The position numbers were made by a program, and so were the translations under genes. DNA of 64,000 nt, from assembly GCA_964036665.1 (NCBI GenBank), contig OZ038527.1:12741835-12805834 (forward strand), read 5' to 3'. The notes beneath the pieces were generated by a model. That model ran no database searches, was not told the DNA's origin, and saw only the letters and a list, made by a program, of their open reading frames with translations. The DNA is from Gordius sp. MW1 (lineage: Eukaryota > Nematomorpha > Gordioida > Gordea > Gordiidae). Within the stretch, counting starts at the first letter, position 1, and each line of letters starts with the position of its first letter. Positions 1 to 64,000 of this stretch are shown here, piece after piece.

Positions 1-2745
1 CAAATTAGAATAAGAAAACTATTAATTTGAAATCATGATCGCATAGAGCAGTTTGTAAAAATTAAGCACTCACGTTGCGATACAACAAACTAATCGCAAC
101 AATAAAACGTTGTATTTTGTCAAAATGATAGTTCTTGCAGCTTAAAACCTCTTATCGGAAGTCAATCGAGGATAATAGGATTCTCAAATTGGCTTACTTT
201 TATATATTTTTTCAAGCTCTTTCACATAGAATCGAAAAAAATAAATATTTTACCTCAAAATTTAACACATTTTTTTCTTTCAACCCTATTCATCCGATGA
301 AAGTTGTCGTTTTCAGACGTGGTTTCCATGACAAAAAGTAACAATTTATCAGAATAAGAAAACTATTAATTTGAAATCATGATCGCAGAGCAGTTTTCAA
401 AAATTAAACACTCACTTTGCGATACAACAAACTAATCGCAACAATAAAACGTTGTCTTTTGTCAAAATGATAGTTCTCGCAGCTTAAAACCTCTTTTCGG
501 AAGTCAATCGAGGATAATAGGATTCTCAAATTGGCTTACTTTTATATATTTTTTCAAGCTCTTTCACATAGAATCAAAAAAAATAAATATTACTACCTCA
601 AAATATTTCACATTTTTTTATTCAACCCTATTCATCCGATGAAAGTTGTCGTTTCAGACGTGGTTTCCATGATAAAAATAACAATTTATTAGAATAAGAA
701 AACTATTAATTTGAAATCATGATCGCATAGAACAGTTTTCAAAAATTAAGGACTCACGTTGCGATACAACAAACTAATCGCAACAATAAAACGTTGTCTT
801 TTGTCAAAATGATGGCTCTCGCAGCTTAAAACCTCTTTTCGGAAGTCAATCGAGGATAATAGGATTCTCAAATTGGCTTACTTTTATATATTTTTTCAAG
901 CTCTTTTCACATAGAATCGAAAAAAATAAATATTTTTACCTCAAAATATTTCACATTTTTTTATTCAACCCTATTCGTCCGATGAAAGTTGTCGTTTTCA
1001 GACGTGGTTTCCATGATAAAAAGTAAAAATTTATCAGAATCAGACAACTGTTACTTTAAAATCATCATCGCATATAGCAGTTTTCAAAAATTAAGCCCTC
1101 ACGTTGCGATACAACAAACTAATCGCAACAATAAAACGTTGTCTTTTGTCAAAATGATAGTTCTCGCAGCTTAAAACCTCTTTTCGGAAGTCAATCGAGG
1201 ATAATAGGATTCTCAAATTGGCTTACTTTTATATATTTTTTCAAGCTCTTTCACATAGAATCGAAAAAAATAAATATTACTACCTCAAAATATTTCACAT
1301 TTTTTTATTCAACCGTATTCATGCGATGAAAGTTGTCGTTTTCAGACGTTGTTTCCATGATAAAAAGTAACAATTTATCAGAATCAGAAAACTATTACTT
1401 TGAAATCATCATCGCATAGAGCAGTTTTCAAAGATTAAGCCCTCACGTTGCGATACAACAAACTAATCGCAACAATAAAACGTTTTCTTTTGTCAAAATG
1501 AAAGTTCGCGCAGCTTAAAACCTCTTTTCGGAAGTCAATCGAGGATAATAGGATTCTCAAATTGGCTTACTTTTATATATTTTTTCAAGCTCTTTCACAT
1601 AAAATCAAAAAAAATGAATATTTTTACCTCAAAATTTTTCACATTTTTTTATTTAACCGTATTCATCCGAAGAAAGTTGTCGTTTTCAGAGGTTGTTTCC
1701 ATGATAAAAAGTAAAAATTTATTAGAATCAGAAAACTGTTACTTTGAAATCATCATCGCATAGAGCAGTTTTCAAAAATTAATCACTCACGTTGCGATAC
1801 AACATACTAATCGCAACAATAAAACGTTGTATTTTGTCAAAATGATAGTTCTCGCAGCTTAAAACCTCTTATCGGAAGTCAATCGAGGATAATAGGATTC
1901 TCAAATTGGCTTACTTTTATATATTTTTTCAAGCTCTTTCACATAGAATCAAAAAAAAATAAATATTTTTACCTCAAAATATTTCACATTTTTTTATTCA
2001 ACCCTATTCGTCCGATGAAAGTTGTCGTTTCAGACGTGGTTTCCATGATAAAAAGTAACAATTTATTAGAATAAGAAAACTATTAATTTGAAATCATGAT
2101 CGCATAGAACAGTTTTCAAAAATTAAGGACTCACGTTGCGATACAACAAACTAATCGCAACAATAAAACGTTGTCTTTTGTCAAAATGATGGCTCTCGCA
2201 GCTTAAGACCTCTTTTCGGAAGTCAATCGAGGATAATAGGATTCTCAAATTGGCTTACTTTTATATATTTTTTCAAGCTCTTTCACATAGAATCGAAAAA
2301 AATAAATATTACTACCTCAAAATATTTCACATTTTTTATTCAACCGTATTCATCCGATGAAAGTTGTCGTTTTCAGACGTTGTTTCCATGATAAAAAGTA
2401 AAAATTTATTAGAATCAGAAAACTGTTACTTTGAAATCATCATCGCATAGAGCAGTTTTCAAAAATTAAGCCCTCACGTTGCGATACAACAAACTAATCG
2501 CAACAATAAAACGTTGTCTTTTGTCAAAATGATAGTTCTCGCAGCTTAAAACCTCTTTTCGGAAGTCAATCGAGGATAATAGGATTCTCAAATTGGCTTA
2601 CTTTTATATATTTTTTCAAGCTCTTTCACATAGAATCGAAAAATATAAATATTTTTACCTCAAAATTTTTCACATTTTTTTATTCAACCCTATTCGTACG
2701 ATGAAAGTTGTCGTTTTCAGACGTGGTTTCCATGATAAAAAATAA
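1..2745. repeat. Domain A canonical 8-mer unit (a1-a8)
   Basis: Eight distinguishable monomers. a1 has CAAATTAG and GTTCTTGCAG. a2 has GCAGAGCAG, CACTTTGCG and ATTACTACC. a3 has AGAACAG, AAGGACTC and GATGGCTC. a4 has AGACAACTG, CATATAGC and CATGCGATG. a5 has GTTTTCTTTTG, AAAGTTCGCG and CGAAGAAAG. a6 has AATCACTC and CAACATAC. a7 has AGAACAG again with CTTAAGACC. a8 has GAAAAATATAAAT and CGTACGATG. The same order recurs at 10,984-13,728 with an identical length. Confidence 0.9.
74..100. other. 8-bp inverted repeat (dyad) in the monomer, first copy
   Basis: GTTGCGAT at 74-81 and ATCGCAAC at 93-100 are exact reverse complements separated by 11 bp. The same dyad sits at the same monomer offset in most units of the window. 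Domain A keeps it everywhere, at least as a 7-bp match (the variant left arm is TTTGCGAT). Many monomers of domains B to E carry GTTTGAT instead of GTTGCGAT, which leaves only 3 paired bases. It could be a binding site for a dimeric DNA-binding protein or a small cruciform or hairpin. Neither is demonstrated, and a chance dyad in an ancestral monomer is possible. Confidence 0.6.
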
Positions 2746-4457
2746 CAAATTAGAATAAGAAAACTATTAATTTGAAATCATGATCGCATAGAGCAGTTTG
2801 TAAAAATTAAGCACTCACGTTGCGATACAACAAACTAATCGCAACAATAAAACGTTGTATTTTGTCAAAATGATAGTTCTTGCAGCTTAAAACCTCTTAT
2901 CGGAAGTCAATCGAGGATAATAGGATTCTCAAATTGGCTTACTTTTATATATTTTTTCAAGCTCTTTCACATAGAATCGAAAAAAATAAATATTACTACC
3001 TCAAAATATTTCACATTTTTTTATTCAACCCTATTCATCCGATGAAAGTTGTCGTTTCAGACGTGGTTTCCATGATAAAAAGTAACAATTTATTAGAATA
3101 AGAAAACTATTAATTTGAAATCATGATCGCATAGAACAGTTTTCAAAAATTAAGGACTCACGTTGCGATACAACAAACTAATCGCAACAATAAAACGTTG
3201 TCTTTTGTCAAAATGATGGCTCTCGCAGCTTAAAACCTCTTTTCGGAAGTCAATCGAGGATAATAGGATTCTCAAATTGGCTTACTTTTATATATTTTTT
3301 CAAGCTCTTTCACATAGAATCGAAAAAAATAAATATTTTACCTCGAAATTTAACACATTTTTTCTTTCAACCCTATTCATCCGATGAAAGTTGTCGTTTT
3401 CAGACGTGGTTTCCATGACAAAAAGTAACAATTTATCAGAATAAGAAACCTATTAATTTGAAATCATGATCGCAGAGCAGTTTTCAAAAATTAAGCACTC
3501 ACTTTGCGATACAACAAACTAATCGCAACAATAAAACGTTGTCTTTTGTCAAAATGATAGTTCTCGCAGCTTAAAACCTCTTTTCGGAAGTCAATCGAGG
3601 ATAATAGGATTCTCAAATTGGCTTACTTTTATATATTTTTTCAAGCTCTTTCACATAGAATCGAAAAAAATAAATATTACTACCTCAAAATATTTCACAT
3701 TTTTTTATTCAACCCTATTCATCCGATGAAAGTTGTCGTTTCAGACGTGGTTTCCATGATAAAAAGTAACAATTTATTAGAATAAGAAAACTATTAATTT
3801 GAAATCATGATCGCATAGAACAGTTTTCAAAAATTAAGGACTCACGTTGCGATACAACAAACTAATCGCAACAATAAAACGTTGTCTTTTGTCAAAATGA
3901 TGGCTCTCGCAGCTTAAAACCTCTTTTCGGAAGTCAATCGAGGATAATAGGATTCTCAAATTGGCTTACTTTTATATATTTTTTCAAGCTCTTTCACATA
4001 GAATCGAAAAAAATAAATATTACTACCTCAAAATATTTCACATTTTTTTATTCAACCGTATTCATCCGATGAAAGTTGTCGTTTTCAGACGTTGTTTCCA
4101 TGATAAAAAGTAAAAATTTATCAGAATCAGAAAACTGTTACTTTGAAATCATCATCGCATAGAGCAGTTTTCAAAAATTAAGCCCTCACGTTGCGATACA
4201 ACAAACTAATCGCAACAATAAAACGTTGTCTTTTGTCAAAATGATAGTTCTCGCAGCTTAAAACCTCTTTTCGGAAGTCAATCGAGGATAATAGGATTCT
4301 CAAATTGGCTTACTTTTATATATTTTTTCAAGCTCTTTCACATAGAATCGAAAAAAATAAATATTTTTACCTCAAAATTTTTCACATTTTTTTATTCAAC
4401 CCTATTCGTACGATGAAAGTTGTCGTTTTCAGACTTGGTTTCCATGATAAAAAATAA
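2746..4457. repeat. Domain A contracted unit, 5 monomers (1,712 bp)
   Basis: Starts with an a1-type monomer that ends like a2 (ATTACTACC at 2993-3001). It continues with an a3-type monomer ending like a1 (AATTTAACAC near 3350), an a2 copy with GCAGAGCAG (about 3471), an a3/a7-type monomer and a terminal a8 (CGTACGATG near 4407). Monomers a4-a6 are absent. At least two monomers are chimeras of neighbouring types, as expected from unequal exchange or conversion between registers. Confidence 0.82.
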
Positions 4458-7400
4458 CAAATTAGAATAAGAAAACTATTAATTTGCAATCATGATCGCA
4501 TAGAGCAGTTTGTAAAAATTAAGCACTCACGTTGCGATACAACAAACTAATCGCAACAATAAAACGTTGTATTTTGTCAAAATGATAGTTCTTGCAGCTT
4601 AAAACCTCTTATCGGAAGTCAATCGAGGATAATAGGATTCTCAAATTGGCTTACTTTTATATATTTTTTCAAGCTCTTTCACATAGAATCGAAAAAAATA
4701 AATATTTTTACCACAAAATTTTTCACATATTTTTCTTTCAACCGTATTCATCCGATGAAAGTTGTCGTTTTCAGACGTGGTTTCCATGATAAAAAGTAAC
4801 AATTTATCAGAATAAGAAAACTATTAATTTGAAATCATGATCGCATAGAACAGTTTTCAAAAATTAAGGACTCACGTTGCGATACAACAAACTAATCGCA
4901 ACAATAAAACGTTGTCTTTTGTCAAAATGATGGCTCTCGCAGCTTAAAACCTCTTTTCGGAAGTCAATCGAGGATAATAGGATTCTCAAATTGGCTTACT
5001 TTTATATATTTTTTTAAGCTCTTTCACATAGAATCGAAAAAAATAAATATTTTTACCTCAAAATATTTTACATTTTTTTATTCAACCCTATTCGTCCGAT
5101 GAAAGTTGTCGTTTTCAGACGTGGTTTCCATGATAAAAAGTAAAAATTTATCAGAATCAGAAAACTGTTACTTTAAAATCATCATCGCATATAGCAGTTT
5201 TCAAAAATTAAGCCCTCACGTTGCGATACAACAAACTAATCGCAACAATAAAACGTTGTCTTTTGTCAAAATGATAGTTCTCGCAGCTTAAAACCTCTTT
5301 TCGGAAGTCAATCGAGGATAATAGGATTCTCAAATTGGCTTACTTTTATATATTTTTTCAAGCTCTTTCACATAGAATCGAAAAAAATAAATATTACTAC
5401 CTCAAAATATTTCACATTTTTTTATTCAACCGTATTCATGCGATGAAAGTTGTCGTTTTCAGACGTTGTTTCCATGATAAAAAGTAACAATTTATCAGAA
5501 TCAGAAAACTATTACTTTGAAATCATCATCGCATAGAGCAGTTTTCAAAAATTAAGCCCTCACGTTGCGATACAACAAACTAATCGCAACAATAAAACGT
5601 TTTCTTTTGTCAAAATGAAAGTTCGCGCAGCTTAAAACCTCTTTTCGGAAGTCAATCGAGGATAATAGGATTCTCAAATTGGCTTACTTTTATATATTTT
5701 TTCAAGTTCTTTCACATAGAATCAAAAAAAATAAATATTTTTACCTCAAAATTTTTCACATTTTTTTATTTAACCGTATTCATCCGAAGAAAGTTGTCGT
5801 TTTCAGAGGTTGTTTCCATGATAAAAAGTAAAAATTTATCAGAATCAGAAAACTGTTACTTTGAAATCATCATCGCATAGAGCAGTTTTCAAAAATTAAT
5901 CACTCACGTTGCGATACAACATACTAATCGCAACAATAAAACGTTGTATTTTGTCAAAATGATAGTTCTCGCAGCTTAAAACCTCTTATCGGAAGTCAAT
6001 CGAGAATAATAGGATTCTCAAATTGGCTTACTTTTATATATTTTTTCAAGCTCTTTCACATAGAATCAAAAAAAATAAATATTTTTACCTCAAAATATTT
6101 CACATTTTTTTATTCAACCCTATTCGTCCGATGAAAGTTGTCGTTTCAGACATGGTTTCCATGATAAAAAGTAACAATTTATTAGAATAAGAAAACTATT
6201 AATATGAAATCATGATCGCATAGAACAGTTTTCAAAAATTAAGGACTCACGTTGCGATACAACAAACTAATCGCAACAATAAAACGTTGTCTTTTGTCAA
6301 AATGATGGCTCTCGCAGCTTAAAACCTCTTTTCGGAAGTCAATCGAGGATAATAGGATTCTCAAATTGGCTTACTTTTATATATTTTTTTAAGCTCTTTC
6401 ACATAGAATCGAAAAAAATAAATATTTTTACCTCAAAATATTTCACATTTTTTTATTCAACCCTATTCGTCCGATGAAAGTTGTCGTTTTCAGACGTGGT
6501 TTCCATGATAAAAAGTAAAAATTTATCAGAATCAGAAAACTGTTACTTTAAAATCATCATCGCATATAGCAGTTTTCAAAAATTAAGCCCTCACGTTGCG
6601 ATACAACAAACTAATCGCAACAATAAAACGTTGTCTTTTGTCAAAATGATAGTTCTCGCAGCTTAAAACCTCTTTTCGGAAGTCAATCGAGGATAATAGG
6701 ATTCTAAAATTGGCTTACTTTTATATATTTTTTCAAGCTCTTTCACATAGAATCGAAAAAAATAAATATTACTACCTCAAAATATTTCACATTTTTTTAT
6801 TCAACCGTATTCATGCGATGAAAGTTGTCGTTTTCAGACGTTGTTTCCATGATAAAAAGTAACAATTTATCAGAATCAGAAAACTATTACTTTGAAATCA
6901 TCATCGCATAGAGCAGTTTTCAAAAATTAAGCCCTCACGTTGCGATACAACAAACTAATCGCAACAATAAAACGTTTTCTTTTGTCAAAATGAAAGTTCG
7001 CGCAGCTTAAAACCTCTTTTCGGAAGTCAATCGAGGATAATAGGATTCTCAAATTGGCTTACTTTTATATATTTTTTCAAGTTCTTTCACATAGAATCAA
7101 AAAAAATAAATATTTTTACCTCAAAATTTTTCACATTTTTTTATTTAACCGTATTCATCCGAAGAAAGTTGTCGTTTTCAGAGGTTGTTTCCATGATAAA
7201 AAGTAAAAATTTATCAGAATCAGAAAACTGTTACTTTGAAATCATCATCGCATAGAGCAGTTTTCAAAAATTAATCACTCACGTTGCGATACAACATACT
7301 AATCGCAACAATAAAACGTTGTATTTTGTCAAAATGATAGTTCTCGCAGCTTAAAACCTCTTATCGGAAGTCAATCGAGAATAATAGGATTCTCAAATTG

Positions 7401-8235
7401 GCTTACTTTTATATATTTTTTCAAGCTCTTTCACATAGAATCAAAAAAAATAAATATTTTTACCTCAAAATATTTCACATTTTTTTATTCAACCCTATTC
7501 GTCCGATGAAAGTTGTCGTTTCAGACATGGTTTCCATGATAAAAAGTAACAATTTATTAGAATAAGAAAACTATTAATATGAAATCATGATCGCATAGAA
7601 CAGTTTTCAAAAATTAAGGACTCACGTTGCGATACAACAAACTAATCGCAACAATAAAACGTTGTCTTTTGTCAAAATGATGGCTCTCGCAGCTTAAGAC
7701 CTCTTTTCGGAAGTCAATCGAGGATAATAGGATTCTCAAATTGGCTTACTTTTATATATTTTTTCAAGCTCTTTCACATAGAATCGAAAAAAATAAATAT
7801 ACTAGCTCAAAATATTTCACATTTTTTATTCAACCGTATTCATCCGATGAAAGTTGTCGTTTTCAGACGTTGTTTCCATGATAAAAAGTAAAAATTTATT
7901 AGAATCAGAAAACTGTTACTTTGAAATCATCATCGCATAGAGCAGTTTTCAAAAATTAAGCCCTCACGTTGCGATACAACAAACTAATCGCAACAATAAA
8001 ACGTTGTCTTTTGTCAAAATGATAGTTCTCGCAGCTTAAAACCTCTTTTCGGAAGTCAATCGAGGATAATAGGATTCTCAAATTGGCTTACTTTTATATA
8101 TTTTTTCAAGCTCTTTCACATAGAATCGAAAAATATAAATATTTTTACCTCAAAATTTTTCACATTTTTTTATTCAACCCTATTCGTACGATGAAAGTTG
8201 TCGTTTTCAGACGTGGTTTCCATGATAAAAAATAA
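4458..8235. repeat. Domain A expanded unit, 11 monomers (3,778 bp)
   Basis: Order read from markers: a1, a3, a4, a5, a6, a3/a7, a4, a5, a6, a7, a8. The a2 monomer is missing and the a3-a4-a5-a6 block is present twice. With the preceding 5-mer it totals 5,490 bp, exactly two canonical 2,745-bp units, so the larger register of the array is preserved across the remodelled pair. Confidence 0.85.
4835..7584. repeat. Tandem duplication of a 4-monomer block, 1,375 bp each
   Basis: Positions about 4,835-6,209 and 6,210-7,584 match at a constant 1,375-bp offset. Shared private variants include AGACATGG at 6146 and 7521, and TTTTTTTAAGC near 5006 and 6381. Homology continues about 110 bp further, until CTTAAGACC at 7693. 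I saw only a couple of substitutions between the copies (TATTTTACA near 5064 versus TATTTCACA; CTAAAATTG near 6704 versus CTCAAATTG), so the duplication is young compared with the divergence of the monomers inside it. Confidence 0.87.
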
Positions 8236-10983
8236 CAAATTAGAATAAGAAAACTATTAATTTGAAATCATGATCGCATAGAGCAGTTTTCAAAAATTAA
8301 GCACTCACGTTGCGATACAACAAACTAATCGCAACAATAAAACGTTGTATTTTGTCAAAATGATAGTTCTTGCAGCTTAAAACCTCTTATCGGAAGTCAA
8401 TCGAGGATAATAGGATTCTCAAATTGGCTTACTTTTATATATTTTTTCAAGCTCTTTCACATAGAATCGAAAAAAATAAATATTTTACCTCAAAATTTAA
8501 CACATTTTTTTCTTTCAACCCTATTCATCCGATGAAAGTTGTCGTTTTCAGACGTGGTTTCCATGACAAAAAGTAACAATTTATCAGAATAAGAAAACTA
8601 TTAATTTGAAATCATGATCGCATAGAGCAGTTTTCAAAAATTAAACACTCACTTTGCGATACAACAAACTAATCGCAACAATAAAACGTTGTCTTTTGTC
8701 AAAATGATAGTTCTCGCAGCTTAAAACCTCTTTTCGGAAGTCAATCGAGGATAATAGGATTCTCAAATTGGCTTACTTTTATATATTTTTTCAAGCTCTT
8801 TCACATAGAATCAAAAAAAAATAAATATTACTACCTCAAAATATTTCACATTTTTTTATTCAACCCTATTCATCCGATGAAAGTTGTCGTTTCAGACGTG
8901 GTTTCCATGATAAAAATAACAATTTATCAGAATAAGAAAACTATTAATTTGAAATCATGATCGCATAGAGCAGTTTTCAAAAATTAAACACTCACTTTGC
9001 GATACAACAAACTAATCGCAACAATAAAACGTTGTCTTTTGTCAAAATGATAGTTCTCGCAGCTTAAAACCTCTTTTCGGAAGTCAATCGAGGATAATAG
9101 GATTCTCAAATTGGCTTACTTTTATATATTTTTTCAAGCTCTTTTCACATAGAATCGAAAAAAATAAATATTTTTACCTCAAAATATTTCACATTTTTTT
9201 ATTCAACCCTATTCGTCCGATGAAAGTTGTCGTTTTCAGACGTGGTTTCCATGATAAAAAGTAAAAATTTATCAGAATCAGACAACTGTTACTTTAAAAT
9301 CATCATCGCATATAGCAGTTTTCAAAAATTAAGCCCTCACGTTGCGATACAACAAACTAATCGCAACAATAAAACGTTGTCTTTTGTCAAAATGATAGTT
9401 CTCGCAGCTTAAAACCTCTTTTCGGAAGTCAATCGAGGATAATAGGATTCTCAAATTGGCTTACTTTTATATATTTTTTCAAGCTCTTTCACATAGAATC
9501 GAAAAAAATAAATATTACTACCTCAAAATATTTCACATTTTTTTATTCAACCGTATTCATGCGATGAAAGTTGTCGTTTTCAGACGTTGTTTCCATGATA
9601 AAAAGTAACAATTTATCAGAATCAGAAAACTATTACTTTGAAATCATCATCGCATAGAGCAGTTTTCAAAGATTAAGCCCTCACGTTGCGATACAACAAA
9701 CTAATCGCAACAATAAAACGTTTTCTTTTGTCAAAATGAAAGTTCGCGCAGCTTAAAACCTCTTTTCGGAAGTCAATCGAGGATAATAGGATTCTCAAAT
9801 TGGCTTACTTTTATATATTTTTTCAAGCTTTTTCACATAAAATCAAAAAAAATGAATATTTTTACCTCAAAATTTTTCACATTTTTTTATTTAACCGTAT
9901 TCATCCGAAGAAAGTTGTCGTTTTCAGAGGTTGTTTCCATGATAAAAAGTAAAAATTTATTAGAATCAGAAAACTGTTACTTTGAAATCATCATCGCATA
10001 GAGCAGTTTTCAAAAATTAATCACTCACGTTGCGATACAACATACTAATCGCAACAATAAAACGTTGTATTTTGTCAAAATGATAGTTCTCGCAGCTTAA
10101 AACCTCTTATCGGAAGTCAATCGAGGATAATAGGATTCTCAAATTGGCTTACTTTTATATATTTTTTCAAGCTCTTTCACATAGAATCAAAAAAAAATAA
10201 ATATTTTTACCTCAAAATATTTCACATTTTTTTATTCAACCCTATTCGTCCGATGAAAGTTGTCGTTTCAGACGTGGTTTCCATGATAAAAAGTAACAAT
10301 TTATTAGAATAAGAAAACTATTAATTTGAAATCATGATCGCATAGAACAGTTTTTAAAAATTAAGGACTCACGTTGCGATACAACAAACTAATCGCAACA
10401 ATAAAACGTTGTCTTTTGTCAAAATGATGGCTCTCGCAGCTTAAGACCTCTTTTCGGAAGTCAATCGAGGATAATAGGATTCTCAAATTGGCTTACTTTT
10501 ATATATTTTTTCAAGCTCTTTTACATAGAATCGAAAAAAATAAATATTACTACCTCAAAATATTTCACATTTTTTATTCAACCGTATTCATCCGATGAAA
10601 GTTGTCGTTTTCAGACGTTGTTTCCATGATAAAAAGTAAAAATTTATTAGAATCAGAAAACTGTTACTTTGAAATCATCATCGCATAGAGCAGTTTTCAA
10701 AAATTAAGCCCTCACGTTGCGATACAACAAACTAATCGCAACAATAAAACGTTGTCTTTTGTCAAAATGATAGTTCTCGCAGCTTAAAACCTCTTTTCGG
10801 AAGTCAATCGAGGATAATAGGATTCTCAAATTGGCTTACTTTTATATATTTTTTCAAGCTCTTTCACATAGAATCGAAAAATATAAATATTTTTACCTCA
10901 AAATTTTTCACATTTTTTTATTCAACCCTATTCGTACGATGAAAGTTGTCGTTTTCAGACGTGGTTTCCATGATAAAAAATAA
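8236..10983. repeat. Domain A 8-mer unit, variant (2,748 bp)
   Basis: Same order as the canonical unit, but the third monomer is chimeric. Its first half is a2-like (AAACACTCACTTTG near 8986 and GATAGTTCTCG near 9049) where a3 would read GGACTC and GATGGCTC. Its second half is a3-like (CTTTTCACATAG near 9140). Its a2 monomer has CATAGAGCAG, not GCAGAGCAG, and its a1 has CAGTTTTC, not CAGTTTGT. This looks like local conversion of a3 by a2. Confidence 0.83.
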
Positions 10984-13728
10984 CAAATTAGAATAAGAAA
11001 ACTATTAATTTGAAATCATGATCGCATAGAGCAGTTTGTAAAAATTAAGCACTCACGTTGCGATACAACAAACTAATCGCAACAATAAAACGTTGTATTT
11101 TGTCAAAATGATAGTTCTTGCAGCTTAAAACCTCTTATCGGAAGTCAATCGAGGATAATAGGATTCTCAAATTGGCTTACTTTTATATATTTTTTCAAGC
11201 TCTTTCACATAGAATCGAAAAAAATAAATATTTTACCTCAAAATTTAACACATTTTTTTCTTTCAACCCTATTCATCCGATGAAAGTTGTCGTTTTCAGA
11301 CGTGGTTTCCATGACAAAAAGTAACAATTTATCAGAATAAGAAAACTATTAATTTGAAATCATGATCGCAGAGCAGTTTTCAAAAATTAAACACTCACTT
11401 TGCGATACAAGAAACTAATCGCAACAATAAAACGTTGTCTTTTGTCAAAATGATAGTTCTCGCAGCTTAAAACCTCTTTTCGGAAGTCAATCGAGGATAA
11501 TAGGATTCTCAAATTGGCTTACTTTTATATATTTTTTCAAGCTCTTTCACATAGAATCAAAAAAAATAAATATTACTACCTCAAAATATTTCACATTTTT
11601 TTATTCAACCCTATTCATCCGATGAAAGTTGTCGTTTCAGACGTGGTTTCCATGATAAAAATAACAATTTATTAGAATAAGAAAACTATTAATTTGAAAT
11701 CATGATCGCATAGAACAGTTTTCAAAAATTAAGGACTCACGTTGCGATACAACAAACTAATCGCAACAATAAAACGTTGTCTTTTGTCAAAATGATGGCT
11801 CTCGCAGCTTAAAACCTCTTTTCGGAAGTCAATCGAGGATAATAGGATTCTCAAATTGGCTTACTTTTATATATTTTTTCAAGCTCTTTTCACATAGAAT
11901 CGAAAAAAATAAATATTTTTACCTCAAAATATTTCACATTTTTTTATTCAACCCTATTCGTCCGATGAAAGTTGTCGTTTTCAGACGTGGTTTCCATGAT
12001 AAAAAGTAAAAATTTATCAGAATCAGACAACTGTTACTTTAAAATCATCATCGCATATAGCAGTTTTCAAAAATTAAGCCCTCACGTTGCGATACAACAA
12101 ACTAATCGCAACAATAAAACGTTGTCTTTTGTCAAAATGATAGTTCTCGCAGCTTAAAACCTCTTTTCGGAAGTCAATCGAGGATAATAGGATTCTCAAA
12201 TTGGCTTACTTTTATATATTTTTTCAAGCTCTTTCACATAGAATCGAAAAAAATAAATATTACTACCTCAAAATATTTCACATTTTTTTATTCAACCGTA
12301 TTCATGCGATGAAAGTTGTCGTTTTCAGACGTTGTTTCCATGATAAAAAGTAACAATTTATCAGAATCAGAAAACTATTACTTTGAAATCATCATCGCAT
12401 AGAGCAGTTTTCAAAGATTAAGCCCTCACGTTGCGATACAACAAACTAATCGCAACAATAAAACGTTTTCTTTTGTCAAAATGAAAGTTCGCGCAGCTTA
12501 AAACCTCTTTTCGGAAGTCAATCGAGGATAATAGGATTCTCAAATTGGCTTACTTTTATATATTTTTTCAAGCTCTTTCACATAAAATCAAAAAAAATGA
12601 ATATTTTTACCTCAAAATTTTTCACATTTTTTTATTTAACCGTATTCATCCGAAGAAAGTTGTCGTTTTCAGAGGTTGTTTCCATGATAAAAAGTAAAAA
12701 TTTATTAGAATCAGAAAACTGTTACTTTGAAATCATCATCGCATAGAGCAGTTTTCAAAAATTAATCACTCACGTTGCGATACAACATACTAATCGCAAC
12801 AATAAAACGTTGTATTTTGTCAAAATGATAGTTCTCGCAGCTTAAAACCTCTTATCGGAAGTCAATCGAGGATAATAGGATTCTCAAATTGGCTTACTTT
12901 TATATATTTTTTCAAGCTCTTTCACATAGAATCAAAAAAAAATAAATATTTTTACCTCAAAATATTTCACATTTTTTTATTCAACCCTATTCGTCCGATG
13001 AAAGTTGTCGTTTCAGACGTGGTTTCCATGATAAAAAGTAACAATTTATTAGAATAAGAAAACTATTAATTTGAAATCATGATCGCATAGAACAGTTTTC
13101 AAAAATTAAGGACTCACGTTGCGATACAACAAACTAATCGCAACAATAAAACGTTGTCTTTTGTCAAAATGATGGCTCTCGCAGCTTAAGACCTCTTTTC
13201 GGAAGTCAATCGAGGATAATAGGATTCTCAAATTGGCTTACTTTTATATATTTTTTCAAGCTCTTTCACATAGAATCGAAAAAAATAAATATTACTACCT
13301 CAAAATATTTCACATTTTTTATTCAACCGTATTCATCCGATGAAAGTTGTCGTTTTCAGACGTTGTTTCCATGATAAAAAGTAAAAATTTATTAGAATCA
13401 GAAAACTGTTACTTTGAAATCATCATCGCATAGAGCAGTTTTCAAAAATTAAGCCCTCACGTTGCGATACAACAAACTAATCGCAACAATAAAACGTTGT
13501 CTTTTGTCAAAATGATAGTTCTCGCAGCTTAAAACCTCTTTTCGGAAGTCAATCGAGGATAATAGGATTCTCAAATTGGCTTACTTTTATATATTTTTTC
13601 AAGCTCTTTCACATAGAATCGAAAAATATAAATATTTTTACCTCAAAATTTTTCACATTTTTTTATTCAACCCTATTCGTACGATGAAAGTTGTCGTTTT
13701 CAGACGTGGTTTCCATGATAAAAAATAA
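10984..13728. repeat. Domain A canonical 8-mer unit, second full copy
   Basis: Matches 1-2745 marker for marker and in length. One difference I noticed is ATACAAGAAACT near 11405, where the first copy has ATACAACAAACT. It ends with the a8 hallmark CGTACGATG near 13679 and the AAATAACAAATTAG junction. Confidence 0.88.
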
Positions 13729-14690
13729 CAAATTAGAATAAGAAAACTATTAATTTGAAATCATGATCGCATAGAGCAGTTTGTAAAAATTAAGCACTCA
13801 CGTTGCGATACAACAAACTAATCGCAACAATAAAACGTTGTATTTTGTCAAAATGATAGTTCTTGCAGCTTAAAACCTCTTATCGGAAGTCAATCGAGGA
13901 TAATAGGATTCTCAAATTGGCTTACTTTTATATATTTTTTTAAGCTCTTTCACATAGAATCGAAAAAAATAAATATTACTACCTCAAATTATTTCACATT
14001 TTTTTATTCAACCGTATTCATGCGATGAAAGTTGTCGTTTTCAGACGTTGTTTCCATGATAAAAAGTAACAATTTATCAGAATCAGAAAACTATTACTTT
14101 GAAATCATCATCGCATAGAGCAGTTTTCAAAAATTAAGCCCTCACGTTGCGATACAACAAACTAATCGCAACAATAAAACGTTTTCTTTTGTCAAAATGA
14201 TAGTTCGCGCAGCTTAAAACCTTTTTTCGGAAGTCAATCGAGGATAATAGGATTCTCAAATCGGCTTACTTTTATATATTTTTTCAAGTTCTTTCACATA
14301 GAATCAAAAAAAATAAATATTTTTACCTCAAAATATTTCACATTTTTTTATTCAACCCTATTCGTCCGATGAAAGTTGTCGTTTTCAGACGTGGTTTTCA
14401 TGATAAAAAGTAAAAATTTATCAGAATCAGAAAACTGTTACTTTGAAATCATCATCGCATATAGCAGTTTTCAAAAATTAAGCCCTCACGTTGCGATACA
14501 ACAAACTAATCGCAACAATAAAACGTTGTCTTTTGTCAAAATGATAGTTCTCGCAGCTTAAAACCTTTTTTCGGAAGTCAATCGAGGATAATAGGATTCT
14601 CAAATTGGCTTACTTTTATATATTTTTTCAAGCTCTTTCACATAGAATCGAAAAAAATAAATATTACTACCTCAAAATTTTTCACATTTT
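13729..14690. repeat. Transition from domain A to domain B
   Basis: A ninth a1-type monomer starts at 13,729 but switches near 13,940-14,030 to an a4-like end (TTTTTTTAAGC, CATGCGATG). Next come an a5-like monomer with GTTTTCTTTTG but without the GAAGAAAG variant, and an a4-like monomer (CATATAGC near 14,458). From about 14,690 onward the monomers carry domain-B features (GTTGACG, ATCATGATCGC, GCAATTTTC). No foreign DNA lies at the boundary; the switch happens inside monomers. Confidence 0.78.
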
Positions 14691-17600
14691 TTTATTCAAC
14701 CGTATTCATCCGATGAAAGTTGACGTTTTCAGACGTTGTTTCCATGATAAAAAGTAAAAATTTATCAGAATCAGAAAACTATTACTTTGAAATCATGATC
14801 GCATAGAGCAATTTTCAAAAATTAAGCACTCACGTTGCGATACAACAAACTAATCGCAACAATAAAACGTTGTCTTTTGTCAAAATGATAGTTCTCGCAG
14901 CTTAAAACCTCTTTTCGGAAGTCAATCGAGGATAATAGAATTCTCAAATTGGCTTATTTTTATATATTTTTTTACGCTCTTTCACATAGAATCGAAAAAA
15001 ATAAATATTTTTACCTCAAAATTTTTCACATTTTTTTATTCAACCGTATTCGTCCGATGAAAGTTGTCGTTTTCAGACGTTGTTTCCATGATAAAAAGTA
15101 AAAATTTATCAGAATCAGAAAACTATTACTTTGAAATCATGATTGCATAGAGCAGTTTTCAAAAATTAAGCACTCGCGTTTGATACAACAAACTAATCGC
15201 AACAATAAAACGTTGTCTTTTGTCAAAATGATAGTTCTCGCAGCTTAAAACCTCTTTTCGGAAGTCAATCGAGGATAATAAGATTCTCAAATCGGCTTAC
15301 TTTTATATATTTTTTCAAGCTCATTCACATAGAATCGAAAAAAATGAATATTTTTACCTCAAAATTTTTCACATTTTTTTATTCAACCGTATTCATCCGA
15401 TGAACGTTGTCGTTTTCAGACGTTGTTTCCATAAAAAGTATAAATTTATCAGAATCAGAAAACTATTACTTTGAAATCATGATCGCATAGAGCAATTTTC
15501 AAAAATTAGGCACTCACGTTGCGATACAACAAACTAATCGCAACAATAAAACGTTGTCTTTTGTCAAAATGATAGTTCTCGAAGATTAAAACCTCTTTTC
15601 GGAAGTCAATCGAGGATAATAGGATTCTCAAATTGGCTTATTTTTATATATTTTTTCAAGCTCTTTCACATAGAATCGAAAAAAATAAATATTTTTACCT
15701 CAAAATTTTTCACATTTTTTCTTTCAACCGTATTCATCCGATGAAAGATCGTTTTCAGACGTTGTTTCCATGATAAAAAGTATAAATTTATCAGAATCAG
15801 AAAACTATTACTTTGAAATCATGATCGCATAGAGCAATTTTCAAAAATTAGGCACTCACGTTGCGATACAACAAACTAATCGCAACAATAAAACGTTGTC
15901 TTTTGTCAAAATGATAGTTCTCGCAGCTTAAAACCTCTTTTCGGAAGTCAATCCAGGAAAATAGGATTCTCAAATGGCTTATTTTTATATATTTTTTTAC
16001 GCTCTTTCACATAGAATCGAAAAAAAAGAATATTTTTACCTCAAAAATTTTCACATTTTTATATTCAACCGTATTCATCCGATGAAAGTTGACGTTTTCA
16101 GACGTTGTTTCCATGATAAAAAGTAAAAATTTATCAGAATCAGAAAACTATTACTTTGAAATCATGATCGCATAGAGCAATTTTCAAAAATTAAGCACTC
16201 ACGTTGCGATACAACAAACTAATCGCAACAATAAAACGTTGTCTTTTGTCAAAATGATAGTTCTCGCAGCTTAAAACCTCTTTTCGGAAGTCAATCGAGG
16301 ATAATAGGATTCTCAAATTGGCTTATTTTTATATATTTTTTTACGCTCTTTCACATAGAATCGAAAAAAATAAATATTTTTACCTCAAAATCTTTCACAT
16401 TTTTTTATTCAACCGTATTCATCCGATGAAAGTTGTCGTTTTCAGACGTTGTTTCCATGATAAAAAGTAAAAATTTATCAGAATCAGAAAACTATTACTT
16501 TGAAATCATGATTGCATAGAGCAGTTTTCAAAAATTAAGCACTCGCGTTTGATACAACAAACTAATCGCAACAATAAAACGTTGTCTTTTGTCAAAATGA
16601 TAGTTCTCGCAGCTTAAAACCTCTTTTCGGAAGTCAATCGAGGATAATAAGATTCTCAAATCGGCTTACTTTTATATATTTTTTCAAGCTCTTTCACATA
16701 GAATCGAAAAAAATGAATATTTTTACCTCAAAATTTTTCACATTTTTTTATTCAACCGTATTCATCCGATGAAAGTTGTCGTTTTCAGACGTTGTTTCCA
16801 TGATAAAAAGTAAAAATTTATCAGAATCAGATAACTATTACTTTGAAATCATGATCGCATAGAGCAATTTACAAAAATTAAGCACTCACGTTTGATACAA
16901 CAAACTAATCGCAACAATAAAACGTTGTCTTTTGTCAAAATGATAGTTCTCGCAGCTTAAAACCTCTTTTCGGAAGTCAATCGAGGATAATAGGATTCTC
17001 AAATTGGCTTATTTTTATATATTTTTATACGCTCTTTCACATAGAATCGAAAAAAATGAATATTTTTACCTCAAAATTTTTCACATTTTTTCTTTCAACC
17101 GTATTCATCCGATGAAAGATCGTTTTCAGACGTTGTTTCCATGATAAAAAGTAAAAATTTATCAGAATCAGAAAACTATTACTTTGAAATCATGATCGCA
17201 TAGAGCAATTTTCAAAAATTAAGCACTCACGTTTGATACAACAAACTAATCGCAACAATAAAACTTTGTCTTTTGTCAAAATGATAGTTCTCGCAGCTTA
17301 AAACCTCTTTTCGGAAGTCAATCGAGGATAATAAGATTCTCAAATGGCTTACTTTTATATATTTTTTCAAGCTCTTTCACATAGAATCGAAAAAAATGAA
17401 TATTTTTACCTCAAAATTTTTCACATTTTTTTATTCAACCGTATTCATCCGATGAAAGTTGTCGTTTTCAGACGTTGTTTCCATGATAAAAAGTAAAAAT
17501 TTATCAGAATCAGAAAACTATTACTTTGAAATCATGATCGCATAGAGCAATTTTCAATAATTAAGCACTCACGTTGCGATACAACAAACTAATCGCAACA

Positions 17601-17715
17601 ATAAAACGTTGTCTTTTGTCAAAATGATAGTTCTCGCAGCTTAAAACCTCTTTTCGGAAGTCAATCCAGGATAATAGGATTCTCAAATTGGCTTATTTTT
17701 ATATATTTTTTTACG
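14690..17715. repeat. Domain B, proximal part: 4-monomer periodicity, ~1,370 bp
   Basis: Anchors 14901, 15244, 15585, 15927 are followed at 1,369-1,371 bp by 16270, 16613, 16956, 17297, then 17640. The second monomer of each set carries CTCGCGTTTGATAC (about 15,174 and 16,543) and AATAAGATTCTCAAATCGG. The match is clear in marker order but looser than in the long HORs. For instance, GAACGTTG near 15,403 and GAAGATTAA near 15,581 are private. The dyad is intact in some monomers and lost in others. Confidence 0.7.
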
Positions 17716-20700
17716 CTCTTTCACATAGAATCGAAAAAAATGAATATTTTTACCTCAAAATTTTTCACATTTTTTTATTCAACCATATTCATCCGATGAA
17801 AGTTGACGTTTTCAGACGTTGTTTCCATGATAAAAAGTAAAAATTTATCAGAATCAGAAAACTATTACTTTGAAATCATGATCGCATAGAGCGATTTTCA
17901 AAAATTAAGCACTCACGTTGCGATACAACAAACTAATCGCAACAATAAAACGTTGTCTTTTGTCAAAATGATAGTTCTCGCAGCTTAAAACCTCTTTTCG
18001 GAAGTCAATCGAGGATAATAGGATTCTCAAATTGGCTTATTTTTATATATTTTTATACGCTCTTTCACATAGAATCGAAAAAAATGAATATTTTTACCTC
18101 AAAATTTTTCACATTTTTTCTTTCAACCGTATTCATCCGATGAAAGATCGTTTTCAGACGTTGTTTCCATGATAAAAAGTAAAAATTTATCAGAATCAGA
18201 AAACTATTACTTTGAAATCATGATCGCATAGAGCAGTTTTCAAAAATTAAAAACTCACGTTGCGATACAACAAACTAATCGCAACAATAAGACGTTGTCT
18301 TTTGTCAAAATGATAGTTCTCGCAGCTTAAAACCTCTTTTCGGAAGTCAATCGAGGATAATAGGATTCTCAAATTGGCTTATTTTTATATATTTTTTCAA
18401 GCTCTTTCACATAGAATCGAAAAAAATAAATATTTTTACCTCAAAATTTTTCACATTTTTTTATTCAACCGTATTCATCCGATGAAAGTTGTCGTTTTCA
18501 GACGTTGTTTCCATGATAAAAAGTAAAAATTTATCAGAATCAAAAAACTATTACTTTGAAATCATGATCGCATAGAGCAATTTTCAAAAATTAAGCACTC
18601 ACGTTGCGATACAACAAACTAATCGCAACAATAAAACGTTGTCTTTTGTCAAAATGATAGTTCTCGCAGCTTAAAACCTCTTTTCGGAAGTCAATCCAGG
18701 ATAATAGGATTCTCAAATTGGCTTATTTTTATATATTTTTTCAAGCTCTTTCACATAGAATCGAAAAAAATGAATATTTTTACCTGAAAATTTTTCACAT
18801 TTTTTTATTCAACCGTATTCATCCGATGAAAGTTGTCGTTTTCAGACGTTGTGTCCATGATAAAAAGTAAAAATTTATCAGAATCAGAAAACTATTACTT
18901 TGAAATCATGATTGCATAGAGCAGTTTTCAAAAATTAAGCACTCGCGTTTGATACAACAAACTAATCGCAACAATAAAACGTTGTCTTTTGTCAAAATGA
19001 TAGTTCTCGCCGCTTAAAACCTCTTTTCGGAAGTCAATCGAGGATAATAAGATTCTCAAATCGGCTTACTTTTATATATTTTTTCAAGCTCTTTCACATA
19101 GAATCGAAAAAAATGAATATTTTTACCTCAAAATTTTTCACATTTTTTTATTCAACAGTATTCATCCGATGAAAGTTGTCGTTTTCAGACGTTGTTTCCA
19201 TGATAAAAAGTAAAAATTTATCAGAATCAGATAACTATTACTTTGAAATCATGATCGCATAGAGCAATTTTCAAAAATTAAGCACTCACGTTTGATACAA
19301 CAAACTAATCGCAACAATAAAACGTTGTCTTTTGTCAAAATGATAGTTCTCGAAGCTTAAAACCTCTTTTCGGAAGTCAATCGAGGATAATAGGATTCTC
19401 AAATTGGCTTATTTTTATATATTTTTATACGCTCTTTCACATAGAATCGAAAAAAATGAATATTTTTACCTCAAAATTTTTCACATTTTTTCTTTCAACC
19501 GTATTCATCCGATGAAAGATCGTTTTCAGACGTTGTTTCCATGATAAAAAGTAAAAATTTATCAGAATCAGAAAAATATTACTTTGAAATCATGATCGCA
19601 TAGAGCAGTTTTCAAAAATTAAAAACTCACGTTGCGATACAACAAACTAATCGCAACAATAAGACGTTGTCTTTTGTCAAAATGATAGTTCTCGCAGCTT
19701 AAAACCTCTTTTCGGAAGTCAATCAAGGATAATAGGATTCTCAAATTGGCTTATTTTTATAAATTTTTTCAAGCTCTTTCACATAGAATCGAAAAAAATA
19801 AATATTTTTACCTCAAAATTTTTCACATTTTTTTATTCAACCGTATTCATCCGATGAAAGTTGTCGTTTTCAGATGTTGTTTCCATGATAAAAAGTAAAA
19901 ATTTATCAGAATCAAAAAACTATTACTTTGAAATCATGATCGCATAGAGCAATTTTCAAAAATTAAGCACTCACGTTGCGATACAACAAACTAATCGCAA
20001 CAATATAACTTTGTCTTTTGTCAAAATGATAGTTCTCGAAGCTTAAAACCTCTTTTCGGAAGTCAATCGAGGATAATAGGATTCTCAAATTGGCTTATTT
20101 TTATATATTTTTTCAAGCTCTTTCACATAGAATCGAAAAAAATAAATATTTTTACCTCAAAATTTTTCACATTTTTTTATTCAACCGTATTCATCCGATG
20201 AAAGTTGTCGTTTTCAGACGTTGTTTCCATGATAAAAAGTAAAAATTTATCAGAATCAGAAAACTATTACTTTGAAATCATGATCGCATAGAGCAGTTTT
20301 CAAAAATTAAAAACTCACGTTGCGATACAACAAACTAATCGCAACAATAAGACGTTGTCTTTTGTCAAAATGATAGTTCTCGCAGCTTAAAACCTCTTTT
20401 CGGAAGTCAATCGAGGATAATAGGATTCTCAAATTGGCTTACTTTTATATATTTTTTCAAGCTCTTTCACATAGAATCGAAAAAAATAAATATTTTTACC
20501 TCAAAATTTTTCACATTTTATTATTCAACCGTATTCATCCGATGAAAGTTGTCGTTTTCAGACGTTGTTTCCATGATAAAAAGTAAAAATTTATCAGAAT
20601 CAAAAAACTATTACTTTGAAATCATGATCGCATAGAGCAATTTTCAAAAATTAAGCACTCACGTTGCGATACAACAAACTAATCGCAACAATAAAACGTT

Positions 20701-21837
20701 GTCTTTTGTCAAAATGATAGTTCTCGAAGCTTAAAACCTCTTTTCGGAAGTCAATCGAGGATAATAGGATTCTCAAATTGGCTTATTTTTATATATTTTT
20801 TCAAGCTCTTTCACATAGAATCGAAAAAAATGAATATTTTTACCTGAAAATTTTTCACATTTTTTTATTCAACCGTATTCATCCGATGAAAGTTGTCGTT
20901 TTCAGACGTTGTTTCCATGATAAAAAGTAAAAATTTATCAGAATCAGAAAACTATTACTTTGAAATCATGATCGCATAAAGCAGTTTTCAAAAATTAAAA
21001 ACTCACGTTGCGATACAACAAACTAATCGCAACAATAAGACGTTGTCTTTTGTCAAAATGATAGTTCTCGCAGCTTAAAACCTCTTTTCGGAAGTCAATC
21101 GAGGATAATAGGATTCTCAAATTGGCTTATTTTTATATATTTTTTCAAGCTCTTTCACATAGAATCGAAAAAAATAAATATTTTTACCTCAAAATTTTTC
21201 ACATTTTATTATTCAACCGTATTCATCCGATGAAAGTTGTCGTTTTCAGACGTTGTTTCCATGATAAAAAGTAAAAATTTATCAGAATCAAAAAACTATT
21301 ACTTTGAAATCATGATCGCATAGAGCAATTTTCAAAAATTAAGCACTCACGTTGCGATACAACAAACTAATCGCAACAATAAAACGTTGTCTTTTGTCAA
21401 AATGATAGTTCTCGAAGCTTAAAACCTCTTTTCGGAAGTCAATCGAGGATAATAGGATTCTCAAATTGGCTTATTTTTATATATTTTTTCAAGCTCTTTC
21501 ACATAGAATCGAAAAAAATAAATATTTTTACCTCAAAATTTTTCACATTTTTTTATTCAACCGTATTCATCCGATGAAAGTTGTCGTTTTCAGACGTTGT
21601 TTCCATGATAAAAAGTAAAAATTTATCAGAATCAGAAAACTATTACTTTGAAATCATGATCGCATAGAGCAGTTTTCAAAAATTAAAAACTCACGTTGCG
21701 ATACAACAAACTAATCGCAACAATAAGACGTTGTCTTTTGTCAAAATGATAGTTCTCGCAGCTTAAAACCTCTTTTCGGAAGTCAATCAAGGATAATAGG
21801 ATTCTCAAATTGGCTTATTTTTATATATTTTTTCAAG
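17716..21837. repeat. Domain B 12-mer HOR unit, copy 1 (4,122 bp)
   Basis: Anchors: 17984, 18326, 18670, 19013, 19356, 19698, 20042, 20386, 20730, 21074, 21418, 21762. Private markers shared with copy 2 at exactly +4,122 bp: AACCATATTC (17781), GCGATTTTC (17891), TTGTGTCC (18849), CTCGCCGCTT, TTCAACAG (19151), GAAAAATATT (19571), ATAAATTTTTT and CAGATGTTG (19871). The first half mixes several monomer types; the second half is an alternating dimer. Confidence 0.93.
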
Positions 21838-24800
21838 CTCTTTCACATAGAATCGAAAAAAATGAATATTTTTACCTCAAAATTTTTCACATTTTTTTAT
21901 TCAACCATATTCATCCGATGAAAGTTGACGTTTTCAGACGTTGTTTCCATGATAAAAAGTAAAAATTTATCAGAATCAGAAAACTATTACTTTGAAATCA
22001 TGATCGCATAGAGCGATTTTCAAAAATTAAGCACTCACGTTGCGATACAACAAACTAATCGCAACAATAAAACGTTGTCTTTTGTCAAAATGATAGTTCT
22101 CGCAGCTTAAAACCTCTTTTCGGAAGTCAATCGAGGATAATAGGATTCTCAAATTGGCTTATTTTTATATATTTTTATACGCTCTTTCACATAGAATCGA
22201 AAAAAATGAATATTTTTACCTCAAAATTTTTCACATTTTTTCTTTCAACCGTATTCATCCGATGAAAGATCGTTTTCAGACGTTGTTTCCATGATAAAAA
22301 GTAAAAATTTATCAGAATCAGAAAACTATTACTTTGAAATCATGATCGCATAGAGCAGTTTTCAAAAATTAAAAACTCACGTTGCGATACAACAAACTAA
22401 TCGCAACAATAAGACGTTGTCTTTTGTCAAAATGATAGTTCTCGCAGCTTAAAACCTCTTTTCGGAAGTCAATCGAGGATAATAGGATTCTCAAATTGGC
22501 TTATTTTTATATATTTTTTCAAGCTCTTTCACATAGAATCGAAAAAAATAAATATTTTTACCTCAAAATTTTTCACATTTTTTTATTCAACCGTATTCAT
22601 CCGATGAAAGTTGTCGTTTTCAGACGTTGTTTCCATGATAAAAAGTAAAAATTTATCAGAATCAAAAAACTATTACTTTGAAATCATGATCGCATAGAGC
22701 AATTTTCAAAAATTAAGCACTCACGTTGCGATACAACAAACTAATCGCAACAATAAAACGTTGTCTTTTGTCAAAATGATAGTTCTCGCAGCTTAAAACC
22801 TCTTTTCGGAAGTCAATCCAGGATAATAGGATTCTCAAATTGGCTTATTTTTATATATTTTTTCAAGCTCTTTCACATAGAATCGAAAAAAATGAATATT
22901 TTTACCTGAAAATTTTTCACATTTTTTTATTCAACCGTATTCATCCGATGAAAGTTGTCGTTTTCAGACGTTGTGTCCATGATAAAAAGTAAAAATTTAT
23001 CAGAATCAGAAAACTATTACTTTGAAATCATGATTGCATAGAGCAGTTTTCAAAAATTAAGCACTCGCGTTTGATACAACAAACTAATCGCAACAATAAA
23101 ACGTTGTCTTTTGTCAAAATGATAGTTCTCGCCGCTTAAAACCTCTTTTCGGAAGTCAATCGAGGATAATAAGATTCTCAAATCGGCTTACTTTTATATA
23201 TTTTTTCAAGCTCTTTCACATAGAATCGAAAAAAATGAATATTTTTACCTCAAAATTTTTCACATTTTTTTATTCAACAGTATTCATCCGATGAAAGTTG
23301 TCGTTTTCAGACGTTGTTTCCATGATAAAAAGTAAAAATTTATCAGAATCAGATAACTATTACTTTGAAATCATGATCGCATAGAGCAATTTTCAAAAAT
23401 TAAGCACTCACGTTTGATACAACAAACTAATCGCAACAATAAAACGTTGTCTTTTGTCAAAATGATAGTTCTCGAAGCTTAAAACCTCTTTTCGGAAGTC
23501 AATCGAGGATAATAGGATTCTCAAATTGGCTTATTTTTATATATTTTTATACGCTCTTTCACATAGAATCGAAAAAAATGAATATTTTTACCTCAAAATT
23601 TTTCACATTTTTTCTTTCAACCGTATTCATCCGATGAAAGATCGTTTTCAGACGTTGTTTCCATGATAAAAAGTAAAAATTTATCAGAATCAGAAAAATA
23701 TTACTTTGAAATCATGATCGCATAGAGCAGTTTTCAAAAATTAAAAACTCACGTTGCGATACAACAAACTAATCGCAACAATAAGACGTTGTCTTTTGTC
23801 AAAATGATAGTTCTCGCAGCTTAAAACCTCTTTTCGGAAGTCAATCAAGGATAATAGGATTCTCAAATTGGCTTATTTTTATAAATTTTTTCAAGCTCTT
23901 TCACATAGAATCGAAAAAAATAAATATTTTTACCTCAAAATTTTTCACATTTTTTTATTCAACCGTATTCATCCGATGAAAGTTGTCGTTTTCAGATGTT
24001 GTTTCCATGATAAAAAGTAAAAATTTATCAGAATCAAAAAACTATTACTTTGAAATCATGATCGCATAGAGCAATTTTCAAAAATTAAGCACTCACGTTG
24101 CGATACAACAAACTAATCGCAACAATAAAACTTTGTCTTTTGTCAAAATGATAGTTCTCGAAGCTTAAAACCTCTTTTCGGAAGTCAATCGAGGATAATA
24201 GGATTCTCAAATTGGCTTATTTTTATATATTTTTTCAAGCTCTTTCACATAGAATCGAAAAAAATAAATATTTTTACCTCAAAATTTTTCACATTTTTTT
24301 ATTCAACCGTATTCATCCGATGAAAGTTGTCGTTTTCAGACGTTGTTTCCATGATAAAAAGTAAAAATTTATCAGAATCAGAAAACTATTACTTTGAAAT
24401 CATGATCGCATAGAGCAGTTTTCAAAAATTAAAAACTCACGTTGCGATACAACAAACTAATCGCAACAATAAGACGTTGTCTTTTGTCAAAATGATAGTT
24501 CTCGCAGCTTAAAACCTCTTTTCGGAAGTCAATCGAGGATAATAGGATTCTCAAATTGGCTTACTTTTATATATTTTTTCAAGCTCTTTCACATAGAATC
24601 GAAAAAAATAAATATTTTTACCTCAAAATTTTTCACATTTTATTATTCAACCGTATTCATCCGATGAAAGTTGTCGTTTTCAGACGTTGTTTCCATGATC
24701 AAAAGTAAAAATTTATCAGAATCAAAAAACTATTACTTTGAAATCATGATCGCATAGAGCAATTTTCAAAAATTAAGCACTCACGTTGCGATACAACAAA

Positions 24801-25985
24801 CTAATCGCAACAATAAAACGTTGTCTTTTGTCAAAATGATAGTTCTCGAAGCTTAAAACCTCTTTTCGGAAGTCAATCGAGGATAATAGGATTCTCAAAT
24901 TGGCTTATTTTTATATATTTTTTCAAGCTCTTTCACATAGAATCGAAAAAAATGAATATTTTTACCTGAAAATTTTTCACATTTTTTTATTCAACCGTAT
25001 TCATCCGATGAAAGTTGTCGTTTTCAGACGTTGTTTCCATGATAAAAAGTAAAAATTTATCAGAATCAGAAAACTATTACTTTGAAATCATGATCGCATA
25101 GAGCAGTTTTCAAAAATTAAAAACTCACGTTGCGATACAACAAACTAATCGCAACAATAAGACGTTGTCTTTTGTCAAAATGATAGTTCTCGCAGCTTAA
25201 AACCTCTTTTCGGAAGTCAATCGAGGATAATAGGATTCTCAAATTGGCTTATTTTTATATATTTTTTCAAGCTCTTTCACATAGAATCGAAAAAAATAAA
25301 TATTTTTACCTCAAAATTTTTCACATTTTATTATTCAACCGTATTCATCCGATGAAAGTTGTCGTTTTCAGACGTTGTTTCCATGATAAAAAGTAAAAAT
25401 TTATCAGAATCAAAAAACTATTACTTTGAAATCATGATCGCATAGAGCAATTTTCAAAAATTAAGCACTCACGTTGCGATACAACAAACTAATCGCAACA
25501 ATAAAACGTTGTCTTTTGTCAAAATGATAGTTCTCGAAGCTTAAAACCTCTTTTCGGAAGTCAATCGAGGATAATAGGATTCTCAAATTGGCTTATTTTT
25601 ATATATTTTTTCAAGCTCTTTCACATAGAATCGAAAAAAATAAATATTTTTACCTCAAAATTTTTCACATTTTTTTATTCAACCGTATTCATCCGATGAA
25701 AGTTGTCGTTTTCAGACGTTGTTTCCATGATAAAAAGTAAAAATTTATCAGAATCAGAAAACTATTACTTTGAAATCATGATCGCATAGAGCAGTTTTCA
25801 AAAATTAAAAACTCACGTTGCGATACAACAAACTAATCGCAACAATAAGACGTTGTCTTTTGTCAAAATGATAGTTCTCGCAGCTTAAAACCTCTTTTCG
25901 GAAGTCAATCAAGGATAATAGGATTCTCAAATTGGCTTATTTTTATATATTTTTTCAAGCTCTTTCACATAGAATCGAAAAAAAT
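21838..25985. repeat. Domain B 12-mer HOR unit, copy 2 (4,122 bp plus 26 bp)
   Basis: Anchors 22106, 22448, 22792, 23135, 23478, 23820, 24164, 24508, 24852, 25196, 25540, 25884, each 4,122 bp after its partner. I found only three differences from copy 1: AATAAAACTTTG near 24,122 versus AATATAACTTTG near 20,000; CATAGAGC near 25,100 versus CATAAAGC near 20,976; CATGATCAAAAG near 24,693 versus CATGATAAAAAG. Matching stops at 21,864/25,986, where copy 1's continuation has AATGAAT and this one has AATAAAT. Confidence 0.93.
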
Positions 25986-27140
25986 AAATATTTTTACCTC
26001 AAAATTTTTCACATTTTTTTATTCAACCGTATTCATCCGATGAAAGTTGTCGTTTTCAGACGTTGTTTCCATGATAAAAAGTAAAAATTTATCAGAATCA
26101 AAAAACTATTACTTTGAAATCATGATCGCATAGAGCAATTTTCAAAAATTAAGCACTCACGTTGCGATACAACAAACTAATCGCAACAATAAAACGTTGT
26201 CTTTTGTCAAAATGATAGTTCTCGAAGCTTAAAACCTCTTTTCGGAAGTCAATCGAGGATAATAGGATTCTCAAATTGGCTTATTTTTATATATTTTTTC
26301 AAGCTCTTTCACATAGAATCGAAAAAAATAAATATTTTTACCTCAAAATTTTTCACATTTTTTTATTCAACCGTATTCATCCGATGAAAGTTGTCGTTTT
26401 CAGACGTTGTTTCCATGATAAAAAGTAAAAATTTATCAGAATCAGAAAACTATTACTTTGAAATCATGATCGCATAGAGCAGTTTTCAAAAATTAAAAAC
26501 TCACGTTGCGATACAACAAACTAATCGCAACAATAAGACGTTGTCTTTTGTCAAAATGATAGTTCTCGCAGCTTAAAACCTCTTTTCGGAAGTCAATCGA
26601 GGATAATAGGATTCTCAAATTGGCTTATTTTTATATATTTTTTCAAGCTCTTTCACATAGAATCGAAAAAAATAAATATTTTTACCTCAAAATTTTTCAC
26701 ATTTTATTATTCAACCGTATTCATCCGATGAAAGTTGTCGTTTTCAGACGTTGTTTCCATGATAAAAAGTAAAAATTTATCAGAATCAAAAAACTATTAC
26801 TTTGAAATCATGATCGCATAGAGCAATTTTCAAAAATTAAGCACTCACGTTGCGATACAACAAACTAATCGCAACAATAAAACGTTGTCTTTTGTCAAAA
26901 TGATAGTTCTCGAAGCTTAAAACCTCTTTTCGGAAGTCAATCGAGGATAATAGGATTCTCAAATTGGCTTATTTTTATATATTTTTTCAAGCTCTTTCAC
27001 ATAGAATCGAAAAAAATAAATATTTTTACCTCAAAATTTTTCACATTTTTTTATTCAACCGTATTCATCCGATGAAAGTTGTCGTTTTCAGACGTTGTTT
27101 CCATGATAAAAAGTAAAAATTTATCAGAATCAGAAAACTA
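25986..27140. repeat. X-Y dimers continuing after the last 12-mer
   Basis: Anchors 26228, 26572, 26916. These continue the 688-bp alternation without the mixed-type half of the 12-mer. The domain ends when GTATTTTGTC (near 27,231) and then TTTTTTTACGC monomers begin. Confidence 0.75.
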
Positions 27141-27259
27141 TTACTTTGAAATCATGATCGCATAGAGCAATTTTCAAAAATTAAGCACTCACGTTGCGAT
27201 ACAACAAACTAATCGCAACAATAAAACGTTGTATTTTGTCAAAATGATAGTTCTCGCAG
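26916..27259 (+). repeat. Reference satellite monomer (344 bp) with internal layout
   Basis: A typical monomer, read from the CTTAAAACC anchor. Offsets 1-50 are moderately GC-containing (TTCGGAAG, AATCGAGG). Offsets 51-140 are a very AT-rich core, about 19% GC by hand count, with the TATATATTTTTT run, an A7 tract and T5-T7 tracts. Offset 147 begins TATTCATCC, followed by GTTTTCAGACG. Offsets 236-243 are the perfect palindrome ATCATGAT. Offsets 278-304 are an inverted repeat, GTTGCGAT and ATCGCAAC, with an 11-bp spacer. The rest carries AACGTTGT and CTCGCAG. Hand-counted GC is about 29%, with 13 CpG. A length near 343 bp is close to two nucleosome repeats, as for many satellites, but nucleosome phasing is not shown here. 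Confidence 0.9.
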
Positions 27260-30200
27260 CTTAAAACCTCTTTTCGGAAGTCAATCCAGGATAATAGAAT
27301 TCTCAAATTGGCTTATTTTTATATATTTTTTTACGCTCTTTCACATAGAATCGAAAAAAATGAATATTTTTACCTCAAAATTTTTCACATTTTTTTATTC
27401 AACCATATTCATCCGATGAAAGTTGACGTTTTCAGACGTTGTTTCCATGATAAAAAGTAAAAATTTATCAGAATCAGAAAACTATTACTTTGAAATCATG
27501 ATCGTATAGAGCAATTTTCAAAAATTAAGCACTCACGTTGCGATACAAAAAACTAATCGCAACAATAAAACGTTGTCTTTTGTCAAAATGATAGTTCTCG
27601 CAGCTTAAAACCTCTTTTCGGAAGTCAATCAAGATTCTCAAATCGGCTTACTTTTATATATTTTTATAAGCTCTTTCACATAGAATCGAAAAAAATGAAT
27701 ATTTTTACCTCAAAATTTTTCACATTTTTTTATTCAACCGTATTCATCCGATGAAAGTTGTCGTTTTCAGACGTTGTTTCCATGATAAAAAGTAAAAATT
27801 TATCAGAATCAGAAAACTATTACTTTGAAATCATGATTGCATAGAGCAGTTTTCAAAAATTAAGCAGCGTTTGATACAACAAACTAATCGCAACAATAAA
27901 ACTTTGTCTTTTGTCAAAAGATAGTTCTCGCAGCTTAAAACCTCTTTTCGGAAGTCAATCGAGGATAATAAGATTCTCAAATCGGCTAACTTTTATATAT
28001 TTTTTCAAGCTCTTTCACATAGAATCGAAAAAAATGAATATTTTTACCTCAAAATTTTTCACATTTTTTTATTCAACCGTATTCATCCGATGAAAGTTGT
28101 CGTTTTCAGACGTTGTTTCCATGATAAAAAGTAAAAATTTATCAGAATCAGAAAACTATTACTTTGAAATCATGATTGCATAGAGCAGTTTTCAAAAATT
28201 AAGCACTCGCGTTTGATACAACAAACTAATCGCAACAATAAAACTTTGTCTTTTGTCAAAAGATAGTTCTCGCAGCTTAAAACCTCTTTTCGGAAGTCAA
28301 TCGAGGATAATAAGATTCTCAAATCGGCTTACTTTTATATATTTTTTCAAGCTCTTTCACATAGAATCGAAAAAAATGAATATTTTTACCTCAAAATTTT
28401 TCACATTTTTTCTTTCAACCGTATTCATCCGATGAAAGATCGTTTTCAGACGTTGTTTCCATGATAAAAAGAAAAAATTTATCAGAATCAGAAAACTATT
28501 ACTTTGAAATCATGATCGCATAGAGCAGTTTTCAAAAATTAAAAACTCACGTTGCGATACAACAAACTAATCGCAACAATAAGACGTTGTCTTTTGTCAA
28601 AATGATAGTTCTCGCAGCTTAAAACCTCTTTTCGGAAGTCAATCGAGGATAATAGGATTCTCAAATTGGCTTATTTTTATATATTTTTTTACGCTCTTTC
28701 ACATAGAATCGAAAAAAATGAATATTTTTACCTCAAAATTTATCACATTTTTTTATTCAACCGTAATCATCCGATGAAAGTTGACGTTTTCAGACGTTGT
28801 TTCCATAATAAAAAGTAAAAATTAATCAGAATCAGAAAACTATTACTTTGAAATCATGATTGCATAGAGCAGTTTTCAAAAATTAAGCACTCGCGTTTGA
28901 TACAACAAACTAATCGCAACAATAAAACTTTGTCTTTTGTCAAAATGATAGTTCTCGCAGCTTAAAACCTCTTTTCGGAAGTCAATCGAGGATAATAAGA
29001 TTCTCAAATCGGCTTACTTTTATATATTTTTTCTAGCTCTTTCACATAGAATCGAAAAAAATAAATATTTTTACCTCAAAATTTTTCACATTTTTTCAAC
29101 CGTATTCATCCGATGAAAGTTGACGTTTTCAGACGTTGTTTCCATGATAAAAAGTAAAAATTTATCAGAATCAGAAAACTATTACTTTGAAATCATGATT
29201 GCATAGAGCAGTTTTCAAAAATTAAGCACTCACGTTGCGATACAACAAACTAATCGCAACAATAAAACGTTGTCTTTTGTCAAAATGATAGTTCTCGCAC
29301 CTTAAAACCTCTTTTCGGAAGTCAATCAAGGATAATAGGATTCTCAAATTGGCTTATTTTTATATATTTTTTTACGCTCTTTCACATAGAATCGAAAAAA
29401 ATGAATATTTTTACCTCAAAATTTATCACATTTTTTTATTCAACCGTATTCATCCGATGAAAGTTGTCGTTTTGAGACGTTGTTTCCATGATAAAAAGTA
29501 AAAATTTATCAGAATCAGAAAACTATTACTTTGAAATCATGATTGCATAGAGCAGTTTTCAAAAATTAAGCACTCGCGTTTGATACAACAAACTAATCGC
29601 AACAATAAAACTTTGTCTTTTGTCAAAAGATAGTTCTCGCAGCTTAAAACCTCTTTTCGGAAGTCAATCGAGGATAATAAGATTCTCAAATCGGCTTACT
29701 TTTATATATTTTTTCAAGCTCTTTCACATAGAATCGAAAAAAATGAATATTTTTACCTCAAAATTTTTCACATTTTTTTATTCAACCGTATTCATCCGAT
29801 GAAAGTTGACGTTTTCAGACGTTGTTTCCATGATAAAAAGTAAAAATTAATCAGAATCAGAAAACTATTACTTTGAAATCATGATCGCATAGAGCAATTT
29901 TCAAAAATTAAGCACTCACGTTGCGATACAACAAATTAATCGCAACAATAAAACGTTGTCTTTTGTCAAAATGATAGTTCTCGCAGCTTAAAACCTCTTT
30001 TCGGAAGTCAATCCAGGATACTAGGATTCTCAAATTAGCTTATTTTTATATATTTTTTTACGCTCTTTCACATAGAATCGAAAAAAATGAATATTTTTAC
30101 CTCAAAATTTTTCACATTTTTTTATTCAACCGTATTCATCCGATGAAAGTTGACGTTTTCAGACGTTGTTTCCATAATAAAAAGTAAAAATTAATCAGAA

Positions 30201-31075
30201 TCAGAAAACTATTACTTTGAAATCATGATCGCATAGAGCAATTTTCAAAAATTAAGCACTCACGTTGCGATACAACAAACTAATCGCAACAATAAAACGT
30301 TGTCTTTTGTCAAAATGATAGTTCTCGCAGCTTAAAACCTCTTTTCGGAAGTCAATCCAGGATAATAGGATTCTCAAATTGGCTTATTTTTATATATTTT
30401 TTCAAGCTCTTTCACATAGAATCGAAAAAAATGAATATTTTTACCTCAAAATTTTTCACATTTTTTTATTCAACCGTATTCATCCGATGAAAGTTGTCGT
30501 TTTCAGACGTTGTTTCCATGATTAAAAGTAAAAATTTATCAGAATCAGAAAACTATTACTTTGAAATCATGATTGCATAGAGCAGTTTTCAAAAATTAAG
30601 CACTCGCGTTTGATACAACAAACTAATCGCAACAATAAAACTTTGTCTTTTGTCAAAATGATAGTTCTCGCAGCTTAAAACCTCTTTTCGGAAGTCAATC
30701 GAGGATAATAAGATTCTCAAATCGGCTTACTTTTATATATTTTTTCTAGCTCTTTCACATAGAATCGAAAAAAATGAATATTTTTACCTCAAAACTTTTC
30801 ACATTTTTTTATTCAACCGTATTCATCCGATGAAAGTTGTCGTTTTCAGACGTTGTTACAATGATAAAAAGTAAAAATTTATCAGAATCAGATAACTATT
30901 ACTTTGAAATCATGATCGCATAGAGCAATTTTCAAAAATTAAGCACTCACGTTGCGATACAACAAACTAATCGCAACAATAAAACGTTGTCTTTTGTCAA
31001 AATGATAGTTCTCGCAGCTTAAAACCTCTTTTCGGAAGTCAATCCAGGATACTAGGATTCTCAAATTGGCTTATT
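27140..31075. repeat. Domain C: heterogeneous monomers, no clean HOR
   Basis: Anchors 27260, 27604, 27934, 28276, 28618, 28961, 29301, 29643, 29987, 30331, 30674, 31018. Many units have lost the dyad (CGTTTGATAC near 27,869, 28,210, 28,892, 29,578, 30,608). The 27,604-27,934 interval is only 330 bp: a 9-bp deletion (CAATCAAGATTCTC near 27,627), a 3-bp deletion (AAGCAGCG near 27,861) and one missing T before GATAG. Some markers recur about 1,367 bp apart (28,276 and 29,643), but no block longer than a few monomers repeats exactly. CTAGGATTC and CAATCCAGG variants near its right end recur in domain D. Confidence 0.75.
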
Positions 31076-31294
31076 TTTATATATTTTTTCAAGCTCTTTC
31101 ACATAGAATCGAAAAAAATAAATATTTTACCTCAAAATTTAACACATTTTTTTCTTTCAACCCTATTCATCCGATGAAAGTTGTCGTTTTCAGACGTGGT
31201 TTCCATGACAAAAAGTAACAATTTATCAGAATAAGAAAACTATTAATTTGAAATCATGATCGCATAGAGCAGTTTTCAAAAATTAAGCACTCAC

Positions 31295-31321
31295 TTTGCG
31301 ATACAACAAACTAATCGCAAA
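31295..31321. other. Doubly changed dyad with pairing retained, copy 1
   Basis: The left arm is TTTGCGAT (31295-31302) and the right arm is ATCGCAAA (31314-31321), with the usual 11-bp spacer. Relative to the common GTTGCGAT / ATCGCAAC, both outer bases differ and the two arms still pair over 8 bp. Domain-A monomers with the same left arm (for example near 417) keep ATCGCAAC and so pair over only 7 bp. Confidence 0.65.
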
Positions 31322-31638
31322 AATAAAACGTTGTCTTTTGTCAAAATGATAGTTCTCGCAGCTTAAAACCTCTTTTCGGAAGTCAATCGAGGATAATAGG
31401 ATTCTCAAATTGGCTTACTTTTATATATTTTTTTAAGCTCTTTCACATAGAATCGAAAAAAATAAATATTACTACCTCAAAATATTTCACATTTTTTTAT
31501 TCAACCGTATTCATGCGATAAAAGTTGTCGTTTTCAGACGTTGTTTCCATGATAAAAAGTAACAATTTATCAGAATCAGAAAACTATTACTTTGAAATCA
31601 TGATCGCATAGAGCAGTTTTCAAAAATTAAGCACTCAC

Positions 31639-31665
31639 TTTGCGATACAACAAACTAATCGCAAA
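31639..31665. other. Doubly changed dyad with pairing retained, copy 2
   Basis: TTTGCGAT at 31639-31646 and ATCGCAAA at 31658-31665, exactly 344 bp after the previous example. The two probably share one origin by local conversion or duplication, so they count as one evolutionary event. Confidence 0.65.
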
Positions 31666-33158
31666 AATAAAACGTTGTCTTTTGTCAAAATGATAGTTCG
31701 CGCAGCTTAAAACCTTTTTTCGGAAGTCAATCGAGGATAATAGGATTCTCAAATCGGCTTACTTTTATATATTTTTTCAAGTTCTTTCACATAGAATCAA
31801 AAAAAATAAATATTTTTACCTCAAAATATTTCACATTTTTTTATTCAACCCTATTCGTCCGATGAAAGTTGTCGTTTTCAGACGTGGTTTCCATGATAAA
31901 AAGTAAAAATTTATCAGAATCAGAAAACTGTTACTTTAAAATCATCATCGCATGTAGCAGTTTTCAAAAATTAAGCCCTCACGTTGCGATACAACAAACT
32001 AATCGCAACAATAAAACGTTGTCTTTTGTCAAAATGATAGTTCTCGCAGCTTAAAACCTCTTTTCGGAAGTCAATCGAGGATAATAGGATTCTCAAATTG
32101 GCTTACTTTTATATATTTTTTCAAGCTCTTTCACATAGAATCGAAAAAAATAAATATTACTACCTCAAAATATTTCACCTTTTTTATTCAACCGTATTCA
32201 TGCGATGAAAGTTGTCGTTTTCAGACGTTGTTTCCATGATAAAAAGTAACAATTTATCAGAATCAGAAAACTATTACTTTGAAATCATCATCGCATAGAG
32301 CAGTTTTCAAAAATTAAGCCCTCACGTTGCGATACAACAAACTAATCGCAACAATAAAACGTTTTCTTTTGTCAAAATGATAGTTCGCGCAGCTTAAAAC
32401 CTCTTTTCGGAAGTCAATCGAGGATAATAGGATTCTCAAATTGGCTTACTTTTATATATTTTTTCAAGCTCTTTCACATAGAATCGAAAAAAATAAATAT
32501 TTTACCTCAAAATTTAACACATTTTTTTCTTTCAACCCTATTCATCCGATGAAAGTTGTCGTTTTCAGACGTGGTTTCCATGACAAAAAGTAACAATTTA
32601 TCAGAATAAGAAAACTATTAATTTGAAATCATGATCGCATAGAGCAGTTTTCAAAAATTAAGCACTCACTTTGCGATACAACAAACTAATCGCAACAATA
32701 AAACGTTGTCTTTTGTCAAAATGATAGTTCTCGCAGCTTAAAACCTCTTTTCGGAAGTCAATCGAGGATAATAGGATTCTCAAATTGGCTTACTTTTATA
32801 TATTTTTTTAAGCTCTTTCACATAGAATCGAAAAAAATAAATATTACTACCTCAAAATATTTCACATTTTTTTATTCAACCGTATTCATGCGATGAAAGT
32901 TGTCGTTTTCAGACGTTGTTTCCATGATAAAAAGTAACAATTTATCAGAATCAGAAAACTATTACTTTGAAATCATCATCGCATAGAGCAGTTTTCAAAA
33001 ATTAAGCCCTCACGTTGCGATACAACAAACTAATCGCAACAATAAAACGTTTTCTTTTGTCAAAATGATAGTTCGCGCAGCTTAAAACCTTTTTTCGGAA
33101 GTCAATCGAGGATAATAGGATTCTCAAATCGGCTTACTTTTATATATTTTTTCAAGTT

Positions 33159-36100
33159 CTTTCACATAGAATCAAAAAAAATAAATATTTTTACCTCAAA
33201 ATATTTCACATTTTTTTATTCAACCCTATTCGTCCGATGAAAGTTGTCGTTTTCAGACGTGGTTTCCATGATAAAAAGTAAAAATTTATCAGAATCAGAA
33301 AACTGTTACTTTAAAATCATCATCGCATATAGCAGTTTTCAAAAATTAAGAACTCACGTTGCGATACAACAAACTAATCGCAACAATAAAACGTTGTCTT
33401 TTGTCAAAATGATAGTTCTCGCAGCTTAAAACCTCTTTTCGGAAGTCAATCGAGGATAATAGGATTCTCAAATTGGCTTACTTTTATATATTTTTTCAAG
33501 CTCTTTCACATAGAATCGAAAAAAATGAATATTTTTACCTCAAAATTTTTCACATTTTTTCAACCGTATTCATCCGATGAAAGTTGACGTTTTCAGACGT
33601 TGTTTCCATGATTAAAAGTAAAAATTTATCAGAATCAGAAAACTATTACTTTGAAATCATGATCGCATAGAGCAATTTTCAAATATTAAGCACTCACGTT
33701 GCGATACAAAAAACTAATCGCAACAATAAAACGTTCTTTTGTCAAAATGATAGTTCTCGCAGCTTAAAACCTCTTTTCGGAAGTCAATCGAGGATAATAA
33801 GATTCTCAAATCGGCTTACTTTTATATATTTTTTCAAGCTCTTTCACTTAGAATCGAAAAAAATGAATATTTTTACCTCAAAATTTTTCACATTTTTTTA
33901 TTCAACCGTATTCATCCGATGAAAGTTGTCGTTTTCAGACGTTGTTTCCATGATAAAAAGTAAAAATTTATCAGAATCAGAAAACTATTACTTTGAAATC
34001 ATGATTGCATAGAGCAGTTTTCAAAAATTAAGCACTCGCGTTTGATACAACAAACTAATCGCAACAATAAAACTTTGTCTTTTGTCAAAATGATAGTTCT
34101 CGCAGCTTAAAACCTCTTTTCGGAAGTCAATCGAGGATAATAAGATTCTCAAATCGGCTTACTTTTATATATTTTTTCTAGCTCTTTCACATAGAATCGA
34201 AAAAAATGAATATTTTTACCTCAAAACTTTTCACATTTTTTATTCAACCGTATTCATCCGATGAAAGTTGTCGTTTTCAGACGTTGTTTCCATGATAAAA
34301 AGTAAAAATTTATCAGAATCAGATAACTATTACTTTGAAATCATGATCGCATAGAGCAATTTTCAAAAATTAAGCACTCACGTTGCGATACAACAAACTA
34401 ATCGCAACAATAAAACGTTGTCTTTTGTCAAAATGATAGTTCTCGCAGCTTAAAACCTCTTTTCGGAAGTCAATCCAGGATACTAGGATTCTCAAATTGG
34501 CTTATTTTTATATATTTTTTTACGCTCTTTCACATAGAATCGAAAAAAATGAATATTTTTACCTCAAAATTTTTCACATTTTTTCAACCGTATTCATCCG
34601 ATGAAAGTTGACGTTTTCAGTCGTTGTTTCCATGATAAAAAGTAAAGATTTATCAGAATCAGAAAACTATTACTTTGAAATCATGATCGCATAGAGCAAT
34701 TTTCAAAAATTAAGCACTCACGTTGCGATACAACAAACTAATCGCAACAATAAAACGTTGTCTTTTGTCAAAATGATAGTTCTCGCACCTTAAAACCTCT
34801 TTTCGGAAGTCAATCAAGGATAATAGGATTCTCAAATTGGCTTATTTTTATATATTTTTTTACGCTCTTTCACATAGAATCGAAAAAAATGAATATTTTT
34901 ACCTCAAAATTTATCACATTTTTTTATTCAACCGTATTCATCCGATGAAAGTTGACGTTTTCAGACGTTATTTCCATAATAAAAAGTAAAAATTAATCAG
35001 AATCAGAAAACTATTACTTTGAAATCATGATTGCATAGAGCAGTTTTCAAAAATTAAGCACTCGCGTTTGATACAACAAACTAATCGCAACAATAAAACT
35101 TTGTCTTTTGTCAAAATGATAGTTCTCGCAGCTTAAAACCTCTTTTCGGAAGTCAATTGAGGATAATAAGATTCTCAAATCGGCTTACTTTTATATATTT
35201 TTTCTAGCTCTTTCACATAGAATCGAAAAAAATAAATATTTTTACCTCAAAATTTTTCACATTTTTTCAACCGTATTCATCCGATGAAAGTTGACGTTTT
35301 CAGACGTTGTTTCCATGATAAAAAGTAAAAATTTATCAGAATCAGAAAACTATTACTTTGAAATCATGATTGCATAGAGCAGTTTTCAAAAATTAAGCAC
35401 TCAAGTTGCGATACAACAAACTAATCGCAACAATAAAACGTTGTCTTTCAAAATGATAGTTCTCGCACCTTAAAACCTCTTTTCGGAAGTCAATCAAGGA
35501 TAATAGGATTCTCAAATTGGCTTATTTTTATATATTTTTTTACGCTCTTTCACATAGAATCGAAAAAAATGAATATTTTTACCTCAAAATTTATCACATT
35601 TTTTTATTCAACCGTATTCATCCGATGAAAGTTGTCGTTTTGAGACGTTGTTTCCATGATAAAAAGTAAAAATTTATCAGAATCAGAAAACTATTACTTT
35701 GAAATCATGATTGCATAGAGCAGTTTTCAAAAATTAAGCACTCGCGTTTGATACAACAAACTAATCGCAACAATAAAACTTTGTCTTTTGTCAAAATGAT
35801 AGTTCTCGCACCTTAAAACCTCTTTTCGGAAGTCAATCAAGGATAATAGGATTCTCAAATTGGCTTATTTTTATATATTTTTTTACGCTCTTTCACATAG
35901 AATCGAAAAAAATGAATATTTTTACCTCAAAATTTTTCACATTTTTTTATTCAACCGTATTCATCCGATGAAAGTTGACGTTTTCAGACGTTGTTTCCAT
36001 GATAAAAAGTAAAAATTTATCAGAATCAGAAAACTATTACTTTGAAATCATGATTGCATAGAGCAGTTTTCAAAAATTAAACACTCGCGTTTGATACAAC

Positions 36101-37269
36101 AAACTAATCGCAACAATAAAACTTTGTCTTTTGTCAAAAGATAGTTCTCGCAGCTTAAAACCTCTTTTCGGAAGTCAATCGAGGATAATAAGATTCTCAA
36201 ATCGGCTTACTTTTATATATTTTTTCAAGCTCTTTCACATAGAATCGAAAAAAATAAATATTTTTACCTCAAAATTTTTCACATTTTTTTCTTTCAACCG
36301 TATTCATCCGATGAAAGTTGTCGTTTTCAGACGTTGTTTCCATGATAAAGAGTAAAAATTTATCAGAATCAGAAAACTATTACTTTGAAATCATGATCGC
36401 ATAGAGCAGTCTTCAAAAATTAAGCACTCACGTTTGATACAACAAACTAATCGCAACAATAAAACTTTGTCTTTTGTCAAAATGATAGTTGTCGCAGCTT
36501 AAAACCTCTTTTCGGAAGTCAATCGAGGATAATAAGATTCTCAAATCGGCTTACTTTTATATATTTTTTCAAGCTCTTTCACATAGAATCGAAAAATATA
36601 AATATTTTTACCTCAAAATTTTTCACATTTTTTTCTTTCAACCGTATTCATCCGATAAAAGTTGTCGTTTTCAGACGTGGTTTATATGATAAAAAGTAAA
36701 AAGTAAAAATTTATCAGAATCAGAAAATTATTACTTTGAAATCATGATCGCATAGAGCAGTTTTCAAAAATTAAAAACTCACGTTGCGATACAACAAACT
36801 AATCGCAACAATAAAACGTTGTCTTTTGTCAAAATGATAGTTCGCAGCTTAAAACCTCTTTTCGGAAGTCAATCGAGGATAATAGGATTCTCAAATTGGC
36901 TTATTTTTATATATTTTTTCAAGCTCTTTCACATAGAATCGAAAAAAATAAATATTTTTACCTCAAAATATTTCACATTTTTTTATTCAACCGTATTCAT
37001 CCGATGAAAGTTGTCGTTTTCAGACGTGGTTTCCATGATAAAAAGTAAAAATTTATCAGAATCAGAAAACTATTACTTTGAAATCATGATCGCATAGAGC
37101 AATTTTCAAAAATTAAGCACTCACGTTGCGATACAACAAACTAATCGCAACAATAAAATGTTGTCTTTTGTCAAAATTATAGTTCTCGCAGCTTAAAACC
37201 TCTTTTCGGAAGTCAATCCAGGATACTAGGATTCTCAAATTGGCTTATTTTTATATATTTTTTTACGCT
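33159..37269. repeat. Domain D 12-mer unit, copy 1 (~4.11 kb)
   Basis: Anchors 33425, 33763, 34106, 34449, 34789, 35132, 35469, 35812, 36154, 36498, 36848, 37192. Markers shared with copy 2 at +4,111 bp: CAAATATTAAG (33681), ACGTTCTTTTGTC, TCACTTAGAATCG, TTTTCTAGCTC and GTTTTCAGTCG with the TCG at 34621. After a 3-bp deletion (GTCTTTCAAAATG near 35,442) the offset becomes 4,114 (TTTTGAGACG at 35,641). Homology ends near 35,811. The remaining third (35,812-37,192) is the 342-344-350-344 cassette that is abundant in domain E. The left 370 bp overlaps the domain-A-type island. Confidence 0.86.
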
Positions 37270-39925
37270 CTTTCACATAGAATCAAAAAAAATAAATATT
37301 TTTACCTCAAAATATTTCACATTTTTTTATTCAACCGTATTCATCCGATGAAAGTTGTCGTTTTCAGACGTGGTTTCCATGATAAAAAGTAAAAATTTAT
37401 CAGAATCAGAAAACTGTTACTTTAAAATCATCATCGCATATAGCAGTTTTCAAAAATTAAGAGCTCACGTTGCGATACAACAAACTAATCGCAACAATAA
37501 AACGTTGTCTTTTGTCAAAATGATAGTTCTCGCAGCTTAAAACCTCTTTTCGGAAGTCAATCGAGGATAATAGGATTCTCAAATTGGCTTACTTTTATAT
37601 ATTTTTTCAAGCTCTTTCACATAGAATCGAAAAAAATGAATATTTTTACCTCAAAATTTTTCACATTTTTTCAACCGTATTCATCCGATGAAAGTTGACG
37701 TTTTCAGACGTTGTTTCCATGATTAAAAGTAAAAATTTATCAGAATCAGAAAACTATTACTTTGAAATCATGATCGCATAGAGCAATTTTCAAATATTAA
37801 GCACTCACGTTGCGATACAAAAAACTAATCGCAACAATAAAACGTTCTTTTGTCAAAATGATAGTTCTCGCAGCTTAAAACCTCTTTTCGGAAGTCAATC
37901 GAGGATAATAAGATTCTCAAATCGGCTTACTTTTATATATTTTTTCAAGCTCTTTCACTTAGAATCGAAAAAAATGAATATTTTTACCTCAAAATTTTTC
38001 ACATTTTTTTATTCAACCGTATTCATCCGATGAAAGTTGTCGTTTTCAGACGTTGTTTCCATGATAAAAAGTAAAAATTTATCAGAATCAGAAAACTATT
38101 ACTTTGAAATCATGATTGCATAGAGCAGTTTTCAAAAATTAAGCACTCGCGTTTGATACAACAAACTAATCGCAACAATAAAACTTTGTCTTTTGTCAAA
38201 ATGATAGTTCTCGCAGCTTAAAACCTCTTTTCGGAAGTCAATCGAGGATAATAAGATTCTCAAATCGGCTTACTTTTATATATTTTTTCTAGCTCTTTCA
38301 CATAGAATCGAAAAAAATGAATATTTTTACCTCAAAACTTTTCACATTTTTTATTCAACCGTATTCATCCGATGAAAGTTGTCGTTTTCAGACGTTGTTT
38401 CCATGATAAAAAGTAAAAATTTATCAGAATCAGATAACTATTACTTTGAAATCATGATCGCATAGAGCAATTTTCAAAAATTAAGCACTCACGTTGCGAT
38501 ACAACAAACTAATCGCAACAATAAAACGTTGTCTTTTGTCAAAATGATAGTTCTCGCAGCTTAAAACCTCTTTTCGGAAGTCAATCCAGGATACTAGGAT
38601 TCTCAAATTGGCTTATTTTTATATATTTTTTTACGCTCTTTCACATAGAATCGAAAAAAATGAATATTTTTACCTCAAAATTTTTCACATTTTTTCAACC
38701 GTATTCATCCGATGAAAGTTGACGTTTTCAGTCGTTGTTTCCATGATAAAAAGTAAAGATTTATCAGAATCAGAAAACTATTACTTTGAAATCATGATCG
38801 CATAGAGCAATTTTCAAAAATTAAGCACTCACGTTGCGATACAACAAACTAATCGCAACAATAAAACGTTGTCTTTTGTCAAAATGATAGTTCTCGCACC
38901 TTAAAACCTCTTTTCGGAAGTCAATCAAGGATAATAGGATTCTCAAATTGGCTTATTTTTATATATTTTTTTACGCTCTTTCACATAGAATCGAAAAAAA
39001 TGAATATTTTTACCTCAAAATTTATCACATTTTTTTATTCAACCGTATTCATCCGATGAAAGTTGACGTTTTCAGACGTTGTTTCCATAATAAAAAGTAA
39101 AAATTAATCAGAATCAGAAAACTATTACTTTGAAATCATGATTGCATAGAGCAGTTTTCAAAAATTAAGCACTCGCGTTTGATACAACAAACTAATCGCA
39201 ACAATAAAACTTTGTCTTTTGTCAAAATGATAGTTCTCGCAGCTTAAAACCTCTTTTCGGAAGTCAATCGAAAATAATAAGATTCTCAAATCGGCTTACT
39301 TTTATATATTTTTTCTAGCTCTTTCACATAGAATCGAAAAAAATAAATATTTTTACCTCAAAATTTTTCACATTTTTTCAACCGTATTCATCCGATGAAA
39401 GTTGACGTTTTCAGACGTTGTTTCCATGATAAAAAGTAAAAATTTATCAGAATCAGAAAACTATTACTTTGAAATCATGATTGCATAGAGCAGTTTTCAA
39501 AAATTAAGCACTCAAGTTGCGATACAACAAACTAATCGCAACAATAAAACGTTGTCTTTTGTCAAAATGATAGTTCTCGCACCTTAAAACCTCTTTTCGG
39601 AAGTCAATCAAGGATAATAGGATTCTCAAATTGGCTTATTTTTATATATTTTTTTACGCTCTTTCACATAGAATCGAAAAAAATGAATATTTTTACCTCA
39701 AAATTTATCACATTTTTTTATTCAACCGTATTCATCCGATGAAAGTTGTCGTTTTGAGACGTTGTTTCCATGATAAAAAGTAAAAATTTATCAGAATCAG
39801 AAAACTATTACTTTGAAATCATGATTGCATAGAGCAGTTTTCAAAAATTAAGCACTCGCGTTTGATACAACAAACTAATCGCAACAATAAAACTTTGTCT
39901 TTTGTCAAAATGATAGTTCTCGCAG
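37270..39925. repeat. Domain D 12-mer unit, copy 2 (partial, ~2.65 kb)
   Basis: Anchors 37536, 37874, 38217, 38560, 38900, 39243, 39583 (39926 begins the next block). It repeats 33,159-35,811 with few changes (GAGCTCACG near 37,461 versus GAACTCACG; CGAAAATAATAAG near 39,269 versus TGAGGATAATAAG). It includes a single domain-A-type monomer stretch (about 37,270-37,640: CGTGGTTTCC, ATCATCATCGC, CATATAGC), which was evidently copied together with the D block. Confidence 0.86.
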
Positions 39926-40549
39926 CTTAAAACCTCTTTTCGGAAGTCAATCGAGGATAATAAGATTCTCAAATCGGCTTACTTTTATATATTTTTTCTA
40001 GCTCTTTCACATAGAATCGAAAAAAATGAATATTTTTACCTCAAAACTTTTCACATTTTTTATTCAACCGTATTCATCCGATGAAAGTTGTCGTTTTCAG
40101 ACGTTATTTCCATGATAAAAAGTAAAAATTTATCAGAATCAGATAACTATTACTTTGAAATCATGATCGCATAGAGCAATTTTCAAAAATTAAGCACTCA
40201 CGTTGCGATACAACAAACTAATCGCAACAATAAAACGTTGTCTTTTGTCAAAATGATAGTTCTCGCAGCTTAAAACCTCTTTTCGGAAGTCAATCCAGGA
40301 TACTAGGATTCTCAAATTGGCTTATTTTTATATATTTTTTTACGCTCTTTCACATAGAATCGAAAAAAATGAATATTTTTACCTCAAAATTTTTCACATT
40401 TTTTCAACCGTATTCATCCGATGAAAGTTGACGTTTTCAGTCGTTGTTTCCATGATAAAAAGTAAAGATTTATCAGAATCAGAAAACTATTACTTTGAAA
40501 TCATGATCGCATAGAGCAATTTTCAAAAATTAAGCACTCACGTTGCGAT
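38060..40549. repeat. 5-monomer duplication inside domain D (offset 1,709 bp)
   Basis: About 38,060-38,840 recurs at 39,769-40,549: anchors 38217, 38560 and 38900 map to 39926, 40269 and 40609. Both copies carry TTTTCTAGCTC, AAAACTTTTCAC, CAGATAACTATT, GGATACTAGG and GTTTTCAGTCG (TCG at 38732 and 40441). One difference is GTTATTTCC near 40,104 versus GTTGTTTCC. The match ends where ATACAAAAAACT (40,550) replaces ATACAACAAACT. Confidence 0.8.
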
Positions 40550-42590
40550 ACAAAAAACTAATCGCAACAATTAAACGTTGTCTTTTGTCAAAATGATAGT
40601 TCTCGCAGCTTAAAACCTCTTTTCGGAAGTCAATCGAGGATAATAAGATTCTCAAATTGGCTTACTTTTATATATTTTTTCAAGCTCTTTCACATAGAAT
40701 CGAAAAAAATGAATATTTTTACCTCAAAATTTTTCACATTTTTTTATTTAACCGTATTCATCCGATGAAAGTTGACGTTTTCAGACGTTGTTTCCATGAT
40801 AAAATGTAAAAATTTATCAGAATCAGAAAACTATTACTGTGAAATCATGATTGCATAGAGCAGTTTTCAAAAATTAAAAACTCACGTTGCGATACAACAA
40901 ACTAATCGCAACAATAAAACGTTGTCTTTTGTCAAAATGATAGTTCGCAGCTTAAAACCTCTTTTCGGAAGTCAATCGAGGATAATAGGATTCTCAAATT
41001 GGCTTATTTTTATATATTTTTTCAAGCTCTTTCACATAGAATCGAAAAAAATAAATATTTTTACCTCAAAATTTTTCACATTTTTTTATTCAACCGTATT
41101 CATCCGATGAAAGTTGTCGTTTTCAGACGTTGTTTCCATGATAAAAAGTAAAAATTTATCAGAATCAGAAAACTATTACTTTGAAATCATGATCGCATAG
41201 AGCAATTTTCAAAAATTAAGCACTCACGTTGCGATACAACAAACTAATCGCAACAATAAAATGTTGTCTTTTGTCAAAATTATAGTTCTCGCAGCTTAAA
41301 ACCTCTTTTCGGAAGTCAATCCAGGATAATAGGATTCTCAAATTGGCTTATTTTTATATATTTTTTTACGCTTTTTCACATAGAATCGAAAAAAATAAAT
41401 ATTTTTACCTCAAAATTTTTCACATTTTTTTATTCAACCGTATTCATCCGATGAAAGTTGTCGTTTTCAGACGTTGTTTCCATGATAAAAAGTAAAAATT
41501 TATCAGAATCAGAAAACTATTACTTTGAAATCATGATCGCATAGAGCAATTTTCAAAAATTAAGCACTCACGTTGCGATACAACAAACTAATCGCAACAA
41601 TAAAACGTTGTCTTTTGTCAAAATGATAGTTCTCGCAGCTTAAAACCTCTTTTCGGAAGTCAATCCAGCATAATAGGATTCTCAAATTGGCTTATTTTTA
41701 TATATTTTTTTAAGCTCTTTCACATAGAATCGAAAAAAATAAATATTTTTACCTCAAAATTTTTCACATTTTTTTATTCAACCGTATTCATCCGATGAAA
41801 GTTGTCGTTTTCAGACGTTGTTTCCATGATAAAAAGTAAAAATTTATCAGAATCAGAAAACTATTACTTTGAAATCATGATTGCATAGAGCAGTTTTCAA
41901 AAATTAAGCACTCGCGTTTGATACAACAAACTAATCGCAACAATAAAACTTTGTCTTTTGTCAAAATGATAGTTCTCGCAGCTTAAAACCTCTTTTCGGA
42001 AGTCAATCGAGGATAATAGGATTCTCAAATTGGCTTATTTTTATATATTTTTATACGCTCTTTCACATAGAATCGAAAAAAATGAATATTTTTACCTCAA
42101 AATTTTTCACATTTTTTCAACCGTATTCATCCGATGAAAGTTGACGTTTTCAGTCGTTGTTTCCATGATAAAAAGTAAAGATTTATCAGAATCAGAAAAC
42201 TATTACTTTGAAATCATGATCGCATAGAGCAATTTTCAAAAATTAAGCACTCACGTTGCGATACAAAAAACTAATCGCAACAATTAAACGTTGTCTTTTG
42301 TCAAAATGATAGTTCTCGCAGCTTAAAACCTCTTTTCGGAAGTCAATCGAGGATAATAAGATTCTCAAATTGGCTTACTTTTATATATTTTTTCAAGCTC
42401 TTTCACATAGAATCGAAAAAAATGAATATTTTTACCTCAAAATTTTTCACATTTTTTTATTTAACCGTATTCATCCGATGAAAGTTGACGTTTTCAGACG
42501 TTGTTTCCATGATAAAATGTAAAAATTTATCAGAATCAGAAAACTATTACTGTGAAATCATGATTGCATAGAGCAGTTTTCAAAAATTAA
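40350..42590. repeat. 5-monomer spaced repeat (offset 1,713 bp), D/E boundary
   Basis: About 40,350-40,880 recurs at 42,063-42,593 with GTTTTCAGTCG (TCG at 40441 and 42154), AACAATTAAACG, AAAATGTAAAAATT and ATTACTGTGAAATC in both. The intervening monomers (40951, 41295, 41639, 41982) belong to the domain-E cassette. The pattern suggests insertion or duplication of an E cassette between two D-type ends. Confidence 0.78.
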
Positions 42591-44490
42591 GCACTCACGT
42601 TGCGATACAACAAACTAATCGCAACAATAAAACGTTGTCTTTTGTCAAAATGATAGTTCTCGCACCTTAAAACCTCTTTTCGGAAGTCAATCAAGGATAA
42701 TAGGATTCTCAAATTGGCTTATTTTTATATATTTTTTTACGCTCTTTCACATAGAATCGAAAAAAATGAATATTTTTACCTCAAAATTTTTCACATTTTT
42801 TTATTCAACCGTATTCATCCGATGAAAGTTGACGTTTTCAGACGTTGTTTCCATGATAAAAAGTAAAAATTTATCAGAATCAGAAAACTATTACTTTGAA
42901 ATCATGATTGCATAGAGCAGTTTTCAAAAATTAAACACTCGCGTTTGATACAACAAACTAATCGCAACAATAAAACTTTGTCTTTTGTCAAAAGATAGTT
43001 GTCGCAGCTTAAAACCTCTTTTCGGAAGTCAATCGAGGATAATAAGATTCTCAAATCGGCTTACTTTTATATATTTTTTCAAGCTCTTTCACATAGAATC
43101 GAAAAATATAAATATTTTTACCTCAAAATTTTTCACATTTTTTTCTTTCAACCGTATTCATCCGATAAAAGTTGTCGTTTTCAGACGTGGTTTATATGAT
43201 AAAAAGTAAAAAGTAAAAATTTATCAGAATCAGAAAATTATTACTTTGAAATCATGATCGCATAGAGCAGTTTTCAAAAATTAAAAACTCACGTTGCGAT
43301 ACAACAAACTAATCGCAACAATAAAACGTTGTCTTTTGTCAAAATGATAGTTCGCAGCTTAAAACCTCTTTTCGGAAGTCAATCGAGGATAATAGGATTC
43401 TCATATTGGCTTATTTTTATATATTTTTTCAAGCTCTTTCACATAGAATCGAAAAAAATAAATATTTTTACCTCAAAATTTTTCACATTTTTTTATTCAA
43501 CCGTATTCATCCGATGAAAGTTGTCGTTTTCAGACGTTGTTTCCATGATAAAAAGTAAAAATTTATCAGAATCAGAAAACTATTACTTTGAAATCATGAT
43601 CGCATAGAGCAATTTTCAAAAATTAAGCACTCACGTTGCGATACAACAAACTAATCGCAACAATAAAATGTTGTCTTTTGTCAAAATTATAGTTCTCGCA
43701 GCTTAAAACCTCTTTTCGGAAGTCAATCCAGGATAATAGGATTCTCAAATTGGCTTATTTTTATATATTTTTTTACGCTTTTTCACATAGAATCGAAAAA
43801 AATAAATATTTTTACCTCAAAATTTTTCACATTTTTTTATTCAACCGTATTCATCCGATGAAAGTTGTCGTTTTCAGACGTTGTTTCCATGATAAAAAGT
43901 AAAAATTTATCAGAATCAGAAAACTATTACTTTGAAATCATGATCGCATAGAGCAATTTTCAAAAATTAAGCACTCACGTTGCGATACAACAAACTAATC
44001 GCAACAATAAAACGTTGTCTTTTGTCAAAATGATAGTTCTCGCAGCTTAAAACCTCTTTTCGGAAGTCAATCCAGCATAATAGGATTCTCAAATTGGCTT
44101 ATTTTTATATATTTTTTTAAGCTCTTTCACATAGAATCGAAAAAAATAAATATTTTTACCTCAAAATTTTTCACATTTTTTTATTCAACCGTATTCATCC
44201 GATGAAAGTTGTCGTTTTCAGACGTTGTTTCCATGATAAAAAGTAAAAATTTATCAGAATCAGAAAACTATTACTTTGAAATCATGATTGCATAGAGCAG
44301 TTTTCAAAAATTAAGCACTCGCGTTTGATACAACAAACTAATCGCAACAATAAAACTTTGTCTTTTGTCAAAATGATAGTTCTCGCAGCTTAAAACCTCT
44401 TTTCGGAAGTCAATCGAGGATAATAGGATTCTCAAATTGGCTTATTTTTATATATTTTTATACGCTCTTTCACATAGAATCGAAAAATAT
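40870..44490. repeat. 7-monomer spaced duplication (offset 2,407 bp)
   Basis: About 40,870-42,080 matches 43,277-44,490: anchors 40951, 41295, 41639 and 41982 map to 43358, 43702, 44046 and 44389. Both carry GTTCGCAG, AATGTTGTC with AAATTATAG, ACGCTTTTTCAC and CAATCCAGCATAATAG. One difference is CTCATATTGG near 43,401 versus CTCAAATTGG. The copies part company where the first continues with TTTTTTCAACCG and the second with TTTTTTCTTTCAACCG. Confidence 0.8.
43008..43357. repeat. Chimeric monomer: junction of two E types
   Basis: The sequence just before this anchor reads CAAAAGATAGTTGTCGCAG. It combines CAAAAGATAG, normally followed by TTCTCGCAG (as near 36,136), with GTTGTCGCAG, normally preceded by CAAAATGATA (as near 36,480). 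The body then is the GAAAAATATAAAT and TTTATATGAT marker type. One whole monomer of the usual 342-344-350 series is absent. The simplest reading is an unequal crossover inside the short identical GATAGTT segment. Confidence 0.72.
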
Positions 44491-45740
44491 GAATATTTTT
44501 ACCTCAAAATTTTTCACATTTTTTCTTTCAACCGTATTCATCCGATGAAAGATCGTTTTCAGACGTTGTTTCCATGATAAAAAGTAAAAATTTATCAGAA
44601 TCAGAAAACTATTACTTTGAAATCATGATCGCATAGAGCAGTCTTCAAAAATTAAGCACTCACGTTTGATACAACAAACTAATCGCAACAATAAAACTTT
44701 GTCTTTTGTCAAAATGATAGTTGTCGCAGCTTAAAACCTCTTTTCGGAAGTCAATCGAGGATAATAAGATTCTCAAATCGGCTTACTTTTATATATTTTT
44801 TCAAGCTCTTTCACATAGAATCGAAAAATATAAATATTATTACCTCAAAATTTTTCACATTTTTTTCTTTCAACCGTATTCATCCGATAAAAGTTGTCGT
44901 TTTCAGACGTGGTTTATATGATAAAAAGTAAAAAGTAAAAATTTATCAGAATCAGAAAATTATTACTTTGAAATCATGATCACATAGAGCAGTTTTCAAA
45001 AATTAAAAACTCACGTTGCGATACAACAAACTAATCGCAACAATAAAACGTTGTCTTTTGTCAAAATGATAGTTCGCAGCTTAAAACCTCTTTTCGGAAG
45101 TCAATCGAGGATAATAGGATTCTCAAATTGGCTTATTTTTATATATTTTTTCAAGCTCTTTCACATAGAATCAAAAAAAATGAATATTTTTACCTCAAAA
45201 TTTTTCACATTTTTTTATTCAACCGTATTCATCCGATGAAAGTTGACGTTTTCAGACGTTGTTTCCATGATAAAAAGTAAAAATTTATCAGAATCAGAAA
45301 ACTATTACTTTGAAATCATGATTGCATAGAGCAGTTTTCAAAAATTAAACACTCGCGTTTGATACAACAAACTAATCGCAACAATAAAACTTTGTCTTTT
45401 GTCAAAAGATAGTTCTCGCAGCTTAAAACCTCTTTTCGGAAGTCAATCGAGGATAATAAGATTCTCAAATCGGCTTACTTTTATATATTTTTTCAAGCTC
45501 TTTCACATAGAATCGAAAAAAATAAATATTTTTACCTCAAAATTTTTCACATTTTTTTCTTTCAACCGTATTCATCCGATGAAAGTTGTCGTTTTCAGAC
45601 GTTGTTTCCATGATAAAGAGTAAAAATATATCAGAATCAGAAAACTATTACTTTGAAATCATGATCGCATAGAGCAGTCTTCAAAAATTAAGCACTCACG
45701 TTTGATACAACAAACTAATCGCAACAATAAAACTTTGTCT

Positions 45741-45936
45741 TATTCATCCGATGAAAGTTGACGTTTTCAGACGTTGTTTCCATGATAAAAAGTAAAAATT
45801 TATCAGAATCAGAAAACTATTACTTTGAAATCATGATTGCATAGAGCAGTTTTCAAAAATTAAACACTCGCGTTTGATACAACAAACTAATCGCAACAAT
45901 AAAACTTTGTCTTTTGTCAAAAGATAGTTCTCGCAG
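45741..45936. repeat. Half-monomer deletion junction (515-bp interval)
   Basis: At 45,740/45,741 the sequence jumps from AAAACTTTGTCT directly to TATTCATCCGATG. The first normally lies about 24 bp before the next anchor and the second about 147 bp after an anchor. The anchor interval 45,422 to 45,937 is 515 bp where the local pattern predicts 686, so 171 bp is missing, half a monomer to within one base. Only one base (T) is shared at the break, so a long homologous exchange is unlikely at this point. Confidence 0.85.
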
Positions 45937-46286
45937 CTTAAAACCTCTTTTCGGAAGTCAATCGAGGATAATAAGATTCTCAAATCGGCTTACTTTTATA
46001 TATTTTTTCAAGCTCTTTCACATAGAATCGAAAAATATAAATATTTTTACCTCAAAATTTTTCACATTTTTTTCTTTCAACCGTATTCATCCGATAAAAG
46101 TTGTCGTTTTCAGACGTGATTTATATGATAAAAAGTAAAAAGTAAAAATTTATCAGAATCAGAAAATTATTACTTTGAAATCATGATCGCATAGAGCAGT
46201 TTTCAAAAATTAAAAACTCACGTTGCGATACAACAAACTAATCGCAACAATAAAACGTTGTCTTTTGTCAAAATGATAGTTCGCAG
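45937..46286. repeat. Chimeric 350-bp monomer after the half-monomer deletion
   Basis: It begins with the AAAAGATAGTTCTCGCAG type (elsewhere followed by GAAAAAAATAAAT and GATAAAGAG). It continues with the GAAAAATATAAAT, TTTATATGAT and 7-bp-duplication body of the marker type. A private G-to-A change gives CGTGATTTATATG near 46,116. This is a second independent joining of these two types, at a different point from the one at 43,008. Confidence 0.7.
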
Positions 46287-46944
46287 CTTAAAACCTCTTT
46301 TCGGAAGTCAATCGAGGATAATAGGATTCTCAAATTGGCTTATTTTTATATATTTTTTCAAGCTCTTTCACATAGAATCGAAAAAAATAAATATTTTTAC
46401 CTCAAAATTTTTCACATTTTTTTATTCAACCGTATTCATCCGATGAAAGTTGTCGTTTTCAGACGTTGTTTCCATGATAAAAAGTAAAAATTTATCAGAA
46501 TCAGAAAACTATTACTTTGAAATCATGATCGCATAGAGCAATTTTCAAAAATTAAGCACTCACGTTGCGATACAACAAACTAATCGCAACAATAAAATGT
46601 TGTCTTTTGTCAAAATTATAGTTCTCGCAGCTTAAAACCTCTTTTCGGAAGTCAATCCAGGATAATAGGATTCTCAAGTTGGCTTATTTTTATATATTTT
46701 TTTACGCTTTTTCACATAGAATCGAAAAAAATAAATATTTTTACCTCAAAATTTTTCACATTTTTTTATTCAACCGTATTCATCCGATGAAAGTTGTCGT
46801 TTTCAGACGTTGTTTCCATGATAAAAAGTAAAAATTTATCAGAATCAGAAAACTATTACTTTGAAATCATGATCGCATAGAGCAATTTTCAAAAATTAAG
46901 CACTCACGTTGCGATACAACAAACTAATCGCAACAATAAAACGT

Positions 46945-49650
46945 TGTCTTTTGTCAAAATGATAGTTCTCGCAGCTTAAAACCTCTTTTCGGAAGTCAAT
47001 CCAGGATAATAGGATTCTCAAATTGGCTTATTTTTATATATTTTTTTAAGCTCTTTCACATAGAATCGAAAAAAATAAATATCTTTACCTCAAAATTTTT
47101 CACATCTTTTTATTCAACCGTATTCATCCGATGAAAGTTGACGTTTTCAGACGTTGTTTCCATGATAAAAAGCAAAAATTTATCAGAATCAGAAAACTAT
47201 TACTTTGAAATCATGATCGCATAGAGCAATTTTCAAAAATTAAGCACTCACGTTTGATACAAAAAACTAATCGCAACAATAAAACGTTGTCTTTTGTCAA
47301 AATGATAGTTCTCGCAGCTTAAAACCTCTTTTCGGAAGTCAATCCAGGATAATAGTTTTCTCAAATTGGCTTATTTTTATATATTTTTTTACGCTCTTTC
47401 ACATAGAATCGAAAAAAATGAATATTTTTACCTCAAAATTTTTCACATTTTTTTCTTTCAACCGTATTCATCCGATGAAAGTTGTCGTTTTCAGACGTTG
47501 TTTCCATGATAAAGAGTAAAAATTTATCAGAATCAGAAAAGTATTACTTTGAAATCATGATCGCATAGAGCAGTCTTCAAAAATTAAGCACTCACGTTTG
47601 ATACAACAAACTAATCGCAACAATAAAACTTTGTCTTTTGTCAAAATGATAGTTGTCGCAGCTTAAAACCTCTTTTCGGAAGTCAATCGAGGATAATAAG
47701 ATTCTCAAATCGGCTTACTTTTATATATTTTTTCAAGCTCTTTCACATAGAATCGAAAAATATAAATATTTTTACCTCAAAATTTTTCACATTTTTTTCT
47801 TTCAACCGTATTCATCCGATAAAAGTTGTCGTTTTCAGACGTGGTTTATATGATAAAAAGTAAAAAGTAAAAATTTATCAGAATCAGAAAATTATTACTT
47901 TGAAATCATGATCGCATAGAGCAGTTTTCAAAAATTAAAAACTCACGTTGCGATACAACAAACTAATCGCAACAATAAAACGTTGTCTTTTGTCAAAATG
48001 ATAGTTCGCAGCTTAAAACCTCTTTTCGGAAGTCAATCGAGGATAATAGGATTCTCAAATTGGCTTATTTTTATATATTTTTTCAAGCTCTTTCACATAG
48101 AATCGAAAAAAATAAATATTTTTACCTCAAAATTTTTCACATTTTTTTATTCAACCGTATTCATCCGATGAAAGTTGTCGTTTTCAGACGTTGTTTCCAT
48201 GATAAAAAGTAAAAATTTATCAGAATCAGAAAACTATTACTTTGAAATCATGATCGCATAGAGCAATTTTCAAAAATTAAGCACTCACGTTGCGATACAA
48301 CAAACTAATCGCAACAATAAAATGTTGTCTTTTGTCAAAATTATAGTTCTCGCAGCTTAAAACCTCTTTTCGGAAGTCAATCCAGGATAATAGGATTCTC
48401 AAATTGGCTTATTTTTATATATTTTTTTACGCTTTTTCACATAGAATCGAAAAAAATAAATATTTTTACCTCAAAATTTTTCACATTTTTTTATTCAACC
48501 GTATTCATCCGATGAAAGTTGTCGTTTTCAGACGTTGTTTCCATGATAAAAAGTAAAAATTTATCAGAATCAGAAAACTATTACTTTAAAATCATGATCG
48601 CATAGAGCAATTTTCAAAAATTAAGCACTCACGTTGCGATACAACAAACTAATCGCAACAATAAAACGTTGTCTTTTGTCAAAATTATAGTTCTCGCAGC
48701 TTAAAACCTCTTTTCGGAAGTCAATCCAGGATAATAGGATTCTCAAATTGGCTTATTTTTATATATTTTTTTACGCTTTTTCACATAGAATCGAAAAAAA
48801 TGAATATTTTTACCTCAAAATTTTTCACATTTTTTTATTCAACCGTATTCATCCGATGAAAGTTGTCGTTTTCAGACGTTGTTTCCATGATAAAAAGTAA
48901 AAATTTATCAGAATCAGAAAACTATTACTTTGAAATCATGATTGCATAGAGCAGTTTTCATAAATTAAGCACTCACGTTTGATACAACAAGCTAATCGCA
49001 ACAATAAAACGTTGTCTTTTGTCAAAATGATAGTTCTCGCAGCTTAAAACCTCTTTTCGGAAGTCAATCCATAATAATAGGATTCTCAAATTGGCTTTAT
49101 ATTTTTTTACGCTTTTTCACATAGAATCGAAAAAAATGAATTTTTTTACCTCAAAATTTTTCACATTTTTTTATTCAACCGTATTCATCCGATGAAAGTT
49201 GTCGTTTTCAGACGTTGTTTCCATGATAAAAAGTAAAAATTTATCAGAATCAGAAAACTATTACTTTGAAATCATGATTGCATAGAGCAGTTTTCAAAAA
49301 TTAAGCACTCACGTTTGATACAACAAACTAATCGCAACAATAAAACGTTGTGTTTTGTCAAAATGATAGTCCTCGCAGCTTAAAACCTCTTTTCGGAAGT
49401 CAATCGAAGATAATAGGATTCTCAAATTGGCTTATTTTTATATATTTTTTCAAGCTCTTTCACATAGAATCGAAAAAAATAAATATTTTTACCTCAAAAT
49501 TTTTCACATTTTTTTATTCAACCGTATTCATCCGATGAAAGTTGTCGTTTTCAGACGTTGTTTCCATGATAAAAAGTAAAAATTTATCAGAATCAGAAAA
49601 CTATTACTTTGAAACCATGATCGCATAGAGCAATTTTCAAAAATTAAGCA
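46945..49650. repeat. 2.7-kb block recurring 22 monomers downstream (copy 1)
   Basis: Matches about 54,505-57,200 at an offset of 7,561 bp, falling to 7,552 after a 9-bp deletion in the downstream copy near 56,075. Shared markers: AAAAAGCAAAAATT (47,168), ATACAAAAAACT (47,256), a 7-bp deletion TTGGCTTTATATTTT (49,091), TGTGTTTTGTC (49,349) and GAAACCATGATCG (49,611). Differences include TATCTTTACC and CACATCTTTTT (47,080-47,110), AATAGTTTTC near 47,352 and AAAGTATTAC near 47,538, private to this copy. Confidence 0.85.
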
Positions 49651-50063
49651 CTCACGTTTGATACAACAAGTTAATCGCAACAATAAAACGTTGTCTTTTG
49701 TCAAAATGATAGTTCTCGCAGCTTAAAACCTCTTTTCGGAAGTCAATCCAGGATAATAGGATTCTCAAATTGGCTTATTTTTATATATTTTTTTACGCTC
49801 TTTCACATAGAATCGAAAAAAATGAATATTTTTACCTCAAAATTTTTCACATTTTTTTATTCAACCGTATTCATCCGATGAAAGTTGACGTTTTCAGACG
49901 TTGTTTCCATGATAAAAAGTAAAAATTTATCAGAATCAGAAAACTATTACTTTGAAATCATGATTGCATAGAGCAGTTTTCAAAAATTAAACACTCGCGT
50001 TTGATACAACAAACTAATCGCAACAATAAAACTTTGTCTTTTGTCAAAAGATAGTTCTCGCAG

Positions 50064-53000
50064 CTTAAAACCTCTTTTCGGAAGTCAATCGAGGATAATA
50101 AGATTCTCAAATCGGCTTACTTTTATATATTTTTTCAAGCTCTTTCACATAGAATCGAAAAAAATAAATATTTTTACCTCAAAATTTTTCACATTTATTT
50201 CTTTCAACCGTATTCATCCGATGAAAGTTGTCGTTTTCAGACGTTGTTTCCATGATAAAGAGTAAAAATTTATCAAAATCAGAAAACTATTACTTTGAAA
50301 TCATGATCGCATAGAGCAGTCTTCAAAAATTAAGCACTCACGTTTGATACAACAAACTAATCGCAACAATAAAACTTTGTCTTTTGTCAAAATGATAGTT
50401 GTCGCAGCTTAAAACCTCTTTTCGGAAGTCAATCGAGGATAATAAGATTCTCAAATCGGCTTACTTTTATATATTTTTTCAAGCTCTTTCACATAGAATC
50501 GAAAAATATAAATATTTTTACCTCAAAATTTTTCAAGTTTTTTTCTTTCAACCGTATTCATCCGATAAAAGTTGTCGTTTTCAGACGTGGTTTATATGAT
50601 AAAAAGTAAAAAGTAAAAATTTATCAGAATCAGAAAATTATTACTTTGAAATCATGATCGCATAGAGCAGTTTTCAAAAATTAAAAACTCACGTTGCGAT
50701 ACAACAAACTAATCGCAACAATAAAACGTTGTCTTTTGTCAAAATGATAGTTCGCAGCTTAAAACCTCTTTTCGGAAGTCAATCGAGGATAATAGGATTC
50801 TCAAATTGGCTTATTTTTATATATTTTTTCAAGCTCTTTCACATAGAATCGAAAAAAATAAATATTTTTACCTCAAAATTTTTCACATTTTTTTATTCAA
50901 CCGTATTCATCCGATGAAAGTTGTCGTTTTCAGACGTTGTTTCCATGATAAAAAGTAAAAATTTATCAGAATCAGAAAACTATTACTTTGAAATCATGAT
51001 CGCATAGAGCAATTTTCAAAAATTAAGCACTCACGTTGCGATACAACAAACTAATCGCAACAATAAAACGTTGTCTTTTGTCAAAATGATAGTTCTCGCA
51101 GCTTAAAACCTCTTTTCGGAAGTCAATCCAGGATAATAGGATTCTCAAATTGGCTTATTTTCATATATTTTTTTACGCTCTTTCACATAGAATCGAAAAA
51201 AATGAATTTTTTTACCTCAAAATTTTTCACATTTTTTTATTCAACCGTATTCATCCGATGAAAGTTGTCGTTTTCAGACGTTGTTTCCATGATAAAAAGT
51301 AAAAATTTATCAGAATCAGAAAACTATTACTTTGAAATCATGATTGCATAGAGCAGTTTTCAAAAATTAAGCACTCACGTTTGATACAACAAACTAATCG
51401 CAACAATAAAACGTTGTCTTTTGTCAAAATGATAGTTCTCGCAGCTTAAAACCTCTTTTCGGAAGTCAATCGAGGATAATAGGATTCTCAAATTGGCTTA
51501 TTTTTATATATTTTTTTACGCTCTTTCACATAGAATCGAAAAAAATGAATATTTTTAACTCAAAATTTTTCACATTTTTTTATTCAACCGTATTCATCCG
51601 ATTAAAGTTGACGTTTTCAGACGTTGTTTCCATGATAAAAAGTAAAAATTTATCAGAATCAGAAAACTATTAATTTGAAATCATGATTGCCTAGAGCAGT
51701 TTTCAAAAATTAAACACTCGCGTTTGATACAACAAACTAATCGCAACAATAAAACTTTGTCTTTTGTCAAAAGATAGTTCTCGCAGCTTAAAACCTCTTT
51801 TCGGAAGTCAATCCAGGATAATAGGATTCTCAAATTGGCTTATTTTTATATATTTTTTTACGCTCTTTCACATAGAATCGAAAAAAATGAATTTTTTTAC
51901 CTCAAAATTTTTCACATTTTTTTATTCAACCGTATTCATCCGATGAAAGTTGTCGTTTTCAGACGTTGTTTCCATGATAAAAAGTAAAAATTTATCAGAA
52001 TCAGAAAACTATTACTTTGAAATCATGATTGCATAGAGCAGTTTTCAAAAATTAAGCACTCACGTTTGATACAACAAACTAATCGCAACAATAAAACGTT
52101 GTCTTTTGTCAAAATGATAGTTCTCGCAGCTTAAAACCTCTTTTCGGAAGTCAATCGAGGATAATAGGATTCTCAAATTGGCTTATTTTTATATATTTTT
52201 TTACGCTCTTTCACATAGAATCGAAAAAAATGAATATTTTTACCTCAAAATTTTTCACATTTTTTTATTCAACCGTATTCATCCGATGAAAGTTGACGTT
52301 TTCAGACGTTGTTTCCATGATAAAAAGTAAAAATTTATCAGAATCAGAAAACTATTAATTTGAAATCATGATTGCATAGAGCAGTTTTCAAAAATTAAAC
52401 ACTCGCGTTTGATACAACAAACTAATCGCAACAATAAAACTTTGTCTTTTGTCAAAAGATAGTTCTCGCAGCTTAAAACCTCTTTTCGGAAGTCAATCGA
52501 GGATAATAAGATTCTCAAATCGGCTTACTTTTATATATTTTTTCAAGCTCTTTCACATAGAATCGAAAAAAATAAATATTTTTACCTCAAAATTTTTCAC
52601 ATTTTTTTCTTTCAACCGTATTCATCCGATGAAAGTTGTCGTTTTCAGACGTTGTTTCCATGATAAAGAGTAAAAATTTATCAAAATCAGAAAACTATTA
52701 CTTTGAAATCATGATCGCATAGAGCAGTCTTCAAAAATTAAGCACTCACGTTTGATACAACAAACTAATCGCAACAATAAAACTTTGTCTTTTGTCAAAA
52801 TGATAGTTGTCGCAGCTTAAAACCTCTTTTCGGAAGTCAATCGAGGATAATAAGATTCTCAAATCGGCTTACTTTTATATATTTTTTCAAGCTCTTTCAC
52901 ATAGAATCGAAAAATATAAATATTTTTACCTCAAAATTTTTCACATTTTTTTCTTTCAACCGTATTCATCCGATAAAAGTTGTCGTTTTCAGACGTGGTT

Positions 53001-54878
53001 TATATGATAAAAAGTAAAAAGTAAAAATTTATCAGAATCAGAAAATTATTACTTTGAAATCATGATCGCATAGAGCAGTTTTCAAAAATTAAAAACTCAC
53101 GTTGCGATACAACAAACTAATCGCAACAATAAAACGTTGTCTTTTGTCAAAATGATAGTTCGCAGCTTAAAACCTCTTTTCGGAAGTCAATCGAGGATAA
53201 TAGGATTCTCAAATTGGCTTATTTTTATATATTTTTTCAAGCTCTTTCACATAGAATCGAAAAAAATAAATATTTTTACCTCAAAATTTTTCACATTTTT
53301 TTATTCAACCGTATTCATCCGATGAAAGTTGTCGTTTTCAGACGTTGTTTCCATGATAAAAAGTAAAAATTTATCAGAATCAGAAAACTATTACTTTGAA
53401 ATCATGATCGCATAGAGCAATTTTCAAAAATTAAGCACTCACGTTGCGATACAACAAACTAATCGCAACAATAAAATGTTGTCTTTTGTCAAAATGATAG
53501 TTCTCGCAGCTTAAAACCTCTTTTCGGAAGTCAATCGAGGATAATAGGATTCTCAAATTGGCTTATTTTTATATATTTTTTTACGCTCTTTCACATAGAA
53601 TCGAAAAAAATGAATATATTTACCTCAAAATTTTTTACATTTTTTTATTCAACCGTATTCATCCGATGAAAGTTGACGTTTTCAGACGTTGTTTCCATGA
53701 TAAAAAGTAAAAATTTATCAGAATCAGAAAACTATTACTTTGAAATCATGATCGCATAGAGCAATTTTCAAAAATTAAGCACTTGTGATACAACAAACTA
53801 ATCGCAACAATAAAACGTTGTCTTTTGTCAAAATGATAGTTCTCGCAGCTTAAAACCTCTTTTCGGAAGTCAATCCAGGATAATAGGATTCTCAAGTTGG
53901 CTTATTTTTATTTATTTTTTTACACTCTTTCACATAGAATCGAAAAAAATGAATATTTTTACCTCAAAATTTTTCACATTTTTTTATTCAACCGTATTCA
54001 TCCGATGAAAGTTGTCGTTTTCAGACGTTGTTTCCATGATAAAAAGTAAAAATTTATCAGAATCAGAAAACTATTACTTTGAAATCATGATTGCATAGAG
54101 CAGTTTTCAAAAATTAAGCACTCGCGTTTGATACAACAAACTAATCGCAACAATAAAAATTTGTCTTTTGTCAAAATGATAGTTCTCGCAGCTTAAAACC
54201 TCTTTTCGGAAGTCAATCGAGGATAATAAGATTCTCAAATCGGCTTACTTTTATATATTTTTTCAAGCTCTTTCACATAGAATCGAAAAAAATGAATATT
54301 TTTACCTCAAAACTTTTCACATTTTTTTATTCAACCGTATTCATCCGATGAAAGTTGTCGTTTTCAGACGTTGTTTCCATGATAAAAAGTAAAAATTTAT
54401 CAGAATCAGAAAACTATTACTTTGAAATCATGATCGCATAGAGCAATTTTCAAAAATTAAGCACTCACGTTGCGATACAAAAAACTAATCGCAACAATAA
54501 AACGTTGTCTTTTGTCAAAATGATAGTTCTCGCAGCTTAAAACCTCTTTTCGGAAGTCAATCCAGGATAATAGGATTCTCAAATTGGCTTATTTTTATAT
54601 ATTTTTTTAAGCTCTTTCACATAGAATCGAAAAAAATAAATATTTTTACCTCAAAATTTTTCACATTTTTTTATTCAACCGTATTCATCCGATGAAAGTT
54701 GACGTTTTCAGACGTTGTTTCCATGATAAAAAGCAAAAATTTATCAGAATCAGAAAACTATTACTTTGAAATCATGATCGCATAGAGCAATTTTCAAAAA
54801 TTAAGCACTCACGTTTGATACAAAAAACTAATCGCAACAATAAAACGTTGTCTTTTGTCAAAATGATAGTTCTCGCAG
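50064..54878. repeat. 7-mer HOR, two units of ~2,408 bp
   Basis: Anchors 50064, 50408, 50758, 51102, 51445, 51787 and 52130 are followed by 52472, 52816, 53166, 53510, 53849, 54192 and 54536. The first four monomers (the 342-344-350-344 cassette) match closely. The last three diverge: 53,785 has ACTTGTGATAC (5 bp lost, removing the left dyad arm) and 54,154 has AAAATTTGTC. CATTTATTTC near 50,192 and TTTCAAGTTTTTTTC near 50,532 occur in the first unit and not the second. Confidence 0.8.
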
Positions 54879-55680
54879 CTTAAAACCTCTTTTCGGAAGT
54901 CAATCCAGGATAATAGTATTCTCAAATTGGCTTATTTTTATATATTTTTTTACGCTCTTTCACATAGAATCGAAAAAAATGAATATTTTTACCTCAAAAT
55001 TTTTCACATTTTTTTCTTTCAACCGTATTCATCCGATGAAAGTTGTCGTTTTCAGACGTTGTTTCCATGATAAAGAGTAAAAATTTATCAGAATCAGAAA
55101 ACTATTACTTTGAAATCATGATCGCATAGAGCAGTCTTCAAAAATTAAGCACTCACGTTTGATACAACAAACTAATCGCAACAATAAAACTTTGTCTTTT
55201 GTCAAAATGATAGTTGTCGCAGCTTAAAACCTCTTTTCGGAAGTCAATCGAGGATAATAAGATTCTCAAATCGGCTTACTTTTATATATTTTTTCAAGCT
55301 CTTTCACATAGAATCGAAAAATATAAATATTTTTACCTCAAAATTTTTCACATTTTTTTCTTTCAACCGTATTCATCCGATAAAAGTTGTCGTTTTCAGA
55401 CGTGGTTTATATGATAAAAAGTAAAAAGTAAAAATTTATCAGAATCAGAAAATTATTACTTTGAAATCATGATCGCATAGAGCTGTTTTCAAAAATTAAA
55501 AACTCACGTTGCGATACAACAAACTAATCGCAACAATAAAACGTTGTCTTTTGTCAAAATGATAGTTCGCAGCTTAAAACCTCTTTTCGGAAGTCAATCG
55601 AGGATAATAGGATTCTCAAATTGGCTTATTTTTATATATTTTTTCAAGCTCTTTCACATAGAATCGAAAAAAATAAATAT

Positions 55681-58600
55681 TTTTACCTCAAAATTTTTCA
55701 CATTTTTTTATTCAACCGTATTCATCCGATGAAAGTTGTCGTTTTCAGACGTTGTTTCCATGATAAAAAGTAAAAATTTATCAGAATCAGAAAACTATTA
55801 CTTTGAAATCATGATCGCATAGAGCAATTTTCAAAAATTAAGCACTCACGTTGCGATACAACAAACTAATCGCAACAATAAAATGTTGTCTTTTGTCAAA
55901 ATTATAGTTCTCGCAGCTTATAACCTCTTTTCGGAAGTCAATCCAGGATAATAGGATTCTCAAATTGGCTTATTTTTATATATTTTTTTACGCTTTTTCA
56001 CATAGAATCGAAAAAAATAAATATTTTTACCTCAAAATTTTTCACATTTTTTTATTCAACCGTATTCATCCGATGGTTTTCAGACGTTGTTTCCATGATA
56101 AAAAGTAAAAATTTATCAGAATCAGAAAACTATTACTTTGAAATCATGATCGCATAGAGCAATTTTCAAAAATTAAGCACTCACGTTGCGATACAACAAA
56201 CTAATCGCAACAATAAAACGTTGTCTTTTGTCAAAATTATAGTTCTCGCAGCTTAAAACCTCTTTTCGGAAGTCAATCCAGGATAATAGGATTCTCAAAT
56301 TGGCTTATTTTTATATATTTTTTTACGCTTTTTCACATAGAATCGAAAAAAATGAATATTTTTACCTCAAAAATTTTCACATTTTTTTATTCAACCGTAT
56401 TCATCCGATGAAAGTTGTCGTTTTCAGACGTTGTTTCCATGATAAAAAGTAAAAATTTATCAGAATCAGAAAACTATTACTTTGAAATCATGATTGCATA
56501 GAGCAGTTTTCATAAATTAAGCACTCACGTTTGATACAACAAGCTAATCGCAACAATAAAACGTTGTCTTTTGTCAAAATGATAGTTCTCGCAGCTTAAA
56601 ACCTCTTTTCGGAAGTCAATCCATAATAATAGGATTCTCAAATTGGCTTTATATTTTTTTACGCTTTTTCACATAGAATCGAAAAAAATGAATTTTTTTA
56701 CCTCAAAATTTTTCACATTTTTTTATTCAACCGTATTCATCCGATGAAAGTTGTCGTTTTCAGACGTTGTTTCCATGATAAAAAGTAAAAATTTATCAGA
56801 ATCAGAAAACTATTACTTTGAAATCATGATTGCATAGAGCAGTTTTCAAAAATTAAGCACTCACGTTTGATACAACAAACTAATCGCAACAATAAAACGT
56901 TGTGTTTTGTCAAAATGATAGTTCTCGCAGCTTAAAACCTCTTTTCGGAAGTCAATCGAAGATAATAGGATTCTCAAATTGGCTTATTTTTATATATTTT
57001 TTCAAGCTCTTTCACATAGAATCGAAAAAAATAAATATTTTTACCTCAAAATTTTTCACATTTTTTTATTCAACCGTATTCATCCGATGAAAGTTGTCGT
57101 TTTCAGACGTTATTTCCATGATAAAAAGTAAAAATTTATCAGAATCAGAAAACTATTACTTTGAAACCATGATCGCATAGAGCAATTTTCAAAAATTAAG
57201 CACTCACGTTGCGATACAACAAACTAATCGCAACAATAAAACGTTGTCTTTTGTCAAAATTATAGTTCTCGCAGCTTAAAACCTCTCTTCGGAGGTCAAT
57301 CCAGGATAATAGGATTCTCAAATTGGCTTATTTTTATATATTTTTTTACGCTTTTTCACATAGAATCGAAAAAAATGAATATTTTTACCTCAAAATTTTT
57401 CACATTTTTTTATTCAACCGTATTCATCCGATGAAAGATGTCGTTTTCAGACGTTGTTTCCATGATAAAAAGTAAAAATTTATCAGAATCAGAAAACTAT
57501 TACTTTGAAATCATGATTGCATAGAGCAGTTTTCATAAATTAAGCACTCACGTTTGATACAACAAACTAATCGCAACAATAAAACTTTGTCTTTTGTCAA
57601 AATGATAGTTGTCGCAGCTTAAAACCTCTTTTCGGAAGTCAATCGAGGATAATAAGATTCTCAAATCGGCTTACTTTTATATATTTTTTCAAGCTCTTTC
57701 ACATAGAATCGAAAAATATAAATATTTTTACCTCAAAATTTTTCACATTTTTTTCTTTCAACCGTATTCATCCGATAAAAGTTGTCGTTTTCAGACGTGG
57801 TTTATATGATAAAAAGTAAAAAGTAAAAATTTATCAGAATCAGAAAATTATTACTTTGAAATGATGATCGCATAGAGCAGTTTTCAAAAATTAAAAACTC
57901 ACGTTGCGATACAACAAACTAATCGCAACAATAAAACGTTGTCTTTTGTCAAAATGATAGTTCTCGCAGCTTAAAACCTCTTTTCGGAAGTCAATCGAGG
58001 ATAATAGGATTCTCAAATTGGCTTATTTTTATATATTTTTATACGCTCTTTCACATAGAATCGAAAAAAATGAATATTTTTACCTCAAAATTTTTCACAT
58101 TTTTTCAACCGTATTCATCCGATGAAAGTTGTCGTTTTCAGACGTTGTTTCCATGATAAAAAGTAAAAATTTATCAGAATCAGAAAACTATTACTTTGAA
58201 ATCATGATTGCATAGAGCAGTTTTCAAAAATTAAGCACTCACGTTTGATACAACAAACTAATCGCAACAATAAAACGTTGTCTTTTGTCAAAATGATAGT
58301 TCTCGCAGCTTAAAACCTCTTTTCGGAAGTCAATCGAGGATAATAGGATTCTCAAATTGGCTTATTTTTATATATTTTTTTACGCTCTTTCACATAGAAT
58401 CGAAAAAAATGAATATTTTTAACTCAAAATTTTTCACATTTTTTTATTCAACCGTATTCATCCGATTAAAGTTGACGTTTTCAGACGTTGTTTCCATGAT
58501 AAAAAGTAAAAATTTATCAGAATCAGAAAACTATTAATTTGAAATCATGATTGCCTAGAGCAGTTTTCAAAAATTAAACACTCGCGTTTGATACAACAAA

Positions 58601-61166
58601 CTAATCGCAACAATAAAACTTTGTCTTTTGTCAAAAGATAGTTCTCGCAGCTTAAAACCTCTTTTCGGAAGTCAATCCAGGATAATAGGATTCTCAAATT
58701 GGCTTATTTTTATATATTTTTTTACGCTCTTTCACATAGAATCGAAAAAAATGAATTTTTTTACCTCAAAATTTTTCACATTTTTTTATTCAACCGTATT
58801 CATCCGATGAAAGTTGTCGTTTTCAGACGTTGTTTCCATGATAAAAAGTAAAAATTTATCAGAATCAGAAAACTATTACTTTGAAATCATGATTGCATAG
58901 AGCAGTTTTCAAAAATTAAGCACTCACGTTTGATACAACAAACTAATCGCAACAATAAAACGTTGTCTTTTGTCAAAATGATAGTTCTCGCAGCTTAAAA
59001 CCTCTTTTCGGAAGTCAATCGAGGATAATAGGATTCTCAAATTGGCTTATTTTTATATATTTTTTTACGCTCTTTCACATAGAATCGAAAAAAATGAATA
59101 TTTTTACCTCAAAATTTTTCACATTTTTTTATTCAACCGTATTCATCCGATGAAAGTTGACGTTTTCAGACGTTGTTTCCATGATAAAAAGTAAAAATTT
59201 ATCAGAATCAGAAAACTATTAATTTGAAATCATGATTGCATAGAGCAGTTTTCAAAAATTAAACACTCGCGTTTGATACAACAAACTAATCGCAACAATA
59301 AAACTTTGTCTTTTGTCAAAAGATAGTTCTCGCAGCTTAAAACCTCTTTTCGGAAGTCAATCGAGGATAATAAGATTCTCAAATCGGCTTACTTTTATAT
59401 ATTTTTTCAAGCTCTTTCACATAGAATCGAAAAAAATAAATATTTTTACCTCAAAATTTTTCACATTTATTTCTTTCAACCGTAGTCATCCGATGAAAGT
59501 TGTCGTTTTCACACGTTGTTTCCATGATAAAGAGTAAAAATTTATCAAAATCAGAAAACTATTACTTTGAAATCATGATCGCATAGAGCAGTCTTCAAAA
59601 ATTAAGCACTCACGTTTGATACAACAAACTAATCGCAACAATAAAACTTTGTCTTTTGTCAAAATGATAGTTGTCGCAGCTTAAAACCTCTTTTCGGAAG
59701 TCAATCGAGGATAATAAGATTCTCAAATCGGCTTACTTTTATATATTTTTTCAAGCTCTTTCACATAGAATCGAAAAATATAAATATTTTTACCTCAAAA
59801 TTTTTCAAGTTTTTTTCTTTCAACCGTATTCATCCGATAAAAGTTGTCGTTTTCAGACGTGGTTTATATGATAAAAAGTAAAAAGTAAAAATTTATCAGA
59901 ATCAGAAAATTATTACTTTGAAATCATGATCGCATAGAGCAGTTTTCAAAAATTAAAAACTCACGTTGCGATACAACAAACTAATCGCAACAATAAAACG
60001 TTGTCTTTTGTCAAAATGATAGTTCGCAGCTTAAAACCTCTTTTCGGAAGTCAATCGAGGATAATAGGATTCTCAAATTGGCTTATTTTTATATATTTTT
60101 TCAAGCTCTTTCACATAGAATCGAAAAAAATAAATATTTTTACCTCAAAATTTTTCACATTTTTTTATTCAACCGTATTCATCCGATGAAAGTTGTCGTT
60201 TTCAGACGTTGTTTCCATGATAAAAAGTAAAAATTTATCAGAATCAGAAAACTATTACTTTGAAATCATGATCGCATAGAGCAATTTTCAAAAATTAAGC
60301 ACTCACGTTGCGATACAACAAACTAATCGCAACAATAAAACGTTGTCTTTTGTCAAAATGATAGTTCTCGCAGCTTAAAACCTCTTTTCGGAAGTCAATC
60401 CAGGATAATAGGATTCTCAAATTGGCTTATTTTTATATATTTTTTTACGCTCTTTCACATAGAATCGAAAAAAATGAATTTTTTTACCTCAAAATTTTTC
60501 ACATTTTTTTATTCAACCGTATTCATCCGATGAAAGTTGTCGTTTTCAGACGTTGTTTCCATGATAAAAAGTAAAAATTTATCAGAATCAGAAAACTATT
60601 ACTTTGAAATCATGATTGCATAGAGCAGTTTTCAAAAATTAAGCACTCACGTTTGATACAACAAACTAATCGCAACAATAAAACGTTGTCTTTTGTCAAA
60701 ATGATAGTTCTCGCAGCTTAAAACCTCTTTTCGGAAGTCAATCGAGGATAATAGGATTCTCAAATTGGCTTATTTTTATATATTTTTTTACGCTCTTTCA
60801 CATAGAATCGAAAAAAATGAATATTTTTAACTCAAAATTTTTCACATTTTTTTATTCAACCGTATTCATCCGATTAAAGTTGACGTTTTCAGACGTTGTT
60901 TCCATGATAAAAAGTAAAAATTTATCAGAATCAGAAAACTATTAATTTGAAATCATGATTGCCTAGAGCAGTTTTCAAAAATTAAACACTCGCGTTTGAT
61001 ACAACAAACTAATCGCAACAATAAAACTTTGTCTTTTGTCAAAAGATAGTTCTCGCAGCTTAAAACCTCTTTTCGGAAGTCAATCCAGGATAATAGGATT
61101 CTCAAATTGGCTTATTTTTATATATTTTTTTACGCTCTTTCACATAGAATCGAAAAAAATGAATTT
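55681..61166. repeat. 16-mer HOR unit (5,486 bp), complete copy
   Basis: Anchors 55917, 56252, 56595, 56931, 57275, 57618, 57970, 58309, 58651, 58994, 59336, 59680, 60030, 60374, 60717, 61059. The first half recurs at +5,486 bp with these private markers: CTTATAACC (55917), a 9-bp deletion giving CGATGGTTTTC (56071), CAAAAATTTTCAC, the 7-bp deletion (56,643), GTTATTTCC (57,106), CTCTTCGGAGG (57,283), GAAAGATGTCG (57,431) and GAAATGATGATCG (57,859). The second half is assembled from blocks also seen at 50.1-53.5 kb. Confidence 0.88.
58105..60335. repeat. Block copied from 51.2-53.5 kb (offset 6,864 bp)
   Basis: Anchors 58309, 58651, 58994, 59336, 59680 and 60030 correspond to 51445, 51787, 52130, 52472, 52816 and 53166. 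Shared private markers: TTTTTAACTC, CGATTAAAGTTG (ATTAAAG at 51601 and 58465), GATTGCCTAGAGC and the CTATTAATTTG near 52,352 and 59,216. From about 59,460 the copy matches 50.1 kb instead (CATTTATTTC, TTTCAAGTTTT; offset 9,272), so a template switch lies between about 59,217 and 59,463. Private changes near 59,484-59,515 (GTAGTCATCC, CACACGTTG) are unique. Confidence 0.82.
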
Positions 61167-61300
61167 TTTTACCTCAAAATTTTTCACATTTTTTTATTCA
61201 ACCGTATTCATCCGATGAAAGTTGTCGTTTTCAGACGTTGTTTCCATGATAAAAAGTAAAAATTTATCAGAATCAGAAAACTATTACTTTGAAATCATGA
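59463..61300. repeat. Block copied from 50.2-52.0 kb (offset 9,272 bp)
   Basis: Anchors 59680, 60030, 60374, 60717 and 61059 map to 50408, 50758, 51102, 51445 and 51787. Both copies carry CATTTATTTC, TTTCAAGTTTTTTTC, GAATTTTTTTACC and TTTTTAACTC. A difference is TTTTCATATAT near 51,160 versus TTTTTATATAT. The right end overlaps the start of the second 16-mer. Confidence 0.8.
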
Positions 61301-64000
61301 TCGCATAGAGCAATTTTCAAAAATTAAGCACTCACGTTGCGATACAACAAACTAATCGCAACAATAAAATGTTGTCTTTTGTCAAAATTATAGTTCTCGC
61401 AGCTTATAACCTCTTTTCGGAAGTCAATCCAGGATAATAGGATTCTCAAATTGGCTTATTTTTATATATTTTTTTACGCTTTTTCACATAGAATCGAAAA
61501 AAATAAATATTTTTACCTCAAAATTTTTCACATTTTTTTATTCAACCGTATTCATCCGATGGTTTTCAGACGTTGTTTCCATGATAAAAAGTAAAAATTT
61601 ATCAGAATCAGAAAACTATTACTTTGAAATCATGATCGCATAGAGCAATTTTCAAAAATTAAGCACTCACGTTGCGATACAACAAACTAATCGCAACAAT
61701 AAAACGTTGTCTTTTGTCAAAATTATAGTTCTCGCAGCTTAAAACCTCTTTTCGGAAGTCAATCCAGGATAATAGGATTCTCAAATTGGCTTATTTTTAT
61801 ATATTTTTTTACGCTTTTTCACATAGAATCGAAAAAAATGAATATTTTTACCTCAAAAATTTTCACATTTTTTTATTCAACCGTATTCATCCGATGAAAG
61901 TTGTCGTTTTCAGACGTTGTTTCCATGATAAAAAGTAAAAATTTATCAGAATCAGAAAACTATTACTTTGAAATCATGATTGCATAGAGCAGTTTTCATA
62001 AATTAAGCACTCACGTTTGATACAACAAGCTAATCGCAACAATAAAACGTTGTCTTTTGTCAAAATGATAGTTCTCGCAGCTTAAAACCTCTTTTCGGAA
62101 GTCAATCCATAATAATAGGATTCTCAAATTGGCTTTATATTTTTTTACGCTTTTTCACATAGAATCGAAAAAAATGAATTTTTTTACCTCAAAATTTTTC
62201 ACATTTTTTTATTCAACCGTATTCATCCGATGAAAGTTGTCGTTTTCAGACGTTGTTTCCATGATAAAAAGTAAAAATTTATCAGAATCAGAAAACTATT
62301 ACTTTGAAATCATGATTGCATAGAGCAGTTTTCAAAAATTAAGCACTCACGTTTGATACAACAAACTAATCGCAACAATAAAACGTTGTGTTTTGTCAAA
62401 ATGATAGTTCTCGCAGCTTAAAACCTCTTTTCGGAAGTCAATCGAAGATAATAGGATTCTCAAATTGGCTTATTTTTATATATTTTTTCAAGCTCTTTCA
62501 CATAGAATCGAAAAAAATAAATATTTTTACCTCAAAATTTTTCACATTTTTTTATTCAACCGTATTCATCCGATGAAAGTTGTCGTTTTCAGACGTTATT
62601 TCCATGATAAAAAGTAAAAATTTATCAGAATCAGAAAACTATTACTTTGAAACCATGATCGCATAGAGCAATTTTCAAAAATTAAGCACTCACGTTGCGA
62701 TACAACAAACTAATCGCAACAATAAAACGTTGTCTTTTGTCAAAATTATAGTTCTCGCAGCTTAAAACCTCTCTTCGGAGGTCAATCCAGGATAATAGGA
62801 TTCTCAAATTGGCTTATTTTTATATATTTTTTTACGCTTTTTCACATAGAATCGAAAAAAATGAATATTTTTACCTCAAAATTTTTCACATTTTTTTATT
62901 CAACCGTATTCATCCGATGAAAGATGTCGTTTTCAGACGTTGTTTCCATGATAAAAAGTAAAAATTTATCAGAATCAGAAAACTATTACTTTGAAATCAT
63001 GATTGCATAGAGCAGTTTTCATAAATTAAGCACTCACGTTTGATACAACAAACTAATCGCAACAATAAAACTTTGTCTTTTGTCAAAATGATAGTTGTCG
63101 CAGCTTAAAACCTCTTTTCGGAAGTCAATCGAGGATAATAAGATTCTCAAATCGGCTTACTTTTATATATTTTTTCAAGCTCTTTCACATAGAATCGAAA
63201 AATATAAATATTTTTACCTCAAAATTTTTCACATTTTTTTCTTTCAACCGTATTCATCCGATAAAAGTTGTCGTTTTCAGACGTGGTTTATATGATAAAA
63301 AGTAAAAAGTAAAAATTTATCAGAATCAGAAAATTATTACTTTGAAATGATGATCGCATAGAGCAGTTTTCAAAAATTAAAAACTCACGTTGCGATACAA
63401 CAAACTAATCGCAACAATAAAACGTTGTCTTTTGTCAAAATGATAGTTCTCGCAGCTTAAAACCTCTTTTCGGAAGTCAATCGAGGATAATAGGATTCTC
63501 AAATTGGCTTATTTTTATATATTTTTATACGCTCTTTCACATAGAATCGAAAAAAATGAATATTTTTACCTCAAAATTTTTCACATTTTTTCAACCGTAT
63601 TCATCCGATGAAAGTTGTCGTTTTCAGACGTTGTTTCCATGATAAAAAGTAAAAATTTATCAGAATCAGAAAACTATTACTTTGAAATCATGATTGCATA
63701 GAGCAGTTTTCAAAAATTAAGCACTCACGTTTGATACAACAAACTAATCGCAACAATAAAACGTTGTCTTTTGTCAAAATGATAGTTCTCGCAGCTTAAA
63801 ACCTCTTTTCGGAAGTCAATCGAGGATAATAGGATTCTCAAATTGGCTTATTTTTATATATTTTTTTACGCTCTTTCACATAGAATCGAAAAAAATGAAT
63901 ATTTTTAACTCAAAATTTTTCACATTTTTTTATTCAACCGTATTCATCCGATTAAAGTTGACGTTTTCAGACGTTGTTTCCATGATAAAAAGTAAAAATT
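61167..64000. repeat. 16-mer HOR unit, second copy, cut by window edge
   Basis: Anchors 61403, 61738, 62081, 62417, 62761, 63104, 63456, 63795. It matches 55,681-58,514 over 2,834 bp; reading marker by marker I found no difference. The match is still in progress at base 64,000, so the 5,486-bp unit probably continues to the right. Confidence 0.88.

What the first reader, a model, noticed from the sequence alone, without database searches (positions are those of the whole stretch)
1..64000. Several HOR regimes of one satellite family in one uninterrupted array
Within 64 kb the same ~343-bp monomer is organised as an 8-mer (2,745 bp), a 4-mer (~1,370), a 12-mer (4,122) containing a dimer (688), a different 12-mer (~4,111), a 7-mer (2,408) and a 16-mer (5,486). 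Most satellite arrays are dominated by one HOR over long spans, so the closely packed regime changes suggest an array edge or a site of repeated turnover. The periods come from exact marker offsets read in the sequence; the interpretation is inference.
Basis: partly seen in the sequence, partly recalled or inferred. Interest (0 to 1): 0.75.

Follow-up and report, generated by a model that had tools for sequence, protein, structure and literature searches.

The report
Locally shuffled centromere-type satellite array
The window is a stretch of a very abundant 344-base tandem repeat in an animal genome, in which small groups of repeats have been copied side by side many times; this is real, but it is how many centromere-type repeats evolve.

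Summary
The window is one uninterrupted, single-orientation 344-bp satellite (186 monomer pieces), in which blocks recur at the stated offsets. They are not long HOR regimes. Of 42 tandem higher-order chains called in 314 kb (window plus flanks), 37 have two copies, 4 have three and 1 has four. The 16-mer is one exact two-copy duplication in a 7-mer stretch. The mosaic is not an edge effect: nine overlapping tiles of the 314 kb have similar density.

Turnover is local. Three markers picked from single blocks have no genome copies elsewhere. A broader variant has 44 of 44 hits on C1. A subtype seen on other chromosomes has 26,043 exact copies, 1 on C1 and outside the array. The family was sampled on 8 of 8 large contigs.

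A neutral duplication/deletion simulation reproduces locality and low copy number, not the block-length spectrum: multiples of four make up 18 of 42 chains, above all 24 runs.

Best reading: a centromeric or pericentromeric satellite with local, chromosome-confined turnover, a new member of a known kind. CENP-A was not testable; species not identified.

The parts
7..64000 (+). 344-bp satellite array, 186 monomer pieces, all one orientation, no insertion; continues beyond both ends of the window
   Evidence: TRF; nhmmer tiling and monomer alignment; flanks
7..13734 (+). 8-mer (about 2,745 bp) domain; from about 1.4 kb on it lies in the second copy of a 40-mer (13.7 kb) duplication whose first copy begins near -12,347
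4809..7558 (+). 4-mer (1,375 bp) in two copies, 99.8% identical, nested in the 8-mer domain
17850..26093 (+). 12-mer (4,122 bp) in two copies (17850-21971 and 21972-26093), with a dimer (688 bp) pattern in its right part
   Evidence: a 48-bp marker chosen from it has 2 of 2 genome hits here
33291..39792 (+). second 12-mer (4,111 bp), partial: seven monomers 33291-35678 match 37402-39792 at 99.7%
   Evidence: a 48-bp marker chosen from this domain has 4 of 4 genome hits in the window
45633..45804 (+). truncated monomer (consensus 2-110 joined to 281-344), about 170 bp lost; moves the phase by half a repeat
49589..64000 (+). 7-mer (about 2,408 bp) stretch, continuing to the right of the window
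   Evidence: run of four monomers at offset 7; three-copy chain from 63322; recurring length variant at 2,394-2,408-bp spacings
55680..64000 (+). 16-mer (5,486 bp) exact tandem duplication, two copies, running past the window end
   Evidence: exact match of 55680-61301 to +5486; a marker from it has 2 of 2 genome hits, one in the window and one in the right flank

Best explanation
This is part of a multi-megabase centromeric or pericentromeric satellite block. It turns over by frequent local, in-register tandem duplications and deletions of a few to a few tens of monomers, such as unequal sister exchange or break-induced replication with out-of-register restart. Each new event overlays older ones, so successive short stretches carry different, mostly two-copy higher-order periods. 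Shown: the mosaic, its locality, its extent over 314 kb, variants private to C1, and samples of the family on all eight large contigs. Inferred: the recombination mechanism and the centromeric role.
For: Of 42 higher-order chains in 314 kb, 37 have two copies, 4 three, 1 four. Nine overlapping tiles have similar density. Median nearest-neighbour distance is 11 monomers against 165 permuted. Markers picked as confined to one block of the 314 kb have 4/4, 2/2 and 2/2 genome hits there. One broader variant has 44 of 44 hits on C1 between 11.28 and 14.09 Mb. A 24-base subtype word seen in samples from C2, C3, C5 and C7 has 26,043 exact genome copies, 1 on C1 and outside the array, judged from a list that runs in contig order. 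Random tandem duplication and deletion gives mostly two-copy chains, median identity 0.93-0.95 and nearest-neighbour distance 6-19. The family was hit on 8 of 8 large contigs.
Against: The simulation does not match in three respects. It gave 56-111 chains against 42. It was 89-99% two-copy against 88%. Its chains were mostly of short period, while the observed ones are 7 of 42 at periods 2-3 and 18 of 42 at multiples of four, above all 24 simulated runs (4-28%). Real events are therefore not geometrically distributed in length, or are not independent; the multiples-of-four test was made after seeing the data. No CENP-A, methylation or read data exist here. Exact duplications could in part be assembly errors. 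On C4 the satellite was hit only at 3.5 of 24.1 Mb (1 of 20 samples), so a mid-chromosome position does not hold there.
Confidence: 0.8

Rival explanations
1. The window sits at an array edge or a special turnover hotspot, and that is why several HORs are packed together.
For: The right end of the same-strand block is only 69-79 kb from the window end.
Against: Similar density of runs is found over the whole 314 kb, including tiles over 200 kb from the right end. Per 20-kb tile, identity to the consensus is nearly flat, 0.956-0.971 (lowest in the rightmost tile), as is nearest-neighbour identity, 0.991-0.999.
Confidence: 0.07
2. Assembly artefact: the exact duplications, above all the 5,622-bp exact match, come from misassembled reads.
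For: A perfect two-copy repeat at the 16-mer is what an assembly error would also produce. Reads are not available.
Against: All but one of the 42 colinear runs listed differ at some sites (mean identity 98.5-99.96%; the 16-mer run is 100%), and they nest at several scales. C1, C2 and C3 read telomere repeats 1 kb from their starts and the 314 kb hold no N, as expected of a good assembly.
Confidence: 0.08
3. A functional HOR system under selection, in which block lengths set the spacing of a bound protein, as CENP-B boxes do in alpha satellite.
For: The stretch at consensus 76-94 is about 99% conserved and, with 68-75, forms an 8-bp inverted repeat with an 11-base gap. Some block lengths recur at separate places (4 at seven places, 7 at six, 8 and 12 at four each), and multiples of four are over-represented (18 of 42).
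Against: The left arm of the inverted repeat is among the least conserved 8-bp stretches (6th percentile). Part of the excess of multiples of four comes from one nested domain around the window's left end, so the places are not independent.
Confidence: 0.06

Closest known systems
Brachypodium CentBd/CentBs centromeric satellites (PMC10910784, passages read)
   Same: Local homogenisation; almost no identical monomers shared between chromosomes; HOR block sizes highly variable with a negative exponential distribution; a private variant library per chromosome.
   Different: Plant, different sequence; CENH3 was mapped there, not here.
Arabidopsis CEN178 arrays (described in PMC11579429, passages read)
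   Same: Many variants private to single chromosomes; signs of local homogenisation.
   Different: Plant; the name implies a 178-bp monomer; population data exist there.
Human alpha satellite HOR arrays (PMC8997354, passages read)
   Same: Tandem monomers grouped into HORs; chromosome-specific HORs; mixed HOR subtypes (4, 7, 8 and 11 monomers) in one layer of centromere 8.
   Different: Within a human HOR monomers are about 50-70% identical and units are nearly identical; here monomers are about 94% identical and units mostly occur twice.
Unequal-exchange model (Smith 1976) and break-induced-replication model, as summarised in PMC8997354 and PMC11579429 (passages; the original papers not seen)
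   Same: Both predict local duplications, deletions and nested HORs.
   Different: The data here do not decide between the two.

Membership tests
Satellite DNA (tandem array) | Head-to-tail copies of one monomer over long spans | tested here: met
   186 copies in the window, 916 pieces in 314 kb
Higher-order repeat array (alpha-satellite type) | Long runs of many near-identical multimeric units | tested here: not met
   37 of 42 chains have two copies, maximum four; without the margin filter 38 of 44, maximum five. Only 314 kb tested
Locally homogenised centromeric satellite (Arabidopsis/Brachypodium type) | Variable-length, low-copy HOR blocks with nearest relatives close by | tested here: met
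Locally homogenised centromeric satellite (Arabidopsis/Brachypodium type) | Variants private to one chromosome | tested here: met
   44 of 44 hits of one variant on C1; other subtype word 1 of 26,043 on C1. Two words tested
Centromeric satellite | Present on every chromosome | tested here: met
   8 of 8 large contigs by short samples; C4, C5 and C6 by one sample each, C6 at the threshold
Centromeric satellite | Bound by CENP-A / CENH3 | not testable with these tools
   needs ChIP-seq or CUT&RUN

The most novel reading that the evidence does not exclude
One chromosome's centromere-type array (C1) has been replaced by its own subfamily and has stayed sealed off from the subtype used by several other chromosomes (none of 26,043 exact copies of a subtype word inside the C1 array), while local duplication, perhaps with a preference for blocks of four monomers, keeps rewriting it. 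If the arrays are the centromeres, each chromosome would carry a sequence identity tag.
Probability: 0.3. Interest if true: 0.4.

Novelty: new member of a known kind. Interest (0 to 1): 0.22.

Why it matters
It gives a gap-free example, in an unidentified animal, of satellite turnover by overlapping two-copy duplications. The family is abundant (about 14% of the genome by a rough extrapolation) and C1 carries private variants, so duplication size and rate could be measured. It does not change the general picture, which is already described for plant and human centromeres.

Tried and rejected
Array-edge reading: rejected because tiles across 314 kb look alike.

Half-monomer ancestry (344 = 2 x 172, prompted by the half-length piece at 45633): half against half aligns no better than shuffled sequence (score -4.0; 40 shuffles, mean -5.25, s.d. 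6.1).

Conserved inverted repeat as a protein site: only the loop and one arm are conserved; left as a weak lead.

Purely random duplication and deletion with geometric lengths: reproduces locality and low copy number but not the number or the lengths of the chains. One search held nine earlier runs, six of them at clearly lower identity (0.69-0.85) and three at 0.90-0.91, with 29-84 chains. The mutation rate was set by hand, not fitted.

Species identification: five of the ten paper searches looked for genome size, chromosome number, mitochondrial length, and bryozoan or nematode genome notes; listings only, no matching assembly seen. The satellite itself: searches found no paper on it (one search listed one paper, on New World monkey alpha satellite). 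That it is not in print rests on these two searches alone. General HOR searches.

Selection effects: the markers were chosen as confined to one block of the 314 kb, so only their absence from the rest of the genome is a result. The marker was chosen from 39 candidate 48-mers (15 printed) required to occur in the window and both flanks. In one search only the first 100 of 3,276 hits are visible, all on C1, so that C1 type cannot be said to be absent elsewhere. The sample threshold (15 of 39 words) was set after seeing the samples; the highest non-hit among the 50-base samples had 6.

Gene conversion, break-induced replication and unequal exchange were not separated.
Full report
What is there. 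The window lies at C1:12741835-12805834 of a 211.8-Mb, 12-contig assembly. It is wholly a 344-bp, 29-31% GC satellite in one orientation. 200 kb to the left and 50 kb to the right hold nothing but the same satellite on the same strand, with no N. Profile tiling gave 918 hits; the 916 covering at least 100 consensus positions were kept and 2 shorter ones dropped, and 186 of them lie in the window. Median pairwise identity is 93.9% over the 314 kb and 94.2% in the window. No gap between monomer hits exceeds 13 bp.

Checking the periods. Two are weaker than stated: the second 12-mer holds at 98% for a run of only 7 of its 12 monomers, and the 7-mer for 4 of 7 inside the window, with a full three-copy chain beginning at 63322 and lying mostly beyond it. 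The window has 42 colinear runs of at least three monomers at 98% identity or more, against a mean of 0.35 and a maximum of 2 in 20 order shuffles. The 16-mer is exact: 55680-61301 equals the sequence 5,486 bp further on, over 5,622 bases.

What the regimes are. I called tandem chains over periods 2 to 59 in 314 kb, asking for 98.5% mean identity over the whole unit and a margin of 1.5 points over neighbouring offsets. That gives 42 chains (by coincidence the same number as the runs above): 37 with two copies, 4 with three, 1 with four. Without the margin there are 44, of which 38 have two copies and one has five. A regime here is nearly always one duplication. They nest: the 4-mer sits in the 8-mer domain, most of which lies in the second copy of a 40-mer; the dimer pattern sits in the first 12-mer; and the 16-mer sits in the 7-mer stretch, whose length-variant marker recurs at 2,394-2,408-bp spacings from about 50.6 to 75 kb in window coordinates, interrupted by spacings of 2,062, 3,424 and 2,062 bp around the 16-mer.

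Is the window special? No. Nine overlapping tiles of 180 or 186 monomers along the 314 kb have 61-78% of monomers in runs of four or more, at many offsets. Some lengths recur at separate places: 4 at seven, 7 at six, 2 at five, 8 and 12 at four each. Identity to the consensus per 20-kb tile is 0.956-0.971. The same-strand block starts between 12,450,099 (minus strand) and 12,453,060 (plus strand) and ends between 12,875,049 and 12,885,000; that it is continuous outside the fetched 12,541,835-12,855,834 is inferred. Samples at 12.0, 12.3, 12.45, 13.3, 14.0, 14.2 and 14.4 Mb are the satellite in minus orientation, 11.5 Mb is plus, 11.2, 12.885, 12.9, 13.1 and 14.7 Mb are not the satellite, 13.0 Mb looks like a distant relative and 11.245 Mb like a diverged copy. 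So C1 has a block from about 11.25 to at least 14.4 Mb with strand switches and breaks.

Do monomers sort by domain? Partly. I set five domains (the finding gives no domain coordinates), leaving out 9 monomers between domains and the truncated one. For the remaining 176 the nearest neighbour is in the same domain for 75%, against 19% with permuted labels: 0.99 for the 8-mer, 1.00 for the first 12-mer, 0.66 for the second 12-mer, 0.47 for the 7-mer and 0.65 for the 16-mer. Twelve colinear blocks cross between the last three domains.

How local is it? Over 916 pieces the nearest relative is a median of 11 monomers away, against 165 when positions are permuted. Three 48-base markers picked as confined to one block have no further genome copy: 4 of 4, 2 of 2 and 2 of 2 hits lie in the window or its immediate right flank. 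A variant present in window and flanks has 44 genome hits, all on C1 between 11.28 and 14.09 Mb, on both strands. A 24-base word of a subtype noticed in samples from C2, C3, C5 and C7 has 26,043 exact genome hits; the visible part of the list, which runs in contig order, shows 1 on C1, at 17.79 Mb outside the block, and then C2. Near-matches were not counted.

How much of the genome? A conserved 35-mer occurs 41,899 times, a floor of about 14.4 Mb if each marks one monomer. Here 448 of 916 monomers carry it exactly, which gives about 29 Mb or 14% of the genome; the share ranges from 24% to 78% between stretches of the 314 kb, so this is rough. Taking 15 or more of 39 12-mers shared as a hit in 50-base samples, hits were C2 2 of 10, C3 2 of 10, C4 1 of 20, C5 1 of 8, C6 1 of 8, C7 2 of 6, C8 2 of 11, C9 0 of 2, C10 0 of 1, C11 0 of 1; one hit on C3 and the only one on C6 are at the threshold of 15. 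With C1 that is 8 of the 8 large contigs (21-37 Mb). On seven of them the hits fall between about 34% and 59% of the length; on C4 the hit is at 15%.

Mechanism. I simulated random tandem duplication and deletion with point mutation at mean block length of about 6, 9, 12 or 20 monomers. In 16 runs median identity was 0.933-0.951, nearest-neighbour distance 6-19, and there were 56-111 chains, 89-99% of them two-copy; observed are 0.939, 11, and 42 chains, 88% two-copy. In 24 runs (those settings with more seeds) a period of 2 or 3 was the commonest in every run and multiples of four made up 4-28%; observed are 7 of 42 at period 2-3 and 18 of 42 (43%) at multiples of four. So local random turnover explains the locality and the low copy number, but not the sizes: short duplications are rarer, and multiples of four commoner, than a geometric model gives. 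The second point was tested after the fact and the chains are not independent. Unequal sister exchange and break-induced replication would both produce such blocks; the review passages read describe both, and say that flanking haplotype linkage in Arabidopsis and human argues against meiotic crossover as a general mechanism. Nothing here separates them.

Comparison with the known. Passages of PMC10910784 describe the same combination in Brachypodium: local homogenisation, chromosome-private variants and highly variable HOR block sizes. Passages of PMC11579429 report chromosome-private variants and homogenisation of CEN178 in Arabidopsis. Human arrays differ in having many near-identical units, although one layer of centromere 8 mixes HORs of 4, 7, 8 and 11 monomers (PMC8997354, passages).

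Organism. COX1 on the 14,798-base contig C12 reads through with the invertebrate mitochondrial code, and C1, C2 and C3 show CCCTAA repeats near their starts. That it is an animal is my inference from these. The species was not identified; this does not affect the verdict.

Verdict. Observation confirmed, interpretation partly supported, ordinary in kind.

Noticed in passing
314 kb around the window, chains: Block lengths that are multiples of four make up 18 of 42 chains (43%), against 4-28% in 24 simulated runs, and lengths 2-3 are scarce. Found after the fact; partly one nested domain.
   Followed up: partly
L038 (C1 13.0 Mb) and L108 (C6 15.0 Mb): A second repeat shared between chromosomes; the C1 sample contains a stretch resembling consensus 20-43 of the 344-bp monomer, so it may be a distant relative of the family.
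   Followed up: no
L048 (C1 19.0 Mb), L057 (C2 7.5 Mb), L089 (C6 11.5 Mb), L113 (C8 19.0 Mb): Another dispersed repeat with TGACCATTGGCCAAAATGTGAATC or a close variant, on either strand, seen in 4 samples.
   Followed up: no
L084 (C5 12.5 Mb) and L093 (C7 10.0 Mb): Two 50-base samples on different chromosomes are near-perfect reverse complements of each other: a further interspersed repeat.
   Followed up: no
C8:2829490-2830827, and C1, C3, C4, C5, C8: Many nuclear copies of mitochondrial COX1: 23 of 24 matching pieces are outside contig C12, one nearly full length on C8, and pieces with equal scores on C4 in opposite orientations near 0.36-0.38 and 1.46-1.49 Mb.
   Followed up: no
window 36704-63310 and right flank: A length variant at the monomer end (13-bp gap in the consensus match) recurs in the 7-mer stretch; in the window it is not seen left of 36.7 kb, though it occurs in the left flank.
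   Followed up: partly
window 45633-45804: A monomer with about 170 bp deleted, close to half the repeat, the only break of that size in the 314 kb tiling; the halves themselves are not homologous.
   Followed up: yes
consensus positions 68-94 (for example window 74-100): 8-bp inverted repeat GTTGCGAT-11-ATCGCAAC; loop and right arm about 99% conserved, left arm 92.6%.
   Followed up: partly
C1:11821155-11844837 (minus strand): Hits of the variant recur at 4,111-4,112 bp, suggesting a 12-mer of the same length as the window's second 12-mer but far away and inverted.
   Followed up: no
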